From positions 62,702 to 126,701 of the forward strand of contig JAGQYY010000001.1 in the NCBI GenBank assembly GCA_020435825.1: DNA of 64,000 nt, written 5' to 3'. A model generated the notes under the pieces. That model worked only from the letters and a program-made list of their open reading frames with translations, ran no database searches and had not been told where the DNA came from. This DNA comes from Aequorivita sp. (GTDB lineage Bacteria > Bacteroidota > Bacteroidia > Flavobacteriales > Flavobacteriaceae). The translations under genes were made by a program, and so were the position numbers. This document shows positions 1 to 64,000 of the stretch, piece by piece; the first letter of the stretch is position 1, and the number at the start of each line of letters is the position of its first letter.

Positions 1-1
1 T

Positions 2-49
2 CCTCAAGGCGATTTGCTAAAGGAATTGTTAGTAAAGATTTTTAATTAA
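2..49 (+). CDS. C-terminal end of a gene cut by the window start
   Basis: The second forward frame is open from the window edge to a TAA at 47-49 and encodes 15 residues ending KIFN. It is the only frame here that reads as coding-like. Nothing can be said about function. It could also be chance. Confidence 0.3.
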   Translation, partial: PQGDLLKELLVKIFN

Positions 50-55
50 AGATAA

Positions 56-306
56 ACTAACTATTTCCTGTCAACTGAATATTTCCCAGCACCCAAAAGT
101 GCAATTGAAATAAAACAATTATTACAAGAAGCGGAAAAAGTACTTCATTTAAAACTGCTAAAAATAAACTAGCAGGTTCACCAATGCCAATGGGATCTCC
201 AAAGGAAAAATCGCCCGAAAGCATTTTTAAAAGTTTTGGAATGCTGTGGGTGGCGGATGTGGGGATGCATCGTTTGCATAAAATAATTACACCGGCGAAT
301 AGGTAG
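56..306 (+). pseudogene. Possible decayed gene remnant, frameshifted
   Basis: Two overlapping open pieces read as one protein if a single A is restored in the A-run near 150-155. The first is frame 56-172 (around FPAPKSAIEIKQLLQEAEKV) and the second is frame 184-306 (from MPMGSPKEKSPESIF to ITPANR). Both have normal amino acid composition, but neither has a convincing start. I do not recognise the family. The interruption suggests a pseudogene or a base error. This covers most of the first 300 bases. Confidence 0.3.
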
Positions 307-307
307 C

Positions 308-360
308 GGATAATTGGTAGGTAGTTAGTAGTTGTTAGTGGGTAGATGGTTGGTAAAGAA
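308..360. repeat. Low-complexity TAGT/TTGG-rich stretch
   Basis: A short run of imperfect copies of GGTAGTTAGT and GTTGTTAG-like units lies between the decayed remnant and the DUF302 gene. It is direct-repeat-like intergenic filler with no coding potential. A similar GGTTGTCTGTTGATGG-type stretch lies upstream of trxA near 10588-10625. Confidence 0.4.
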
Positions 361-541
361 TGACTGCGTTTAGCGCCAGACTTTTTAGTCTTACGTCATA
401 TTTCTAAAAGTCCTGCGTCAAAACTTTATGATCAGAAAATTAGGAGGAACTTTCCGTTGTGTAATCTTTGTTACAGAACTTCCCATTTTGCATGCTTACC
501 TTTGTCTCAGATTGTTCAAATACATTAAACAACACAAAATC

Positions 542-931
542 ATGAGTTATTACATCAGTACAACACTAAAAAACACAAGTTTTGAGGAAGCTATTGAAAA
601 GACAACGGCAGCTTTAAAGGAAGAAGGTTTTGGGGTGTTGACCGAAATAGATATAAAAGCCACCTTAAAGAAGAAATTGGATGCCGATTTTTACAATTAC
701 ACCATTCTTGGTGCCTGCAATCCACACATGGCGCATCAAGCCTTGCAGGCTGAAAATAAAATTGGAACCATGCTTCCGTGCAACGTAATAGTGCAAGAAC
801 GTGAAGCGGGAACTGTTGAGGTTTCGGCGGTTGATCCGGCAGCTTCCATGATGGCGGTACAAAACGATTCTTTGGCAACAATAGCAAAGGAAGTTCAAGA
901 AAAATTGACCAAGGTCATTAAAAGTATTTAG
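542..931 (+). CDS. DUF302 family protein
   Basis: Cytoplasmic protein of 129 residues, matching the usual single-domain DUF302 size. It contains the family hallmarks ILGACNPHMAHQAL near the middle and GTMLPCNVIVQ after it. The biochemical role of DUF302 is not established; members often sit near redox or metal genes. The ATG at 542 is preferred over an upstream in-frame ATG at 428, because the domain begins directly after 542 and the extension looks non-conserved. A rho-independent terminator follows at 986, so it is probably a single-gene unit. Confidence 0.8.
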   Translation: MSYYISTTLKNTSFEEAIEKTTAALKEEGFGVLTEIDIKATLKKKLDADFYNYTILGACNPHMAHQALQAENKIGTMLPCNVIVQEREAGTVEVSAVDPAASMMAVQNDSLATIAKEVQEKLTKVIKSI

Positions 932-985
932 GAACGTTTCGTGGTTGGTTCGTTCCTAATAAGTGCAGATTTATTTGGTTAGTGA

Positions 986-1009
986 AAAGCACCCAAGCGG
1001 GTGCTTTTT
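986..1009 (+). terminator. Rho-independent terminator after DUF302 gene
   Basis: Perfect 9-bp stem AAAGCACCC (986-994) / GGGTGCTTT (999-1007) with a 4-base loop, running into a T tract. It lies 55 bases after the DUF302 stop and before the efflux operon. Confidence 0.85.
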
Positions 1010-1077
1010 CTTTGGTAACTTTAGTTACTGACTCGTAATTTTTTCCGCAATATGTTTGCATCAAATTAAAAACAATA

Positions 1078-2382
1078 ATGAAGATTAAAAATATAGTAAC
1101 ACTCATTGCCTTGCTGCCAACGATGCTTTTTGCACAGCAAACCGTGCCAATTTCCAAGGCTGAGGTATTGGAAAAGGTAATTCAACAAAACAATAAGCTG
1201 AAGATAGGCGAGCAGCAGGTGCTTGCCGCCAAAGGAGATTACAGTCAGACAAATGCCGTTTTTCTTCCAAATATAACTGCCTCTCATAGCGGTATGGCGA
1301 CTACCAACCCGTTGATGGCTTTTGGTTTTAAATTGAACCAGGAAATAGTTACCCAAGCCGATTTTGACCCGAACATATTGAACGACCCTTCCCAAATCAA
1401 TATGTTCGCAACCAAGTTTGAAGTGCAACAGCCACTTATAAATGTAGATGGCATTTTCCAACGCAAAGCCGCAAAGGCAAAATGGGCGGCTACCCAAATG
1501 CAATTGGCTAGAACAGGCGATTATCTTTCCTTGGAGACCGAAAAAGCCTATATGCAGTTGCAGTTGGCCTATAAAAGCGTGGAAGTTTTGGAAAAATCTT
1601 TTAATGCAGCCAATGAAAACCTTCGGTTGGCGAACAATAGTTTCAAACAAGGGTACCTGCAACAGAGCGATGTTTTGGCCGTGCAAGTACGTGTTACCGA
1701 AGTTGAAAACCAATTGCAATACGCCAAGAGCAATGTGATAAACGCTTCGGAATATCTTGCGGTGCTTATGAACGAAGCAGTTTCTGGGGTTTTTAAACCA
1801 ACAGATTCGCTTGGGGTTGCTTCGGAATTGAATTCCGCAGAAAGCCTTTCCAGCTCCAGAGCCGATATTCAGGCAATGGAATTTGTGGCGGAAGCCTACA
1901 AACAAAATTACAAAGCCGATAAAATGACGTTTCTCCCAAGACTGAATGCTTTTGGAAGCTACGAACTTTATGACGATGAAATATTCCGGGCAGATGCCAA
2001 TGGCTATTTATTCGGTGCGGCCTTAACGTGGAATCTTTTTGAAGGCTCCAAACGTTTTGGGAAAACCCAAAAAAGCAAAGCCGAATTCAACAAGGCAAAT
2101 CTTGAACTGGAACAGTACAAAGCCGAAAGCCAATTGGAGCTGAACAAAGCAAAAAGAATGTATCAGGATGCAAAAAGCAATTTAAAATTGACCGGATTGG
2201 CGTTGGAGCAATCAAAAGAAGCGCTTAGAATTCGTACCAACAGATTTAAGGAAGGTCTGGAAAGAACAACAGACCTTTTAATGGCCGAGACGCAATATTC
2301 CCAAAAACAGTTGGAGTATTTCAACACGGTTTTTCAGCATAATTACGCTTTGGCATACCTTCAGTTTTTAACGAAAAACTAA
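1078..2382 (+). CDS. TolC-family outer membrane efflux protein
   Basis: Outer membrane channel component of a tripartite efflux pump, 434 residues, typical for TolC/OEP. A signal peptide is visible at residues 1-20, ending near LFAQQ. Two long alpha-helical repeat regions rich in Ala, Gln, Glu and Lys follow, one around residues 140-230 and one around 330-410 (QYKAESQLELNKAKRMYQDA). It is first in an operon with an HlyD-type adaptor (2521) and an RND permease (3603), which gives its role. The 138-bp gap to the adaptor gene is filled with low-complexity repeats, so an internal promoter cannot be excluded. Confidence 0.93.
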   Translation: MKIKNIVTLIALLPTMLFAQQTVPISKAEVLEKVIQQNNKLKIGEQQVLAAKGDYSQTNAVFLPNITASHSGMATTNPLMAFGFKLNQEIVTQADFDPNILNDPSQINMFATKFEVQQPLINVDGIFQRKAAKAKWAATQMQLARTGDYLSLETEKAYMQLQLAYKSVEVLEKSFNAANENLRLANNSFKQGYLQQSDVLAVQVRVTEVENQLQYAKSNVINASEYLAVLMNEAVSGVFKPTDSLGVASELNSAESLSSSRADIQAMEFVAEAYKQNYKADKMTFLPRLNAFGSYELYDDEIFRADANGYLFGAALTWNLFEGSKRFGKTQKSKAEFNKANLELEQYKAESQLELNKAKRMYQDAKSNLKLTGLALEQSKEALRIRTNRFKEGLERTTDLLMAETQYSQKQLEYFNTVFQHNYALAYLQFLTKN

Positions 2383-2500
2383 AGAAAACGAAAAAGAAAA
2401 CGAAAACGAAAGCGAATGTCAGGTTGAGCGCAGTCGAAACCCTTTTGAAATCGAAATATAAATCGAAATCCAAAAATCGAAATTAAATACAGTATCAAAA
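2383..2500. repeat. Low-complexity GAAAAC/ATCGAAAT repeats with a dispersed-repeat fragment
   Basis: The gap between the TolC and HlyD genes holds tandem GAAAAC-like units (about 2386-2416). Next comes TGTCAGGTTGAGCGCAGTCG (from 2417), which resembles fragments commonly scattered in flavobacterial intergenic DNA. Imperfect AATCGAAAT units follow (about 2446-2485). No gene or hairpin terminator was seen. Confidence 0.6.
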
Positions 2501-2520
2501 AAGATTTAAAAAATATTTAT

Positions 2521-3600
2521 ATGAAGTCACTATACACAAGTTTGTTTTTCCTCGGAGTTTTAAGTCTAACGAGCTGCGGCAATTCTTCCGAAGAAAAAAG
2601 CATAGATAATACTCCGGCGGTAGCTGTAACGGTAAGTTCGGTTGCCGGAGAAAACAACACCCCTTTTTTAACCGCCAGCGGAAAGATTGAAGCGGCCAAC
2701 AGCGCCACGCTAAGTACCCGAATGATGGGCTTTGTGGATAAGGTTCACGTGAATGTGGGCCAGAAGGTTACAAAAGGGCAATTGCTGGTAAGCATCAACA
2801 ATACCGATCTCTCGGCAAAACAAGCACAGACAAGCGCTGGCATTACGGAAGCACAAGCCGCTTTCAATAATGCTGAAAAAGATTACCAACGGTTTCAAAA
2901 CTTGTTTGCGGAAAACAGCGCAAGCCAAAAGGAACTGGACGACCAACGCGCCCGCTACGAAATGGCAAAAGCCAGACTGGAAGGGGCAAGGCAGATGAAG
3001 AACGAAGTGCAGTCGCAGTTTGCCTATGTAAATCTTCGTGCGCCCTTTAACGGAGTGGTTACCAATAAATTTATTGAAGCTGGCGATATGGCAAACCCTG
3101 GAATGCCATTAGTTTCAGTGGAAGGCCCGGGCAATTTTGAAGTGACGGCTTCAGTGCCCGAGAGTGAAATTTCAAAAATAAGATCAGGTTCCAAAGTACA
3201 GGTGATTGTAAAATCTTCGGATAAAATACTTCCAGCAACAGTAACCGAAGTGAGCACTTCTGCAAAAAACACGGGCGGCCAATATTTGGTAAAAGTAGTA
3301 TTGGACAAAACCGATGCAAGTATTCTTTCGGGAATGTATGCTACGGTGCAATTTCCCTTAGAAAAGAAACCTGAGGTGGGTATGGTATTGGTGCCGCAGG
3401 AAGCCTTGGTAAAACGCGGACAATTAACCGGGATTTACACGGTTAGCCAAAGCAATACCGCATTACTGCGTTGGTTGCGCTTGGGAAGAACTTTCGGCGA
3501 TAAGGTGGAAGTACTTTCGGGTCTGGCAATAGATGAAAACTATATTATTTCTTCCGAAGGAAAACTTTTCAACGGGGCGAAAATAACCATTAAACAATAA
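2521..3600 (+). CDS. RND efflux periplasmic adaptor (HlyD/MFP family), lipoprotein
   Basis: Periplasmic adaptor linking the RND permease to the TolC channel, 359 residues. It has a lipoprotein signal peptide with lipobox LTSC and Cys19 as the predicted lipidated residue. A barrel-sandwich (lipoyl-like) half follows at about residues 60-90 (VHVNVGQKVTKGQLLVS), then a helical hairpin at 95-155, the second lipoyl half (APFNGVVTNKFIEAGD) and a beta-barrel region. The gene ends 2 bases before the permease start, so the two are translationally close. Substrate cannot be told from sequence. Confidence 0.93.
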   Translation: MKSLYTSLFFLGVLSLTSCGNSSEEKSIDNTPAVAVTVSSVAGENNTPFLTASGKIEAANSATLSTRMMGFVDKVHVNVGQKVTKGQLLVSINNTDLSAKQAQTSAGITEAQAAFNNAEKDYQRFQNLFAENSASQKELDDQRARYEMAKARLEGARQMKNEVQSQFAYVNLRAPFNGVVTNKFIEAGDMANPGMPLVSVEGPGNFEVTASVPESEISKIRSGSKVQVIVKSSDKILPATVTEVSTSAKNTGGQYLVKVVLDKTDASILSGMYATVQFPLEKKPEVGMVLVPQEALVKRGQLTGIYTVSQSNTALLRWLRLGRTFGDKVEVLSGLAIDENYIISSEGKLFNGAKITIKQ

Positions 3601-3602
3601 TC

Positions 3603-6600
3603 ATGAAGGACGGATTTGCTGGCAAAATTGCCAAGTTATTTATAGGCTCAAAGCTTACGGTGCTGTTGATGATCGTTTTTATGGTCGTTGGCGTGTGGAG
3701 CTCTTTTTTGATACCTCGGGAGGAAGAACCACAGATCGATGTGGCCATGGCCGATATTTTCGTAGGCTACCCCGGCGCATCGCCAACCGAAGTGGAATCG
3801 AGGGTGGTAAAACCTTTGGAAAAACTGGTTTCCAACATTCCCGGGGTCGAGTATGTGTATTCCACGTCTTCAAAGGAAGGGGCGATGGTAATCGTGCAGT
3901 TTTATGTGGGGGAAGATATAGAGCGTTCCTTCGTAAAATTGTATAACGAAATGAACAAGCATATGGACCAAATGCCTCCGGGAGTAACCATGCCGCTTGT
4001 AAAACCCCGTGCCATAGACGATGTGCCGATGCTTGGAATAACGCTTTGGAGCGAAAACTACGACGATTTTCAACTGAAACAGATTGCAGACGAGCTCACC
4101 CAAGAAATTGAAGAAGTAAACCAGGTTTCCGCCACCCAAAAAATTGGAGGACGAAATAGGCAGTTACGTGTTGTTTTGGATAAAGACAAACTGGCTGCAA
4201 GCGGCTTGGACTTTTTGGGCGTAGCCGAAATGATAAAAGCGAACAACCAGCAAATGAGCTCGGGCAGTTTTGATAAAAACGACACGGAGTTTTTGGTTAC
4301 CACGGGAAACTTTCTAAAATCCGCAACCGATGTTGAGAATCTGGTTGTGGGTGTACAACAGGACCAGCCCATTTATTTGAAACAGGTTGCTACTATTCTT
4401 GATGGTCCCGAAATCCCAAGGCAATATGTTTCCTTTGGGTTTGGTGGTGCGAGTAAAAATATTTCAGAATATCCTTCGGAATATCCTGCCGTGACCATTT
4501 CGGTAGCAAAAAGGAAAGGTGCCGATGCTATGAAGATTGCAGATGTAATTATCGACAAGGTAGCGCATTTGCGAAGCAATTTAATACCCGACGACGTTCA
4601 TGTAGAAATTACAAGAAACTACGGCGAAACTGCTTCCCACAAAGTTTCAGAACTGTTGATGCACCTTATTGGCGCCATCATTGCCGTTACTTTGGTCGTG
4701 ATGCTCGCCATGGGATGGCGTGGCGGTTTGGTTGTTTTTCTTTCGGTGCCAATTACGTTTGCCTTAACGCTTTTGAGCTATTATTTACTCGATTACACGT
4801 TGAACAGAATTACGCTTTTCGCTTTGGTATTTGTTACAGGAATTGTAGTGGACGACTCCATCATCATCGCCGAGAACATGCACCGGCATTTCAAGATGAA
4901 ACGCTTGCCTTTTAAACAAGCGGCCATTTACGCTATAAATGAAGTAGGAAACCCAACGATTTTGGCAACTTTCACGGTAATTGCTTCCGTATTGCCGATG
5001 GCCTTTGTTTCTGGGTTGATGGGGCCATATATGTCTCCAATGCCTATTGGGGCTTCCATAGCGATGATACTGTCGTTGTTTGTGGCTTTGACCATCACAC
5101 CGTATTTGGGGTATATTTTCCTTCGTGAAAAAGAAAAACCTGCCCGCCGCGGAGGGAAAGGGAAAACTCCGAAAGAAGAAAAAACTTTGGAGCGTACGTT
5201 CATTTACCGGATTTATTCAAAGCTTGAGACTCCTTTAATCGAAAGCAAAAAGACCCGTTGGTTGTTTTTGGGAATTACCGTGCTGTTGTTGTTGGGCTCT
5301 GTGGCAATGTTCTTTACCAAATCGGTTGCCGTGAAGATGCTTCCTTTTGACAATAAAAACGAAATGCAGGTAGTGATCGATATGCCTGAAGGAACAACTT
5401 TGGAACGCACTGCTGTAGTTGCCCGTGAAATTGGACAATATCTTTCCACGCAACCGCTTGTTGTGAACTATCAAAACTATGTAGGCACTTCGGCGCCGAT
5501 AACCTTTAACGGTTTGGTCCGTCATTACGATTTACGTGGTGGTAGCAATATGGCGGATATTCAGGTGAATTTGGCAGGCAAGGAAGACCGTAGCCTACAA
5601 AGCCACGACATAGCAAAACAACTGCGACCGCGCATTCAGGAAATTGGAAAGAAGTTTGGCGCAAATGTGAAAATAGTGGAAGTGCCACCGGGGCCTCCGG
5701 TATTATCAACAATCGTTGCGGAAGTTTACGGTCCCGATTACGACAAGCAGATTGCCGTTGCCAAAAAAGTAGAAAACATCCTGAACGAAACCCAGGATGT
5801 TGTAGATGTTGACTGGATGGTAGAGGCAGACCAAAGAGAGTATGAATTCATAATAGATAAAGAAAAAGCAATGCGCTACGGCGTGGCACCACAGCAGATT
5901 GTCTATACGATGAATATGGCGCTTTCAGATAGGCCTGTAACCAATCTGTATGATGAAACAGCTACAAAACAAGTAGGCATATTGCTTGCCTTGGATGAAA
6001 AGGAAAAAGCTACAATCCAGGATATTTCACAATTAAAGATTGCTTCCAAACAGGGAAATATGGTTTCTGTGGGCGATTTGGTGAACATTCAGGAAAGCAC
6101 GCGCGCAAAAAGTATTTATCGCAAAAACCAAAAACGGGTAGTTTATGTTTTGGCAGATATGGCTGGAGCGCTTGAAAGTCCTGTTTATGCCATTTTGGGA
6201 ATGACAGACAAGCTAAATAATATTGAACTGCCAGCGGGTTATAAAATGAATGAGCTGTATTTGCAACAACCCGAATTTGAAGATGATTTTACCGTGAAAT
6301 GGGATGGCGAATGGCAAATTACGCTTGAAGTATTCCGCGATCTGGGCATTGCCTTTTTGGGCGTAATCATTATCATTTATATTTTGATCGTTGGGTGGTT
6401 CCAAAACTTTAAAGCACCTGTTGTAATGATGGTTGCCATTCCATTATCGTTGATAGGAATCGTGCTCGGCCACTGGATTATGGGCGCGTTCTTTACGGCT
6501 ACTTCCTTTATCGGGATGATTGCCTTGGCGGGAATCATGGTGCGAAACTCGGTGCTGTTGATTGACTTTGTAAACCTGCGGACCGCAGAGGGAATTCCAT

Positions 6601-6815
6601 TAAAACAAGCCGTAATTGAAGCAGGAGCAGTACGGACAACCCCAATTTTATTGACCGCGGGAACAGTGGTAATTGGTGCTTTCGTAATCCTGTTCGACCC
6701 AATTTTCCAAGGGCTTGCCATTTCACTTATGGGCGGAACCATTGTTTCCACGGTGTTAACGCTATTGGTGGTGCCGCTGGTTTATTATATGATTGAACGA
6801 AAAAACTATAAATAG
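3603..6815 (+). CDS. RND family efflux permease (AcrB/MdtB-like)
   Basis: Inner membrane proton-driven pump of 1070 residues, full length for the family. TM1 lies at about residues 15-35. Two large periplasmic loops (about 40-340 and 575-880) separate two bundles of six helices. The proton-relay acidic pair is visible as GIVVDDSI near residue 416. Operon partners are the TolC channel and the lipid-anchored adaptor. A His-rich metal loop is not obvious, so heavy-metal versus organic substrate is open; the sequence looks closer to the multidrug (HAE) type. Confidence 0.94.
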   Translation: MKDGFAGKIAKLFIGSKLTVLLMIVFMVVGVWSSFLIPREEEPQIDVAMADIFVGYPGASPTEVESRVVKPLEKLVSNIPGVEYVYSTSSKEGAMVIVQFYVGEDIERSFVKLYNEMNKHMDQMPPGVTMPLVKPRAIDDVPMLGITLWSENYDDFQLKQIADELTQEIEEVNQVSATQKIGGRNRQLRVVLDKDKLAASGLDFLGVAEMIKANNQQMSSGSFDKNDTEFLVTTGNFLKSATDVENLVVGVQQDQPIYLKQVATILDGPEIPRQYVSFGFGGASKNISEYPSEYPAVTISVAKRKGADAMKIADVIIDKVAHLRSNLIPDDVHVEITRNYGETASHKVSELLMHLIGAIIAVTLVVMLAMGWRGGLVVFLSVPITFALTLLSYYLLDYTLNRITLFALVFVTGIVVDDSIIIAENMHRHFKMKRLPFKQAAIYAINEVGNPTILATFTVIASVLPMAFVSGLMGPYMSPMPIGASIAMILSLFVALTITPYLGYIFLREKEKPARRGGKGKTPKEEKTLERTFIYRIYSKLETPLIESKKTRWLFLGITVLLLLGSVAMFFTKSVAVKMLPFDNKNEMQVVIDMPEGTTLERTAVVAREIGQYLSTQPLVVNYQNYVGTSAPITFNGLVRHYDLRGGSNMADIQVNLAGKEDRSLQSHDIAKQLRPRIQEIGKKFGANVKIVEVPPGPPVLSTIVAEVYGPDYDKQIAVAKKVENILNETQDVVDVDWMVEADQREYEFIIDKEKAMRYGVAPQQIVYTMNMALSDRPVTNLYDETATKQVGILLALDEKEKATIQDISQLKIASKQGNMVSVGDLVNIQESTRAKSIYRKNQKRVVYVLADMAGALESPVYAILGMTDKLNNIELPAGYKMNELYLQQPEFEDDFTVKWDGEWQITLEVFRDLGIAFLGVIIIIYILIVGWFQNFKAPVVMMVAIPLSLIGIVLGHWIMGAFFTATSFIGMIALAGIMVRNSVLLIDFVNLRTAEGIPLKQAVIEAGAVRTTPILLTAGTVVIGAFVILFDPIFQGLAISLMGGTIVSTVLTLLVVPLVYYMIERKNYK

Positions 6816-6902
6816 ACTGTTTCGTGATAAGATGTAAGGCTTAAAATTAAAACGATTTGGAGTGAAGCATAAAGGAAACGATAATCAATAAAAAATAATT
6901 TG

Positions 6903-7208
6903 ATGAAACTACTAATTGTAACCGTTGTGGACGAATTTCAGAAAGACGTGCTACAACTTTTCAAAAAAGCGAATATTGAGAGCTATAGTGGCTCCGATAT
7001 TGAGGGCTATAAAAATGCTTCATCTTTCATGATGAATTCCAGTTGGTTTCCATCGGAAAAAGGAGGGGCGGACAGCAGTATGTTTTTCTCTTTTACCGAA
7101 GATGAAAAGATTGATTCCTTTTTTAGCTTAGTGGAACAATTCAATGAAACTTTAGAGACTAACAATCCAATTCATGCGGTGGTGGTACCAATAGAGCGGA
7201 GTATTTAG
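6903..7208 (+). CDS. Small PII-like (ferredoxin-fold) protein after RND pump
   Basis: Protein of 101 residues starting MKLLIVTVVDEFQ and ending AVVVPIERSI. The beta-alpha-beta pattern and the first strand resemble PII-like or DUF3240-type small proteins, which are often found beside RND metal pumps. The assignment rests on pattern and context only. ATG 6903 is preferred to the overlapping TTG at 6900. It lies 87 bp after the permease gene and may be cotranscribed. Confidence 0.6.
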   Translation: MKLLIVTVVDEFQKDVLQLFKKANIESYSGSDIEGYKNASSFMMNSSWFPSEKGGADSSMFFSFTEDEKIDSFFSLVEQFNETLETNNPIHAVVVPIERSI

Positions 7209-7238
7209 GCTCCTCCCGACCTCCCCAAAGGAAGGAGT
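7209..7238. repeat. REP-like palindromic repeat (copy 1)
   Basis: A CTCCTCCCGACCTCCCCAAA-type element followed by GGAAGGAG. It resembles the reverse complement of the element at 23587-23618, sharing a CCCGACC block and a CCCAAAGG core. This suggests a dispersed palindromic repeat family. Confidence 0.55.
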
Positions 7239-7352
7239 TGTTACTGAATTATGCCCGTGAATATTATGTGGAGGAAATTGAAACGTTGAGGGGTTGGGAA
7301 GTTTAAACTGAAAAACAAGAACTTAATTAATATAGAACTAAAATTTATAATT

Positions 7353-7559
7353 ATGATTAATAGGTATATTAGGGCAATTGCCGGGACTTTTATTTTAATC
7401 AGCCTTATTTTGGCTGTTTATGTGAATATAAACTGGTTGTGGTTCACAGGTTTTGTGGGCGTCAACCTGTTGCAATCATCATTCACAAAATGGTGCTTGA
7501 TGGAAAAAATACTTAAAAAACTTGGCGTAAAGAACGAAGGGGAGAGCTGCTGCGCCTAG
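7353..7559 (+). CDS. DUF2892 (YgaP-like) small membrane protein
   Basis: 68-residue inner membrane protein with two closely spaced hydrophobic segments (about residues 7-25 and 27-45). It has the DUF2892 features of an N-terminal NRYIRAIAG and a Cys after the second helix (SFTKWCLMEK), and it ends in a Cys pair (ESCCA). Such proteins often accompany rhodanese or sulfur/redox genes; function is unknown. A second DUF2892 gene is at 59230. It ends 82 bases before the operator of the next unit. Confidence 0.75.
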   Translation: MINRYIRAIAGTFILISLILAVYVNINWLWFTGFVGVNLLQSSFTKWCLMEKILKKLGVKNEGESCCA

Positions 7560-7641
7560 TGTTTTTCTTCAAAAAAACAATTTATGCGAATCCCATAGCA
7601 GAAAATTGTAACCGGGATTTTTTTATGAATACGGGAACAAT

Positions 7642-7685
7642 ATGATTTTAGTCATTTTAAAACCCACAAAATCTGGATATATTTG
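7642..7685 (+). promoter_or_regulatory. Fnr-like operator plus -7 box for hpf-usp
   Basis: Perfect dyad ATGATTTTAGTCAT (7642-7655), then 22 bp, then a perfect Bacteroidota -7 box TATATTTG (7678-7685). The expected transcription start is a few bases downstream, placing the dyad near -41.5, the class II Crp/Fnr activator position. The hpf ATG is 26 bases after the box. Same geometry as 12 other sites in this window. Confidence 0.8.
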
Positions 7686-7710
7686 AGATGTATAAAAAAT
7701 TCCGAGAATC

Positions 7711-8010
7711 ATGACTATAAACATTCAATATGTGAAAATGCCCACCAGCGAGGCGATGAACGAATATGTTGAAAAAAGACTTCAAAAACTTGCTGAAAAG
7801 TATGATTGGCTTATTAGAGCCGATGTAAGTTTTAAGATGGAAAACAACGTTTACGGCAAAGGCAATATATGCGAGATGGAACTGAGCCTTCCGGGACCTA
7901 AAATTTTTGCAACATCAAAAGAGGCCACCTTTGAAGCGGCCGCAAAAGAAACTATTTCTGACCTTGAAAAACAGCTTAAAAAACGCAAGGCAAAATTCAT
8001 AACCCACTAA
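7711..8010 (+). CDS. hpf: Ribosome hibernation promoting factor (HPF/RaiA, short form)
   Basis: Short (99-residue) member of the ribosome-associated HPF/YfiA family that binds the 30S decoding region and silences ribosomes during energy limitation. The single S30AE domain spans the protein, with the typical start MTINIQYVKMPTSEAM and a lysine-rich C-terminal helix (LEKQLKKRKAKF). The long-form C-terminal dimerisation domain is absent. It is cotranscribed with the USP gene 12 bp downstream. The Fnr-like operator suggests induction at low oxygen. Confidence 0.88.
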   Translation: MTINIQYVKMPTSEAMNEYVEKRLQKLAEKYDWLIRADVSFKMENNVYGKGNICEMELSLPGPKIFATSKEATFEAAAKETISDLEKQLKKRKAKFITH

Positions 8011-8022
8011 AAACCAGTACAG

Positions 8023-8859
8023 ATGAAAAAAATATTAGTTCCCGTAGATTTTTCCGACCATTCAGATTATGCGCTGGAAGTAGCCGCAAACATTGCAAAA
8101 AAGCAAAATGCCGAAATCGTTGCGGTACATATGATGGGTCTAAACGATGCATTTATAACACGCGATGAAAGCAAGGAGACTATGGAAGCGATGTTTTATA
8201 TGAGGTTGGCAGAAAAGCGTTTTGCCGAATTCCTTGACAAAGATTACCTAAGAGATATTAAGGTTACCGATACAGTGCATAATTATAAAATTTTTAGTGA
8301 ATTGAATGAGGTAGCCCAAGATTTTGGAGCAGATTTGATAGTTATGGGTTCCCACGGAAGCTCAGGCTTAAAAGAGGTTTTCGTTGGAAGCAATACCGAA
8401 AAAGTAGTGCGTACTTCAGAAATACCAGTGTTGGTTATAAAGCACCGTCACGAAAATTTCAATCCAGAGCTTGGAGTTTTTGCTTGCGATTTTTTAGAGA
8501 ATTCCATTGGTCCCTACAAACGTGCCCAAAAAATGTTTGATGCCTTGGGGATTAACATGCAGATGCTCTACGTGAACCTTGCAGGTGATTTTAGAAGCAC
8601 TCGCGAAATTGAAAAACGAATCCTCAGCTTTTTGAAAAGCGTGGGGGAACCAAATCCACTTGAAAGTTTGAATAAAGTTATTCAATACAACGAATATTCT
8701 GTGGAGGCAGGAATTTTTGGTTACAGTCAAGTAAGCAATGCCGATATTATTGCACTGCCCACGCAAGGTCGCCAAGGCTTGGCGCACTTCTTCTCCGGAA
8801 GTATTGGTGAAGATGTGGTAAACCATTCAGATTTACCGGTAATGACTTTTAAAGTTTAG
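8023..8859 (+). CDS. Universal stress protein, two tandem UspA domains (USP1)
   Basis: 278-residue cytoplasmic protein made of two UspA domains. The first starts MKKILVPVDFSDHSDYAL and has the ATP-binding loop MGSHGSSGLKEVFVGSNTEK. The second keeps a similar loop (LPTQGRQGLAHFFSGSIGED), so both sites may bind nucleotide, unlike the USPs at 14490-19071, whose second loops are degraded. It shares a transcript with hpf, which points to a dormancy or energy-stress role. Confidence 0.9.
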   Translation: MKKILVPVDFSDHSDYALEVAANIAKKQNAEIVAVHMMGLNDAFITRDESKETMEAMFYMRLAEKRFAEFLDKDYLRDIKVTDTVHNYKIFSELNEVAQDFGADLIVMGSHGSSGLKEVFVGSNTEKVVRTSEIPVLVIKHRHENFNPELGVFACDFLENSIGPYKRAQKMFDALGINMQMLYVNLAGDFRSTREIEKRILSFLKSVGEPNPLESLNKVIQYNEYSVEAGIFGYSQVSNADIIALPTQGRQGLAHFFSGSIGEDVVNHSDLPVMTFKV

Positions 8860-8892
8860 TTAATTGCTATCGACATCAATTAACGGTGAAAG

Positions 8893-8927
8893 AGCAGAAA
8901 TTTCGTAGATGGATTTCTGCTTTTTTT
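8893..8927 (+). terminator. Rho-independent terminator after USP1
   Basis: Perfect stem AGCAGAAAT (8893-8901) / ATTTCTGCT (8913-8921) with an 11-base loop and seven Ts. It overlaps the stop of the convergent deoD gene by two bases. Confidence 0.85.
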
Positions 8928-9627
8928 ATAAAAGCGTATGGAGCGCAACCTCAATCATTTTGGAAAAACTGCCCTCGCGTTCGTCCGCAGTTGTAGTTTC
9001 GCCGGTTACCAATGAATCTGAAATGGTCAAAATGGCCAATGCTTTCACATTGAATTTTGCCGCTATGGTATAAAGCCCCGCGGCTTCCATTTCTACACAT
9101 AAAACCCCAAAATCTGCCCACTTTTTATAGTTGTTGAAGTCATCTTCATAAAACTGATCGCTGGAAAGCACATTGCCCGCTTTTATGGGAATGTTTCTTT
9201 CTCTGGCGTAAAGCGCGGCTTTCATAAATAAATCGAAATCGGCAGTGGGCGAGTAGTCGCAGTTTACAAAGCGGGTATTATTAATGCCTGAAGTGGAAGA
9301 GGCTGCCATTGCAATCACAATATCGCGAAGATTTATATCTTTTTGATAGCTTCCAGCGGAACCAACACGAATTAGGTTTTTCACTCCGTAATCATTAATT
9401 AACTCGTGGCAATAAATCAAGGCTGAAGGAATACCCATTCCAGTGCCCTGCACCGAAATTCGCTTTCCTTGAAAAGTGCCGGTATAACCCAACATACCTC
9501 GAACATCGTTATAGCATTTTGCGTTTTCAAGAAAAGTTTCCGCAATCCATTTGGCGCGCATGGGATCACCAGGAAGTAAAACCGATTCTGCAATTTCACC
9601 TGGTTTGGCTTCAATATGTGTACTCAT
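8926..9627 (-). CDS. deoD: Purine nucleoside phosphorylase, DeoD type
   Basis: Cytosolic phosphorolysis of purine (deoxy)nucleosides, 233 residues, normal for the hexameric NP-I family. Visible signatures are [14 protein letters not shown] (phosphate loop), [21 protein letters not shown], the nucleoside site [13 protein letters not shown] and TISDSL with the catalytic Asp. It overlaps the upstream deoC by 17 bp and is the last gene of a trxA-deoC-deoD operon, so deoxynucleoside salvage supplies deoxyribose-1-phosphate to central metabolism. Confidence 0.95.
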
Positions 9628-10282
9628 CTGTGTCTTTTTTTGTGGTTGTTACGATCTCGATACCTGAAGATGTTCCGATTCTGCTAACTCCCATTTCAAT
9701 ATATTTTTTGGCGGTTGCAGTATCTTTTATTCCGCCAGAGGCTTTTATTTTTAAACTGCTGCCCACTTCTTCGATCATTATTTTTACTACGTGTTCTGTA
9801 GCCCCGCCAGTTCCAAAACCAGTGGAAGTTTTTACATAATTAGCTCCAGCTTTTTTGGCTATTTGGCAGGCTATTTTAATTTCGTCATCGCTTAAATAGC
9901 AGGTTTCGAGAATTACTTTTAAGATTCGACTGCCGATTGCTTCTTTAACGGCTGCAATTTCTTCACGGACGGATTTGTGCAATTTTGCTTTCAGTAAACC
10001 AATGTTCAGCACCATGTCAATTTCATCGGAACCGTCCTTAATGCATTGTTTTGCTTCACAGACTTTGGCATGGCAACTGTTTGCACCTAAAGGAAAACCA
10101 ACTACTGAAGCAACTTTTACATCACTTTTTTTCAATTCATTTGCAGCCAAGAAGACGTAACAACTGTTTATGCAGACCGCATAAAATTTATATTCCTTTG
10201 CTTCATTGCAAAGTTTTATGATGTCTTCTGGAGTAGCAGTGGCTTTTAATTGCGTGTGATCTATGTAACGATTCAGTTCCAT
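9611..10282 (-). CDS. deoC: Deoxyribose-phosphate aldolase
   Basis: Class I aldolase cleaving 2-deoxyribose-5-phosphate to glyceraldehyde-3-phosphate and acetaldehyde; 223 residues. Visible signatures are the opening [21 protein letters not shown], and the Schiff-base Lys in [10 protein letters not shown], followed by KASGGIKD. Its start overlaps the trxA stop by 1 bp and its end overlaps deoD by 17 bp, indicating tight coexpression. Confidence 0.96.
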
Positions 10283-10584
10283 TAATTTTTGTGTTGCTTA
10301 ATTATGGAAACCAAGTCGTTTTTCTGAAGAACGCCGCTTTGTCGCCAAAGTTGTTTCCCGTTTTTGAAAAGAATCATTGTTGGCACTCCACGAACTTGAA
10401 ATTGTGCTGCTAAGGGTTGGTTTTTATCAACGTCTATTTTTACGATTTTCACGGCATCGCCCAATTCTTCTTTAACTTGTTTCAGGATTGGTGCTAGCAT
10501 TTTACATGGTCCGCACCAATCGGCGAAAAAATCAACCAGTACGGGTGTTTCGGAATTGATTATGTCTTTGAAGTTGCTTTTCAT
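10282..10584 (-). CDS. trxA: Thioredoxin
   Basis: 100-residue cytoplasmic thioredoxin with active site WCGPC at residues 23-27 (ADWCGPCKMLAP) and the cis-Pro segment RGVPTMILFKNG. No signal peptide. It is first in an operon with deoC and deoD and is translationally coupled to deoC. A periplasmic role is unlikely. The gene name is by family and may not denote the main cellular thioredoxin. Confidence 0.9.
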   Translation of the reverse strand: MKSNFKDIINSETPVLVDFFADWCGPCKMLAPILKQVKEELGDAVKIVKIDVDKNQPLAAQFQVRGVPTMILFKNGKQLWRQSGVLQKNDLVSIIKQHKN

Positions 10585-10644
10585 ATTGTCGGTTGTCTGT
10601 TGATGGTTAATGGTCGTTGGTTGTCTGCACTTTCCTTTTTTAAA

Positions 10645-11514
10645 TTAACTAATCAACGGGTTCTTTTTGTATTTTCTTAAAACAGGCATCAGCATTTCCA
10701 GTGGAATTTTGATGGAATAGGATCCTGTATAGGATGGACAGATCACGCAGTCGTCAAAATAGAACTCCACCGCATCGTCATTTATAACAAAATTGTTTTT
10801 AGCAGTGAAGAAATCATCTTCGGAAATGGCCCAGCAGTCATAGTACATTTCACCCAAATTGATTTTTTCTTTTAAAATGGTGTTCAAAATGTCGCGGAGC
10901 TCTCCTTCGGAACCATTATTAAAAAAATCTTCGTAGTTCATAAATACAGCCCGTTCCATGTCAAAGTTTAAGCAATTGAAGGTATATGCTGCGTGGGCTG
11001 CGCCCGTGTAATGGTTTTCTTTATAAAAAAGTACGCTAATAAGTCTGTCATTAAGGTTGTAGATTTTATAATCTACCATTCGCAGTTCGCTCTGTTTTGG
11101 AATCCCCAGAGAATCACACAGGCGTTTTTCTTCCAAAATTTGTTTTTCTATGCTTTTGGCATCAACATAGTGCTTGCTTATGTATTCGTTGAAGTTTTCA
11201 AATTGGGGCTTAATTTTTTCGTTTAGGTATGGATATTTAAAGTCGAGTGTGTACAAATCGCTTTCCTTTAAAAATGATTTTGAGATTAGCAGCTTTTCAA
11301 GCTCGTCCTTTGCATCCTTTTTCTCAAGCAGTTCCTTTCGCTTTATGATTAGGGTTTGTTGCTGCGTTTCCAGATGTTTATCAGAGACCCTTAGCGAATC
11401 AACAATCTCTTCTTGGGTATTGATAGGGAAAGAAGTATCGGTCTCTTCCTTTTTGGGTTCGTTTTTACAGGATATTAATGTAAAAAAAAGCAATATGGGA
11501 AGAAATAATTTCAT
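10645..11514 (-). CDS. DUF4163/DUF3298-type lipoprotein (RsiV-like fold)
   Basis: 289-residue lipoprotein with signal peptide and lipobox LISC, Cys16 as the predicted lipidated residue. An acidic, helical spacer with coiled-coil potential follows to about residue 95. The C-terminal half resembles DUF4163 then DUF3298 (LFYKENHYTGAAHAAYTF, then a YEDFF motif before GELRDIL). The family includes the extracytoplasmic part of RsiV, a lysozyme-sensing anti-sigma factor, but there is no cytoplasmic anti-sigma segment here. Function unknown. Confidence 0.7.
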   Translation of the reverse strand: MKLFLPILLFFTLISCKNEPKKEETDTSFPINTQEEIVDSLRVSDKHLETQQQTLIIKRKELLEKKDAKDELEKLLISKSFLKESDLYTLDFKYPYLNEKIKPQFENFNEYISKHYVDAKSIEKQILEEKRLCDSLGIPKQSELRMVDYKIYNLNDRLISVLFYKENHYTGAAHAAYTFNCLNFDMERAVFMNYEDFFNNGSEGELRDILNTILKEKINLGEMYYDCWAISEDDFFTAKNNFVINDDAVEFYFDDCVICPSYTGSYSIKIPLEMLMPVLRKYKKNPLIS

Positions 11515-11591
11515 TTTTTCTTTTTTGGTTTTATGATATAAAAATAGCGAAAGAGTGATGGTGAAAAAAATGAAAGGTTAATTATGTTCCA

Positions 11592-11996
11592 TTAATTATC
11601 CAAAAGCATTTTCAGTTTTGCAAGCATAACCACTTCACTTTTGTTTTTTCCCGCAAAGGAACCTGCAATGGCGTTAGCAGTCTTCCATATCAGGTCTTTT
11701 CTTTCTTTGGTGAAAAGCTTGGGATTTTCTTTTTTATAATCTGCAAAACTCTCAAAACAATCACTTGCGTCAAGTTGCTCATAATCAAACCAATCAAAAA
11801 CCACTTCTATTTGGTATGCGGCATCTGTATGGAAGGGATCTTCATAATCATCCAGATTTTTCCATTGTTCTGCAACAATGTTTTTCAAGGCGTTATATTC
11901 TTCCTTCCGCACAACTTTATCCGCCGCGGCAATGGCATAAAAAAGCTCCCCCATTTTTTGATAAAACAGAAGTTGAGGTTTATCAACGGTTCCCAT
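11592..11996 (-). CDS. TerB-like hypothetical protein
   Basis: 134-residue soluble, all-helical, acidic protein. The segment YQKMGELFYAIAAADKVVRK and the late TANAIAGSFAGKNKSE resemble TerB/DjlA-like domains, which often bind metal through acidic residues. Called from pattern only. The gene has an Fnr-like operator and -7 box on its strand at 12027-12070, at the same fixed spacing as the respiratory genes, which suggests a low-oxygen or stress role. Confidence 0.55.
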   Translation of the reverse strand: MGTVDKPQLLFYQKMGELFYAIAAADKVVRKEEYNALKNIVAEQWKNLDDYEDPFHTDAAYQIEVVFDWFDYEQLDASDCFESFADYKKENPKLFTKERKDLIWKTANAIAGSFAGKNKSEVVMLAKLKMLLDN

Positions 11997-12026
11997 AATG
12001 CGATACTTTAATGATTCTTAAGAATG

Positions 12027-12070
12027 TAAAACTAAATAGTTTTTGGATGAAATTTTATGATAAAAATCAG
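12027..12070 (-). promoter_or_regulatory. Fnr-like operator plus -7 box for the TerB-like gene
   Basis: On the reverse strand: CTGATTTTTATCAT (12070-12057), 22 bp, then TAGTTTTA (12034-12027), one mismatch to TAnnTTTG. The dyad sits between this gene and the divergent FixL-like kinase gene. In the forward direction the nearest -7-like box (TTACTTTTG, ending 12102) is two bases out of register, so kinase autoregulation is possible but less well supported. Confidence 0.6.
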
Positions 12071-12106
12071 TTCACAAAAACTGTTTAAAATCCTTACTTT
12101 TGGGGA

Positions 12107-13342
12107 ATGAAGGTTTTTGAGGAAAAAAGGGGAAATATTTTTAGGATTCTTTCTGAAGCTATATCGGAAGGCATTGTCATTGTTAATGAAAAGCAGGAAA
12201 TTGTTACTTCAAATGAAGCCGCCGATCGTATGTTTGGTTATAATGCCAAGGAGCTTTTGGGAGAAAACATAAACCTGCTGATTCCGAGAGAATATAGGCA
12301 CAGCCATACCGAGCAGGTTGAGGAATATTTGGAAAAAAGTGGTCCGCGCCAAATGGGCCACGGTCGCGATCTTTATGGCCAACGCAAGGACGGCAGCGTT
12401 TTTCCTGTGGAGGCAGGGTTAAATCCTTTTGAAATTTATGGGAGTAAATATGTAATGGCACTTGTTACGGATATTTCAGTCCGTAAAACCCAAGAAAAAG
12501 AAATTATAGAACTCAACTTGTATTTGGAGCAAAAAGTTGAAGCGCGCACCAAGGAGCTCAAACAAACAATCAATGAGCTAAAAGAAGAAGTTTCAAAACG
12601 TAAGGAAGCGGAGCACAAAATAATGGAATCGCTTCGAAAGGAACGGGAACTTAATGAATTGAAAACAAAATTTCTATCGCTGGTTTCCCATGAGTTTAAA
12701 ACTCCCTTAAGCGGTATTCTTACCTCAGCTATGCTTACTGGTAAATATACAGAGACGGAACAACAGGACAAGCGAGAAAAGCATTTGAAAACCATTCAAA
12801 GCAAAGTTAAATACCTGAATAATATTTTGAATGATTTCCTTTCCATTGAGCGTTTGGAGTCCGGTAAGGCCACTTATAAATTTGACACTTTTCCACTTAG
12901 CAAAATAGTGAATGAGGTAATTTATAATGCAAATATGCTGTTGAAAGAAGGCCAGCGCATAAATTATCCACAAAACATAGACGATATCTCTTTAAATTTT
13001 GACGAGAAAATACTTGAATTGTCGCTTACCAACCTTATTAACAACGCCATAAAATATTCCCCGGAACACACTATTATTGACGTGGTTGTGGTTCCAAGTA
13101 AGGATTTCCTTACCATAAAAATTATAGATGAAGGAATGGGCGTTCCGCAAAAGGAACAGAAATATATTTTTAACAGATATTTCCGTGCTGAAAACGCGCT
13201 ATTGGACCAAGGCACTGGCATTGGTCTCAATATCGTGAAAAGCCATTTGGAAAATCTAGGTGGTACAATTACCTTTGAAAGTAAAGAAGGCAAAGGCAGC
13301 ACGTTTATAATTTCTTTTCCTATAAAAAACAATACTGATTAA
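12107..13342 (+). CDS. Cytoplasmic PAS sensor histidine kinase, FixL-like
   Basis: 411-residue soluble kinase without membrane segments. One PAS domain (about 13-125) is followed by a coiled coil (130-185), HisKA with phosphoacceptor His195 in VSHEFKTPL, and a HATPase domain with an N box (LINNAIKYSP) and the G box GTGIGLNIV. The PAS resembles FixL: NLLIPREYRHSHTEQ matches the F-helix region with His67 at the heme ligand position. GHGRDLYGQRKDG places Arg87 exactly 20 residues later, as His200 and Arg220 do in Bradyrhizobium FixL. I infer a heme oxygen (or NO) sensor; FixL-related PAS domains without heme exist. It is followed 1 bp later by its partner regulator. Confidence 0.85.
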   Translation: MKVFEEKRGNIFRILSEAISEGIVIVNEKQEIVTSNEAADRMFGYNAKELLGENINLLIPREYRHSHTEQVEEYLEKSGPRQMGHGRDLYGQRKDGSVFPVEAGLNPFEIYGSKYVMALVTDISVRKTQEKEIIELNLYLEQKVEARTKELKQTINELKEEVSKRKEAEHKIMESLRKERELNELKTKFLSLVSHEFKTPLSGILTSAMLTGKYTETEQQDKREKHLKTIQSKVKYLNNILNDFLSIERLESGKATYKFDTFPLSKIVNEVIYNANMLLKEGQRINYPQNIDDISLNFDEKILELSLTNLINNAIKYSPEHTIIDVVVVPSKDFLTIKIIDEGMGVPQKEQKYIFNRYFRAENALLDQGTGIGLNIVKSHLENLGGTITFESKEGKGSTFIISFPIKNNTD

Positions 13343-13343
13343 G

Positions 13344-14396
13344 ATGAAGACAATACTTCTTATTGAAGACGATACCGCATTAAGAGAAAACACTGCTGAA
13401 CTTTTAGAGCTTTCAGGTTATATGGTTTTTACGGCACCAAACGGTAAAATTGGTATTGAAAAGGCGAGAAGTAAAAACCCAAATATCATAATTTGTGATA
13501 TAATGATGCCAGAAATTGACGGCTATGGCGTGCTTGAAAAAGTGGCTTCAGAAGAAGAAACAAAGCATATCCCTTTCATTTTTCTTTCAGCAAAAACGGA
13601 ACATAAAGAAATACGCAAAGGCATGGATATGGGGGCAGATGATTATTTGACCAAACCCTTTGACGAGCAGGAATTGCTGAGTGCCGTGGAGAGCCGTTTG
13701 GCCAAAGCGAACATTTTGGCTATGCGTGACAACAATAAAGAAGCGAAGGGCAGTGAAGGTGATGAAAATCCTCAAAACCTGAACCAGTTGAAAAACTTTT
13801 TTTGCGATGAAGGCGAAATAAATAACTATAAAAAAGGAGAAACAATTTATCGAAGGGGCGACCACTCCAACAGTATGTTTCTAATTTTAAAAGGTGTTGT
13901 GAAAACGCACACTATGGACGCTAATGCCAAAGAACTCATTACCGGTCTTTACAAAGCTGATGACTTTTTGGGCTTCACTTCTTTTGACGATAATATTCCT
14001 TATGATGAAACAGCCACGGCTGTAGAAGATATAGAACTTGTGGGCATTTCAAAAACCTATGTGAAGGATATTCTGAAAAAAAGCCAAGATGTTTCCTTGG
14101 AATTGATGAACCTTTTGTCTGACAACCTCTCTGAAATAAAGCAGCAATTGGTAAAAATGGCCTACAGTTCAGTTCGGAAAAAAACCGCCAGCACCATTCT
14201 TCAGTTTGTGGAGATTATGAATAAAAAACCTGAAGCGCCTCTTCGAATTTCACGAAATGACCTTGCCACAACCGCCGGAATTGCTACCGAAAGCCTTATA
14301 AGAACACTTTCAGACTTCAAGAAAGATGGCATCATAGAAATTGAAGGCCGCGACATTCGCATTATAGATTTGGAAAGCCTACGCGACATAGATTAA
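13344..14396 (+). CDS. Response regulator fused to Crp/Fnr-family transcription factor
   Basis: 350 residues. The receiver domain (1-120) has acidic pocket E8/D9, phosphoacceptor Asp52 (CDIMMPEIDG), Ser82 and Lys104 (LTKPF). A linker (125-145) leads to a cyclic-nucleotide-like beta-roll (150-235), a long dimer helix (240-275) and a winged HTH (about 290-345). The recognition helix ATESLIRTLSDF keeps Glu316 and Arg320, the E-x3-R pair that reads TGA in Crp and Fnr. Fnr's serine before that Arg is Ile319 here. Only two Cys (51, 154) are present, so no Fnr-type iron-sulfur cluster is expected, and the cAMP-pocket residues are not evident. Activation is therefore probably by phosphorylation from the adjacent kinase: FixJ plus FixK in one chain. 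Confidence 0.88.
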   Translation: MKTILLIEDDTALRENTAELLELSGYMVFTAPNGKIGIEKARSKNPNIIICDIMMPEIDGYGVLEKVASEEETKHIPFIFLSAKTEHKEIRKGMDMGADDYLTKPFDEQELLSAVESRLAKANILAMRDNNKEAKGSEGDENPQNLNQLKNFFCDEGEINNYKKGETIYRRGDHSNSMFLILKGVVKTHTMDANAKELITGLYKADDFLGFTSFDDNIPYDETATAVEDIELVGISKTYVKDILKKSQDVSLELMNLLSDNLSEIKQQLVKMAYSSVRKKTASTILQFVEIMNKKPEAPLRISRNDLATTAGIATESLIRTLSDFKKDGIIEIEGRDIRIIDLESLRDID

Positions 14397-14426
14397 TATG
14401 TCCAATCAATTCAATTTTTCTTAAAG

Positions 14427-14470
14427 CTGATTTTTATCATTTTCTAGCCCGATCAATAAAGATAGATTTG
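14427..14470 (+). promoter_or_regulatory. Fnr-like operator plus -7 box for USP2
   Basis: CTGATTTTTATCAT (14427-14440), 22 bp, perfect -7 box TAGATTTG (14463-14470). The dyad is identical to that of the TerB-like gene read on its own strand. The USP2 ATG is 20 bases after the box. Confidence 0.78.
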
Positions 14471-14489
14471 TCGGCAAGTCTATGATACC

Positions 14490-15326
14490 ATGAAGAATAT
14501 ATTGATTCCGACGGATTTTTCTGAAAATTCACGCAATGCCATTAAATATGCATTGGAATACTTTTCCGATGTTGCCGTGAATTTTTATATCCTTCATGTT
14601 TCAAATAAAAATCTTAATCTTATAGAAGAACCGGAAAATATTTCAGATTTCAGTTCTGAAATGCAAACAGTTCAAAGTACTTCCGTTTTATTGAAAGAAG
14701 AGATTAGGGTTTGTCAGCAGCTTTCTAAAAACCAAGCCCATGTATTCTTTCCGCTTCATGAAAACCTAAACTTGGTGGAGGCCATCAGAAATCAGGTGAA
14801 TGAAAAGGAAATTGATTATATTTTGATGGGTACTAGAGGAACTTCCAAAATAAACAGGAGTGAAATGGGAAGCAATACCTGTGATGTGATCACTAAGGTA
14901 AAATGTCCCATACTTGTTATTCCCGAACACGCAAAATTCAGCGGTATTAAAAACATAGCTTTTTTAACGGATTACAACTGCATCTATCGCAACAAGGTAA
15001 TCAGCGCACTTTCCGATACTCTGGATACGCATCAGTCACCACTTCGGGTGCTTCACATAAGGGCTCAAAATATGGGTCTAACTGCTTCACAAACAGATAA
15101 CAAAGGGTTTTTGCATTACTTTTTCAAGGAAAAAAAACACAGCTTCCATTTTGTGGAAAACAAAGACTTGGAAATTGGTATTCAGGATTTTGTAGAAACT
15201 TGGGAAATAAGCCTAGTTGCTGTTGTGGCCAAAAATTTGAATTTTATTCAAAGGTTGCTGTTGCGCCCTACGGTAAAATCTGTAAGTTATACGGCTGATG
15301 TGCCTTTTTTGGTACTCCATGAGTAA
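14490..15326 (+). CDS. Universal stress protein, two UspA domains (USP2)
   Basis: 278 residues, first of five consecutive USP genes. The N-terminal domain starts MKNILIPTDFSENSRNAI and carries the nucleotide loop MGTRGTSKINRSEMGSNTCD. The C-terminal half keeps the fold (starting IKNIAFLTDYN) but has lost the glycine-rich loop, so probably only one ATP site remains. It ends in the motif VPFLVLHE. It has its own Fnr-like promoter and follows the FixL-like/REC-Crp pair directly. Confidence 0.9.
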   Translation: MKNILIPTDFSENSRNAIKYALEYFSDVAVNFYILHVSNKNLNLIEEPENISDFSSEMQTVQSTSVLLKEEIRVCQQLSKNQAHVFFPLHENLNLVEAIRNQVNEKEIDYILMGTRGTSKINRSEMGSNTCDVITKVKCPILVIPEHAKFSGIKNIAFLTDYNCIYRNKVISALSDTLDTHQSPLRVLHIRAQNMGLTASQTDNKGFLHYFFKEKKHSFHFVENKDLEIGIQDFVETWEISLVAVVAKNLNFIQRLLLRPTVKSVSYTADVPFLVLHE

Positions 15327-15528
15327 TTTGAAATACCAAATGCCAAGTTATTCTCCTCACCCAATAGGATAATCCTCATAAAAATCCATAAAAGCCGTAA
15401 CTGTAACCAGCATTAAAGAGGTTATAGTAGATAACCAAGAGTGGATAGTTTCACAACTTTTTTTGATTCAAATTACAAAACAAAAAGCACTATAATCCGT
15501 AACTATTCTTTAAAAATCAAGTATTTGG
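15327..15528. other. Intergenic spacer in the USP array
   Basis: About 200 bases with no open frame of interest. It contains a small hairpin GGTTAT-AGTAG-ATAACC (15420-15436) without a T tract and two copies of CCGTAACT (about 15395 and 15497). It ends at the operator of USP3. Confidence 0.4.
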
Positions 15529-15572
15529 CTGATATTTATCATATTATTTCCAACTGACAATTATTATATTTA
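15529..15572 (+). promoter_or_regulatory. Fnr-like operator plus -7 box for USP3-USP6
   Basis: CTGATATTTATCAT (15529-15542), 22 bp, TATATTTA (15565-15572), one mismatch to TAnnTTTG. It probably drives USP3 to USP6, whose gaps are short (11-43 bp), and perhaps the two genes beyond. Confidence 0.72.
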
Positions 15573-15600
15573 CGTATTGGATTTTATAAACTGAAAAGCT

Positions 15601-16446
15601 ATGCGAAAGATACTCATCCCAACCGATTTCTCTGAAAATTCAATGAACGCGGTGAAGTATGCCACAGAACTTTTTAAATATGAACGTTCTGAAATTTATT
15701 TACTTCACGCCTTTTCCGATTCGGTTTATGAAGATAAGGCGCGTTTGGCCGATGCAGTTTTTGAGGAATTACAGCAAAAGGCACTTCAAAAAGCAAAGGA
15801 TGATCTAGAGGAAATGCGGAAACAAATTCTCAGTTTTTCTCCAAATCCAAAACATAACTTACACACCATTGCAGAATTTGGTCTGTTGGTGGATTCGGTA
15901 AACGATTGGGTAGAAAAAGAAAATATAGATGCAGTAGTTATGGGAACAAAAGGCGAAACTGCCGATAAAAAAATAACTTTCGGCAGCAATACGCTTCAGG
16001 TAATAAAATATGTGAAATGCCCTGTGCTCGCTATTCCGGCTGTTTATGGAGACGTGCACCCGAAAAATCTGCTGTTCCCGACCGATTATCAATTGCCGTA
16101 CAAACGCCGTGAATTGAAACTGGTGAGCAGCATAGCGAAATGTTTTGTTTCGAAAATGGATTTACTTTACGTTTCAAAATTTCCGTCACTCTCATTGCGG
16201 CAGCAGGACAACAAAAAATTTTTGGAAGCCTCTTTCTGTGACAATCAAATCAATTTTCATCAAGTTTCAGGAACAAACGTTACTAAAGCAATCAATAGTT
16301 TCATTATTGAAAACCCTATAGATATGCTGGTCATGGTAAATACGCGACATTCCTATCTAGAAAAAATACTCTACCGGTCTACTATTGAAAAAATAGGCCT
16401 CAAAATAGATATTCCTTTTTTAGTGCTCCAAAATCTACCGAGATAA
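15601..16446 (+). CDS. Universal stress protein, two UspA domains (USP3)
   Basis: 281 residues. N-terminal UspA domain MRKILIPTDFSENSMNAV with nucleotide loop MGTKGETADKKITFGSNTLQ; the C-terminal domain (from NLLFPTDYQLPYKRRE) lacks the loop. It resembles USP5 and USP6 in the second half, consistent with local duplication. First gene of a four-USP run. Confidence 0.9.
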   Translation: MRKILIPTDFSENSMNAVKYATELFKYERSEIYLLHAFSDSVYEDKARLADAVFEELQQKALQKAKDDLEEMRKQILSFSPNPKHNLHTIAEFGLLVDSVNDWVEKENIDAVVMGTKGETADKKITFGSNTLQVIKYVKCPVLAIPAVYGDVHPKNLLFPTDYQLPYKRRELKLVSSIAKCFVSKMDLLYVSKFPSLSLRQQDNKKFLEASFCDNQINFHQVSGTNVTKAINSFIIENPIDMLVMVNTRHSYLEKILYRSTIEKIGLKIDIPFLVLQNLPR

Positions 16447-16464
16447 ATCTTAAAAATATTGAAA

Positions 16465-17313
16465 ATGAAAAAAATTCTTGTTCCAACCGATTTCTCAAAA
16501 AATGCATACGCAGCCTTGTTTTATGTTACAAAACTATTTAGCGATGAAGCGCTGCAAATAACCATTCTCCATTCCTTTGGGGAAGAAGTGGGTAAGCTGA
16601 CGAGCCGTGTGGATATTGGCCGTTCTGAAAATATAATTGAAAAATTGTACCGACAATCTGACGAAGACGGCAAGCAATTGGTACATAAAATAAAACTGGA
16701 TTCTTCTAAGGTAAACCATACATTTGAAGTCATTTCCACCCCCGCAACCTTATCAAAAACAATCAATAAACTGGTTTCTACCGAAGGGATAGACCTCGTG
16801 GTAATGGGCAGCAAGGGCCGCACAGGTGCCGAAGATGTGCTGGTGGGAAGTACAACGGTGAAAATAACCAAATCTTTGGAAGGCTGTCCGTTGCTAATCG
16901 TTCCAAGGGAAGTTGATTTTGTTGTTCCCACGAACATAGCTTTCGCAACAGATTATAATGATTTTTATAAACTTTCAAAATTGAGGCCGATCGTTCGTTT
17001 GGTACGACAGTACAATTCAAAAATACATTTGGTACATGTAGGCAGTGAAAATGAATTGGATGCCAAACAACAACAAAACTTGGAGAAATACCGGAATGAC
17101 CTTACTGAATATAGCACAGAATTTCATTTCATTGAAAAAAAGGAGAGTATTTCGAAAACGCTCCACAACTTTACTGATGCCAATAAGATGGACTTACTGT
17201 CCTTGGTGTACCACAAGCATGCTTTTTTAAAGCAACTCTTCCGTGAGCCAGTAGTTAGCAGGGTAGGGAAGCACACTCATACACCTACTTTGGTAATTCC
17301 TATTAAAAACTAA
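16465..17313 (+). CDS. Universal stress protein, two UspA domains (USP4)
   Basis: 282 residues from the ATG at 16465; an in-frame TTG two codons earlier is possible. The first domain MKKILVPTDFSKNAYAAL has loop MGSKGRTGAEDVLVGSTTVK, the best preserved glycine loop of the array. The second domain (from NIAFATDYNDFYKLSK) is degraded at the loop. It lies 18 bp after USP3 and 11 bp before USP5. Confidence 0.88.
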   Translation: MKKILVPTDFSKNAYAALFYVTKLFSDEALQITILHSFGEEVGKLTSRVDIGRSENIIEKLYRQSDEDGKQLVHKIKLDSSKVNHTFEVISTPATLSKTINKLVSTEGIDLVVMGSKGRTGAEDVLVGSTTVKITKSLEGCPLLIVPREVDFVVPTNIAFATDYNDFYKLSKLRPIVRLVRQYNSKIHLVHVGSENELDAKQQQNLEKYRNDLTEYSTEFHFIEKKESISKTLHNFTDANKMDLLSLVYHKHAFLKQLFREPVVSRVGKHTHTPTLVIPIKN

Positions 17314-17324
17314 AATTTCAAAAA

Positions 17325-18176
17325 TTGAAAAAGCGAATATTAATACCTACAGATTTTTCAAGAAACGCCTGGAATGCAATAAAATATGCCATGGAACTCT
17401 ATAAAAGGGAATATGTAGAGTTTTTTATATTACACAGCTATTATCTTTCGGGGTATTCAAAAGAGAACCTATTGACTCCGGAACCTAAAGAAAAAGATCT
17501 TAAGAAAGTTCAGGAAGCTTCTGAAAAAGATATGGAAAAGCTAAAGGTGCAAATGGGTTTTTATGAGGAAAATGACAACCACACATTTCATTATATGAGT
17601 GAATTTGGCTCGTTCTTCGATGTGATGAAAGCGACAGTTGAAAAGCAGGACATAGAATTGGTAATTATGGGAACCCAGGGTGAAACGGACAATAAAACCG
17701 TGATTTTGGGAAGCAATGCAGTGAATGCGATGGAAAAAATACGAAATTGCCCAGTGCTTGCCATTCCTTCAACTGTGTTGTTCAAAGACCCGAATGAAAT
17801 TGTATTCCCCACTAGCTTTAAAACACACTACAAGGAAAAGGAGTTGGCTACTTTGGTGGAGATTTCTCGTTCTACCAACTCCCCAATCCGTATTTTGCAT
17901 ATTCAGAAAGGAAAAAATCTTTCAAAATCGCAACTGGAAAATAAAGCTTTGCTGGAAAAAATTCTGGACGCAGCCAGTTTCACCCATCATACGCTCTATG
18001 ACATTGAAATCAACGACGGCGTGCGCTGTTTTGTGCAAAGCAGACAGAGCGAGATGATTGCCATTATAAACAAAAAGCACAATTTCTTTGGCGGTGTTTT
18101 TTCCAACCCTATGGTCAAGGAACTCGGTAAACATACTGCGGTTCCTCTTTTGGCAATGCACGATTTAAGAAATTGA
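17325..18176 (+). CDS. Universal stress protein, two UspA domains (USP5), TTG start
   Basis: 283 residues. Start codon TTG at 17325 is imposed by the fold: the first UspA strand KKRILIPTDFSRNA begins at codon 2 and no ATG is available before it. Loop MGTQGETDNKTVILGSNAVN; degenerate second domain (from EIVFPTSFKTHYKEKE); ends LLAMHDLRN. Very similar to USP6, so probably a recent tandem duplicate. Confidence 0.87.
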   Translation: MKKRILIPTDFSRNAWNAIKYAMELYKREYVEFFILHSYYLSGYSKENLLTPEPKEKDLKKVQEASEKDMEKLKVQMGFYEENDNHTFHYMSEFGSFFDVMKATVEKQDIELVIMGTQGETDNKTVILGSNAVNAMEKIRNCPVLAIPSTVLFKDPNEIVFPTSFKTHYKEKELATLVEISRSTNSPIRILHIQKGKNLSKSQLENKALLEKILDAASFTHHTLYDIEINDGVRCFVQSRQSEMIAIINKKHNFFGGVFSNPMVKELGKHTAVPLLAMHDLRN

Positions 18177-18219
18177 AAGCATGTAAAAAAATAATTTAAA
18201 TCAAAATAAAAGGTTAGTT

Positions 18220-19071
18220 ATGCAAAAGCAAGTTTTAATCCCTACAGATTATTCAAAAAATGCCTTCAATGCCATTGTTTATGCGTTCGAACTTTTTGCA
18301 GAGGAAGAATGTACATTTCACATTTTCCATTCCTATTTTTTAGTGCGTTCGGCCAAGGGCAACGTGTTGTTTCCTGAACCGGAACCGGCTGATTATGACA
18401 AGGCAGCAAGGCTTTCCGGCCAAAAAATGGAGGGATTGAAAAAGAAGGTGGGCTTATTGGCAGACAATCCGAAACATACCGTTTATTTCGACCATCAATT
18501 TGGAACCCTTATCGAATTGTTGGAAGAGAAAGTAATGCGCGATAAAATAGACCTTATAGTTATGGGAACCCGCGGTATAACTAATGATAGAGAAGTAGCT
18601 TATGGCCGAAACTCTGTAAACGTGATGGAAAACATTAGAGGCTGTGCCGTGCTTGCCGTACCCGCCAATGTTTCCTATAAAAAAATTGGCAACATCGTTT
18701 ACCCCACCAACTTCAAGACTCATTTTAATCTGCGGGAAATGAAGACCTTTGTGAAGATTGCGCAGCTCGAAAATTCAGAAATCCAAATCCTTCACATAGG
18801 TAATGAGAAAGACCTTTCGGAACGACAGAAAAACAATAGGAAAGAATTGGAAAACCATTTCAGCGAAGTAAAATATACCTACCACTGGCTTGAACATAAA
18901 GGTGTGAAGGAAGGCGTATTGTCCTTTGCAGACCAGAAAAATAGCGGGATGATTGCTTTTGTGAACAGAAAGCACTGGTTCTTTGGCAGTGTTTTTTCCA
19001 ATCCGTTGGTAAAAAGTCTCGGAATCCATTCCAAGGTACCCGTACTCGCCCTCCATGACACCAGAAACTAA
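18220..19071 (+). CDS. Universal stress protein, two UspA domains (USP6)
   Basis: 283 residues. It starts MQKQVLIPTDYSKNAFNA. The loop MGTRGITNDREVAYGRNSVN has Arg where the others have Ser, so nucleotide binding may be weaker. The second domain (from NIVYPTNFKTHFNLRE) and the end LALHDTRN parallel USP5. It ends 8 bp before the ATP-cone nuclease gene, suggesting cotranscription. Confidence 0.88.
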   Translation: MQKQVLIPTDYSKNAFNAIVYAFELFAEEECTFHIFHSYFLVRSAKGNVLFPEPEPADYDKAARLSGQKMEGLKKKVGLLADNPKHTVYFDHQFGTLIELLEEKVMRDKIDLIVMGTRGITNDREVAYGRNSVNVMENIRGCAVLAVPANVSYKKIGNIVYPTNFKTHFNLREMKTFVKIAQLENSEIQILHIGNEKDLSERQKNNRKELENHFSEVKYTYHWLEHKGVKEGVLSFADQKNSGMIAFVNRKHWFFGSVFSNPLVKSLGIHSKVPVLALHDTRN

Positions 19072-19079
19072 CTCCAATT

Positions 19080-19922
19080 ATGAAGAACAATGGCATTGAA
19101 GTAATAAAGCATTCGGGTGAACGGGCCACATTTTCAATTGAAAAACTAAAAAGTTCCCTTCGGAAAAGCGGTGCAGAAGAAGCCTTGGTCAGTGAAATTG
19201 CCAACAACGTCCGCGATGAACTTTATCAGGGTATTTCAACCAAGGAAATCTACAATCGTGCCTTTGCGCTTCTTAAGAAAAAGAAAAAAGGCTACGCTTC
19301 AAAATATAAGTTGAAAAAAGCAATCTATGAGCTCGGCCCCACTGGTTTTCCTTTTGAAAAATTTGTTGGGGCAATCCTTTTCTATAGTGGCTATGAGGTA
19401 AAGACGGGCCAGTTTTTGCAAGGAAAGTGCGTAACACACGAAGTAGATGTGGTAGCACATAAAAATGGCCAGTACATAGTTGCTGAATGTAAATTCCACA
19501 GTGATGAGGGCCGCAATTGCGATGTAAAAGTACCATTGTATATACATTCGCGCTATCGCGACATCCTTAATTACTACGGTGATAGGAACAATGGGGAAAA
19601 ACCGAATGAAGGTTGGGTGGTTACCAATACCCGTTTTACCGAAGATGCCATAAAATATGGGGAATGCGTAGGGCTTTATCTTTTAAGTTGGGATTTCCCT
19701 AGAGATAACGGAATTAAGGACCACATAGACCGCTTGGGGCTATATCCTGTTACTGTTTCCACCTTGCTAAGCCAACGAGAGAAACAGTTTCTGCTCAGTC
19801 GGGACGTGGTTCTTTGCAAACAATTGATAGAGGACCATTTCTATTTAGATCATTTGGGCATTTCGGAAAAACGGAAAGAACGGATTTTAGGGGAAATTGA
19901 ACTTTTATGTAAAAACAGTTGA
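19080..19922 (+). CDS. ATP-cone domain fused to PD-(D/E)XK restriction-endonuclease-like domain
   Basis: 280 residues. Residues 1-85 form an ATP-cone (IEVIKHSGERATFSIEKLKS ... ISTKEIYNRA), the nucleotide-sensing module of ribonucleotide reductases and NrdR. Residues 90-190 look like an Mrr-type nuclease core. The first acidic site is HEVDVVAHKNG and the E-x-K site is AECKFHSDEG, so Asp, Glu and Lys are in place for catalysis. The C-terminal part is helical. No methylase partner is nearby, so classical restriction is unlikely; a nucleotide-gated DNA or RNA nuclease is an inference. It overlaps the next gene's alternative TTG start. Confidence 0.75.
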   Translation: MKNNGIEVIKHSGERATFSIEKLKSSLRKSGAEEALVSEIANNVRDELYQGISTKEIYNRAFALLKKKKKGYASKYKLKKAIYELGPTGFPFEKFVGAILFYSGYEVKTGQFLQGKCVTHEVDVVAHKNGQYIVAECKFHSDEGRNCDVKVPLYIHSRYRDILNYYGDRNNGEKPNEGWVVTNTRFTEDAIKYGECVGLYLLSWDFPRDNGIKDHIDRLGLYPVTVSTLLSQREKQFLLSRDVVLCKQLIEDHFYLDHLGISEKRKERILGEIELLCKNS

Positions 19923-19924
19923 AT

Positions 19925-21295
19925 ATGCAAAAAGTAAAAATCCATTTTCTTGGCGCGGCTGGAACCGTAACTGGTTCCAAATTCTTGATTGAAACTTCGG
20001 AACAGAATATTTTAATTGATTGCGGCATGTTCCAAGGTTTAAAGGAACTGCGCGAAAAAAACTGGGAATTCTTGCCCATCGATGTTTCAGGGATTGACGC
20101 TGTTTTGTTGACACATGGACACTTGGACCACACAGGCTATTTGCCGCGCTTGGTAAAACAGGGTTTTCGAGGAAAAATAATAGGTACAGCACCAACGCTT
20201 GCAATCACTAAGATAATTTTGTTGGATAGCGCTAAAATCCATGAAGAGGAAGCTGAAAAAGCCAATGATGAAGGCTATTCAAAACACAAACCTGCCGAAC
20301 CGTTTTACAGTGTGGAAGAAGCTGAGATTACATTTGGTTTTTTTCAAGCCAATGTAAAAGACAAGTGGATTGGGCTTTCTGAAAATATTCAATATCGTTT
20401 TCGGTATAACGGGCATATTATTGGAGCCACTTTTATAGAATTGGAAATCTTCGGAAAGACCTTTGTCTTTTCGGGAGATATTGGCAGGGAGCGCGATTTG
20501 TTGCTTTTTCCGCCCGAAAGACCAAAATGGGCAGACTATCTTTTTATTGAAAGTACCTATGGCAATAAGCTTCATCCGCAGGAAAGCGTTTCGGACAAAC
20601 TGGTAGAACTCATCAATAAGACCATTCATAACCGTGGAAATTTGATCATTCCCTCTTTTGCGGTGGAGCGTTTGCAGACGTTGATGTTTCTACTTTGGAA
20701 ATTATACAACGAAAACCGAATCCCGAACATCCCAATATTTATAGATAGCCCAATGGGTAATAATGTGCTTTCTGTGTTTCAAAATTTTCCCGATTGGCAC
20801 AAAATGCCGATGAAGGATTTCAACGCGATGAACAATCGGATGAACATAATCACATCCTATAAAGAAACGTGGGAAACCATAGACGATCCACAGCCAAAAG
20901 TAGTTATTGCCGGTAGCGGAATGGTTACTGGCGGAAGAGTTTTAACTTATCTGAAACAGATGATAGATAAGACCAATACCACAGTTTTATTGGTGGGCTA
21001 CCAAGCCGAAGGAACTCGTGGAAGACAACTTTTGGAAGGTGCCTATGAGTTGAAATTCTTCGGAAAATACTATTCCGTAAAAGCTGAAATCCATCATATT
21101 GAAAGCCTTTCTGCACATGCAGACCAGCAAGGCTTATTGGATTGGGCCAGCGACATAAAAAATATACCCGAAGAAACATTCCTTATTCATGGGGAACCAA
21201 CAGCACAGGATGCATTGCGTGTAAAATTACAGGATACATATAATTGGAAGGTAACTATTCCTAAGTTGTATGGAATAAAGGAGATTTTGGTTTAA
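19925..21295 (+). CDS. Beta-CASP metallo-beta-lactamase hydrolase (RNA exonuclease family)
   Basis: 456 residues. The metallo-beta-lactamase core has the metal motif LTHGHLDHTGYLP, a later Asp in FSGDIGRE, the beta-CASP segment ESTYGNKLHP, and the C-terminal motif ESLSAHADQQGLLDW. This is the CPSF73/RNase-J-like class annotated as RNA-specificity exonuclease. It is soluble and probably acts on RNA 5-prime or 3-prime ends, though bacterial members of this branch are poorly characterised. ATG 19925 is preferred over TTG 19919, which overlaps the nuclease gene stop. It ends convergently with the ABC exporter operon (4-bp overlap). Confidence 0.88.
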   Translation: MQKVKIHFLGAAGTVTGSKFLIETSEQNILIDCGMFQGLKELREKNWEFLPIDVSGIDAVLLTHGHLDHTGYLPRLVKQGFRGKIIGTAPTLAITKIILLDSAKIHEEEAEKANDEGYSKHKPAEPFYSVEEAEITFGFFQANVKDKWIGLSENIQYRFRYNGHIIGATFIELEIFGKTFVFSGDIGRERDLLLFPPERPKWADYLFIESTYGNKLHPQESVSDKLVELINKTIHNRGNLIIPSFAVERLQTLMFLLWKLYNENRIPNIPIFIDSPMGNNVLSVFQNFPDWHKMPMKDFNAMNNRMNIITSYKETWETIDDPQPKVVIAGSGMVTGGRVLTYLKQMIDKTNTTVLLVGYQAEGTRGRQLLEGAYELKFFGKYYSVKAEIHHIESLSAHADQQGLLDWASDIKNIPEETFLIHGEPTAQDALRVKLQDTYNWKVTIPKLYGIKEILV

Positions 21296-22413
21296 ATCGT
21301 TTTTCTATAGCTCCAAACTGCCAAACCGTTCATTATTGCGGCATAAAGCATCGTTTTCCAGAGTTGGGGTAAAATATCCGTAAAGCCCGCACCCTTCAAC
21401 ATTACCATACGTACAATTTCAACAAAGTATTTTATGGGGTTGAACTCAGTAATTAGCTGTGCCCATTTCGGCATACTTTCAATAGGGGTAAACAAACCGC
21501 TCATCAAAATAAAAATTACTATAAAAAACCAAGCAATGAACATGGCTTGTTGTTGCGTATCGGTGAAATTCGAAATGAGCAAACCCATTCCAAGGATTAC
21601 CAAAATATATATTGAAGTGTATGCATAGAGCAATGCAATACTTCCTTCCATTGGAATATTAAAAATTGCCTTTGCGAGAATCAACCCGATGGTCAGCAGC
21701 CCCATTCCAATTACCCAAAAGGGGAAAAGTTTGCCGATAATAAACTGGCTTTTACGAATGGGCGTTACGTTTATTTGTTCCAAAGTGCCTATTTCCTTTT
21801 CACGAACAATATTCATCCCAGAGAGAAAAAGAGTTATCATAGTTACCAATAACACTAATATTCCCGGCACCATAAAGGTTTTATAATCCAATGTAGTATT
21901 ATACCAGAACGATGGAATACTCTCAATTGCCACAGATTGTACAGGTTTTTTTGATGTGTCTATAATGTTCGTTTTCACATCTTTATTGAAGGTTTGTAGA
22001 ATTTGATTTACATAACCATTTTCTACACCAGCGGCAGCGCCATCAATGGCATTGATTGTTATGGATAGATCGGCGGTTTTTTCCTTCAGCAGATTTCGTT
22101 CAAAATTGTTCGGTATTTCAAGCACAACGTCAACTTCACCACGTAACAATGCTGCACTTGCTATTTCTTGTGAGGGAAAATCGGTTAAAACATTAAAATA
22201 GCTAGAAGCGTTAAACTTTTCAACCAATGCGCGTGAGGTTGAGGTGTGGTCGTAGTCTATATATGCGAACTTTATGTTTTTTACTTCATAAGTAGCGGCA
22301 TTGGACAGAATGACCAATTGCAGAATGGGCAGTATAAAAATGATAGGCAACATCCCTTTATTTCTAAAGATTTGCTTAAACTCCTTTTGTATGATGTAGC
22401 CGATGGTCTTCAT
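21292..22413 (-). CDS. ABC-2 type transporter permease
   Basis: 373-residue inner membrane protein of the YhhJ/YbhR type. An N-terminal helix (residues 20-40) is followed by a large periplasmic domain (to about 170) and five more helices. The typical cytoplasmic motif EKEIGTLEQINVTP follows the second helix. It is the last gene of a TetR-TolC-HlyD-ABC exporter operon and abuts the second permease by 1 bp, so the two probably form a heterodimeric channel. Confidence 0.92.
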   Translation of the reverse strand: MKTIGYIIQKEFKQIFRNKGMLPIIFILPILQLVILSNAATYEVKNIKFAYIDYDHTSTSRALVEKFNASSYFNVLTDFPSQEIASAALLRGEVDVVLEIPNNFERNLLKEKTADLSITINAIDGAAAGVENGYVNQILQTFNKDVKTNIIDTSKKPVQSVAIESIPSFWYNTTLDYKTFMVPGILVLLVTMITLFLSGMNIVREKEIGTLEQINVTPIRKSQFIIGKLFPFWVIGMGLLTIGLILAKAIFNIPMEGSIALLYAYTSIYILVILGMGLLISNFTDTQQQAMFIAWFFIVIFILMSGLFTPIESMPKWAQLITEFNPIKYFVEIVRMVMLKGAGFTDILPQLWKTMLYAAIMNGLAVWSYRKTI

Positions 22414-23519
22414 TATTCCAGCCGTATTTTATATTTTTTTATACTTAAGCCAATAAAGAATATGGTCATCCCGATTAATATTAATGTTTCCTTCCAAACG
22501 TAAGCCATACCAACGCCTTTCAGCATAATGCCTTTTATAATGATGATAAACCATTTTGCGGGAATTATATTGCTGATTATTTGAAGTGGCACAGGCATAC
22601 TCGCCACAGGAAAGATAAACCCGGAAAGCAGTATCACGGGAAGCATCAAGCCCATCAATGAAATCATCATCGCGGCCTGTTGTGTTTCTGCAATGGTTGA
22701 GATTAAAATTCCCAACGCCAAGGAAGTTATTATGAATAAAACACTTTCCAATCCCAATAGAAATAGACTTCCCTGGACAGGCATCTTAAATATAAAAATG
22801 CTCAAAAGCACTATTACCGAAGCATTTATAATAGACAGGAAAATATATGGAACCACTTTCCCAATAATAACCTGAAACGGTTTTAAGGGGGAAACCAAGA
22901 GTATTTCCATAGTGCCCAATTCCTTTTCGCGGGTGATGGAGATTGACGTCATCATAGCCGAAACCAACATCAAAATAATCGTCATCACACCGGGAACGAA
23001 CATAAAAACACTTTTAAGCTCGGGGTTATAGACCATTCGCGTTTGGGGAACGATTTGATACTCCACCGCTATCGTCCTATTTTTTTCCTGCTGATAATTT
23101 TGAAGAATAGCATTGATGTAATTAGTTATTGAATTGGCCGTGTTTGGGTCGGTAGCATCGGTTATTATTTGAATGGTGGCCCTCTTTTCTGCAATTAAAT
23201 TTCTGCTGAAATCTTTTTCAAAATTCAGAACCGCCTTTATTTTTCCTTTTTTGAAAGCGGTTTCTATATCGGTTTCTCGGGTTAGAATCTGTTTTACGGT
23301 GAAATATTTTGAAGCTGAAATTTTATTGATGATCTCTCCGGTTGAGGCATCTTTTGAATGGTCCAAAATGGCGATATTCACGTTGTTTATTTCATTGGTA
23401 ATGGCAAACCCGAAAAGCAAAATCTGCGCAATGGGCATCCCGAAAAGTATAAACAACGATCGCCTATCGCGAAAGATGTGGTAGAATTCCTTTTTTATAA
23501 AACCTATAAATCGTTTCAT
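22413..23519 (-). CDS. ABC-2 type transporter permease
   Basis: 368 residues from the ATG at 23519 (MKRFIGFIKKEF). A further 19 codons upstream are open but unlike family N-termini and overlap the preceding gene. One helix, a periplasmic domain, then five helices with the cytoplasmic motif EKELGTMEILLVSPLKP. It pairs with the neighbouring permease; exported substrate unknown. Confidence 0.92.
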   Translation of the reverse strand: MKRFIGFIKKEFYHIFRDRRSLFILFGMPIAQILLFGFAITNEINNVNIAILDHSKDASTGEIINKISASKYFTVKQILTRETDIETAFKKGKIKAVLNFEKDFSRNLIAEKRATIQIITDATDPNTANSITNYINAILQNYQQEKNRTIAVEYQIVPQTRMVYNPELKSVFMFVPGVMTIILMLVSAMMTSISITREKELGTMEILLVSPLKPFQVIIGKVVPYIFLSIINASVIVLLSIFIFKMPVQGSLFLLGLESVLFIITSLALGILISTIAETQQAAMMISLMGLMLPVILLSGFIFPVASMPVPLQIISNIIPAKWFIIIIKGIMLKGVGMAYVWKETLILIGMTIFFIGLSIKKYKIRLE

Positions 23520-23520
23520 T

Positions 23521-23546
23521 TTCCACTCTAACTCCCAAAGGGGAGA
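23521..23546. repeat. REP-like fragment (partial copy)
   Basis: CTCCCAAAGGGGAG-containing stretch between the ABC ATPase and permease genes. It resembles half of the nearby element at 23587-23618. Confidence 0.4.
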
Positions 23547-23566
23547 ACTTATTTCGTCGTTAATTT

Positions 23567-24343
23567 TTAATTGCAATCGGTATTTTCTCCCTTCCCTTTG
23601 GGAAGGGTCGGGGATGGGATTCTAGCCAATTTCAAAAACACATCATTCATCGAATCAACTTTAAACTGCTCCTTCAGTTTCTTCGGTGTGTCCAAGGCTT
23701 CAATCTTTCCTTCCACCATAATGGAAACGCGGTCACAGTATTCGGCCTCGTCCATATAGTGCGTAGTCACAAAAATGGTGGTGCCTTGGTCTGCAGCTTT
23801 ATAGATCATTTCCCAAAAATGTCTTCTCGTAATGGGATCAACACCGCCCGTTGGTTCATCCAAAAAAACAATCTTTGGTCCGTGTAAGAGTGAAACCGAA
23901 AATGCCAGCTTTTGTTTCCAGCCCAAAGGCAGGGAGCCAACCAATTTATTGCTGATGTTTTCCAGACCCAATTCCGAAATCAACTGCTCTCTTTTCTCCC
24001 TTATTTTTTTTCTGGACAAACCATAAATACCACCAAAGAATGTAATATTTTCTTTCACTGTTAAATCGTCATAAAGTGCAAATCTCTGGCTCATATAGCC
24101 AATGTTCTTCTTGATGGATTCCGGTTGGGAATATACATCAAAACCGGCAACGGCAGCTTTACCGGCAGATGGTTTTGAAATTCCTATCAGCATTTTCATA
24201 GCCGTGGTTTTCCCAGCACCATTTGCCCCCAAAAACCCAAAGATTTCACCTTTTTTCACTTCAAAACTGATGGCGTTTACAGCTGTGAATTCACCAAATG
24301 TTTTGGTTAATTGATCGGCTTCTATTACATTTTCTTCTTTCAT
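23567..24343 (-). CDS. ABC transporter ATP-binding protein, C-terminus extended by a repeat
   Basis: 258-residue ATPase: Walker A GANGAGKTTAMK, signature region LPLGWKQKLAFSVS (a non-canonical form of LSGGQ), Walker B KIVFLDEPTGG and switch His in VTTHYMDEAEY. The last 16 residues (from IPSPTLPKGKGE) are encoded by a palindromic repeat. The paralogous ATPase at 24343 stops at the equivalent LAR position. The signature has LG where most have SGG, so the consensus site is altered. Operon partner of two ABC-2 permeases. Confidence 0.9.
   Translation of the reverse strand: MKEENVIEADQLTKTFGEFTAVNAISFEVKKGEIFGFLGANGAGKTTAMKMLIGISKPSAGKAAVAGFDVYSQPESIKKNIGYMSQRFALYDDLTVKENITFFGGIYGLSRKKIREKREQLISELGLENISNKLVGSLPLGWKQKLAFSVSLLHGPKIVFLDEPTGGVDPITRRHFWEMIYKAADQGTTIFVTTHYMDEAEYCDRVSIMVEGKIEALDTPKKLKEQFKVDSMNDVFLKLARIPSPTLPKGKGENTDCN
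23587..23618. repeat. REP-like palindromic repeat (copy 2), inside ABC gene 3-prime end
   Basis: CTCCCTTCCCTTTGGGAAGG followed by GTCGGGGATGGG. The core CCTTCCC-TTT-GGGAAGG is a near-perfect palindrome. It is related in reverse orientation to the copy at 7209-7238. It sits in the last codons of the ABC ATPase gene. Confidence 0.65.
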
Positions 24344-25245
24344 TATCGTGCTAATTCCATAAAGGCATCCTCGATGTTCGGTTGTGCCACTTCAATGCTG
24401 ATATTCACCAAGCCTTCTTTTTCCAAATAGGATCGCAAATCGGCAACTTCAAAAGAATCTCTTTTATCGGTGTAGTGTACAAATTCGCCAAACGGGAATA
24501 CGCTATACAGGTACTTGTATTTCTGAAGTGACTGTATCAATTTATACATATTATCGGCACCCACATTGTAAATGGTTTTAGGGAATTTGTTTACAATCGC
24601 TTCTGGGGTGTCAATTTCCAATATCTCTCCATTCTGAATCAGCGCGATTCTATCACACAATGCTGCCTCGTCCATATATGGGGTTGACACCAAAATGGTA
24701 ATATTTTTTTTCTGTAACCGTTTGAGCATTTCCCAAAACTCTTTTCGTGAAACCGGGTCAACGCCCGTTGTGGGTTCGTCCAAAAAAAGCACTTTCGGTT
24801 TGTGGATCAAAGCACAGCAGAGGGCCAGTTTTTGCTTCATTCCGCCCGATAGCTTTCCTGCACGGCGGTTTTTGAAAGGTTCAATTTGTACATAAATATC
24901 TTCGATTAAATCGTGGTTTTCTTCAATCGTCGTTCCGAAAATAGTGGCGAAAAAAGTTAGGTTTTCCTCCACGGTTAAATCTTGGTACAAAGAAAACCGT
25001 CCTGGCATATAACCCACGGAATTCCGTATTTCTTTATAATCCTCAACAACATCAAATCCGGCAACGGTGGCAGTACCCTCCCCAGGAATCAACAGCGTGG
25101 TCAAAATTCTGAAAATAGTCGTTTTCCCGGCGCCATCAGGTCCGATGAGGCCAAAGAGCTCGCCTGGATTCACATCAAACGAAATGTCCTGAACTGCTTT
25201 TAACTTTTTATAGGATTTGCTGATATTGTTAAGGGAAATGCTCAT
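24343..25245 (-). CDS. ABC transporter ATP-binding protein
   Basis: 300 residues: Walker A GPDGAGKTTIFR, signature LSGGMKQKLALC, Walker B KVLFLDEPTTG, switch region VSTPYMDEAALC (Pro where His is usual, so the switch histidine is lost). A C-terminal extension of about 70 residues follows. Adjacent to the second ATPase with a 1-bp overlap. The two together probably form an asymmetric pair in which this subunit has the intact signature and the other the intact switch His. Confidence 0.92.
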   Translation of the reverse strand: MSISLNNISKSYKKLKAVQDISFDVNPGELFGLIGPDGAGKTTIFRILTTLLIPGEGTATVAGFDVVEDYKEIRNSVGYMPGRFSLYQDLTVEENLTFFATIFGTTIEENHDLIEDIYVQIEPFKNRRAGKLSGGMKQKLALCCALIHKPKVLFLDEPTTGVDPVSRKEFWEMLKRLQKKNITILVSTPYMDEAALCDRIALIQNGEILEIDTPEAIVNKFPKTIYNVGADNMYKLIQSLQKYKYLYSVFPFGEFVHYTDKRDSFEVADLRSYLEKEGLVNISIEVAQPNIEDAFMELAR

Positions 25246-25704
25246 TTACGCTTCAACTTTGATGGTAACTTCCATCGTAACCTTCGATTTTATTGAATTT
25301 GAAATCAAACAGGCCGCTTCTGATTTTTGAAGGATTCGTTCTGCGCGATCACGGTCCTTTTCGTTTTTGATGGTTACGCTGGGTTCTAGGATTACTTCCG
25401 TCATTAAATATTTTCCGTCTATTCTTTCCAGTACGCCTTTTGATTTGCAACTAAAACCTGAAAAATCAAGTTTTGAGTTTTCAGCAATCGCCAAAAAAGT
25501 GGTCATCAAACAACTACTCACAGAGGCAGTGAAAAGATGTTCGGGAGACCAGATATTGGGCATTCCTTTTGGGAATTCCGGCGGGGTGGCCACCTCTATA
25601 CAATTGGCCGAATGTGAATTGCCCTCGGCCAACTCTGGCGAGCACATCATCCCTTTGCGGTCTTGGCGCCAAGTAATATCTACGTTATATTGATGTTTTT
25701 CCAT
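25246..25704 (-). CDS. OsmC/Ohr family protein
   Basis: 152 residues; thiol peroxidase family acting on organic hydroperoxides. Both redox cysteines are in family positions: SVSSCLMTTF on the central helix and SEAACLISNSI in the C-terminal half. It is embedded in the ABC exporter operon between a small lipoprotein and the ATPases, an unusual place that may tie it to detoxification of the exported compound. Confidence 0.87.
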   Translation of the reverse strand: MEKHQYNVDITWRQDRKGMMCSPELAEGNSHSANCIEVATPPEFPKGMPNIWSPEHLFTASVSSCLMTTFLAIAENSKLDFSGFSCKSKGVLERIDGKYLMTEVILEPSVTIKNEKDRDRAERILQKSEAACLISNSIKSKVTMEVTIKVEA

Positions 25705-25716
25705 GATTGTAATCCT

Positions 25717-26217
25717 TTATTTGAAATAATTGTAATATCCTTCTAGGTTTTCTTTAATGCTTGCCATAGTTTCAGATCCTTCGTCCGTAGTTGTAACTTT
25801 TCCTAAGGCTTCAATTTTATCGATGAGCGGATGTAAAAAAACGTGCAGGTTATCGTGTGAAGGACCTTTCATAGTACATTTTTTAACAACTATATTTTTT
25901 TCTTCATTAAGTATTGAAGCAAGGGTGTGGTACTCTTCCACAGTTTTTGGCTCACTGGATTTTACCATATTTAACATTTTGTCCACCCCTTCGGTTGTTT
26001 CCAGATTTGCTTCCCATTTGTTTCCGTTGTTTAGGTTAATTTCGTTAACCCAAGCGTTGCTCATTGAATGGGCATCGGCAGGCATTTCTTCCATTTGGTG
26101 TTCGTGGGTTCCTTCAGTAGATTCAACGATGTCGGCACTTTCGTGCTTGTGTTTTGTTTCCTTACAGCCTATTAATAAAGCTGAAAGGATTGTTAATGAT
26201 AAGATTGTTTTTTTCAT
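25717..26217 (-). CDS. Small lipoprotein of unknown function in ABC exporter operon
   Basis: 166 residues: signal peptide with lipobox LIGC, then a His/Glu-rich segment (KETKHKHESADIVESTEG and HEHQMEEMPADAH) that could bind metal. A helical domain follows (LNNGNKWEANLETTEGVDKM ... LEGYYNYF). I do not recognise a characterised family. It lies between OsmC and the HlyD adaptor genes on the same strand. Confidence 0.75.
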   Translation of the reverse strand: MKKTILSLTILSALLIGCKETKHKHESADIVESTEGTHEHQMEEMPADAHSMSNAWVNEINLNNGNKWEANLETTEGVDKMLNMVKSSEPKTVEEYHTLASILNEEKNIVVKKCTMKGPSHDNLHVFLHPLIDKIEALGKVTTTDEGSETMASIKENLEGYYNYFK

Positions 26218-26284
26218 AATTTTTAATGATTTAATGTTTAAATATTTTTTTGTTTAAAAGTTTAAATGGTTGTTTTGTCATGAA

Positions 26285-27169
26285 TTATTCAGAAATCCAC
26301 ATTTCCGCTGGCATCCCGATTTTTAGGCTGCCGTCGTTTTTTACCGTTACTTTTACTGCAAATACCAAATTTACCCGCTCTTCCTTGGTCTGGATTATTT
26401 TTGGAGTAAATTCTGCCGATGCCGAAATCCAACTTATGGTTCCTTTGTAGTCCTTCATTTCTTCCCCGGAATCGATTTTTACGGTTACTTGCTGCCCGAT
26501 CTTAATATTCGGAAGCTGCGTTTCGCTTACGTAAACACGTAGCGTCATTTCGTCCAAATCGGCTATTTTGTATAGTGGTTTTCCAAAGGAAACAATTTCA
26601 TCGGGCTCGGCATATTTGGTCAAAACAGTTCCTTTTATTGGGTTTGCTATTTTACATTTTGCAATCTGCTCCTCAATTTGAGCCACTTTTGCATCGATGG
26701 ATTTTACCTCGTTTACAATCGGGGAATTCTGGACTTCCACGTTTTGTATTTGTTTTTTTAAAACGTCCACTTGGCTGTTGGCCTGGTCCAATTGGCGCTT
26801 GGTGGCAGCGTTTTCGGCAAACATATTTTGGATGCGCTCCTGTTCGGTTTTTGCGGTCTGCAATTGTTGGTTCAAAACGCTTACTTGTGACCAAACGCCT
26901 CCCGATTTTGAAGCAACGGTTTCCTTTGAAGCAAGCAGTTGCTGTTTGTTTAAATAAAGTTGAAGTGTATCTACAAGCGCTACGACTACTCCTTTTTCTA
27001 AAATTTCACCTTCCTCTACACTCAAAAACTCCAGTTTTCCGTTTGCTTCAGAAGAGATTGTTATTTCAGTTGCTTCAAAGTTTCCGTAGCCATCTGCTTT
27101 TTCGCCATTGGAACAGGAAAATAGGCTTCCTGCCAAGACTGTCAAAAACAATATTTTTATATTTTTCAT
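26285..27169 (-). CDS. HlyD/YbhG-type membrane fusion protein
   Basis: 294 residues: lipoprotein-like signal peptide (LFSCSNGE), lipoyl half (EGEILEKGVVVALVDT), a helical hairpin with coiled-coil character (about 75-160), a second half (NPIKGTVLTKYAEPDE) and a beta-barrel (RVYVSETQLPNIKIGQQVTV). Adaptor of the ABC exporter, comparable to E. coli YbhG with YbhFSR. Confidence 0.92.
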   Translation of the reverse strand: MKNIKILFLTVLAGSLFSCSNGEKADGYGNFEATEITISSEANGKLEFLSVEEGEILEKGVVVALVDTLQLYLNKQQLLASKETVASKSGGVWSQVSVLNQQLQTAKTEQERIQNMFAENAATKRQLDQANSQVDVLKKQIQNVEVQNSPIVNEVKSIDAKVAQIEEQIAKCKIANPIKGTVLTKYAEPDEIVSFGKPLYKIADLDEMTLRVYVSETQLPNIKIGQQVTVKIDSGEEMKDYKGTISWISASAEFTPKIIQTKEERVNLVFAVKVTVKNDGSLKIGMPAEMWISE

Positions 27170-27178
27170 CCTAAATAG

Positions 27179-28441
27179 TTATTTAAAATCCCCTTTTATT
27201 ATGTTGTAACTCGCTTTTGCGAGTGCAAGTTTAACCTCGTGCAATTGCTGGTCAATTCTGGCCTCGTAAAGGTTGTTCAGTTCTGTGATGTATTCCGAAG
27301 GAGTAATGGAGCCATTCTGTAATTGGGAAGTAGTCGCTTGTAAAACTTTCTCGCGCAATACGATTATTTCGGTATCTTTTTGAAGCATATTTTTATATTT
27401 ATTTATATCGCTTTCAGCTTCTGTCAGTTGTATTTCGTTGTTTAGCAAAAAGGTTTCTTTTTCAGTAGAAACCATTTCCTTTGAAATATCAACGGCCCGT
27501 TTTTGCTGCTTCGTTTTGCCCCAATCTAAAATGTTCCAGTTCAATTTCAATCCGACCATATAAAAATCCTGAAAGGAATTGTCAAGCATGTTCAAACCCG
27601 GATTGCCGTAGCCGGCTTGAGCAAAACCGGATAATTTCGGGTAACTGCTTTTGGAAATAACTTCTTTTGAGGTTTCCAATTGGGTTTCTTGCAATTGGAA
27701 AAGCTCAAGTTCGGGTCGTTCTGACTGAGTTTCTGCCGTAACTAAAATCTCTGGATTTGTTAAAGTTGTTTTATTGTCCAAATCTTGGAAAACCAACAAT
27801 GAGAGATTTTTCAGTGCTTTTTCCCTATCAAAATTTATTTGTGAAAGTTGTTGTTCCAGTTTCAGTATTTCTGCTTTTAAAACATATTCGGAAGCGGGGA
27901 GGACTGCACCGTATTTTACTCCTGCGCCTACTTCTTTTATGCGCAAATTGAGTTGCTCCATTTTTGAAACGAGCAGTTTTTCCTGTTCCTGAAAAAGTAA
28001 AACCCTGAAATAGCTTTGGCTGATACGGCTTTTTAAAGTGTAAAGATTTACAGTAATTTGTTGTTGCTGTGCAGCGAGTTCTGCGGTTTTTAATTTTGTG
28101 TTTGCTGCAATATTTCCACCGTTATAAATCAATAGGTTGGCATCCAGCGTGGCACGATATTGATCTTTATTGAGTGGCTCAATGGTTGCATTTGGAATTT
28201 GAAAGGGTAATTCAATAACATCGGATTGATAGGTTGCCTGCGCATTCAGATCCAGTTTGGGAAGTTTCCCTTTTTCCAAAATAGTAATTTCAGACTTAGT
28301 TTTTTCTTCCAATAAAGTTGTCTGTTTTGCCAGCGGATAATTTTTTTCAGCTAGAAAGTAGCATTCTTCCAAGGTGAGCGTTTGCTGCGCAGAAAGGAAT
28401 AGTGGGGAGAGGCCGAAAATTATAAAGAATAGCCTTTTCAT
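27179..28441 (-). CDS. TolC-family outer membrane efflux protein
   Basis: 420 residues: signal peptide ending LSAQQ, then two OEP repeats with long helices. It begins 3 bp after the TetR gene stop and ends 9 bp before the adaptor gene, so the operon encodes all layers of an envelope-spanning ABC exporter. Confidence 0.92.
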   Translation of the reverse strand: MKRLFFIIFGLSPLFLSAQQTLTLEECYFLAEKNYPLAKQTTLLEEKTKSEITILEKGKLPKLDLNAQATYQSDVIELPFQIPNATIEPLNKDQYRATLDANLLIYNGGNIAANTKLKTAELAAQQQQITVNLYTLKSRISQSYFRVLLFQEQEKLLVSKMEQLNLRIKEVGAGVKYGAVLPASEYVLKAEILKLEQQLSQINFDREKALKNLSLLVFQDLDNKTTLTNPEILVTAETQSERPELELFQLQETQLETSKEVISKSSYPKLSGFAQAGYGNPGLNMLDNSFQDFYMVGLKLNWNILDWGKTKQQKRAVDISKEMVSTEKETFLLNNEIQLTEAESDINKYKNMLQKDTEIIVLREKVLQATTSQLQNGSITPSEYITELNNLYEARIDQQLHEVKLALAKASYNIIKGDFK

Positions 28442-28444
28442 TTT

Positions 28445-29059
28445 TTACTTTTTTATGGAATTGATTATAAACTCAGAAACAGAAACCTTTCGTTCTTCCA
28501 TCATTTTTTTGAAAGCTTTATTTTCAATCTTCAAAAATCCTTTTATTAAAGGAGTAGCCACAAATGGGAAGATATTCAACGATATAATATTGATGAAAAG
28601 TTGCTCTCCGTTTATTGGTTTCAAAATGCCTTTTTCCACTTCTTGGTTCACTTGGTTTTTAAATTTTTCCAGTGTTGGAAAAGCTGCGTTACGTTGAATT
28701 TTCTCAAAAAACTTCGGATTCCGGTTTAATTCCTGGATTATAAAATTTGGTAAATATGGATGTTTTGATATAAAGGAAATATAATTGTGCGTAAAGTTTT
28801 TCACCTTGTCCTCAATTGAGGAATCATCGTTCAAGATTTTATTGAGTTGTGGGGCCAAAAGAGAAAAAGCATTCGTGAAAACCGCTTCAAAAAGTAATTG
28901 TTTGCTACGGTAATAATAGTGGAGCATTGCTTTGTTGATACCAGCTTCGTCTGCGATTTCCTGCATTCGGGCGCCGTCCATCCCTTTTTTTTGGAATATG
29001 TTTTCAGCGGCGCTCAATATTTGTCCCTCCGTATCATGGTTCTTATTTGTCTTTGCCAT
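28445..29059 (-). CDS. TetR/AcrR family transcriptional regulator
   Basis: 204 residues. The N-terminal HTH spans about 10-55 (GQILSAAENIFQKKGMDGAR ... INKAMLHYYYRSKQLLFE). The C-terminal helical ligand domain resembles the group controlling YbhG/HlyD exporters. First gene of the operon, probably autoregulatory. A candidate operator is the AT-rich TTAACTTTATGGTTTAAC-type repeat just upstream (about 29063-29092). Confidence 0.9.
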   Translation of the reverse strand: MAKTNKNHDTEGQILSAAENIFQKKGMDGARMQEIADEAGINKAMLHYYYRSKQLLFEAVFTNAFSLLAPQLNKILNDDSSIEDKVKNFTHNYISFISKHPYLPNFIIQELNRNPKFFEKIQRNAAFPTLEKFKNQVNQEVEKGILKPINGEQLFINIISLNIFPFVATPLIKGFLKIENKAFKKMMEERKVSVSEFIINSIKK

Positions 29060-29061
29060 TT

Positions 29062-29095
29062 TTTAACTTTATGGTTTAACTATTTGGTTAACAAA
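29062..29095. promoter_or_regulatory. Candidate TetR operator and promoter region
   Basis: GGTTTAAC and GGTTAAC direct half-repeats with TTTAAC elements lie immediately upstream of the TetR gene. They form imperfect dyads overlapping the expected promoter. Assigned from position only. Confidence 0.35.
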
Positions 29096-29308
29096 GATAC
29101 ATATTATATCTTTACACAAATGATTTTTCAGAAAATTTTAAAAATATTCGTTGGCGGTTGATGAATTCTATCTTAAACTTCTGAAATACATTAAGTTTAT
29201 AGTTTCTTTTACGAATTTTTAAAAATGTGAAACAGGAGAAACGTATATTTACGAATATATGGTAAACAGAGGTGTATGATTCTGTTTGTAAACAATCTAA
29301 AAAATATT

Positions 29309-29941
29309 ATGCAAAAATTAATGACCACAGCAATTTTTATAGTTTCCCTATACAGTTGTTCCAGCAGCCGTTTGGTTGATGAATATAGAAATGTTGAAAC
29401 CACAGATTTTCATGCAAATAAAGTGTTGGTAGTTGGTTTTACGCCCGATGACGGACTGCGGCGCCAATTTGAATATAGTTTGCAACAAGCCCTGGAAGCT
29501 GAAGATGTGGTTGCTATAAAAAGCGTTGATTTTTTTGAAAGTAGTTTCAGCAACAACAATCAATCTAAAGAGAATTTGGACAATATTGAGAAGGAACTTT
29601 TAAACGCTGGATTTGATGCAGTTTTATTTTCAAAAGTAACGGGGCAGGAGAGTAAAGTAACCATCGGGCAATCCTACCGAAACCTCGCAAAATCTTTTGA
29701 GTCATTCAGTGATTATTATAATGAGAATAAACCTGTTTATGGCAACTCGCAAACTGAGGATTATCCGGTTTATAATACCGAGACTTCATTATATTGTCTT
29801 TGTCCCGGTAAAGAGCAGGATTTGATTTGGCGCGGAAAGATAGATATTGTTGATCCGACAAACAGTGCGTCAACCATTCGAGATTATGTGAAAACACTTG
29901 TGCAAACGCTCAAAAGGAACAATCTTTTGATCGTAAAATGA
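29309..29941 (+). CDS. Lipoprotein of unknown function
   Basis: 210 residues from ATG 29309, chosen because the signal peptide MQKLMTTAIFIVSLYSC starts there; 11 further codons upstream are open. Lipobox YSC-S, then a soluble domain with alternating strands and helices (KVLVVGFTPDDGLRRQFE, GFDAVLFSKVTG). It resembles Bacteroidota outer-membrane lipoproteins with no known role. It stands alone between two divergently oriented blocks; its stop is 13 bases from the stop of the convergent USP7. Confidence 0.75.
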   Translation: MQKLMTTAIFIVSLYSCSSSRLVDEYRNVETTDFHANKVLVVGFTPDDGLRRQFEYSLQQALEAEDVVAIKSVDFFESSFSNNNQSKENLDNIEKELLNAGFDAVLFSKVTGQESKVTIGQSYRNLAKSFESFSDYYNENKPVYGNSQTEDYPVYNTETSLYCLCPGKEQDLIWRGKIDIVDPTNSASTIRDYVKTLVQTLKRNNLLIVK

Positions 29942-29953
29942 TCTTTTTTAAAT

Positions 29954-30781
29954 TCACTCGTGAAGCACCAAAAGCGGTACGGGCGAGCCATAGCTGATCT
30001 TTGAGGTTTCTGACCCGAAAATGAAGCGGTTTAAAAAACTTTTTCGTTCCACAACCATTACGTGAAGCTGGATTGGAATTAATTGCTCAAAAGCATTAAT
30101 TGCTATTGATGCAGGAATATTTTTTATGGCAAAGCGCTCAAAACCAATTTCTTTGAAAACTTCTTCAGTGTGGTTTTTTTTGGTTGCCAGTTCAATATTT
30201 TCTTCTTCTATTTCAAGAATTTTAAGAGATGCATCGTGTTTTTTTACTATTTCTGAAATTACATTGAGTGATTTGTTCGACACCTCATATTGATAATTGA
30301 GTGATAACAGAACGGAATTAATTTTTTCAAAAGAATATCCTTCGGGAATCACAAGAACGGGACAATTAACGTTTCGTATGATTTTCAAGGTGTTACTGCC
30401 AAAAATAACCTCCGCAGCACCTGTTGCGCCGTTGGAACCCATTAGTATTAATTCAATATTGTTTAGGGCAACTGCTTGGTTTACGGCATCTACAATATTA
30501 TCAAAATCAACTGTTGTAACAAAAGTGAAATCCTCAGCCCCGGAAATTGATCTACAAAATTGGGCCATTTTTTCGACCCCCTCCTTATTGTCGTTCAAAA
30601 TGCCTTCATAGACCGATGTGCCGGGAGCGCCGTAAAGTACATCGGCAGTTATGTAACCAGAGGGTTTTTGCGAATTGAGAATGTGAAATGTACATTTTTC
30701 CCCTTCAAAAAACTTCAGGGCATACCTAATTGCATTCTTTGAGTTTTCTGAAAAGTCTGTGGGTAAAAGAATGTTTTCCAT
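29954..30781 (-). CDS. Universal stress protein, two UspA domains (USP7)
   Basis: 275 residues. First domain MENILLPTDFSENSKNAIRY with loop MGSNGATGAAEVIFGSNTLK; the second domain is degenerate; it ends PLLVLHE like USP2. Encoded apart from the array but with the same operator-promoter layout (30805-30848). It is divergent from the nos cluster. Confidence 0.9.
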   Translation of the reverse strand: MENILLPTDFSENSKNAIRYALKFFEGEKCTFHILNSQKPSGYITADVLYGAPGTSVYEGILNDNKEGVEKMAQFCRSISGAEDFTFVTTVDFDNIVDAVNQAVALNNIELILMGSNGATGAAEVIFGSNTLKIIRNVNCPVLVIPEGYSFEKINSVLLSLNYQYEVSNKSLNVISEIVKKHDASLKILEIEEENIELATKKNHTEEVFKEIGFERFAIKNIPASIAINAFEQLIPIQLHVMVVERKSFLNRFIFGSETSKISYGSPVPLLVLHE

Positions 30782-30804
30782 TTTTAATTTATAAAAAAAT
30801 TTAT

Positions 30805-30848
30805 CAAAAATAATTCTTCAAAATAACTTCAAAAATGATTTTAATCAT
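30805..30848 (-). promoter_or_regulatory. Fnr-like operator plus -7 box for USP7
   Basis: Reverse strand: perfect dyad ATGATTAAAATCAT (30848-30835), 22 bp, then -7 box TATTTTTG (30812-30805). The USP7 ATG is 24 bases beyond the box. Confidence 0.78.
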
Positions 30849-30940
30849 ACATAGTTAAGAGTGTAGATTATAAAATATAATATTGATAATGAGCTATTTA
30901 AATATAATGCTTAATTGTGGGATAAAACACTCTTTTTTAT

Positions 30941-30984
30941 ATGATAAAAGTCATATTCTATTTCCAACTTGAAACCTAATTTTG
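30941..30984 (+). promoter_or_regulatory. Fnr-like operator plus -7 box for the nos cluster
   Basis: Dyad ATGATAAAAGTCAT (30941-30954), 22 bp, perfect -7 box TAATTTTG (30977-30984). It precedes the cytochrome c gene by 25 bases. It is separate from the USP7 site on the other strand, about 100 bp away. Confidence 0.82.
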
Positions 30985-31008
30985 TCATGTAAATTAATTT
31001 TAACAACT

Positions 31009-31512
31009 ATGAAAAACATAATGAGATCACTAACCGCAATTGCAATCCTAACCTTGATAAGCTGTGGCGGAAAAGAAGAAAAAAAGAAAGATGGTATCCA
31101 AATAGGCCAAAAGCCTCCTGCAACCGAAACTCCTAAGGAGGAACCAGCCTCAAATGAAAAACCTTCAGAGATGGTTGACCTAACTAATAAGGGAATTGGG
31201 CCGATTAAAAGTTTAGAGCTTCCTGCGGAAATAGACCAGGCAATGGCTGCCAAAGGGATGGAGGTTTACAAAACAAAATGTATGGCCTGCCATAAACCGG
31301 ACAAAAAATTTATTGGTCCTGCGCCAACAGGAATTTTTGAAAGGCGTACACCAGAGTGGATTATGAACATGATTCTAAATCCAGAGGATATGACCCAAAA
31401 CGATCCGCTTGCGAAAGCACTTTTGGTAGAGTTCAACGGATCGCCAATGGCTAATCAAAACCTGACTGAAGAAGAGGCCAGACAAGTATTGGAATATTTT
31501 AGAACACTCTAA
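31009..31512 (+). CDS. Monoheme c-type cytochrome lipoprotein of the nos cluster
   Basis: 167 residues: lipobox LISC (Cys19), a Lys/Glu/Pro-rich spacer to about residue 60, then a class I cytochrome c domain with heme motif CMACH and a likely Met ligand in GSPMANQ. It precedes nosZ in the same direction. No nosR, nosC or nosG-type electron donors are in the window, so it is a good candidate electron donor to NosZ. This is inference from position. Confidence 0.88.
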   Translation: MKNIMRSLTAIAILTLISCGGKEEKKKDGIQIGQKPPATETPKEEPASNEKPSEMVDLTNKGIGPIKSLELPAEIDQAMAAKGMEVYKTKCMACHKPDKKFIGPAPTGIFERRTPEWIMNMILNPEDMTQNDPLAKALLVEFNGSPMANQNLTEEEARQVLEYFRTL

Positions 31513-31536
31513 CATATACACTTAAACAACCAAACC

Positions 31537-31562
31537 CCTTGCAGGGTCTAGGCCCTGCAAGG
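31537..31562 (+). terminator. Palindromic hairpin between cytochrome c and fasciclin genes
   Basis: Perfect 10-bp stem CCTTGCAGGG (31537-31546) / CCCTGCAAGG (31553-31562) with a 6-base loop, followed by TTT. It is either an attenuator or RNA-stabilising element within the nos cluster. It also resembles a dispersed flavobacterial repeat. Confidence 0.6.
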
Positions 31563-31581
31563 TTTAAAAACCAAAACCAAA

Positions 31582-32160
31582 ATGAAAACAACGCTTAAAC
31601 TGTTATTTTTTACAGCTGCAATCCTTGTGTTTTCAGCGTGTAAAAACGAAACAAAAACTGACGGTCATGGAACTACTCATGAAAGTTCCAAAGCAAATGA
31701 TGCCACTACAGAAAAACAAGGTCAGGCATTTATTGAAAATGACGAATCAAAACCTAATGTGCTTCAAATTGCAATAGGCTCTCCAGACCATAGCACACTT
31801 GTTGCCGCGGTACAGGCTGCAGAATTGGAAAATGCATTGGTAAATGCAGGACCTCTTATGGTTTTTGCTCCAACCAACGCTGCCTTTGATGCTTTGCCGG
31901 CTGGTACTGTGGAAGAGTTGTTAAAACCTGAAAACAAGGAAAAATTGGCCTACATCCTTAAAAACCATGTAACTCCCGGAAACTATTCCAAAGATTTTTT
32001 GAAAAAGTTTAAAAAATTGGGGCAAGCTAATGGTGAAGATGTAACTGTTGAAGTTAACGGTGAAGATGTTTTTGTGGGCGGTGCCAGAATCATTGCCAGT
32101 ATTCCTGCCGGAAATGGAATTGTGCACGTAGTTGACAAAGTAATTTTACCAGCAAATTAA
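31582..32160 (+). CDS. Fasciclin-domain lipoprotein
   Basis: 192 residues: lipobox FSAC (Cys20), linker, then one fasciclin (FAS1) domain with the H1 motif GPLMVFAPTNAAFDALP and the late NGIVHVVDKVILP. Periplasmic or outer-membrane attached. FAS1 proteins mediate binding; its presence between a cytochrome and nosZ is a recurrent arrangement I would expect in flavobacteria, but its role in N2O respiration is unknown. Confidence 0.85.
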   Translation: MKTTLKLLFFTAAILVFSACKNETKTDGHGTTHESSKANDATTEKQGQAFIENDESKPNVLQIAIGSPDHSTLVAAVQAAELENALVNAGPLMVFAPTNAAFDALPAGTVEELLKPENKEKLAYILKNHVTPGNYSKDFLKKFKKLGQANGEDVTVEVNGEDVFVGGARIIASIPAGNGIVHVVDKVILPAN

Positions 32161-32193
32161 GCAATTGAATAATATAAAATAAACAATAGAACA

Positions 32194-34158
32194 ATGAGAA
32201 AAACAATTAATATTTTAGTTTCCCTGATTATGGTTGCCGGTTTGGTTAGCTGTAATGGCGGAGACAAAAAAGGAAACAAAAGCAAAGGTGGTTTGGCCAC
32301 TAATGCTGCTGAAAAAGTGTACGTAGCTCCCGGTGAGCACGATGAATTTTACGCCTTCATATCAGGTGGATTTAGCGGACAGCTTTCTGTGTATGGCCTT
32401 CCATCCGGACGTTTGTTCAAAGTAATTCCGGTATTCTCTCAAGATGCTGAAAAAGCTTGGGGCTATAATGAGGAAACCAAGCCAATGTTGGAAACTTCAT
32501 TCGGTTTTGTGCCTTGGGATGATAGTCACCACCCAGACATTTCGCAAACAAATGGTGAATTGGACGGGCGTTGGGTTTTCATCAACGGTAACAATACACC
32601 ACGTATCGCCCGTGTTGACCTCACCACTTTTGAAACTGCTGAAATTATTGAAGTGCCAAACAGTGCCGGTAACCACAGTTCTTCATTCATTACTGAAAAT
32701 ACGGAATATGTTGTTGCGGGAACTCGTTTCTCTGTACCAATTCCACAGCGTGACTTGCCAATTAAGGATTATAAAGGAAACTTTAAAGGCGCACTTTCAT
32801 TTATTAGTGTAGATCCTGAAACAGGGCGTATGGCAATAAAATTCCAATTGATGATGCCCGGTTTTGATTATGACCTTTCTCACCCTGGTCGCGACAAATC
32901 GCACGGCTGGTTCTTCTTTACAACTTATAATACTGAAGAGGCAAACACTTTGTTGGAAGTTAACGCTTCCCAAAATGATAAGGATTTCATCGCAGCTGTA
33001 AACTGGAAAAAAATTGAAGAATATGTGAACAATGGTGGTGGAACAAAAGTTCCTGCAAAATATGCGCACAATGTTTACAGTGATGAGACCCATACTGCTA
33101 CATCTACAATGATGAATGAGGTACTTACTGTTAATCCATTGGATGTTCCCGGAGCTGTTTACTTTCTTCCTACTCCTAAATCACCCCACGGTTGTGATGT
33201 AGATCCAACAGGTGAATATATTGTAGGTAACGGAAAACTTTCTGCCGATTTAACAGTTCACTCATTCACAAAAATGCTTGATGCAATCGAAAACAAGAAG
33301 TTTGATGGCGAAGCTTACGGCATTCCAATCCTTAAATTCGAAGATGTACTTGCCGGAACTGTTAAACAACCAGGCTTAGGCCCATTGCATACCGAGTTTG
33401 ATGGAAAAGGAAATGCTTATACAACCTTCTTTATCTCTTCTGAAGTTGTAAAATGGAAAGTAGGTACTTGGGAAGTTGTGGACCGTCAACCAGCTTACTA
33501 TTCTGTTGGTCACGGTATGATTCCTGGTGGAAACTCTCGCAAACCGTTTGGAAAGTATTTTGTTTCTATGAACAAGATTACCAAAGACCGCTATTTGCCA
33601 ACGGGACCAGAAGTAACCCAGTCTGCACAGTTGTATAACATTAGTGGTGATAAAATGGAACTGTTGTTAGATTTCCCAACTATTGGAGAGCCACACTACG
33701 CTGCCGGTATTCCCGCAGAAATTGTTGCCAAGAATTCAAAACAATTATTCAAATTGTCAGAAAATAAACACCCTTATGCCACAATTTCAGATGGTGATGC
33801 TAGGGTAGAGCGCAAAGGAAACGAAGTCCATATTTATATGACGATGATTCGTAGCCACTTTAATCCAGACAACATTGAAGGTATAAAAGTTGGAGATAAG
33901 GTTTACTTCCACGTTACAAACCACGAGCAGGATTATGATGTGCCACATGGTATAAGTATGATTGGTGCTAATACTTCAGAATTGCTTATTATGCCAGGCC
34001 AAACAGAAACCTTTGTTTGGGAACCTAAACAGCCCGGCGTATGGCCGTTCTATTGTACTGACTTCTGTTCTGCATTGCACCAAGAAATGCAGGGTTACGT
34101 TCGCGTAAGCCCAGCAAGTTCTGGAACTGAACTTAAATGGTCTTTGGGAGAAGACTAA
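32194..34158 (+). CDS. nosZ: Nitrous oxide reductase (clade II type)
   Basis: Periplasmic reductase converting N2O to N2, 654 residues. The N-terminus is a Sec lipoprotein-type signal (Cys20 in GLVSC) without a Tat RR motif, a clade II trait. The beta-propeller carries His clusters for the CuZ site, such as DDSHHPDIS and SPHGCDVDPTG. The C-terminal cupredoxin domain has the CuA ligands in CTDFCSALHQEM (Cys621, Cys625, His629, Met632). A strong terminator follows, so downstream nos genes probably receive less transcript. Confidence 0.97.
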   Translation: MRKTINILVSLIMVAGLVSCNGGDKKGNKSKGGLATNAAEKVYVAPGEHDEFYAFISGGFSGQLSVYGLPSGRLFKVIPVFSQDAEKAWGYNEETKPMLETSFGFVPWDDSHHPDISQTNGELDGRWVFINGNNTPRIARVDLTTFETAEIIEVPNSAGNHSSSFITENTEYVVAGTRFSVPIPQRDLPIKDYKGNFKGALSFISVDPETGRMAIKFQLMMPGFDYDLSHPGRDKSHGWFFFTTYNTEEANTLLEVNASQNDKDFIAAVNWKKIEEYVNNGGGTKVPAKYAHNVYSDETHTATSTMMNEVLTVNPLDVPGAVYFLPTPKSPHGCDVDPTGEYIVGNGKLSADLTVHSFTKMLDAIENKKFDGEAYGIPILKFEDVLAGTVKQPGLGPLHTEFDGKGNAYTTFFISSEVVKWKVGTWEVVDRQPAYYSVGHGMIPGGNSRKPFGKYFVSMNKITKDRYLPTGPEVTQSAQLYNISGDKMELLLDFPTIGEPHYAAGIPAEIVAKNSKQLFKLSENKHPYATISDGDARVERKGNEVHIYMTMIRSHFNPDNIEGIKVGDKVYFHVTNHEQDYDVPHGISMIGANTSELLIMPGQTETFVWEPKQPGVWPFYCTDFCSALHQEMQGYVRVSPASSGTELKWSLGED

Positions 34159-34214
34159 TAGGATGTTTTTAGTTGTGAAAATACTGGATTAGTGATTGAT
34201 GGTATTTTCAAAGG

Positions 34215-34249
34215 AAAGACGGGGGTTCGTTGATTTTCCCCCGTCTTTT
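34215..34249 (+). terminator. Strong rho-independent terminator after nosZ
   Basis: Perfect 11-bp stem AAAGACGGGGG (34215-34225) / CCCCCGTCTTT (34238-34248), 12-base loop. The end of the stem supplies the T run. It probably sets a high nosZ to accessory-gene ratio. Confidence 0.9.
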
Positions 34250-34361
34250 AAAAAAAGATCTTAAAACCTGCCTTTTAACTAAATATAAAATCAGCTATCT
34301 GCGCAAATGCTTAAACAGAAAAACCAACCGCACTGATGTTTAAGGTTTAAAATTCAAAAAA

Positions 34362-35006
34362 ATGAAAAAAGCAGGAATAATAATGATAATTGGCTCCCTA
34401 CTACTATTGGGTCTTTTTAAATTCCCATTGTGGAATATTATGCTGGGCGCACCCCAATATCCCGATCCTTTGGGAATGGATATCTATATTCAGGGAATAA
34501 AGGGGGTACAGGAATTTGATATTCAAAATATTGATGGATTGAACCATTATATTGGTATGAAAACCATTCCCGAACCTGCAGATATGTGGGAATTTCAAGT
34601 ATTCCCAATGGTAATTGGAATTATGGTTGCAATTGGTGTTATCATAGGGTTGCTTGGTTTCTTTGGAAAAGTGAGCTATAAATGGTTTCTAGGTTGGTTC
34701 GTATTAATGTCTGTATTGGGAATTATGGGAATGTACGATTTCAATTCCTGGCTTGCCGAATACGGAAGCGATCTTGATCCAAAAGCCATTATGAAATTGT
34801 TAAACCCAGATGGCACACCGATGACATACAAACCACCGTTAATCGGCTATCAAAAAATGCTTAATTTTGATGTGGATTCTTGGCCTGCAACTGGCGCTTA
34901 TATGATGTTTGTGGGTATGATGCTTACCATTGTTGCATTCTTAGTTGGGAAGAAAGAATATAAAAAATTAGAGAAAAAGACATCCTTTAAAACTGTAACA
35001 ACATAA
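34362..35006 (+). CDS. Nos-cluster integral membrane protein (NosB-like position)
   Basis: 214 residues with four hydrophobic segments (about 5-25, 85-107, 110-130, 180-200). A periplasmic loop follows TM1 (WNIMLGAPQYPDPLGMDIYI). It lies between nosZ and nosL, where clade II clusters such as that of Wolinella carry the membrane protein NosB. I assign it by position, not by clear motif. It is translationally coupled to nosL (1-bp overlap). Confidence 0.7.
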   Translation: MKKAGIIMIIGSLLLLGLFKFPLWNIMLGAPQYPDPLGMDIYIQGIKGVQEFDIQNIDGLNHYIGMKTIPEPADMWEFQVFPMVIGIMVAIGVIIGLLGFFGKVSYKWFLGWFVLMSVLGIMGMYDFNSWLAEYGSDLDPKAIMKLLNPDGTPMTYKPPLIGYQKMLNFDVDSWPATGAYMMFVGMMLTIVAFLVGKKEYKKLEKKTSFKTVTT

Positions 35007-35440
35007 TGAAACGGATCTTCTTTTTGGGTATAATTACAATATTGCTTGTTTCTTGCAATGTAAGCCCACAGCATATAGAATATGGCACCGATGCCTGTCA
35101 CTACTGCAACATGACCATCGTGGATCGTCAACATGCGGCACAGCTTGTAACCACAAAAGGAAAAGCCTTTAAGTATGATGCAATTGAGTGTATGGTTCAC
35201 TCTTTGCAAGATGATATGAAAGATACGGAAATTTCACTTTACTTAGCTGCGGATTTTAACCAACCGGGACAATTGATGGATGCTACAATGGCTACCTATC
35301 TTGTGAGTGAACAGATATCCAGCCCCATGGGCGCCAATCTTTCCGCTTTTGAAAATGAAAATTCTGCCCAGAATGCAAAAAATAAGTTTACAGGAGAAAT
35401 TTTCTCTTGGGAAGAGGTCCAAAACCACTTAAAGCAATAG
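35006..35440 (+). CDS. nosL: NosL copper chaperone lipoprotein
   Basis: 144 residues: lipobox LVSC (Cys17), NosL domain with Cys pair in CHYCNMTIVDRQHAAQLV and Met/His residues nearby. NosL delivers Cu(I) to NosZ in the periplasm together with NosDFY. The ATG overlaps the upstream stop codon by 1 bp. Confidence 0.93.
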   Translation: MKRIFFLGIITILLVSCNVSPQHIEYGTDACHYCNMTIVDRQHAAQLVTTKGKAFKYDAIECMVHSLQDDMKDTEISLYLAADFNQPGQLMDATMATYLVSEQISSPMGANLSAFENENSAQNAKNKFTGEIFSWEEVQNHLKQ

Positions 35441-35444
35441 TGCT

Positions 35445-35734
35445 ATGTACCAAATGAACAATAGCATTAAAAATCAGGGTTTCAACGAGCTTCAAGTTTC
35501 AAAACTGAACAACGGGCATGCTGAAACCCTTCTTATTACATTAGAAAGGGGTGCTCTTTTTCCTGAGCACACCTCGCCACGAGATGCGAATTTGACTGTT
35601 TTGAAAGGTGGGGTAAAATTTTATATCAATTCTGTAGTCTTTCACTTAAAGAGGTATCTGGATTTTAAATTTCCAAAGGAACACCGCATTGGGCGGAGGC
35701 ATTGGAAAATTCAAAATTCTTGATTATTCGTTAA
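35445..35734 (+). pseudogene. Cupin-like gene with a 1-base frameshift
   Basis: The frame from ATG 35445 gives a small cupin-type protein (LLITLERGALFPEHTSPRDA, then FPKE) that runs out of frame to a stop at 35721-35723. If one A is added in CCAAAGG (35673-35679), translation continues GTPHWAEALENSKFLIIR and ends at 35734, the expected cupin finish. So the gene is either recently broken or carries a base error. It sits between nosL and nosD; cupins of this kind are metal-binding or sensor-like, and the role here is unknown. Confidence 0.65.
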
Positions 35735-35810
35735 ATTCATTATCTTCAACCCTTTTTATGGACCAAGGTCATGGTTGATGATTTTGCAATGTCTAAATTT
35801 TGCTTAAATT

Positions 35811-37064
35811 TTGAAAAAAACACTTCACATATTATTTTTTTTATTCTTCATTTTTGGAAGTTTGCAAGTATGGGCCAAAACCGTAACTGTATGCAATTCT
35901 TGTTCTGTAAAAACAATTCAGGAAGGAATAAATCAAGCTTCAGAAGGAGATACCGTTTTGGTGAAGAAAGGGGTTTATAGGGAATTCAATATAATCATTG
36001 ACAAAAGCATTATTCTACTTGGTGAAAATCTGCCAACAATTGATGGCGAAGACAAAGGCGAAATCGTCAAAATTGTATCAGATAACGTTACTGTTGATGG
36101 TTTTAAAATAATTAATGTTGGCACCAGCTATACCTCAGATTATGCCGCTGTTCGCGTAATAAAACGAAACGGGTTTTTGATCCAAAATCTGGAACTTGAA
36201 AAACTTTTTTTTGGAATTTATCTCGAAAAATCCAACGATGGCAAAGTATTGAACAATAATATTAGAGGCGATGCTGTAAAGGAGTACAATTCTGGCAATG
36301 GCATCCAACTTTGGTACTGCAAGGATGTAGAAGTCCGCGGCAACAATGTTCAGAATGTTCGCGACGGAATCTATCTGGAATTTTCAGACAATATTAAAAT
36401 CAGCCACAATATCAGCAGGAATAACCTTCGCTATGGGCTACATTTTATGTTCAGTAACCACAATATTTATGATTACAACACTTTTGAGAACAATGGGGCA
36501 GGAGTGGCCGTGATGTTTTCAAAATTTGTGGAAATGAACCACAATATTTTTAAGGAAAATTGGGGCACAGCGGCATTCGGACTTCTGCTAAAGGAAATAA
36601 ACGATGCAAAAATAACCGAAAACGTTTTTAAGGAAAACACGGTTGGAATAAATATTGAAGGCAGCAACCGCATCGATTATAAAAACAACGATTTTATAAG
36701 CAATGGCTGGGCCATAAAGGTGCGCGGGGCCTGCTATACCAACAATTTTGAAAACAACAATTTTCTCTATAATTCCTTTGATATTTCATACAATAGCAAT
36801 TTGAACGACAATAAATTTGACCGTAATTTCTGGAGCAATTACACAGGATATGATTTGGACAAAAACGGTATCGGCGATGTGCCTTACCGTCCCGTAAAAC
36901 TCTTTTCATATATCGTAAACCGCACGCCGGAAACCATCATTTTATTGCGAAGCCTTTTTATAGATATAATTGATTTTTCTGAAAAAGTCTCCCCCGTTTT
37001 CACACCTGATAATTTGGTGGACGAAAACCCAAAAATGAAGACCATAAACCATGATAGAAGTTAA
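35811..37064 (+). CDS. nosD: NosD periplasmic beta-helix protein, TTG start
   Basis: 417 residues: signal peptide MKKTLHILFFLFFIFGSLQV and a right-handed beta-helix of CASH/NosD repeats (many N-N-x-[FIV] turns, e.g. LNNNIRGDAVKEYNSGNG, SHNISRNNLRYGLHFM). Required with NosFY for CuZ assembly of NosZ. The start is TTG at 35811; no in-frame ATG precedes the signal peptide. It overlaps nosF by 14 bp. Confidence 0.94.
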   Translation: MKKTLHILFFLFFIFGSLQVWAKTVTVCNSCSVKTIQEGINQASEGDTVLVKKGVYREFNIIIDKSIILLGENLPTIDGEDKGEIVKIVSDNVTVDGFKIINVGTSYTSDYAAVRVIKRNGFLIQNLELEKLFFGIYLEKSNDGKVLNNNIRGDAVKEYNSGNGIQLWYCKDVEVRGNNVQNVRDGIYLEFSDNIKISHNISRNNLRYGLHFMFSNHNIYDYNTFENNGAGVAVMFSKFVEMNHNIFKENWGTAAFGLLLKEINDAKITENVFKENTVGINIEGSNRIDYKNNDFISNGWAIKVRGACYTNNFENNNFLYNSFDISYNSNLNDNKFDRNFWSNYTGYDLDKNGIGDVPYRPVKLFSYIVNRTPETIILLRSLFIDIIDFSEKVSPVFTPDNLVDENPKMKTINHDRS

Positions 37065-37761
37065 GGATTTATATAAAAAATTCGGTAAAAATGAAGTGCT
37101 CAAGGGCATTGATCTTACCATTGATCGCGACGGAATTTTCTCGGTTCTGGGTCCAAACGGTTCTGGAAAAACCACGCTCATCAAATGTATTTTGGGAATG
37201 GTACTGCCAGATTCCGGACAGATTTCAATAGATGGAAAACCGTTGAAAAACAATTTCAAATACCGAAACGAGATTGATTATTTGCCACAGATAGCTAACT
37301 TTCCGGGCAATTTGAAAGTGAGTGAACTTATCGATATGATCAAGGATCTGCGCGATTCAAAAGCCACTAAGGATGAAGAATTGATCGACCTTTTTAAACT
37401 GCAGCCTTTTCTCAATAAAAAATTGGCAAACCTTTCTGGCGGCACAAAACAAAAAGTGAATTTGGTACTGACCTTTATGTTTGACAGTCCGTTGATTATT
37501 TTGGACGAACCCACAAATGGTTTGGATCCCATTTCGCATTTACGGTTGAAAAACCTTATAAATGCTGAAAAAGAAAAAGGAAAAACCATTTTGATCACTT
37601 CGCACATTTTGAGTTTTGTGGAGGAAGTTTCAGACGAAATTGTGTTCCTTTTGGAAGGAAAAATCTACTTCAAAGGAACTATTGCGGAACTGAAAACAAA
37701 AACCGAACAACCTGATTTTGAACACGCCATAGCCTCCATTTTATCTTCAAGTTATGCTTAA
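37051..37761 (+). CDS. nosF: NosF ABC transporter ATP-binding protein
   Basis: 236 residues: Walker A GPNGSGKTTLIK, signature LSGGTKQKVNLV, Walker B LIILDEPTNG, switch His in ITSHILSFVEE. It energises NosY during maturation of the NosZ copper site, probably moving a sulfur species. It overlaps both nosD and nosY, the standard nosDFY order. Confidence 0.94.
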   Translation: MIEVKDLYKKFGKNEVLKGIDLTIDRDGIFSVLGPNGSGKTTLIKCILGMVLPDSGQISIDGKPLKNNFKYRNEIDYLPQIANFPGNLKVSELIDMIKDLRDSKATKDEELIDLFKLQPFLNKKLANLSGGTKQKVNLVLTFMFDSPLIILDEPTNGLDPISHLRLKNLINAEKEKGKTILITSHILSFVEEVSDEIVFLLEGKIYFKGTIAELKTKTEQPDFEHAIASILSSSYA

Positions 37762-38536
37762 AATATTAAAATACAGTTTCTACGATTTAATGCGAAGCCG
37801 CTGGAGCTACGTGTATTTTCTTTTCTATTTGCTGCTTGGCGTGGTGCTGTTGTTTTTGAACAACGACCTTTCAAAAGCGGTGATAACCCTGATGAACGTT
37901 ATTATTATTTTAGTGCCGCTCATCGGGACCATTTTCGGAGTGATGTACTATTACAATTCCCGCGAATTTACCGAACTGCTATTGGCGCAACCCGTAAAAC
38001 GAAGTTCCATCTTTTTGGGACAATATTTTGGAGTGGCAACTTCATTATCGATGAGTTTGGTCATTGGCCTGGGAATGCCCTTCGTTTTCTATGGAATTTT
38101 TAATAGCAGCGCTATCTGGGATTTTTCATTATTGCTTGTCACCGGTGCATTTTTAACCTTTATTTTTACTGCGCTTGCGTTTGTAATTGCGCTTCGCAAT
38201 GAAAACAGAATAAAAGGTTTTGGCTATGCCATTCTGCTTTGGCTGTTTATGGCGGTTATTTATGATGGCATCTTTTTAATGTCGCTGTTATATTTTGAGG
38301 ATTATCCTTTGGATAAGTTTTCGCTCGTTGCAACAATGCTGAACCCAGTGGATTTATCCCGTGTATTGATACTTTTAAAATTGGATATTTCTGCACTTTT
38401 GGGTTATACAGGTGCCGTTTTTCAAAAATTCTTCGGAACCAATTTTGGGCTGATACTTTCTTCCGTATTGCTTATTTTTTGGGTTGTAATTCCAACATTT
38501 TTTATATGGCGGATTGCTAAACGGAAAGATTTTTAA
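37754..38536 (+). CDS. nosY: NosY ABC-2 type permease
   Basis: 260 residues with six predicted membrane helices and the region YYNSREFTELLLAQPVKRSS that faces the ATPase. It starts 8 bp inside nosF. Last gene of the nos cluster; a short hairpin CTGTGC-AA-GCACAG (38572-38585) follows without a T tract. Confidence 0.93.
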   Translation: MLKILKYSFYDLMRSRWSYVYFLFYLLLGVVLLFLNNDLSKAVITLMNVIIILVPLIGTIFGVMYYYNSREFTELLLAQPVKRSSIFLGQYFGVATSLSMSLVIGLGMPFVFYGIFNSSAIWDFSLLLVTGAFLTFIFTALAFVIALRNENRIKGFGYAILLWLFMAVIYDGIFLMSLLYFEDYPLDKFSLVATMLNPVDLSRVLILLKLDISALLGYTGAVFQKFFGTNFGLILSSVLLIFWVVIPTFFIWRIAKRKDF

Positions 38537-38674
38537 TGGTTGGTTATTTGAAAAATAATGCTGTAACAGTGCTGTGCAAGCACAGAGAGTGGATTTCCCA
38601 ATAACGAAAAATTTATATCGAAATTGTAGAAAAAAGATTAGGTTTTTAATTTAGGTCTTTGTTGCTACGCGTTT

Positions 38675-39250
38675 TTATTTTAATTCCTTTTTCACTTCAC
38701 AAGGATTTCCAAATGCTAATACATTATCAGGTATGTTTTTTGTGACAATACTACCTGCTCCAATTGTTACATTGTTTCCAATAGTTACGCCGGGGAAAAT
38801 TACAGAATTACCGCCAATCCATACATTATTCCCAATTTTAACAGGTTTAGTTGAAGTCAGATAACGTGATCTGTTTTCTCTGTTAATTAACCGTTCAGAC
38901 GCTTTTAAAGGATGGCTTGCCGTATAAATTTGTACATAAGGGGCAATCAATCCATTTTTACCAATACTAATCTTGTTGTTATCCAAAAACATACAATTCG
39001 TATTGACAAACGTGTTTTCTCCGATTGAGATATTCTCTCCATAATCGCAGAAAAAAGGCGTTTCTATCCAAACACCTGGACCTTTGAATTCAAAAAGTTC
39101 ATTTAAAATTTGATCTCGTTCTTGAATTAATTCAGAATCGATATTATTGTATTCTTTTAAAAGCTTTCTTGCTTTATGGTACATTTTTATTAATTCCGGA
39201 TCTCTGGAATCATAGTAATCTCCATTTAGCATTTTTTCTTTTTCAGTCAC
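38675..39250 (-). CDS. Maltose/galactoside O-acetyltransferase-like (hexapeptide repeat), GTG start
   Basis: 191 residues, left-handed beta-helix acetyltransferase using acetyl-CoA. N-terminal MTEKEKMLNGDYYDSRDPEL matches the Mac domain start, which supports GTG 39250 over the ATG six codons later. The active-site region PYVQIYTASHPL contains the catalytic His, and the hexapeptide turns NNVTIGAGSIVTKNI close the helix. It lies convergent to nosY and looks unrelated to denitrification. Confidence 0.9.
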   Translation of the reverse strand: MTEKEKMLNGDYYDSRDPELIKMYHKARKLLKEYNNIDSELIQERDQILNELFEFKGPGVWIETPFFCDYGENISIGENTFVNTNCMFLDNNKISIGKNGLIAPYVQIYTASHPLKASERLINRENRSRYLTSTKPVKIGNNVWIGGNSVIFPGVTIGNNVTIGAGSIVTKNIPDNVLAFGNPCEVKKELK

Positions 39251-39323
39251 AGTATTTTTTTCAAATGTTGCCTAACTAGTGTATATCAATATGCAGTATA
39301 TTTCACTTGTCTTTGCTAATATA

Positions 39324-39350
39324 CAAATTTACCCCTTCCAAATCCTTCAA
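39324..39350 (-). promoter_or_regulatory. Probable promoter of the acetyltransferase gene
   Basis: Reverse strand -7 box TAAATTTG (39331-39324) with a TTG at 39350-39348 as -33 element. It gives a leader of about 70 bases. No Fnr-like dyad at the fixed spacing. Confidence 0.4.
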
Positions 39351-39447
39351 TATACCTCTACTAAACTCATTTAAGAAAAATAGAACTTATGCCCAAACTT
39401 TATAATGCCTAATGATCTTCAGTTTAAAGACTAATATGTGTTTTTTT

Positions 39448-39491
39448 ATGATTTTTGTCATACTATGAGAATTCTGGATTTCTCAACTTTA
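39448..39491 (+). promoter_or_regulatory. Fnr-like operator plus weak -7 box for the flavoprotein-like gene
   Basis: Perfect dyad ATGATTTTTGTCAT (39448-39461), then 22 bp to CAACTTTA (39484-39491), which keeps only part of TAnnTTTG. The weak box in the usual register suggests strict dependence on the activator. Confidence 0.68.
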
Positions 39492-39519
39492 CCGCATTTT
39501 CAATCTAAATTCACTTTAA

Positions 39520-41325
39520 ATGCAAGTTGCCAGTCCGCACACCTTCCACATTCCCGTGATGGGAATTTCTTATACCATCGATAGCCCCATAAAAGTGGCC
39601 TGTTTTGGTATAAACTCAGCAATCTCGATTATTGAGGACAATATTTTGGAGGTAATGCGGAAATATTACTACCAGCAAAACAACGAAACTTACGTTCCCA
39701 TAACAACGAAAGAAGAAGATTATAGAGCGCGGCGCATTACAGATTACCTAAACCTGATGCAGCGCATTGTTTCTTCCAAAATGGAAAAGCTAAAAGCATC
39801 TACTTTTGAAGCAGGATCAGATTTGGTAAAATATTTTGAGATGCTTCCGGATACAAGTATGCTGAAAGAGAAATACAACGAATGGCTCTTTACCTCAAAT
39901 TCTGATAAGAAGGGGTTATTGGAAAAATTTTTAATAAAACTGGTGGTTCCCGGTTCAGTTGAAGTAAATATCATGACCAAGGTAGACAAAGAAAACCTTG
40001 ACAAGAACAAGGATATAATCGAAAATGGCTCGGATGCGTTGACAGCTTTAAAGGGATACGCCAAAAGTAAGCTTACCAACTCTTCCCTCATTCTTTCCGC
40101 CGGTATGAACCCCCGACTTTACAACTATATGGAAAACTTTTCAAGCTTTGATGCATATCGATGGGGCTGTTTTCATAAAAAAGTAGTTATTAAGGTAAGC
40201 GATTACCGTTCGGCACTGATTCAGGGAAAATATTTGGCAAAAAAAGGAATCTGGGTCAGTGAGTTCCGCATAGAGTCTGGACTCAATTGTGGTGGTCACG
40301 TTTTTGCGACTCAAGGACTGCTAATGGGGCCAATACTTCAGGAGTTCAAGGATAAAAAACAGGAATTGCAGAACAGTCTTTTTGAACTTTATAAACCTGC
40401 AATTATCGCTAAAGGAAAACCTAGCTTTTCACAGCCACATCCTATAAAAATTACAGTGCAAGGCGGTATCGGGACCCATGAAGAGGATAGTTTACTTAGA
40501 GAATTTTATGAAGTTGACGGAACGGGTTGGGGCACTCCATTTTTATTATGCCCAGAAGCTACCACCGTTGATGAAAATACGCTTGAACTGCTATGCCAAT
40601 CCAAAGAAAACGATATAGTTCGCAGTAATGCTTCCCCGCTGGGAGTTCAGTTCAACTATTTAAGAGGAACCACTGCTGAAAGGGAACGCTTTAGCCGTAT
40701 AGCCAAGGATAAACCCGGAAGTCCCTGTACCGAAAAATTATTGGTTTCAAACACAGAGTTTACAAAAGAACCAATTTGTACGGCATCAAGCAAATATCAA
40801 AAGTTGAAACTGGAACAATTAGAAACTTTAAATCTTTCTAAAGAGGAATTGGAACAACAACGTGAAGATGTTTTGGGCAAGGAATGCCTTTGTGTTGGGT
40901 TAAGTAATTCGGCTGCCATTAATTATGAGGTGCCTTTTATAAAAAAATTAACCGCTGTTACCATTTGCCCCGGGCCAAACATCGTTAATTTTTCAAAAGT
41001 TACAAGCTTGCGCGAAATGACGGATCATATTTACGGACGAAAAAATATAATTCAACAATCCAACAGACCTTCTATTTTTGTAGCTGAGCTTAGACTTTAT
41101 ATAGATTTTTTGAAAAAAGAGATAGCAAAGACAAACTTTCCAACCCTGCGTGAACTTAAGAACTGGCAGAACTTCAGCAATAATCTTTTGGAAGGCATAG
41201 ACCATTATCTTCAGTCCATTCCAAATTATTTTTTGTCGGAAGTTGCTCAATTCAAGAGTGATTTATTGAAGTCTCAAAGTGAGGTTCTCGAGCTTCAGAA
41301 AATAGATTTGCAAACAGTTCCTTAG
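39520..41325 (+). CDS. Unrecognised Cys-rich protein resembling nitronate monooxygenase-type TIM barrels
   Basis: 601-residue soluble protein that I cannot assign to a named family. Two segments resemble FMN-binding TIM barrels of the nitronate monooxygenase type: ESGLNCGGHVFATQG (252-266), which matches the E-x-G-GH substrate loop, and VQGGIGTHEE ... DGTGWGTPFLLCPEAT (313-348), which matches the phosphate-binding GGI and G-T-x-F loops. Extra cysteines at 257, 344, 403, 420, 456, 458 and 483 (KECLCVG, TICPGP) suggest metal or Fe-S binding. The C-terminal 100 residues are helical. It lies between nos and nor under an Fnr-like operator, so a role in nitrogen oxide chemistry is plausible. Confidence 0.6.
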   Translation: MQVASPHTFHIPVMGISYTIDSPIKVACFGINSAISIIEDNILEVMRKYYYQQNNETYVPITTKEEDYRARRITDYLNLMQRIVSSKMEKLKASTFEAGSDLVKYFEMLPDTSMLKEKYNEWLFTSNSDKKGLLEKFLIKLVVPGSVEVNIMTKVDKENLDKNKDIIENGSDALTALKGYAKSKLTNSSLILSAGMNPRLYNYMENFSSFDAYRWGCFHKKVVIKVSDYRSALIQGKYLAKKGIWVSEFRIESGLNCGGHVFATQGLLMGPILQEFKDKKQELQNSLFELYKPAIIAKGKPSFSQPHPIKITVQGGIGTHEEDSLLREFYEVDGTGWGTPFLLCPEATTVDENTLELLCQSKENDIVRSNASPLGVQFNYLRGTTAERERFSRIAKDKPGSPCTEKLLVSNTEFTKEPICTASSKYQKLKLEQLETLNLSKEELEQQREDVLGKECLCVGLSNSAAINYEVPFIKKLTAVTICPGPNIVNFSKVTSLREMTDHIYGRKNIIQQSNRPSIFVAELRLYIDFLKKEIAKTNFPTLRELKNWQNFSNNLLEGIDHYLQSIPNYFLSEVAQFKSDLLKSQSEVLELQKIDLQTVP

Positions 41326-41367
41326 TTTTAAGCGCTTGAAACTTTCTTCATAAAAATTTTAATTAAT

Positions 41368-41411
41368 ATGACAATGGTCATATTCCGCAACTACTTCATT
41401 TCCTTACTTTG
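41368..41411 (+). promoter_or_regulatory. Fnr-like operator plus -7 box for norCB
   Basis: ATGACAATGGTCAT (41368-41381), 22 bp, TTACTTTG (41404-41411), one mismatch to TAnnTTTG. norC starts 49 bases after the box. Confidence 0.78.
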
Positions 41412-41459
41412 TATTAAGATTAAAAACTCCTAATATCTTAATTTTTAAAACTGACCAAT

Positions 41460-41906
41460 ATGCTATCCAAACAACAAGCGCGGGCATTTTTCCTTGGGGG
41501 AACGCTCGTAACATTCCTTATTTTTATTGGCCTTACCATCTATTCCTTCAGCGACGGCCAGGATCAAACCAATTATGAAAATATTACCGCACAAGTGGTG
41601 CGCGGTAAAGTTATTTGGGAAGAAAACAACTGTATGGGCTGCCATACCATTCTTGGCGAAGGCGCTTATTATGCGCCAGAACTTACAAAGGTCATTGAGC
41701 GCCGTGGGGAAGGTTATGTAAAAGCGGTACTTATGACTCCCGTGCCCTGGGCGCCCAACGATCGCAAAATGGTTGCCTATGGTTTTTCCGAAGATGAAGC
41801 TATGGACGTTATCGCCTTTTTTAATTGGATAGGTGAAATAGACCTAAATGGCTTTGACCGTATTGTATCGCCATTGGCCAAAGACAAGCAACTCAATAAC
41901 AACTAA
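41460..41906 (+). CDS. norC: Nitric oxide reductase subunit C (cytochrome c)
   Basis: 148 residues with an uncleaved N-terminal membrane helix (about 9-30) after the typical MLSKQQARAFF. One heme motif CMGCH is followed by TILGEGAYYAPEL, and a Met ligand is likely in DRKMVAYG. It passes electrons to NorB. It is followed 15 bp later by norB. Confidence 0.95.
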   Translation: MLSKQQARAFFLGGTLVTFLIFIGLTIYSFSDGQDQTNYENITAQVVRGKVIWEENNCMGCHTILGEGAYYAPELTKVIERRGEGYVKAVLMTPVPWAPNDRKMVAYGFSEDEAMDVIAFFNWIGEIDLNGFDRIVSPLAKDKQLNNN

Positions 41907-41921
41907 CCAACAACTATAATC

Positions 41922-43271
41922 ATGAAATATAAATCTCAAAAAGTAGCATACTGGTTTTTTGCACTTTCAATGCTTTTACTGGTACTTCAAATAACCTATG
42001 GCTTTATTATGGGTTTTGCCCGTATCGGGATGGACGGTCTGCACGATTTTATTCCCTTCAATACTGCTCGTGCCGTTCATACTAATTTACTTGTAGTATG
42101 GTTGCTCTCTGGCTTTATGGGTGCTGCCTACTACATTATCCCGGAAGAAGCTCAGCGTGAACTCGTGAGCGTAAAACTGGCGTATGTTCAGCTTATTTCC
42201 CTCGCCGCCGTGGGCGTTGCCGCTATTGTTGGCTATCATTTTAATTGGTGGGAAGGACGTAAATTTTTGGAAATTCCACGCCAGCTCGATTATTTGGTGG
42301 TTTTAAACGTACTGCTATTTTTAGCACTCATTCTCTTAACGCTTTTTAAAGGAAAACGAAAAACCACAACAGCACTCGTACTTTCCATGGGGTTGCTGTT
42401 TGCCGCATTATTATATATTCCCGGCATGTTACCGTTTGATAGTCAGGTAACAGATAGTTTTTTCCGTTGGTGGGTTGTTCACCTTTGGGTTGAAGGCGTT
42501 TGGGAACTTATCATGGGCGGTATTCTTGCCTTCCTATTGATTAAACTTACAGGTGTTGATCGCGAGGTTATTGAAAAATGGCTCTATGTAATCGTTGGGC
42601 TCACCTTCCTTTCTGGGGTACTTGGCACCGGCCACCACTACTACTATATTGGTGTAAATAAAATATGGCTTATCGTAGGAGGAATCTTCTCAGCCTTGGA
42701 GCCTTTGGCATTCCTCGCAATGGCACTTTTTGCGGTAAATATGTACCGGAAAGGAGAGAAAAAGCATCCAAACAAAATAGCATTGTTTTGGACACTTGGT
42801 GCCGCAATTGTATCCTTCGTGGGTGCGGGACTGTTAGGATTTGCACATACACTTCCACAAACTAACCTCTATACTCACGGAACTCTTGTAACTGCAATGC
42901 ACGGCCATTTGGCTTTTTGGGGTGCGTATGCGATGATTGTTTTGGCAATTATAAGCTACAGCCTTCCAAACATGACGGGGCGCAAATTCTATGACGGCAT
43001 TCGCGGGCGTTTAGCTTTTTGGACTACAAATATTGGAATGATCGGGATGACGATGGCCTTTGGCGTCGCTGGAGTTGCGCAAGTTTATCTGGAACGCAAA
43101 TTCGGAATGGAATTCATGGCGGTACAAGAGGAAATTAGCATCCACTTTGTTGTGTTGATTATCTGTGCCAGTCTTTTTTCTTTCGGTATCATAACTTATA
43201 TCATCGATTTTGCCAAGCATGGCCGCCCCACCGATGAAGCATTGGAAACCTTAGAAAATAATTATCTCTAA
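41922..43271 (+). CDS. norB: Nitric oxide reductase subunit B (cNOR)
   Basis: 449 residues, 12 helices, cNOR length without the N-terminal quinol-oxidase-type extension. Ligands all present: His53 (heme b), FeB ligands His187, His238 and His239, active-site Glu191 in VVHLWVEGVWE, and His327 and His329 in the helix X motif MHGHLAF. Reduces 2 NO to N2O in the inner membrane with NorC. It is the canonical reference for the divergent homologue at 49484. Confidence 0.96.
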   Translation: MKYKSQKVAYWFFALSMLLLVLQITYGFIMGFARIGMDGLHDFIPFNTARAVHTNLLVVWLLSGFMGAAYYIIPEEAQRELVSVKLAYVQLISLAAVGVAAIVGYHFNWWEGRKFLEIPRQLDYLVVLNVLLFLALILLTLFKGKRKTTTALVLSMGLLFAALLYIPGMLPFDSQVTDSFFRWWVVHLWVEGVWELIMGGILAFLLIKLTGVDREVIEKWLYVIVGLTFLSGVLGTGHHYYYIGVNKIWLIVGGIFSALEPLAFLAMALFAVNMYRKGEKKHPNKIALFWTLGAAIVSFVGAGLLGFAHTLPQTNLYTHGTLVTAMHGHLAFWGAYAMIVLAIISYSLPNMTGRKFYDGIRGRLAFWTTNIGMIGMTMAFGVAGVAQVYLERKFGMEFMAVQEEISIHFVVLIICASLFSFGIITYIIDFAKHGRPTDEALETLENNYL

Positions 43272-43280
43272 TAAAATAAA

Positions 43281-43370
43281 GGCCTGAAGCTGGTTACGCT
43301 CTTATACCTGAAAATCTGGGAATTTTTTATTTTAAGTCCGTTCCCAAAAAGAACTAAGCTTCGGGTCTTT
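43281..43370 (+). terminator. Nested stem-loop in the norB-norQ gap
   Basis: Outer arms GGCCTGAAGCT (43281-43291) and AGCTTCGGGTC (43357-43367) pair with two imperfect positions. Inner arms TGGGAA (43317-43322) and TTCCCA (43341-43346) pair perfectly. TTT and A-rich DNA follow. It may partly terminate norCB transcription or process the message. The gap is 150 bp, longer than elsewhere in the cluster. Confidence 0.5.
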
Positions 43371-43421
43371 AAAAAACTTTGACTGTCATATTTCAGCACA
43401 GTTGAAACGACAATTAAATTT

Positions 43422-44249
43422 ATGATTATGCCAACTTCAGAAACAATCAGCATAAATGAAAACCCGAAAATTATTTCGGAACAGCCTTTTTATAAGCCTA
43501 TGGCCCACGAAGTTGAAATTTTTCAACATGCCTTTAAGAATAAACTCCCCATATTGTTGAAAGGTCCAACGGGCACTGGAAAGACTCGTTTTGTTGATTT
43601 CATGGCGCATAAAATGGGGCAATCGCTCATAACGGTTTCCTGTCACGAGGAAACTTCTTCAACAGACCTTATCGGGCGCTATATAATCAAAGGTGCAGAA
43701 ACCATTTGGGTAGACGGTCCTTTGACCAAAGCTGTAAAAGAAGGAGCAATTTTATATTTAGATGAAATTGCCGAAGCACGTCCCGATGTAGTTGTTGCAG
43801 TACATTCACTCACAGACCACAGAAAGGAACTCTACATAGACAAACTCGGTATTACCATAAAAGCGCATCCTGATTTTATGCTTGTGGCCTCTTTTAACCC
43901 GGGTTACCAAAAAGGGTTTAAAGAATTGAAACCCTCCACTCGTCAACGTTTTGTAGCGATTTCGTTTCAATACCCAATTGTAAAGGACGAGACTGAAATA
44001 GTAGCTACTGAAACTGGCCTAGACAAAGACACCTCAAAAAAATTGGTAAATATTGCCAACAAGATCCGCAATCTGACCGAATTGGGACTTACAGAAACAG
44101 TATCAACTCGTTTGTTGGTTGATGCCGCACTACTCATAAACAGCGGTCTTCCGAAGCGACTTTCTGTGAAAGTTGCAGTTGTGGAACCATTGACCGATGA
44201 TCTTGAAATTACACAAGCACTAACAGATTTGTGCGATTTGATGATTTAA
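43422..44249 (+). CDS. norQ: NorQ, MoxR-like AAA+ ATPase
   Basis: 275 residues: Walker A KGPTGTGKTRFVD, Walker B ILYLDEIAEARP, sensor region VASFNPGYQKGFKELKPSTRQRF. With NorD it inserts the FeB iron into NorB. Start ATG 43422 or the ATG two codons later are both possible. Confidence 0.93.
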   Translation: MIMPTSETISINENPKIISEQPFYKPMAHEVEIFQHAFKNKLPILLKGPTGTGKTRFVDFMAHKMGQSLITVSCHEETSSTDLIGRYIIKGAETIWVDGPLTKAVKEGAILYLDEIAEARPDVVVAVHSLTDHRKELYIDKLGITIKAHPDFMLVASFNPGYQKGFKELKPSTRQRFVAISFQYPIVKDETEIVATETGLDKDTSKKLVNIANKIRNLTELGLTETVSTRLLVDAALLINSGLPKRLSVKVAVVEPLTDDLEITQALTDLCDLMI

Positions 44250-44258
44250 GCCAAAGCC

Positions 44259-46028
44259 ATGTTTGAACCCGATGAGTTTATTTTCGCGAAAGTTGCAAAA
44301 TTCCTCAAACACCGAAAAAAAAGTGCGAGGGAAGCAATTGCGCACACAGTGAAACTTAGCGAAATAAAGCCCAGACTCACTTTGGTAGCCCGTGCTGTAA
44401 CCGGTCATCCCATCGAGATTTTTGAGGCAGAGCAGGAAGGGGGTTATAAAAACAACGCTTTCTTTTTTCCCGAGCGTTTTTCAGGCTTTGACACTTCGGA
44501 AAAAAACTTGGCTTTTTACATTTTCCGAGTGCTTTACCTTTCCATCCAAAAAAACTTTCATCTTAACTATGAATTGGGCGAGGAGCCCACTTTGGAAGAG
44601 GCGCGACTAGTTTCCGAACAACATTCAGAAAAAGTATTGAAAGAACTTTTCAGCCAATTCCCGGGAACGGAAGCTATTTATTTCGAGCTGAAACTTCTTT
44701 TTGAAAAAAATACTTCGGAAAAAAAACCGCCCGACTATTCATTTATTTATGGGAAGTGGATGGAAAATTCCCCAGAAGCCCCGAAGAAAAAGGTACTTGA
44801 GAATATTTCTGAAAAAGTAAAAACAGCCATTGAGGAAGAAATAAACACCATTTTGAAGGCCAATGCGGTGGAGGAAATCAAATCTATTGAGGTTGACAAA
44901 AAAGCACAGGAGGATTATGTACTTACCCACAATTTTGAAAAGGCCGAAACCGCCGAGGAGTGGGAGGGTGGCTGGCGTGATTTTGATGGCGAAGACGAAC
45001 TGGACGACCACGCCAATGCGCTGGAGGATTTAAATATGAAGCAAACCGTGAGGGTGGACGACCCCACACATTCCATTTATCAAGCTGAATTTATTGAGAA
45101 TACCACAATTTCAGAAAGTGCCGAATTGGTAGCCACGGCTCATCACATTTTGTATGACGAATGGGACTATTCCAAGCGCACTTACAAGCCGAATTTTTGC
45201 AAGGTTTATCCCCAAACCCAGATTGAAACAGATTTTGATTACTACAATGATACGCTTCGGGAACATGCCTCAACTTTGATGGGTTTGCGGAAAATGCTTG
45301 CTTCAGTAAACAATAAATTTCAACAACAGCGCAGGCAATTACAAGGCGAGGAGTTTGACTTGGACGCGCTCACCGATTTATATGTGGACGTCCACACTGG
45401 CCACACGCCTTCGGAAAATATCTATCTCTCAAAGCGCAAAAAGGAAAAAGACCTTTCCATTTTGATGCTTTTGGACAGCAGTCTTTCCAGCGATGGTTAT
45501 GCCGCCGACAATAGAGTTATTGATGTGGAAAAACAGGTATCCATCATTTTTGGTGAAATTTTGGAAGAATTCAATGTAGATTTTTCAATCGCCGGTTTCT
45601 ATTCCAAAACCCGAAACCACAGCACTTATTTAACCTTAAAGGATTTTGACGAACCATGGCAAAAGGCAAAAAACAAGGTTGGAGCACTGCAGCCCAGCGG
45701 TTATACACGAATTGGCACTGCGCTGCGGCATTCGGGAGCTTTGCTTGATAAACGCGATACAAAAAACAAATGGGTCATCTTAATTTCTGACGGAAAACCC
45801 AACGATTATGATAAGTACGAGGGAAAATACGGTATCAACGATGTAAAGCAGGCGCTTCGGGAATTGAACCAACGGAACATAAATTCGTATGCGTTGGCGA
45901 TTGAAGCGCAGGCAAAATACTATTTACCGCAGATGTTTGGGCAAAATCATTTCCAAATTTTGACCACACCTGTGGAATTGCTACAATCGCTTGTAAAACT
46001 GTATGACAAAATAAAGCATCAAAGCTGA
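44259..46028 (+). CDS. norD: NorD, VWA-domain NOR maturation protein
   Basis: 589 residues. A variable N-terminal helical region with an acidic stretch (about 215-260) is followed by a C-terminal von Willebrand A domain with MIDAS motif LLDSSLSSDG and a later Thr/Asp set (GYTRIGTALRH, LISDGKPNDYD). Partner of NorQ in activating NorB. Follows norQ by 9 bp and precedes norE by 1 bp. Confidence 0.93.
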   Translation: MFEPDEFIFAKVAKFLKHRKKSAREAIAHTVKLSEIKPRLTLVARAVTGHPIEIFEAEQEGGYKNNAFFFPERFSGFDTSEKNLAFYIFRVLYLSIQKNFHLNYELGEEPTLEEARLVSEQHSEKVLKELFSQFPGTEAIYFELKLLFEKNTSEKKPPDYSFIYGKWMENSPEAPKKKVLENISEKVKTAIEEEINTILKANAVEEIKSIEVDKKAQEDYVLTHNFEKAETAEEWEGGWRDFDGEDELDDHANALEDLNMKQTVRVDDPTHSIYQAEFIENTTISESAELVATAHHILYDEWDYSKRTYKPNFCKVYPQTQIETDFDYYNDTLREHASTLMGLRKMLASVNNKFQQQRRQLQGEEFDLDALTDLYVDVHTGHTPSENIYLSKRKKEKDLSILMLLDSSLSSDGYAADNRVIDVEKQVSIIFGEILEEFNVDFSIAGFYSKTRNHSTYLTLKDFDEPWQKAKNKVGALQPSGYTRIGTALRHSGALLDKRDTKNKWVILISDGKPNDYDKYEGKYGINDVKQALRELNQRNINSYALAIEAQAKYYLPQMFGQNHFQILTTPVELLQSLVKLYDKIKHQS

Positions 46029-46029
46029 T

Positions 46030-46614
46030 ATGGCCGATACTGCAAAAATTGATTACAAAAACATTTTTTACCCACCGGGCGGAATCCTGCTATGGATCAT
46101 CATTTACTTGGAACTGCTAACCTTTGGAATTGCCTTGGTTTTTATGGCATTAAACGCAAGAACGGAACCCGAGGTCTTCCACGAATCGCGTATGTTGCTC
46201 AATACGGCGTATGGCGCTATCAACACGGTTTTCTTGCTCAGTAGTGGTTGGTGCATGGCACAGTCGGTACATTTTTTGAAAACTGAAAATTTTGGCAAAA
46301 GCAAATTATTTTTAAAGCTAACCTTGCTGGGCGGTATCCTTTTTTTGGCGCTGAAAAGCGTAGAGTATTACGATAAAGTGGAAGCTGGGCTTACCGTGGG
46401 CTACAATGTTTTTTTCGGGTATTATTGGACGCTCACGCTTTTCCACGTAATCCACGTAATTGTTGGAATTGTAATTTTATTGGTTTTGGGAAGAACTCTC
46501 AGCAAAAAACCCGAAACCTTAAAAGTGGAAGATTACGAATCGGGCGCTGCGTTTTGGCATATGTGCGATTTGATCTGGCTGCTGCTTTTCCCGATAATCT
46601 ATTTACTTTTTTAA
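46030..46614 (+). CDS. norE: NorE-like cytochrome c oxidase subunit III family protein
   Basis: 194 residues with five predicted helices and the subunit III hallmarks (GYYWTLTLFHVIHVIVGI and the late ESGAAFWHMCDLIWLLLFPI). NorE helps NOR activity or stability but is not catalytic. Four bases separate it from norF. Confidence 0.88.
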   Translation: MADTAKIDYKNIFYPPGGILLWIIIYLELLTFGIALVFMALNARTEPEVFHESRMLLNTAYGAINTVFLLSSGWCMAQSVHFLKTENFGKSKLFLKLTLLGGILFLALKSVEYYDKVEAGLTVGYNVFFGYYWTLTLFHVIHVIVGIVILLVLGRTLSKKPETLKVEDYESGAAFWHMCDLIWLLLFPIIYLLF

Positions 46615-46617
46615 AAA

Positions 46618-46851
46618 ATGGAACGCACTTTCAATGCCACTTGGCTCGTTTTAATAGTACTCACAATCATTTCCGCAGTTTTTGCGAACTTGGATTTTGC
46701 CTACGCAGCACTAATTATTTTGGGATTGTCCTTTCTGAAATTTATAGGCGTAGCGTTTTTCTTTATGGAACTGAAAAGGGCGAATGTGTTTTGGAGGGTG
46801 CTATTGGTGGCTTTTGTGGTGCTGTTGCTTACTGTGGTTTGGGCGGTTTAA
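46618..46851 (+). CDS. norF: NorF-like small membrane protein (COX4-like)
   Basis: 77 residues with three hydrophobic stretches and the subunit-IV-like motif KFIGVAFFFMELKRANVFWR. Found after norE in many NOR clusters. Its last four bases overlap the convergent acyl-CoA synthetase gene. Confidence 0.8.
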   Translation: MERTFNATWLVLIVLTIISAVFANLDFAYAALIILGLSFLKFIGVAFFFMELKRANVFWRVLLVAFVVLLLTVVWAV

Positions 46852-48908
46852 AGTTTTTTCAATCGCACCCGTGCATCCACCGCAACAATATTTTTTTGCG
46901 TGCCAATCAACGGATTGATGTCCATCTCCGTGATTTCCGGGGCGGCCTCCACCAAAGCGGAAAGCCGTTGGATTATTTCAACAAACTGGTTTTCGTCAAC
47001 GCCCTTTTGGCCCCGCGCACCCTGAATGAGTTTATACCCGCGAAGCGATTGGACCATTTGCTGGGCTTCGTTTTTTGAGATAGGGCTTAAACCTGCCGAA
47101 ACATCGTTTAGCACTTCGATAAAAATCCCGCCCAAACCGCACAGAATGGTATGGTTGAAACCGGGCTCCTTCATTACGCCCACAAACAGTTCCAGTCCTG
47201 CCAGTTGGGGCTGCACCATCACCGCTGTTGCGGAATCTATTTGCATTAGCCTATCAAAGGTTTCCGAAACTTCTTCCTTTGAAGTGATATTTAGCACCAC
47301 GCCCTTTGCGTCGCTTTTGTGGAGTGGCCCCACGACCTTCATCACCACCGGAAATTTAAGAGAATCTATTGCTGTGAGCAGTTTTTCCTTTGAATTTTCC
47401 ACCAGTTCCGTAACTCGCGGAATTCTCGCCGCATCCAACAGCTTCTCCGTTTGTTCCGCATCCAAATAACCCTCGGTGACCATATCGATAACGCTTCGTA
47501 TTTTTTTTACGTCAATTTTAGGAAGTGAAATTTCTTCTGAAATAGGCTCTGGGGTTTTAAAAACCTGCGAAAGTGCTTTTCCCAAAACCACTTCATCCGG
47601 GAAGTTGATATGGCCTTTCTTCAAAAATGATTGAATCTCACGTTGTGCGTTTACCACGGAAGGCAGCACAGGAAAAATGGGCTTGTTGCAGATTTCGAGT
47701 TTCACGCTCAAAACATTGTAGACATTTTCTACATCAAAAAGTCCAGGACTGCCGAAAACAACGGCCATTGCATCTATGTTGTCAAATTTGTGTTCGCAGT
47801 AATCGATGATGATGCCCAATTGTTCAGCAGTGCCAGTAGCCAAAAAATCGATGGGGTTGGCTACGGACGACCCGGGGTACAGGAATGTTTTCAATTTTTC
47901 GGCATCGAGCCCGGATATTTCGGGAACTTTTAGGCCGCCTTTTGAAAGCTCATCGGCCAGCATCACTGCCGAACCTCCGGCGTGCGTAATAATGGCAATA
48001 TTCTTCCCTTCCAGTTTTCTGTAGTTAAAAATGGAGGCCACGCTCAGCAGTTCCTCGCGGCTGCTGCAATACACAATCCCCGCTTTGTTGAACAGTGCGC
48101 GCACCGTCATATCGCTACTAGCTATTGCACCCGTATGTGAAGTTGCGGCACGACTGCCTTCAGCGGTACTTCCAGCCTTGATGGCCGCTATTTTTGCGCC
48201 TTTTTTTATGAGTGAAGAAGCGTGCTTCAGCAATTTTTGCGGATTGGAAATGGTTTCGAGGTAAAGCAATTTTACCAACGGATCTTTTTCGGCGTTGAAG
48301 TTTTCGTCCATATATTCCAAAATATCCTCAACGCCTGTTTGGGCTGCGTTCCCCACGGAAAATACGTTTGCAAAGGAAACGCCCAAAGCCATACCAGCTT
48401 CCATAATAAAGACTGCCGTGGCACCCGAGCCCGAGATGAGGTCGCATCCCTTTGGGTTGAACTGCGGCACGGGCGCGGTAAAAACGCCTTTGTAACTCTC
48501 CGTAATTGCGCCAATACAGTTTGGACCAATCAAGCAACCGTTCACTGAATTTATGCTGGTGATTATTTCCTGTTCCCATTGTTTTCCCTGTTCGCCAGCT
48601 TCGCCAAAACCTGCGGAAATTATTATAAAGGCTTTGGTGTTTTTTTCTTCGGCTAAATTTTTTATGGTTTCGGGACAATATTTTGCGGGAATGGCAATAA
48701 TGGCAAGATCAGTTTGAGGTATATCCTTTACTTCAGCAAAGCTAGTTATGCCCTGCACTTTTTTTTCTTTCGGATTCACCGCGTAAATGATTCCTGAAAA
48801 TCCTCCGGCAAGAATATTTTTCAGCATATTGCCACCGGGTTTCCCAGTGTCGTTGGAAGCCCCGATGATCGTAATAGTTTTGGGGTTGAGAAGTTCTTGG
48901 TTCACCAT
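46848..48908 (-). CDS. ADP-forming acyl-CoA synthetase (acetate-CoA ligase type), fused alpha-beta
   Basis: 686 residues from the ATG at 48908; a TTG four codons upstream is less likely. N-terminal CoA-binding Rossmann domain (TIIGASNDTGKPGGNM), ligase domain with phosphohistidine loop ATSHTGAIASSD, and C-terminal ATP-grasp domain (FPVVMKVVGPLHKSDAKGV). It converts acyl-CoA, ADP and phosphate to acid, CoA and ATP. The protein-acetyltransferase (Pat) GNAT domain is absent. It shares a divergent operator with the NorB-like operon, which suggests ATP generation at low oxygen. Confidence 0.88.
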   Translation of the reverse strand: MVNQELLNPKTITIIGASNDTGKPGGNMLKNILAGGFSGIIYAVNPKEKKVQGITSFAEVKDIPQTDLAIIAIPAKYCPETIKNLAEEKNTKAFIIISAGFGEAGEQGKQWEQEIITSINSVNGCLIGPNCIGAITESYKGVFTAPVPQFNPKGCDLISGSGATAVFIMEAGMALGVSFANVFSVGNAAQTGVEDILEYMDENFNAEKDPLVKLLYLETISNPQKLLKHASSLIKKGAKIAAIKAGSTAEGSRAATSHTGAIASSDMTVRALFNKAGIVYCSSREELLSVASIFNYRKLEGKNIAIITHAGGSAVMLADELSKGGLKVPEISGLDAEKLKTFLYPGSSVANPIDFLATGTAEQLGIIIDYCEHKFDNIDAMAVVFGSPGLFDVENVYNVLSVKLEICNKPIFPVLPSVVNAQREIQSFLKKGHINFPDEVVLGKALSQVFKTPEPISEEISLPKIDVKKIRSVIDMVTEGYLDAEQTEKLLDAARIPRVTELVENSKEKLLTAIDSLKFPVVMKVVGPLHKSDAKGVVLNITSKEEVSETFDRLMQIDSATAVMVQPQLAGLELFVGVMKEPGFNHTILCGLGGIFIEVLNDVSAGLSPISKNEAQQMVQSLRGYKLIQGARGQKGVDENQFVEIIQRLSALVEAAPEITEMDINPLIGTQKNIVAVDARVRLKKL

Positions 48909-48966
48909 GGTTTGTTGCAATCGTATCCTATTGAAAGGAATAAAAATTTTATAAAAAATGCCTTGG

Positions 48967-49040
48967 CGAAATTAAAAGATGTTCATATCCTAAAAACTGA
49001 CAATTGTCATATTTCGCACTGAAGTGAAAAGGTATTTTTA
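48967..49040. promoter_or_regulatory. Bidirectional Fnr-like operator: NorB-like operon (+) and acyl-CoA synthetase (-)
   Basis: The dyad CTGACAATTGTCAT (48997-49010) contains the 12-bp perfect palindrome TGACAATTGTCA. Forward, 22 bp later, lies TATTTTTA (49033-49040). Reverse, at the same 22 bp, lies TAATTTCG (48974-48967). Both boxes differ from TAnnTTTG by one base. One site can therefore serve two promoters. Confidence 0.7.
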
Positions 49041-49062
49041 TGGCCAATTAATTCAAACGGAA

Positions 49063-49494
49063 ATGGTCGCCAATCCAAGGCCTTATATTTTTATTATGGT
49101 GATTTTGCTCGCCCTTTTCGGCTTTTACAATTATGTGATCTATAATACCGATGGCTATGTGGCCGTGGAAAAGTTATCCCCGGTGGCGGTAAATGGCCAG
49201 CAATTGTTTCAAAAGAACCGTTGCTGGTCCTGTCATCAATTATATGGTTTGGGCGGATATTTGGGACCGGATTTGACCAACGTATATTCTACCGAGGGCA
49301 AGGGCCCGAACTATATAAAAGCATTTTTGAACAGCGGGGTTAAGAGTATGCCGCAATTCCACTTTACAGAGGAAGAAAAGGATGCGCTCGTGGAATATTT
49401 GAAACAGGTGGATGAAACGGGCATTTACCCAAATTATGACGCTGAGATCGAGGCCACGGGCTGGGTAAAAATAAAGTATCGAAATGAAGAATAA
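49063..49494 (+). CDS. NorC-like membrane-anchored cytochrome c (second NOR-type operon)
   Basis: 143 residues from ATG 49063: one membrane helix (about 7-25), then a cytochrome c domain with CWSCH, QLYGLGGYLGPDLTN and a Met in KSMPQFHF. An upstream in-frame GTG at 49024 would add 13 residues, but it lies within the -7 region of the operator-promoter, so 49063 is the start compatible with that promoter. It overlaps the NorB-like gene by 11 bp. Confidence 0.85.
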   Translation: MVANPRPYIFIMVILLALFGFYNYVIYNTDGYVAVEKLSPVAVNGQQLFQKNRCWSCHQLYGLGGYLGPDLTNVYSTEGKGPNYIKAFLNSGVKSMPQFHFTEEEKDALVEYLKQVDETGIYPNYDAEIEATGWVKIKYRNEE

Positions 49495-50809
49495 AGTGCC
49501 GCTCTATTTCTTGTTGTTTGCGCTCATCGCCCTTTTTATGGGGATGTTTTTTGGGCTTGCCGCATCGTTTCAATACCTCTTGCCCGATTTTTTAAAGGAA
49601 GCGTTTCCCTTCTCCAAGCTGAGGCCCTTTCACGTTACCTCGGAAACCTCGTGGATCGTACTTGCAGCCACGGGGAGTATCTACTTTTTTGTAGCTTCGG
49701 TTGAGAAATTCGAGCTTTTTTCATCCAAAATGCAGTGGCTTCATTTCCTGCTTTTCCTGTTTACGGGCGTCGCTATTTATTTCTCTTTTGCTTTCGATTA
49801 TACCGAAGGGCGGGAATATTTCGCCTTCAAACCCATTTTGATGATCCCGATTTTACTTGGCTGGGTACTTTTCGGCATTAATTATTTCAAGACGCTTTAC
49901 ACCAATATGAAGGGGTGGCCCGTCTATTTTTGGATGTGGGGCACCGGCATCGCCTTTATGTGCTACCATTTGATGGAGGCGCATTTTTGGCTGTTCGATT
50001 TTTTTCGATTGCATTTTATAAAGGATTTTGCCGTGCAATGGAAATCCACCGGCTCGTTCACGGGCTCGTGGAATATGCTGGTTTATGGAATTTCTATTTA
50101 TCTGATGTCCAAAATTAAGAAGGATAGTAATGTGGCTACCAATAAAATGGCGTTTTTCTTCTATTTTTTGGGGCTTATAAATTTGATGTTTGGCTGGGCG
50201 CACCACACCTATTTACTGCCCACACAGCCGTGGATCCGGTATGTAGCCTATGGAATCAGTATGACCGAGTGGATTGTTTTGGCTTCCATTATTTACAACT
50301 GGAAACGCTCGGTTTTAAAAGTTGAAAAGGAAAACCACCCCATGGCCTATCGGTTTTTATTGGCAACTGATTTGTGGATTTTTCTGAATATAATTCTCGC
50401 GCTCCTTTTTTCAATTCCGGCCATCAATTTCTTTACGCATGGTACACATATTACTGTGGCGCATTCTATGGGAACCACTATTGGAATTAACACAACAATA
50501 CTTTTTTCGGCTCTGTTTTTTATTGCCCACCGGCTGCAGCCCAGACGCCAGATGGATACTCCTTGGGTGATGCGCGGCTTTATGGTATTCAATATTTCGT
50601 TGTTTATCTTTTTCGTTTCGTTGATAATTGCAGGAGCTAAGCGCAGCTACTGGATGTACGTTTCAAAAGAAGGATCGTTTGCTGAAATGCAGGATTCGAT
50701 CGTGCCGTATTACATTTCGTTCTTCATCTTTGGAATAGGGATTTTTGTTTCGCTGTTGATTGTTGCAAATCCTATTTTCAAAGTATTTCTTCAAAAAATT
50801 AAAACTTGA
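49484..50809 (+). CDS. Divergent NorB-like heme-copper protein with altered active site
   Basis: 441 residues, about 12 helices. It aligns with the NorB at 41922 without gaps from helix VI to the HH pair and again through helix X. Kept: His50 (helix II), His240-His241 (helix VII) and His327 (high-spin heme). Changed: the FeB His187 of NorB is Thr189, Glu191 is Thr193, and the helix X low-spin heme ligand His329 is Met329 (VAHSMG). Extra histidines (162, 167, 177) lie before helix VI. It is expressed with a cytochrome c. It may be an NO-converting enzyme of another type, an NO-dismutase-like protein or a sensor; the reaction is unknown. Confidence 0.8.
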   Translation: MKNKVPLYFLLFALIALFMGMFFGLAASFQYLLPDFLKEAFPFSKLRPFHVTSETSWIVLAATGSIYFFVASVEKFELFSSKMQWLHFLLFLFTGVAIYFSFAFDYTEGREYFAFKPILMIPILLGWVLFGINYFKTLYTNMKGWPVYFWMWGTGIAFMCYHLMEAHFWLFDFFRLHFIKDFAVQWKSTGSFTGSWNMLVYGISIYLMSKIKKDSNVATNKMAFFFYFLGLINLMFGWAHHTYLLPTQPWIRYVAYGISMTEWIVLASIIYNWKRSVLKVEKENHPMAYRFLLATDLWIFLNIILALLFSIPAINFFTHGTHITVAHSMGTTIGINTTILFSALFFIAHRLQPRRQMDTPWVMRGFMVFNISLFIFFVSLIIAGAKRSYWMYVSKEGSFAEMQDSIVPYYISFFIFGIGIFVSLLIVANPIFKVFLQKIKT

Positions 50810-50815
50810 TTCCCG

Positions 50816-51742
50816 ATGGGTTTACATCAAAAAATAACCGAGCTAAAAAAGCAAAAAAATGCCGTAATCCTTGCGCACTACTACCAAGTGCCCGAAATTC
50901 AGGAAGTGGCCGATTATGTGGGCGATAGTTTGGGCCTTTCGCAAAAAGCTGCGGAAACAGATGCCGAAATGATCGTTTTTGCGGGCGTGCATTTTATGGC
51001 CGAGACCGCAAAAATATTGAACCCCGATAAAAAAGTTTTGTTGCCCGATTTGATGGCGGGCTGTTCACTGGCAGATTCGTGTCCGCCGGATGCTTTCAGG
51101 AAATTGGTTGAAGCCCATCCGAAGCACGTTGTGATAACGTATGTGAATTGTTCTGCGGAAGTGAAAGCCTTGAGCGATATTATTTGTACTTCTTCCAATG
51201 CCGAAAAAATAGTGAATTCCGTGCCGAAGGATGTTCCCATTATTTTTGCACCCGATAAAAATCTGGGGAAATATATTCTGAAAAAGACCGGAAGGGAAAT
51301 GCTACTTTGGGATGGTTCCTGCATCGTGCACGAGGCTTTTTCAATGGATAAATTGTTAAAACTCTACAAGGAACATCCCGGTTCAAAAATAATTGCACAT
51401 CCTGAAAGTGAAGGCCATATTTTGGAAACCGCAAACTATATCGGTTCTACGGCGGGAATGATTGATTATGTGAAAAAACATCCTTCTGAAAAATTTATTG
51501 TTGCAACGGAAGCTGGAATTCTCCATAAAATGCAGCAGGAAGTGCCGCAAGCTGTATTGATTCCAGCGCCAGCGGAAGAGGACAATACCTGTGCCTGCAG
51601 TGAATGTGCGTTTATGAAAATGAACACTTTGCAAAAGCTGTACGACTGTCTGCTGAACGAAACACCGCAAATAGAGGTTTCCGAAGAAATACGGAAAAAA
51701 GCCATTCTGCCCATTGAGCGAATGCTGGAATTATCAAAGTAA
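50816..51742 (+). CDS. nadA: Quinolinate synthase
   Basis: 308 residues. Condenses iminoaspartate with dihydroxyacetone phosphate in NAD synthesis using an oxygen-sensitive 4Fe-4S cluster. Cluster cysteines are visible in [21 protein letters not shown] and [10 protein letters not shown]. It lies 6 bases after the NorB-like gene and overlaps nadB by 1 bp, so it is probably transcribed from the Fnr-like promoter at 49033. Confidence 0.96.
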
Positions 51743-53298
51743 TGATAGAAACCAATTATTTGATTATCGGTTCGGGCGCTGCGGGCTTGACACTTGCGGT
51801 GAAACTTGCTGCGGAATTTCCGAAGAGAAAAATAACGGTTGTAACCAAAGCCAACGAATCTGAATCGAACACAAAATATGCGCAGGGAGGAGTGGCGGCG
51901 GTTTTTGATCTAAAAGAAGATTCCTTCCAAAAACACATTGAGGATACTTTGATTGCTGGGGACGGACTTTGTAACAGAGCCGTGGTGGAAATGGTCATAA
52001 AAGAAGGTCCCAAAAGATTACGCGAATTAATGACGTGGGGCGCCAATTTTGATACTGATTCCGATGGCGAACTTACTTTGGGCAGGGAAGGAGGCCACTC
52101 CCAGTTTAGGGTAATCCACCATAAGGACACCACAGGCAACGAAATAGAACGCGCACTTTTAGCGCGCACCAATCAACTTGCAAATATTACATTGCTTCCG
52201 CATCATTTTGCGATAGATTTGATAACGGAACATCATTTTTCAGAAGACAAAACTGAAAACCTTTCGTGTTATGGTGCCTATGTTTTGGATCAGATTTCGG
52301 GGAATATTTTTACCATAAAAGCAGACTGCACTACGTTGGCTTCGGGAGGAATGGGGCAAGTTTACGGGCACACCACCAATCCCGTCGTTGCAACAGGCGA
52401 TGGTATTGCGATGGCATATCGTGCAAAGGTGCAAATCCAAAATATGGAGTTCATCCAGTTTCATCCCACTGCACTTTACGATGGAAACAACGGCGCTTCC
52501 TTTTTGATTTCGGAGGCGGTGCGTGGTTTTGGAGCATTTCTTCGGAACAAAAATGGTGAGCGGTTTATGTTGAAATATGACGAACGTGGCGAATTGGCTT
52601 CCCGCGATATTGTTTCGCGCGCCATTGATTCCGAGATTAAAATGTCTGGCGCAGATTGTGTTTATTTGGATTGTACACATTTGGATATCGAAGATTTTAA
52701 ACAGGACTTCCCGAATATTTATGAAACCTGTTTGCAGCAAAGCATCAACGTTGCGAAGGATTGGATTCCAGTGGTTCCCGCAGCGCATTATCTCTGCGGT
52801 GGCGTTGTTGTGGATTTGGACGGAAAAACTTCACTGAAAAATCTTTTTGCCTGTGGTGAATGTTCTTGTACTGGCTTGCACGGCGCCAACCGGTTGGCAT
52901 CCAATTCGTTGCTGGAAGCGTTGGTATATGCGGACCGTATTTTTCAGTATCTCCGTAAACATAAGCCTTCCCGCACGACCAAAGCCATTCCTGAATGGAA
53001 TGACGAAGGCACGGTTTTATTGATAGGTTCTGAAATTCTTCCGCAAAAAACGGGGCAACTTCAGTGGTTGATGCGAAGATATGCTGGCGTGGTTCGAAAC
53101 AACAGCGATTTAAAAGAAGCATCCCTTCAACTTGAAAAATTGTATTTTCAAATGGAGGCGCTGTATCAAAAACACAAGCTCAATACAGCACTCTCAGAAC
53201 TTCGGAATATGGTAAATGTAGCGCATTTGATTATTCAGCAATCCTTAAACCGAACAGAAAATCGCGGTGGATTTTTTAATGAAGATTATAAAAAATAA
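51742..53298 (+). CDS. nadB: L-aspartate oxidase
   Basis: 518 residues; FAD-dependent oxidation of aspartate to iminoaspartate with O2 or fumarate as acceptor. FAD-binding GSGAAGLTLAVKLA at the start, flavin loop YAQGGVAAV, substrate loops HTTNPVVATGDG and EFIQFHPTALY, and the late HGANRLASNSLLEAL. Makes the substrate of NadA. Operon with nadA. Confidence 0.96.
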   Translation: MIETNYLIIGSGAAGLTLAVKLAAEFPKRKITVVTKANESESNTKYAQGGVAAVFDLKEDSFQKHIEDTLIAGDGLCNRAVVEMVIKEGPKRLRELMTWGANFDTDSDGELTLGREGGHSQFRVIHHKDTTGNEIERALLARTNQLANITLLPHHFAIDLITEHHFSEDKTENLSCYGAYVLDQISGNIFTIKADCTTLASGGMGQVYGHTTNPVVATGDGIAMAYRAKVQIQNMEFIQFHPTALYDGNNGASFLISEAVRGFGAFLRNKNGERFMLKYDERGELASRDIVSRAIDSEIKMSGADCVYLDCTHLDIEDFKQDFPNIYETCLQQSINVAKDWIPVVPAAHYLCGGVVVDLDGKTSLKNLFACGECSCTGLHGANRLASNSLLEALVYADRIFQYLRKHKPSRTTKAIPEWNDEGTVLLIGSEILPQKTGQLQWLMRRYAGVVRNNSDLKEASLQLEKLYFQMEALYQKHKLNTALSELRNMVNVAHLIIQQSLNRTENRGGFFNEDYKK

Positions 53299-53308
53299 AA
53301 GAAACAAT

Positions 53309-53914
53309 ATGAAAACCTTATTAGAAAACTCGGTGAAAAAAGCCATGGATTATTCCGAATACAACTTGCTTTTCAAACAATTAGTAGAAGTGGGCAGGAC
53401 CACTGGCGAACAAACCCAGGAGAAGATTGATTATACCAAGCTAAACTTCAGCCGTACCAAGCGATTGGACAAAACCGCTAATATTTCTGAAGAGAGTATT
53501 GAAGTTTTCAAGAACATTTCTGAAAAACAAACTTGGCTTGTAATCAGCGAACCTTGGTGTGGCGATGCTGCACAAACGCTTCCATTCCTAAACAAGATTG
53601 CGCAGCTTTCGGAAAATATCGATTTGAAGATTGTGCTTCGCGATGAAACCCCGGAATTAATGGATCGATTTTTGACAAAAGGTTCGCGCTCCATTCCTTT
53701 GGTTGTTATACTTGATGCTTCATTCAAGGTTATTAATACTTTTGGTCCCCGCTCCAAAGCTGCCACGAAATTGGTGAGTGATTACAAAGCCCATCACGGA
53801 AAAATTGATGAAGCTTTTAGGGAAATGCTGCAAGTATGGTATAATAATGACAAGGGGGTTTCAATTGTCAATGATATTTCTACTTTGGTTGTCCCTTTTA
53901 AGGAAGCTTTGTGA
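53309..53914 (+). CDS. Thioredoxin-like family protein
   Basis: 201 residues from ATG 53309. Thioredoxin fold with motif EPWCGDAAQTLP, in which the second Cys of CxxC is replaced by Ala, so it is not a disulfide reductase of the usual kind; later cis-Pro in SRSIPLVVILD. Family members are common in Bacteroidota and poorly characterised. It follows nadB by 10 bp. Confidence 0.82.
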   Translation: MKTLLENSVKKAMDYSEYNLLFKQLVEVGRTTGEQTQEKIDYTKLNFSRTKRLDKTANISEESIEVFKNISEKQTWLVISEPWCGDAAQTLPFLNKIAQLSENIDLKIVLRDETPELMDRFLTKGSRSIPLVVILDASFKVINTFGPRSKAATKLVSDYKAHHGKIDEAFREMLQVWYNNDKGVSIVNDISTLVVPFKEAL

Positions 53915-53954
53915 CAATTATCATTTACGGTAAAGTATATTTTTTACAACTTTG
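53911..53954 (+). promoter_or_regulatory. Fnr-like operator plus -7 box for the CoA-transferase
   Basis: GTGACAATTATCAT (53911-53924), 22 bp, CAACTTTG (53947-53954). The TTTG is in register. The CoA-transferase ATG at 53970 is 16 bases later. The site overlaps the stop codon of the preceding thioredoxin-like gene. Confidence 0.75.
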
Positions 53955-53969
53955 CACAAAAATAAAATT

Positions 53970-55235
53970 ATGCAAATCGTATCAGCCCAAGAGGCCGTAT
54001 CCATAGTAAAATCCAATAATCGCATATTTTTTCAGGGCGCCGCAATGACGCCCAATTTATTGATAGACACTTTGTGTGAACGCTATCGCGAACTGAAGAA
54101 TGTTGAAATTATCCAAATCCACACCCATGGTGAGGCCAAATACACCCAAGCGCCATACACAGAAGCATTTAAACTTTCAAGTTGTTTTGTAGGCGATAAT
54201 GTTAGGAAAGGCGTAAATACGATTCACGGGGATTATATTCCGGTTTTTTTAAGTGAAATCCATTGGCTTTTCAGAAGAAATATTCTGCCTTTGGATGTGG
54301 CTTTCATTCAAGTTTCGCCTCCTGATAAGCATGGTTATTGCTCGCTGGGTGTTTCTGTTGATGTTACCTTGCCCGCAATTCAAACAGCCAAAAAAGTTGT
54401 CGCTCAAATAAACCCCCAGGTTCCCAGAACGCACGGCGATGGAATTATTCACATAAAAAATATAGATTTTGCAGTTGAAATAGAAGAACCTATCCATGCT
54501 TCTAAATTAGGAACGCCAACTGAAGTTGAAGCTACCATTGGCAAGCACGTTGCTGGTTTGGTTGAGGATGGTGCTACGTTGCAAATGGGCATCGGCAATA
54601 TTCCAAATGCCGTGCTTCATAATTTGGGCAACCATAAACGATTGGGAATACACACAGAAATGTTCAGTGATGGAATACTTCCTTTGGTAGAAAAGGGAAT
54701 TATAACAGGCGAAGACAAAGAAATTAAAACAGGAAAAATAGTTACCTGTTTCGCGATGGGCACTAAGAAATTATACGATTTTATTGATGATAACCCAACT
54801 GTGCATTTTAAAGAAGCCGGTTATACAAATGACACAGCCATCATTAGAAAAAACCCCAGGGTTACCGCAATTAACAGCGCGATTGAGATTGATTTAACAG
54901 GACAGGTTTGTGCGGACAGTATTGGGATGTACCAATATTCCGGAGTGGGCGGGCAGATGGATTTTATCCGTGGCGCCTCACTTTCAGAAGGAGGGAAGCC
55001 CATTATTGCGATGCCTTCGGTAACCAATAAAGGTGTTTCCAAAATCACACCGTTTTTGAAAGAAGGGGCCAGTGTTACCACAACCAGGGCGCACGTTCAT
55101 TATGTGGTTACGGAATATGGCGTGGTGAATCTCTTTGGAAAAGGATTGGAGCAACGTGCCAAAGCGCTAATATCCATTGCGCATCCCGATCATCGGGAGG
55201 CATTGGAGAAGGCAGCAAAAAAACGGTTTCACTAA
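53970..55235 (+). CDS. Acetyl-CoA hydrolase / 4-hydroxybutyrate CoA-transferase family
   Basis: 421 residues from ATG 53970; a TTG at 53952 lies inside the promoter box and is rejected. Two CoA-transferase domains, with LQMGIGNIPNAVL and HTEMFSDGILPLVEKG near the catalytic Glu, and the later GVGGQMDFIRGA. It transfers CoA between acids such as acetate and other acyl groups. With the ADP-forming acyl-CoA synthetase it could produce ATP and acid from acyl-CoA when respiration is limited. Confidence 0.9.
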   Translation: MQIVSAQEAVSIVKSNNRIFFQGAAMTPNLLIDTLCERYRELKNVEIIQIHTHGEAKYTQAPYTEAFKLSSCFVGDNVRKGVNTIHGDYIPVFLSEIHWLFRRNILPLDVAFIQVSPPDKHGYCSLGVSVDVTLPAIQTAKKVVAQINPQVPRTHGDGIIHIKNIDFAVEIEEPIHASKLGTPTEVEATIGKHVAGLVEDGATLQMGIGNIPNAVLHNLGNHKRLGIHTEMFSDGILPLVEKGIITGEDKEIKTGKIVTCFAMGTKKLYDFIDDNPTVHFKEAGYTNDTAIIRKNPRVTAINSAIEIDLTGQVCADSIGMYQYSGVGGQMDFIRGASLSEGGKPIIAMPSVTNKGVSKITPFLKEGASVTTTRAHVHYVVTEYGVVNLFGKGLEQRAKALISIAHPDHREALEKAAKKRFH

Positions 55236-55349
55236 ATTTTTAAATATTCTTTTGGTTTTAAAAGCCTAAGGTTCTCCATACATGGACTTTAAGGTGTTTT
55301 TATACTTTTTAATTGTTGGAATTTTTTAAATTTGGGAAAAACAAACATT

Positions 55350-55778
55350 ATGTTCTCAAAAGCTTGTGAATACGGAATAAGATCGGTCCTCTTTATTGCG
55401 GAACAATCTCAACTGGATAAGCGCCCCAATATTGTCGAAATTGCCAAAGCTGTTGATTCTCCAGAACCATTTACTGCGAAAATCTGTCAACAACTTGCAC
55501 GAGCAGGAATAATCCTTTCAAAAAAAGGGCCTAATGGCGGTTTTTATTTAGAAAAAAAATCTAAACTCACGCTCGCAGAAATAGTTGCTTGTATTGATGG
55601 AGACTCTATTTTTAATGGCTGTAGTCTAGGATTACCTGAATGTTCTGCTGAGCATCCTTGTCCAGTTCACGATCAGTTTAATGAAGTTAGGAAGGGATTG
55701 AAAAAGATGTGTGAAAATACTACCGTAATGCAACTTTCTGAAAAACTTCGGAATGGAGAGACATTTTTGAAACTATAA
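55350..55778 (+). CDS. Rrf2 family regulator with Cys triad
   Basis: 142 residues from ATG 55350 (MFSKACEYGIRS); the HTH spans the first 60 residues. The cluster-binding loop GCSLGLPECSAEHPCPVH has spacing C-x6-C-x5-C, as in Fe-S-containing Rrf2 proteins such as NsrR and IscR. Probably senses NO or iron-sulfur state. Upstream TAAATTTG (55327-55334) is a likely -7 box. Confidence 0.9.
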   Translation: MFSKACEYGIRSVLFIAEQSQLDKRPNIVEIAKAVDSPEPFTAKICQQLARAGIILSKKGPNGGFYLEKKSKLTLAEIVACIDGDSIFNGCSLGLPECSAEHPCPVHDQFNEVRKGLKKMCENTTVMQLSEKLRNGETFLKL

Positions 55779-55814
55779 CATTAATAAAACCAATATGATA
55801 ACAAGAATAATTTA

Positions 55815-55857
55815 TTTCTGATAACTTTATCAGAAATAGGATATTTATGTATCTTTG
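55815..55857 (+). promoter_or_regulatory. Palindromic operator and promoter of the second Rrf2 gene
   Basis: Perfect inverted repeat TTTCTGATAA-CT-TTATCAGAAA (55815-55836), then -7 box TATCTTTG (55850-55857). The palindrome covers the -33 region, a repressor position. Its TGA-N8-TCA core differs from the Fnr-like TGA-N6-TCA. A likely Rrf2 binding site. Confidence 0.6.
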
Positions 55858-55875
55858 CTTCGTGTAAAATTGGTT

Positions 55876-56310
55876 ATGTTTTCAAAAGCTTGTCAATATG
55901 GAATAAAAGCAACGGTGTATATAGCCTCACAATCCTCTTTGGGCAATCGCGTTAGTTTGAAGGATATTGCCTTTAACATCAATTCTCCAGAAGCATTTAC
56001 CGCAAAGATCTTGCATCAATTAGCCAAGAGTGATATACTCGATTCGTTAAAAGGCCCTACAGGTGGTTTTGTAATACCTAAGGGTAGGGCAGAGACCATT
56101 AAGTTGAGCGATATTGTTTCAGCAATAGATGGGGATTCTATCTATATGGGCTGTGCTCTCGGATTTGAATCTTGTGATGTGCTACAACCTTGCCCAATGC
56201 ACAATAAGTTTGCAGGAATCAGGGACGACTTGAAAAAAATGCTTCAAAACACCAGTCTTTATGAATTGGCCCACGGGTTGGACGACGGAATGTCCTTTTT
56301 AAAAAGATAA
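55876..56310 (+). CDS. Rrf2 family regulator with Cys triad (second copy)
   Basis: 144 residues from ATG 55876 (MFSKACQYGIKATVYIASQS), paralogous to the gene at 55350. Same ligand spacing C-x6-C-x5-C (GCALGFESCDVLQPCPMH). Followed 3 bp later by a hemerythrin gene, so the pair is probably an NO-responsive regulator with its effector. Confidence 0.9.
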   Translation: MFSKACQYGIKATVYIASQSSLGNRVSLKDIAFNINSPEAFTAKILHQLAKSDILDSLKGPTGGFVIPKGRAETIKLSDIVSAIDGDSIYMGCALGFESCDVLQPCPMHNKFAGIRDDLKKMLQNTSLYELAHGLDDGMSFLKR

Positions 56311-56313
56311 TCT

Positions 56314-56778
56314 ATGGAAAAGAAAAAACCTATAAAACGCCATAAAGCTTTGCAACCGTTTAGTAGGCAACATCATTTTGGATTGCTGTTCAGTTGGAAA
56401 TTACGGAAAGGTTTCAGTAAAAATGTTGAAATAGGACGTATGCAGGAATTTGCAAAGTGGTTTTATGAATACGAAATTAAACCTCATTTCAACGATGAGG
56501 AAAAATATCTTTTCCCAATACTTGGTGCAAATAATGAGTTAATTGAACGAGCCCTGAAGGAACATAGACGAATAAAGAGATTGTTTGCCAATAGCAATAG
56601 TCCAGAAAAATCACTTCATCAATTGGAGGAGGAACTCGATTCCCATATCCGGTTTGAAGAACGCGTACTTTTTAATGAAATCCAAAATGTAGCAACAGAG
56701 GCGCAACTTGAAAAAATAGAGGAAATCCACAACGGTATAGAAAAATCCCCAGATTATCACGATCCCTTTTGGGAATAG
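56314..56778 (+). CDS. Hemerythrin-domain protein
   Basis: 154 residues, four-helix bundle with diiron ligand motifs RQHHFGLLFSWKLR, HFNDEEKYLFP, LKEHRRIKRLF and HIRFEERVLFNEI. It likely binds O2 or NO or protects iron centres. It forms a unit with the upstream Rrf2 gene. Confidence 0.9.
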   Translation: MEKKKPIKRHKALQPFSRQHHFGLLFSWKLRKGFSKNVEIGRMQEFAKWFYEYEIKPHFNDEEKYLFPILGANNELIERALKEHRRIKRLFANSNSPEKSLHQLEEELDSHIRFEERVLFNEIQNVATEAQLEKIEEIHNGIEKSPDYHDPFWE

Positions 56779-56822
56779 ATTTTTTTAACAAAATTTATTT
56801 ATTGTTAATTGGTTATACACTT

Positions 56823-56985
56823 AGAAGTCATCTTGACTTTTTTCAATTGGCTAAAAAATGGCTCTTTTGAGCCTGCTTTTCGTCTTTTTATCCTTTCGTA
56901 ACGCTGCTATGAAACTCAAAGAAGCCTTCAATCAAACTCAAAACTGCTCATTTTCGCTTCAATCAAAAAAGTCAAGATGACTTCT
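56823..56985. mobile_element. MITE-like element with 21-bp perfect inverted termini
   Basis: Left arm 56823-56843 (AGAAGTCATCTTGACTTTTT plus T) and right arm 56965-56985 are exact reverse complements over 21 bp. The 163-bp unit has no open frame. An internal hairpin GGCTC-TTTT-GAGCC (56860-56873) is followed by T-rich DNA and may terminate the hemerythrin transcript. This fills most of the 56779-57090 gap. No flanking target duplication was found with confidence. Confidence 0.65.
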
Positions 56986-56997
56986 TAAATTAATTTC

Positions 56998-57011
56998 TGA
57001 CAAAAGTGTCA
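56998..57011 (+). promoter_or_regulatory. Second dyad upstream of the RIC gene
   Basis: TGACA-AAAG-TGTCA, centre 18 bp upstream of the Fnr-like dyad of the same promoter. It has an N8 spacing between TGA and TCA, as does the Rrf2 palindrome at 55815. It could bind a different regulator. Confidence 0.45.
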
Positions 57012-57015
57012 TTTT

Positions 57016-57059
57016 ATGATTTAAGTCATATTTTGCCCCTTTTTTTATACTGAAATTTG
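57016..57059 (+). promoter_or_regulatory. Fnr-like operator plus -7 box for the RIC gene
   Basis: Perfect dyad ATGATTTAAGTCAT (57016-57029), 22 bp, GAAATTTG (57052-57059). The RIC ATG at 57091 is 31 bases later. Confidence 0.78.
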
Positions 57060-57090
57060 CAGCATCATTATTCATTAAAAGTTTAAAATT

Positions 57091-57816
57091 ATGACAACAC
57101 TTCAAGAACGTACCGTAGCTGATGTGGTTACGGAAAATATAAAAGCAGCCCATATTTTCAAAAAGCACGGAATAGACTTTTGCTGTGGTGGAGGCATTAG
57201 CATTGCCCGTGCCTGCGAAAAAGCTAACATAGATCCTTCAATTATAGAGGCAGAGCTTTTGAACCTGGATAGCATTCAGGACCGTGCTCACGACTACAAC
57301 AGTTGGAAGCTAGACTTTTTGACAGATCATATTATAAATGTTCACCATCATTATGTAGAGGAGAGCAGCCCTCTTTTACTACAATATTCCAAACGTGTGA
57401 ACCATGTTCATGGCCACCACTATACTGAACTTGCCGAAATTGAAGCTTTGGTAACACAAGTTGTTCAAGCTATGGCGGCACACCAAAAAAAGGAAGAACT
57501 GATACTATTCCCTTTCATTAAAAAACTTGTAATTGCCGAACGCGAAAACAGCGAAGTACCTCCAATCCATTTTGGCACTGTGGAAAACCCAATAAAAATG
57601 ATGGAAGAGGAGCATGAGGAAGCCGGTGAGATTTTGCGTAAGATTTCAAAATTAAGCAACAACTATACACCACCACAAGGCGCTTGCAACACTTATCGCG
57701 CATTTTACGCAAAGCTTGATGAGTTTGAGCAGGATTTGCACCAGCACATACACTTGGAAAACAATATTCTTTTTCCAAAAGCTTTGAACTTGGAAAAGAA
57801 ACTTAAAAAAGCTTAA
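57091..57816 (+). CDS. ric: Iron-sulfur cluster repair protein RIC (YtfE/ScdA)
   Basis: 241 residues. The N-terminal ScdA domain has the Cys pair in IDFCCGGG (residues 29-36), and a hemerythrin-like diiron domain has His/Glu ligands in LTDHIINVHHHYVEE, MAAHQKKEELILFP, EEEHEEAGEIL and HIHLENNILFP. Repairs Fe-S and diiron centres damaged by NO. The Fnr-like operator and the neighbourhood fit NO stress during denitrification. Confidence 0.94.
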   Translation: MTTLQERTVADVVTENIKAAHIFKKHGIDFCCGGGISIARACEKANIDPSIIEAELLNLDSIQDRAHDYNSWKLDFLTDHIINVHHHYVEESSPLLLQYSKRVNHVHGHHYTELAEIEALVTQVVQAMAAHQKKEELILFPFIKKLVIAERENSEVPPIHFGTVENPIKMMEEEHEEAGEILRKISKLSNNYTPPQGACNTYRAFYAKLDEFEQDLHQHIHLENNILFPKALNLEKKLKKA

Positions 57817-57874
57817 TTCTATAAAAGAGTATCCCCAGCCCCAAATCTGGATTTTTATTTGATTGGTTTTTAGG

Positions 57875-57931
57875 ACAGCCCGGAAGATTGGCAACTTTGA
57901 ATGTTTGCTGCCAAATTCCGGACTGTTTTTT
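57875..57931 (+). terminator. Rho-independent terminator after RIC gene
   Basis: Long bulged stem: ACAG, CCGGAA and TTGGCA (57875-57893) pair with TGCCAA, TTCCGG and CTGT (57909-57926), followed by T5. It ends 12 bases before the next gene. Confidence 0.75.
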
Positions 57932-57942
57932 AATTTTACGTC

Positions 57943-59160
57943 TTGATAGATTTAAAGAAACATATCGGCATAGCCTTGGCCTATTTTTTGGTCGTTGCAT
58001 TAATGGGCGTTTTGTTAAGGCTCTATGTTGTTATATCACTTCCTTTTAATTATAAGTTTTTACTTCACGCTCATTCCCACACCGCCTTATTGGGCTGGGT
58101 TTATTTGGGATTGACTACCTTGATTTACAAAATCTTTCTTTCTGAGGCAGAGAAACCGAAGCTTTACAAACACATTTTTATATTTACGAATGTTTGTATT
58201 TTAGGAATGTTGGTAACCTTTCCAATTCAGGGATACGCACTGTTTTCCATTATTTTCTCCACACTTTTCTTATTCGCTTCCTACTGGTTTTCGTGGTTTG
58301 CAATGAAGCATATTCCGCAGAAATTTAAAAATCGCTTTTCGTGGAAACTTATAAAAACAGCACTTTTATACCTAGTCCTTTCCAGCATTGGTCCGTGGAC
58401 AATTGGCGGAGTGATGGCAACCTTGGGACCCGAATCAATTTGGTACAAGACCTCCATTTACTTCTACCTTCATTTTCAGTACAACGGTTGGTTTATTTTG
58501 GCACTTTTGGGCGTGCTGTTTTATATTTTTGAAGAAAAAGGAATTCAGTTCAACCCTGAAAAACTGAAATCATTTTTTCTACTTTTAAATTTTGGTGTGC
58601 TTTTCACTGTGTTCCTTTCGGCACTATGGTTTGTTCCTCCTATTGTTTTTTACATACTTGGATTGACTGGGGCAGTGGCTCAAATATTGGCTTTTTTTGA
58701 ACTTTATTTATTGCTTAAAGATTATTTCATTCTAATAAAAAAATCATTTGCTCCAATTTGTTTTTTTCTTCTGAAAATAGCTGGAAGTTTACTCATTTTA
58801 AAGCTGTTGATGCAACTCTTTTCAGCATTTCCTTATATCGCGAATTTAGCTTATCAACTTAAAGATTTTGTAATTGGATATCTGCATTTGGTTTTTCTGG
58901 GAATCGTAATCACAACATTACTTGCTTTTCTGAGCAATTTTAAACTGATAAGGCTTCCCAAAAGTTTTGTATGGATCTTCGTTTTTGCCTTTATGACAAC
59001 TGAATTTTTAATTTTTTATAACGCCTTTGCCCTTTGGCTGAACCTTCCGTTCATTCCAAATCATTATTTGCTTTTAGCAATTTTGAGTTTGACTTTTCCT
59101 ATATCGGTTGCAATTCTTTTTTTAAAAAATATTTCAAAAGCGTATCCTAAGAACGGTTAA
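57943..59160 (+). CDS. Heme-copper-oxidase-like membrane protein without the HH pair, TTG start
   Basis: 405 residues, about 12 hydrophobic helices; no named family recognised. Patterns recall subunit I: helix II LHAHSHTALLGWVYLGL (His42, 44, 46), helix VI YLHFQYNGWF (His177, compare HLWVEGVWE of NorB with Glu replaced by Asn) and helix X GYLHLVFLGI (His315). The helix VII HH pair is absent, so a binuclear centre is unlikely; heme b binding is possible. TTG 57943 is the only start near the first helix. It lies between RIC and cco genes, suggesting a role in NO or oxygen handling. Confidence 0.6.
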   Translation: MIDLKKHIGIALAYFLVVALMGVLLRLYVVISLPFNYKFLLHAHSHTALLGWVYLGLTTLIYKIFLSEAEKPKLYKHIFIFTNVCILGMLVTFPIQGYALFSIIFSTLFLFASYWFSWFAMKHIPQKFKNRFSWKLIKTALLYLVLSSIGPWTIGGVMATLGPESIWYKTSIYFYLHFQYNGWFILALLGVLFYIFEEKGIQFNPEKLKSFFLLLNFGVLFTVFLSALWFVPPIVFYILGLTGAVAQILAFFELYLLLKDYFILIKKSFAPICFFLLKIAGSLLILKLLMQLFSAFPYIANLAYQLKDFVIGYLHLVFLGIVITTLLAFLSNFKLIRLPKSFVWIFVFAFMTTEFLIFYNAFALWLNLPFIPNHYLLLAILSLTFPISVAILFLKNISKAYPKNG

Positions 59161-59229
59161 AATTGCTTACATTGAATCACTTTATTTAGCACATTTACAG
59201 ATGTTTATTAATCAATTAAATTTTGAGAT

Positions 59230-59439
59230 ATGAAAAAAAACATGGGCGGCACAGACCGCACAATTAGACTGCTTATAGCTGCAATAGTAGTGGCTTTGTA
59301 TTATTTTGGTGTTATTAGCGGAACATTGGCTATTGTGTTGCTTGTATTTGCTGCTATTTTTGTTTTAACAAGTTTCATTAGTTTTTGTCCACTTTACACA
59401 CTTTTTGGAATAAATACCTGTAAGGTCAAGAAAAGTTAA
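59230..59439 (+). CDS. DUF2892 small membrane protein
   Basis: 69 residues, two helices; starts MKKNMGGTDRTIRLLIAAIV and ends with the pattern SFCPLYTLFGINTCKVK typical of DUF2892. Function unknown. Second such gene in the window (see 7353). It stands just upstream of the cco genes on the same strand. Confidence 0.82.
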   Translation: MKKNMGGTDRTIRLLIAAIVVALYYFGVISGTLAIVLLVFAAIFVLTSFISFCPLYTLFGINTCKVKKS

Positions 59440-59461
59440 AATATCGTGGTAAATAGCTTTA

Positions 59462-59505
59462 GTGATATTTGTCATTTTTTGAACAGCTTATATTACTAAA
59501 CTTTG
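59462..59505 (+). promoter_or_regulatory. Fnr-like operator plus -7 box for ccoI
   Basis: GTGATATTTGTCAT (59462-59475), 22 bp, AAACTTTG (59498-59505); TTTG in exact register. The ccoI ATG is 30 bases after the box. Confidence 0.75.
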
Positions 59506-59534
59506 TGTCAGTATAACGAGCAAATTTAAGATTG

Positions 59535-61940
59535 ATGGTAAACTGTTTCCATTGCGGTGATCCGTGTTTGGACATTGAAATTAAGCATGGGGAAAAATCC
59601 TTTTGTTGCCATGGCTGCAAAACGGTTTTTGATATTCTGAATGACAACGACTTAAATTATTATTACGATCTTGAGAAAACACCGGGCATTTCACCAAAGG
59701 AAATTGCTGGTAAATATGACTTTCTCGACAATGAAGCCATTGTTGAAAAATTGCTTGAATTTAACGATGGAAGCACACAAATTGTCTCTTTTTTAATTCC
59801 TTCAATACATTGCAGTAGTTGTATTTGGATTCTCGAAAACCTCAATAAACTTAATCCTTCTGTAAAATCTTCACAAGTAAATTTTCCAGAGAAAACAGTT
59901 CGAATCACTTTTTCAGCGGAAGAAAATTCACTTAAAAATCTTGTTGTTCTTTTAAGCCGAATAGGTTACGAACCCTATATTTCACTAGATGATTCTGCGA
60001 AAAAAGAAAAAAACATAAACCGAAGCCTAATATATAAATTGGGTATTGCAGGTTTTGCTTTTGGAAATGTGATGTTCCTTTCGTTTCCTGAATATTTTGA
60101 GCATTCCGAATTTTGGTTGGACCAATTCAAACCTTTTTTCCGGTGGTTGATGTTTGCATATTCACTTCCGGTTGTTTTTTATTCAGGAAGTGGGTATTTT
60201 ATTTCAGCATACAAAGGACTTCGTTCAAAAATATTAAATATTGATGTTCCCATTGCTTTGGGAATTGCGGTACTTTTTATTAGAAGCACAATGGATATTG
60301 TGATGAATTGGGGCACGGGCTTTTTCGACAGTCTTACTGGGCTGGTTTTCTTTTTATTGCTTGGGAAATTTTTTCAGCAAAAAACCTACAGCTATCTATC
60401 CTTTGAACGTGATTACAAATCATACTTTCCTATTGCTGTAACGCGCCTTTTCAAAAATTCCGAAGGAAAAACCATTGAAGAACAAGCTGAAGTTTACAAC
60501 GTAAAAAAAGGGGATCGTTTGCTAATTCGCAATAACGAAATAATTCCAGTGGATGCCATTTTAATAAAAGGAAATGCGCTGATAGATTACAGTTTTGTTA
60601 CTGGTGAAGCAGAGCCAATTTCCAAGCAAAGTGGTGATAAACTCTTTGCTGGCGGCAAACAACAAGCTGGAATTTTGGAAGTGGAAGTACTGAAACCCGT
60701 TGCACAGAGCTACTTAACGCAGCTTTGGAGCAACGATGTTTTCAGTAAGGACAAAACAGGAATTTTTGAATCCCTGACAGACAGTATAAGCAAGCGATTT
60801 ACGGTTGCTATTCTTTCCGTGGCTTTTATTTCTACCATATTTTGGTTGCTGGTTGATCCCTCAAAAGCGTTTAATGTATTTACTTCGGTCTTGATTGTTG
60901 CCTGTCCGTGTGCCATTGCACTAGCTGCACCGTTCACTTTGGGCAATTTGCTCAGAATCTTTGGAAGGGAGAAACTGTATTTGAAGGAAGCTTCGGTGAT
61001 TGAACAAATGGCAAAGTTGGATACCGTGGTTTTTGACAAAACCGGAACGCTTACCACAAATCAAAAAAGCCTGATTGCATACGAAGGCGTTGCGCTTTCA
61101 GAGGTTGAAAAACAGTTGCTTACAAGCACCCTTCGGGCATCGAGCCATCCTCTTAGCCGCTCGCTTTACAATATTCTCGAAAAAAATAATATCCAAACCC
61201 TGGATGAGTTTGAAGAAGAAGTAGGGAAGGGGATTTCCGCTACTTCCAAAAACAATTCCATAAAAGTAGGTTCCTATGATTTTGTGGGCTATGGTGGTGA
61301 ATTGATTTCAGAAATAAAAAACAAAACCACCATCCACATCAGCGCCAATCAAGTTTACAAGGGTTGTTACATTTTTAATAGCGAATACCGAAAAGGTGTT
61401 GCTGAAATTTTTGGACAGCTTAGTGACGGGAAAGAGATAATCGTACTTTCCGGCGACAACGAAGGCGAACGCAAACGTTTAGAAGCAATACTGCCAAAAG
61501 GCACTAAACTTTATTTTAACCAAAAACCGGACGATAAGCTTAACTTCATAAAAACACTCCAGCAAAGTGGAAAGCAAGTATTGATGGTAGGCGATGGCCT
61601 TAATGACGCCGGAGCTTTAAAGCAAAGTAATGTTGGTTTTGTAATTTCAGAAAATACAAATGTGTTTTCACCGGCATGTGATGGTATTTTGGATGCTTCC
61701 CGGTTTAACAAAATCGGCGATTTTTTAAACCTTTCAATAAAAGGAGTGAAGATTATTAAATGGGCGTTTTTGTTTTCTTTAATTTATAATTTAATAGGCT
61801 TGTCGTTTGCCGTCACAGGGCATTTGCAGCCTGTAGTTGCGGCAATATTAATGCCTTTGAGCTCAATAAGCATTGTTGTTTTCACAACAGTCATGAGCCA
61901 ATTTGCGGGAAAGAAATTAAGAACGGATATAAATAAGTAA
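59535..61940 (+). CDS. ccoI: Cu(I)-translocating P-type ATPase, CcoI/FixI type
   Basis: 801 residues. N-terminal Cys-rich extension (CFHCGDPC, FCCHGCKTVF), HMA-like domain with CSSC (SIHCSSCIWILENL), eight helices with the CPC metal site in ACPCAIALAAP, phosphorylation motif DKTGTLTTN and hinge GDGLNDAGAL. Supplies copper for assembly of cbb3 oxidase. Start ATG 59535 rather than the adjacent TTG 59532. Followed by ccoS and ccoNO, each close by. Confidence 0.95.
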   Translation: MVNCFHCGDPCLDIEIKHGEKSFCCHGCKTVFDILNDNDLNYYYDLEKTPGISPKEIAGKYDFLDNEAIVEKLLEFNDGSTQIVSFLIPSIHCSSCIWILENLNKLNPSVKSSQVNFPEKTVRITFSAEENSLKNLVVLLSRIGYEPYISLDDSAKKEKNINRSLIYKLGIAGFAFGNVMFLSFPEYFEHSEFWLDQFKPFFRWLMFAYSLPVVFYSGSGYFISAYKGLRSKILNIDVPIALGIAVLFIRSTMDIVMNWGTGFFDSLTGLVFFLLLGKFFQQKTYSYLSFERDYKSYFPIAVTRLFKNSEGKTIEEQAEVYNVKKGDRLLIRNNEIIPVDAILIKGNALIDYSFVTGEAEPISKQSGDKLFAGGKQQAGILEVEVLKPVAQSYLTQLWSNDVFSKDKTGIFESLTDSISKRFTVAILSVAFISTIFWLLVDPSKAFNVFTSVLIVACPCAIALAAPFTLGNLLRIFGREKLYLKEASVIEQMAKLDTVVFDKTGTLTTNQKSLIAYEGVALSEVEKQLLTSTLRASSHPLSRSLYNILEKNNIQTLDEFEEEVGKGISATSKNNSIKVGSYDFVGYGGELISEIKNKTTIHISANQVYKGCYIFNSEYRKGVAEIFGQLSDGKEIIVLSGDNEGERKRLEAILPKGTKLYFNQKPDDKLNFIKTLQQSGKQVLMVGDGLNDAGALKQSNVGFVISENTNVFSPACDGILDASRFNKIGDFLNLSIKGVKIIKWAFLFSLIYNLIGLSFAVTGHLQPVVAAILMPLSSISIVVFTTVMSQFAGKKLRTDINK

Positions 61941-61942
61941 AA

Positions 61943-61986
61943 TTGACAAATGTCATATTTTAATGATATTTGCAATAATAATTTTG
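61943..61986 (+). promoter_or_regulatory. Fnr-like operator plus -7 box for ccoS-ccoNO
   Basis: TTGACAAATGTCAT (61943-61956), 22 bp, perfect -7 box TAATTTTG (61979-61986). The ccoS ATG is 17 bases later. The site begins two bases after the ccoI stop. Confidence 0.8.
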
Positions 61987-62003
61987 AATAATAAATTTCA
62001 GGT

Positions 62004-62210
62004 ATGACCATAATATATATGCTCTTGGCGATTAGCGTTTTTGTGGCGCTCATATTTTTTGCGTTGTTTATCTTTTCAGTAAAAAAAGGGCAATATGATG
62101 ATACCTATACTCCTTCAGTACGTATGCTCTTTGATGATGAACTGGTAAAGGAAGGTCTTTCAAATAAAAAAAACACTCCAAAAGAAAATAAAACCAATCC
62201 AGAAAAATAA
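62004..62210 (+). CDS. ccoS: CcoS, cbb3 oxidase maturation protein
   Basis: 68 residues: one N-terminal helix ([20 protein letters not shown]) followed by the characteristic [22 protein letters not shown]. Needed for cofactor insertion into cbb3 oxidase. It lies 13 bp before ccoNO. Confidence 0.93.
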
Positions 62211-62223
62211 TTCTATTGACACT

Positions 62224-64000
62224 ATGCAAACAGAACAGTTTTACTACGACAACCAAATTGTCAAAAAATTCATCAATGCTACCATTTTTTGGGGAATCAT
62301 TGGTATGAGTATAGGCTTACTGCTGGCCTATATGTTTTTGTTCCCGAACATGACAGATGGCATTTCGTGGCTCAGTTTTGGGCGGTTAAGACCCTTGCAC
62401 ACCAATGCGGTAATTTTTGCTTTTGTGGGCAATGCCATTTTTGCGGGAGTATATTATTCTACACAACGCTTGCTTAAAGCACGTATGTGGAGTGATTTTT
62501 TAAGCAACCTGAACTTTTGGGGCTGGCAGGCCATTATTGTTGGCGCTGCTATTACACTTCCGCTAGGCTATACAACTTCAAAAGAATATGCCGAGCTGGA
62601 ATGGCCTTTTGATATTGCCATTGCGGTAATATGGGTAGCGTTTGGGCTCAATTTGATTATGACGATGGTCAAAAGACGCCAGCGCCACCTATATGTAGCA
62701 ATCTGGTTCTATTTGGCAACCTTTGTAACAGTTGCCGTTTTGCATATCGTAAACAGCATGGAGCTTCCTATATCTGCACTTAAAAGCTATTCAGCCTATT
62801 CTGGAGTCCAGGATGCGCTGGTGCAGTGGTGGTATGGCCACAATGCGGTAGCGTTCTTCCTAACCACACCCTTTTTGGGATTGATGTATTATTTTGTTCC
62901 AAAAGCGGCTAACAGGCCTGTATATTCATACCGGTTGTCCATCGTTCACTTTTGGTCATTGATCTTTATCTATATATGGGCGGGACCTCACCACTTATTG
63001 TATTCCGCACTACCGGAATGGGCCCAGAACTTAGGTGTGGCGTTTTCTGTAATGCTCATCGCCCCTTCTTGGGGAGGTATGATAAACGGTCTTTTAACGT
63101 TGCGTGGGGCTTGGGATAAAGTACGTGTAGACCCTGTGTTAAAATTTATGGTAGTAGCCATTACAGGTTATGGTATGGCAACTTTTGAAGGACCAATGCT
63201 TTCACTTAAAAACGTAAATGCAATAGCACACTTTAGCGATTGGATTATTGCCCACGTTCACGTTGGCGCCCTTGCTTGGAACGGATTTTTGACCTTTGGG
63301 ATGATCTATTGGTTGGTGCCGCGACTTTTCAAAACAAAATTGTATTCCACGCAACTGGCCAATGCACATTTCTGGATTGGTACGTTGGGGATCATCATGT
63401 ACGCATTGCCCATGTATGTCGCCGGGTTTATGCAGGCATCTATGTGGAATCAATTTAATCCCGACGGAACGTTAACATACGGTAACTTCCTTGAAACGGT
63501 TACACAAATCATCCCAATGTATTGGATGCGCGCCATTGGAGGTAGTTTGTATATTACCGGAGCGTTTATAGCACTTTATAACGTTGTAATGACCGCGCGC
63601 AGGGGCAGTAAGGTTACGGATGAGCTTGCTGAAGCCGCACCATTATCACCAGTGACCAAAAGACAAACCGCTGGCGAAGGCTACCATACTTGGTTGGAAC
63701 GCCGCCCAGTAAAACTTACCATTTATGCCACCATAGCCATATTAATTGGGGGAGCGGTGCAGATTATTCCCTCTTTGCTGGTTGATGATTACGTTCCCGT
63801 GATATCCAGTGTAAAACCTTATACGCCACTTGAGCTGGAAGGTCGCGACATATACATTCGTGAAGGTTGCGTGGGCTGCCACTCCCAGATGATCCGTCCT
63901 TTTAGAAGTGAAGTGGAACGCTATGGCGAGTATTCAAAATCTGGTGAATATGTGTATGACCACCCATTCCTTTGGGGAAGTAAACGTACGGGGCCGGATT
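62224..64000 (+). CDS. ccoNO: cbb3-type cytochrome c oxidase, fused CcoN-CcoO (3-prime end outside window)
   Basis: The open frame runs from ATG 62224 to the window end (592 codons, no stop). CcoN part: His in [12 protein letters not shown], helix [13 protein letters not shown], helix [14 protein letters not shown] with the crosslink Tyr before it, helix [11 protein letters not shown]. The CcoO part begins near residue 520 with a membrane helix and the heme c motif [12 protein letters not shown]. The N-O fusion is common in Bacteroidota. High-affinity terminal oxidase for low oxygen, driven by the promoter at 61943. Confidence 0.95.

What the first reader, a model, noticed from the sequence alone, without database searches (positions are those of the whole stretch)
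7642..61986. Thirteen promoters share one 44-bp operator-promoter module with fixed 22-bp spacing
The dyad nTGAY-N4-RTCAn is followed after exactly 22 bp by a TAnnTTTG-like -7 box at 7642, 12070(-), 14427, 15529, 30848(-), 30941, 39448, 41368, 48997, 53911, 57016, 59462 and 61943. Seven left halves are ATGAY and 12 right halves end TCAT. Perfect -7 boxes occur at 7678, 14463, 30977, 30812(-) and 61979; the others keep most of the box in the same register. Constant spacing places the dyad near -41.5, the class II Crp/Fnr position. The genes are hpf-usp, TerB-like, all USP groups, nos, nor, the NorB-like operon, CoA-transferase, RIC, ccoI and ccoS-ccoNO. Dyad and spacing are read directly; the regulator is inferred.
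Basis: partly seen in the sequence, partly recalled or inferred. Interest (0 to 1): 0.9.

Follow-up and report, generated by a model that had tools for sequence, protein, structure and literature searches.

The report
One oxygen-switch promoter, two readers
Thirteen genes or gene groups in this bacterium are preceded by copies of one 44-base DNA switch with a fixed layout that recurs across its bacterial family, and the switch is predicted to turn on genes for breathing at low oxygen and with nitrogen oxides, likely through a DNA-binding protein encoded among them that would be controlled by a neighbouring heme-based sensor.

Summary
All 13 sites have TGAYN4RTCA, then T, then 22 bp, then a TAnnTTTG-like box. 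In Flavobacterium psychrophilum this box is reported at -12 to -5, so the dyad would centre at -41.5, the class II Crp/Fnr position. The strict module occurs in 250 of 299 Flavobacteriaceae genomes.

An operon among the modules encodes a kinase with a FixL/DosP-like heme-PAS domain and a receiver domain fused to Crp/Fnr (REC-Crp). Of genomes with REC-Crp, a stand-alone FNR-like protein, or both, 235 of 238 carry modules; with neither, 46 of 61 have none. The window's genus has REC-Crp and no such FNR. In 58 of 64 flavobacterial loci a module follows the REC-Crp gene. Both regulators share a similar recognition helix.

Best reading: one class II module for hypoxia and nitrogen oxides, read by FNR, by a heme-kinase-driven REC-Crp, or by both. 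DNA binding, phosphorylation and signal are inferred; outside the family the link fails.

The parts
7642..7685 (+). module before hpf-usp (7711-8859); box TATATTTG 6/6
   Evidence: genes
   Evidence: gene
12107..13342 (+). histidine kinase with a PAS domain closest to DosP and FixL heme-PAS; predicted sensor
   Evidence: Pfam; solved structures
13344..14396 (+). REC-Crp: receiver + cNMP_binding + HTH_Crp_2; predicted reader of the module
   Evidence: Pfam; linkage and co-occurrence
14427..14470 (+). module just after the REC-Crp gene, before usp 14490-15326; box TAGATTTG 6/6
   Evidence: same place in relatives
15529..15572 (+). module before the usp group starting at 15601; box TATATTTA 5/6
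   Evidence: genes
30805..30848 (-). module before usp 29954-30781(-); box TATTTTTG 6/6
   Evidence: gene
30941..30984 (+). module before the cytochrome c-fasciclin-nosZ group (30982 onward; the ORF listing's TTG start lies inside the box, so the true start is probably further on); box TAATTTTG 6/6
   Evidence: genes
39448..39491 (+). module before a 601-aa gene of no family (39520-41325); box CAACTTTA 4/6
   Evidence: gene
41368..41411 (+). module before cytochrome c, COX1-family (NorCB-like), NorQ-like and COX3-family genes (41460-46614); box TTACTTTG 5/6
   Evidence: genes
48997..49040 (+). module before a second cytochrome c + COX1-family operon (49024 onward; the listed GTG start lies inside the module, so the true start is probably further on); box TATTTTTA 5/6
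   Evidence: genes
53911..53954 (+). module before a CoA-transferase gene (ORF listed as 53952-55235 from TTG); box CAACTTTG 5/6
   Evidence: gene
57016..57059 (+). module before the iron-sulfur repair gene RIC (57091-57816); box GAAATTTG 5/6
   Evidence: gene
59462..59505 (+). module before the ccoI-like P-type ATPase gene (59532-61940); box AAACTTTG 5/6
   Evidence: gene

Best explanation
Thirteen promoters of the window share one 44-bp module (TGAYN4RTCA, T, 22 bp, TAnnTTTG-like box) whose dyad would lie at -41.5, the class II Crp/Fnr position, and which is likely read here by the REC-Crp protein encoded among them, predicted to be switched on by the adjacent heme-PAS kinase. Shown: the module, its fixed spacing, its spread through Flavobacteriaceae, the domain make-up of the two proteins, and the linkage and co-occurrence of REC-Crp with the module. 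Inferred: at low oxygen (perhaps also with NO) the kinase would phosphorylate the receiver domain; the Crp part would bind TGAYN4RTCA as a dimer and contact RNA polymerase to start cbb3 oxidase, N2O and NO reduction, heme synthesis, ribosome hibernation and universal stress genes. In many relatives a stand-alone FNR-like protein with conserved cysteines and a similar recognition helix would read the same module, alone or together with REC-Crp; the three genomes of the window's genus have only REC-Crp.
For: Fixed 22-bp gap in window and genome. Published box position puts the dyad at -41.5. Kinase PAS matches DosP (E 5e-20) and FixL (4e-17), with the DosP heme His aligned to H67 and its Arg97 to R87 (residue roles recalled). 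REC-Crp keeps Asp52 in 42 of 42 rows. In 299 genomes module means are 10.5 (both regulators, 82 genomes), 7.3 (REC-Crp only, 57), 4.6 (FNR only, 99), 0.7 (neither, 61); zeros 0, 0, 3 and 46. In 9 same-genus pairs with and without a regulator, 8 have more modules with it and 1 ties, P 0.008. Own genus: REC-Crp yes, FNR no. In 58 of 64 flavobacterial loci a module follows the REC-Crp stop codon, 53 of them within about 60 bp. Recognition helices ATESLIR and TATESAIR; Glu and Arg invariant in 42 and 49 rows, Ile in 41 and 49. Other genome sites precede hemN, pfkA and others.
Against: No experiment. Counts are not corrected for descent beyond genus pairs; in the 6 pairs that isolate REC-Crp with FNR in both, 5 rise and 1 falls, P 0.22. 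Many genomes with neither regulator are small or incomplete; of the 14 that are at least 2.5 Mb and 90% complete (my count), 7 have no module and 7 have 1-4. Exceptions: G205 has neither and 4 modules at 99% completeness; G026, G128 and G234 have FNR and none. Outside the family REC-Crp does not predict the module: 1 of 16 loci, and many REC-Crp genomes have none. L022 and L023 of the own genome also have Glu and Arg at the same places, so the helix alone does not single out REC-Crp. R87 is kept in 40 of 60 flavobacterial and 3 of 15 other kinases. Curated FixL and Fnr models are matched far below their cut-offs.
Confidence: 0.72

Rival explanations
1. The module is a class II Crp/Fnr site, but in this organism another Crp/Fnr protein reads it, most plausibly the L022 type, and REC-Crp is a neighbour with another job.
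For: L022 is in the own genome with a Glu-x-x-Ile-Arg helix like that of the FNR-like protein. Five genomes with neither REC-Crp nor FNR but with an L022 type (G051, G086, G138, G148, G277) have 1-3 modules each.
Against: An L022 type does not raise module counts: with REC-Crp mean 7.9 (31 genomes) against 9.6 without it (108); without REC-Crp 3.6 (16) against 3.0 (144) (12 of the 59 matches were left out as REC-Crp-like or fragmentary). The module adjoins REC-Crp in 58 of 64 loci.
Confidence: 0.15
2. The reader is a stand-alone FNR that was missed because the draft genome is 87% complete.
For: FNR and modules co-occur across the family, and FNR-only genomes show the ccoI and ccoNO modules.
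Against: Two same-genus genomes at 99% and 100% completeness also lack a match at E 1e-40. 57 genomes with REC-Crp and no such FNR average 7.3 modules, none has zero.
Confidence: 0.05
3. The bound protein represses: the dyad next to the -33 region blocks RNA polymerase when oxygen is present.
For: The effect on transcription is untested, and a protein bound at -47 to -36 could also block polymerase.
Against: Exact spacing to the box and the absence of a conserved TTTG near -33 fit an activator that helps polymerase; targets such as cco and hemN are FixK/FnrN-activated elsewhere (PMC4999443 passages), and F. psychrophilum raises cbb3 oxidase under oxygen limitation (PMC9723704 passage).
Confidence: 0.06
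4. Chance matches in AT-rich intergenic DNA.
For: Single letters of the box are common in AT-rich DNA.
Against: Shuffles, Markov simulations, reversed-pattern controls and the gap scan.
Confidence: 0.01

Closest known systems
FNR/CRP class II promoter activation (E. coli; recalled)
   Same: Crp/Fnr-type dyad predicted at -41.5; similar half-site; low-oxygen genes
   Different: Outer base A/C and T instead of TTGAT...ATCAA; the sigma box is the Bacteroidota TAnnTTTG; the proposed reader carries a receiver domain
FixL-FixJ-FixK and FnrN of Alphaproteobacteria (PMC4999443, passages)
   Same: Heme-PAS kinase (by similarity), a Crp/Fnr regulator, shared targets cco, hemN, nos; two related readers with one motif (TTGANCNNGATCAANG there)
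   Different: Here the receiver and the Crp part are one protein; curated FixL model not reached
HcpR2 of Bacteroides (PMC1274295, passages)
   Same: Crp/Fnr-family regulator in the same phylum, nitrogen-oxide theme
   Different: Motif GTAACN4GTTAC, Pro at CRP position 181, regulon in most Bacteroides only hcp
DosS/DosT-DosR dormancy regulon of mycobacteria (recalled, not tested)
   Same: Heme sensor kinases, many universal stress proteins and a ribosome-hibernation protein in one hypoxia regulon
   Different: DosR has a LuxR-type DNA-binding domain and another motif

Membership tests
Class II Crp/Fnr-dependent promoter | Two-fold symmetric site with TGA...TCA half-sites | tested here: met
   13 of 13 sites
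Class II Crp/Fnr-dependent promoter | Site centred near -41.5 from a mapped start | tested here: inconclusive
   -41.5 follows from the published box position in another species; no start mapped here
Class II Crp/Fnr-dependent promoter | Transcription depends on the bound protein | not testable with these tools
   needs mutants or in vitro transcription
FNR (oxygen-labile Fe-S regulator) | REC-Crp passes the curated Fnr model | tested here: not met
   NF008365 65.8 bits, cut-off 228
FNR (oxygen-labile Fe-S regulator) | Four cluster cysteines in the stand-alone FNR-like protein | tested here: inconclusive
   Six cysteines invariant in 49 rows; in the alignment to A. fischeri-type FNR chains two N-terminal and one central cysteine match, the third N-terminal one does not; some divergent members lack one or more of the six
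FixL heme-PAS oxygen-sensor kinase | Heme-PAS domain with the axial His | tested here: met
   By sequence only: DosP and FixL best PAS matches, His at H67, kept in 55 of 60 flavobacterial and 15 of 15 other kinases
FixL heme-PAS oxygen-sensor kinase | Passes the curated rhizobial FixL model | tested here: not met
   NF041777 97 bits, cut-off 850
FixL heme-PAS oxygen-sensor kinase | Binds heme and loses kinase activity with O2 | not testable with these tools
   needs protein
FixJ response regulator | Receiver domain with a LuxR-type DNA-binding domain | tested here: not met
   Receiver is present, but the output is cNMP_binding + HTH_Crp_2
CRP (cAMP receptor) | Passes the curated CRP model; Arg that binds cAMP | tested here: not met
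   NF008732 70.9 bits, cut-off 266; by eye the position of CRP Arg82 is Glu in 40 and Asp in 2 of 42 rows (role recalled)

The most novel reading that the evidence does not exclude
Flavobacteriaceae wire hypoxia and nitrogen-oxide genes to one rigid class II module and plug two different oxygen inputs into it: an iron-sulfur FNR-like protein, or a FixL-type heme kinase driving a receiver-Crp fusion, which amounts to FixJ and FixK merged into one polypeptide. The window's genus has gone over wholly to the fusion, so the promoters kept their layout while the sensor chemistry behind them was exchanged.
Probability: 0.55. Interest if true: 0.76.

Novelty: new variant of a known kind. Interest (0 to 1): 0.63.

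Why it matters
How flavobacteria, common in sea and soil (recalled), sense low oxygen is little known. One metatranscriptome study took the Crp/Fnr proteins of a Flavobacteriales, an Ignavibacteria and a Saprospiraceae genome for MalR-like carbon sensors and reported no evidence of denitrification control by this family in those organisms (PMC8510549, passages). The module would predict such regulons base by base in hundreds of genomes. It also offers a natural experiment: the same promoter layout under two kinds of sensor protein, so that regulator replacement and class II activation by a phosphorylated Crp protein become directly testable.

Tried and rejected
Chance or composition: rejected. 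A first genome pattern with the gap one base short (22 counted from the 12-bp core) gave 0 hits in either orientation; counted from the 14-bp dyad the gap is right. L021 type (SRVVVSR helix) as reader: rejected, since G073 has two proteins of this look and no module; L023 type (ESLSR): rejected, since G039 has one and no module. Self-activation of the kinase/REC-Crp operon through the 12070 dyad: not supported; toward the kinase a perfect box TACTTTTG lies at a gap of 24, not 22, and is not kept in G027. Use of the module beside REC-Crp outside Flavobacteriaceae: 1 of 16 loci, and REC-Crp there does not predict modules. Structure prediction was not run. Paper searches found no title or abstract that describes this module, a FixL-like kinase in flavobacteria or a receiver-Crp regulator; three gave no paper for all terms, 71 none, and only 15 of 166 were listed. 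PMC1183210, listed, was not opened. PMC12531629 was searched for six words with no occurrence. The library is open-access only, so this is no proof of absence from print.
Full report
THE OBSERVATION. TGAYN4RTCA occurs 15 times in the window against a shuffled mean of 3.3 and maximum of 8. Five boxes are perfect, seven have 5 of 6 letters, one (39448) has 4. The two other dyads (906, 62660) have no box. Corrections: ATGAY is in 6 of 13 left halves, TCAT in 13 of 13 right halves, and the 601-aa gene after 39448 matches no Pfam or NCBIfam model.

THE GENOME. The window lies in a draft genome of 2.65 Mb, 87% complete; close relatives of its REC-Crp are named Aequorivita. With the gap free from 9 to 38 bp, the strict pattern has 11 matches, 9 with exactly 22 bp. 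These six precede hemN, 6-phosphofructokinase, a proline dehydrogenase, an alginate-export-like porin, an FAD oxidoreductase and a 113-aa protein without family.

POSITION. In F. psychrophilum the sigma-A box TAnnTTTG is reported at -12 to -5 (PMC9723704; found passages, outline with abstract and the first part of one section seen). The dyad core then covers -47 to -36 and is centred at -41.5. A logo of 391 distinct modules from the window and 104 fetched loci, chosen by dyad and a box of 5 or more and not filtered for coding sequence, shows features that were not selected: T at -35 in 95%, A at -50 in 63%, A as commonest base at +1 (49%), and a T-rich stretch without conserved TTTG near -33. 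T at -35 is not mirrored on the far side (A 41%, C 43%), so the module has a direction. In 28 pairs of same-genus promoters (12 groups, taken from the dyad listing by order and direction, with the box in view, so not blind) TTTG is 100% and TA 96% identical, the spacer and the upstream flank 65%. That table leaves out 39448 and 41368, and the G027 partner of the 12070 site although one search lists a fitting dyad.

THE FAMILY. The strict module occurs in 250 of 299 Flavobacteriaceae genomes, 1771 times in all; the reversed control has 17 matches by my count of that listing. In a phylum sample it is in 102 of 374 genomes: all 41 of the own family, 7 of 8 of the second family of the order, and 54 of 325 others, mostly with 1 to 6, but two genomes of another class have 24 and 25.

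THE REGULATOR. The operon 12107-14396 lies between the modules at 12070 and 14427. Its first gene is a histidine kinase whose PAS domain is closest to DosP and FixL among solved structures (E 5e-20 and 4e-17); the heme His of DosP aligns with H67 and its Arg97 with R87 (roles recalled). Its second gene has receiver, cNMP_binding and HTH_Crp_2 domains. The own genome has four HTH_Crp_2 matches: REC-Crp, L021, L022 and, below the cut-off, L023.

CO-OCCURRENCE. REC-Crp (E 1e-30) is in 139 of 299 genomes. Nine module-rich genomes without it that I inspected each have a stand-alone Crp/Fnr protein with N-terminal CxxC; one was compared with solved structures, where an uncharacterised Crp/Fnr chain is first (1e-29) and FNR chains next (2e-19). 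Its kind (E 1e-40) is in 181 of 299. Module counts: both regulators, 82 genomes, mean 10.5, no zero; REC-Crp only, 57, mean 7.3, no zero; FNR only, 99, mean 4.6, 3 zeros; neither, 61, mean 0.7, 46 zeros. In same-genus pairs that contrast neither with some regulator, 8 of 9 have more modules with the regulator and one ties (P 0.008); REC-Crp added where FNR is in both raises the count in 5 of 6 (P 0.22); two further pairs differ in FNR under constant REC-Crp, one each way. The three own-genus genomes have REC-Crp and no such FNR. Recognition helices are ATESLIR (42 rows) and TATESAIR (49 rows); Glu and Arg are invariant in both, Ile in 41 and 49; rows are not free of repeats, and divergent FNR-like members were not in this set. 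A published rule links lack of Arg at CRP position 180 with absence of G at site position 3, and Glu at 181 with A at position 6 (PMC1274295, passages); by eye REC-Crp fits, but so do L022 and L023.

LINKAGE. The first 64 are flavobacterial by title, except one titled only Bacteroidetes bacterium. In 58 of 64 a strict dyad with a box of 5 or more follows the REC-Crp stop codon, 53 of them within about 60 bp and all within 320 bp; 62 of 64 have the dyad. Of the other 16 (Hymenobacter, Larkinella, Chitinophagaceae and others) 3 have a dyad and 1 dyad and box. A kinase of the same kind lies upstream in 60 of 63 and 15 of 15 loci with enough sequence; H67 is kept in 55 of 60 and 15 of 15, R87 in 40 of 60 and 3 of 15. 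In 10 FNR loci (9 from genomes without REC-Crp) modules precede ccoNO in 10 and ccoI in 9, and fnr is divergent from ccoI in 10.

MECHANISM. Most likely: the heme-PAS kinase responds to low oxygen, perhaps to NO, and phosphorylates the receiver domain (Asp52 in 42 of 42 rows); the Crp part, which by eye has Glu or Asp where CRP has its cAMP-binding Arg (role recalled), binds as a dimer and activates from -41.5. The genes (cbb3 oxidase and its ATPase, N2O and NO reductases, iron-sulfur repair, hemN, ribosome hibernation, universal stress proteins) fit hypoxia with nitrogen oxides. Every step after the sequence is inferred. Where fnr stands under the module next to REC-Crp, the layout recalls FixLJ acting on fixK (PMC4999443, passages).

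AGAINST AND LIMITS. Outside the family REC-Crp goes without the module, so its operator there must differ or the link is a family trait. Exceptions inside the family and the size of genomes with neither regulator are listed under evidence against. L022 remains a possible second reader. Descent is corrected only by genus pairs. Transcription starts were not mapped.

Noticed in passing
48967-49010 (-): The 48997 dyad has a box TAATTTCG (5/6) in register on its other strand too, pointing at the divergent acyl-CoA synthetase-like gene 46848-48920(-); the same box is in G254 and G027, where the spacer is conserved as well. A candidate fourteenth promoter on one shared operator.
   Followed up: partly
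12095-12102 (+): A perfect box TACTTTTG lies just before the kinase ATG (12107), at a gap of 24 from the 12070 dyad; present in G254, not in G027. If used, the message would be leaderless.
   Followed up: partly
39520-41325 (+): 601-aa protein with no Pfam or NCBIfam match, under a module, between the nos and nor groups.
   Followed up: no
genomes G558 and G591 (another class of the phylum): 24 and 25 strict modules, an FNR-like protein (E about 1e-52) and no REC-Crp match: the module with FNR has a second centre outside the Flavobacteriales.
   Followed up: partly
L022:1474-2061 (-) and 2315-2839 (+): A Crp/Fnr protein divergent from a small ORF that looks like a truncated globin (recalled, not searched); the type is in about 47 of 299 genomes and does not track the module.
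   Followed up: partly
L238-L252 and L254-L265: REC-Crp of Cytophagales, Chitinophagaceae and others with the same kind of kinase but mostly without the module; its operator there is unknown.
   Followed up: partly
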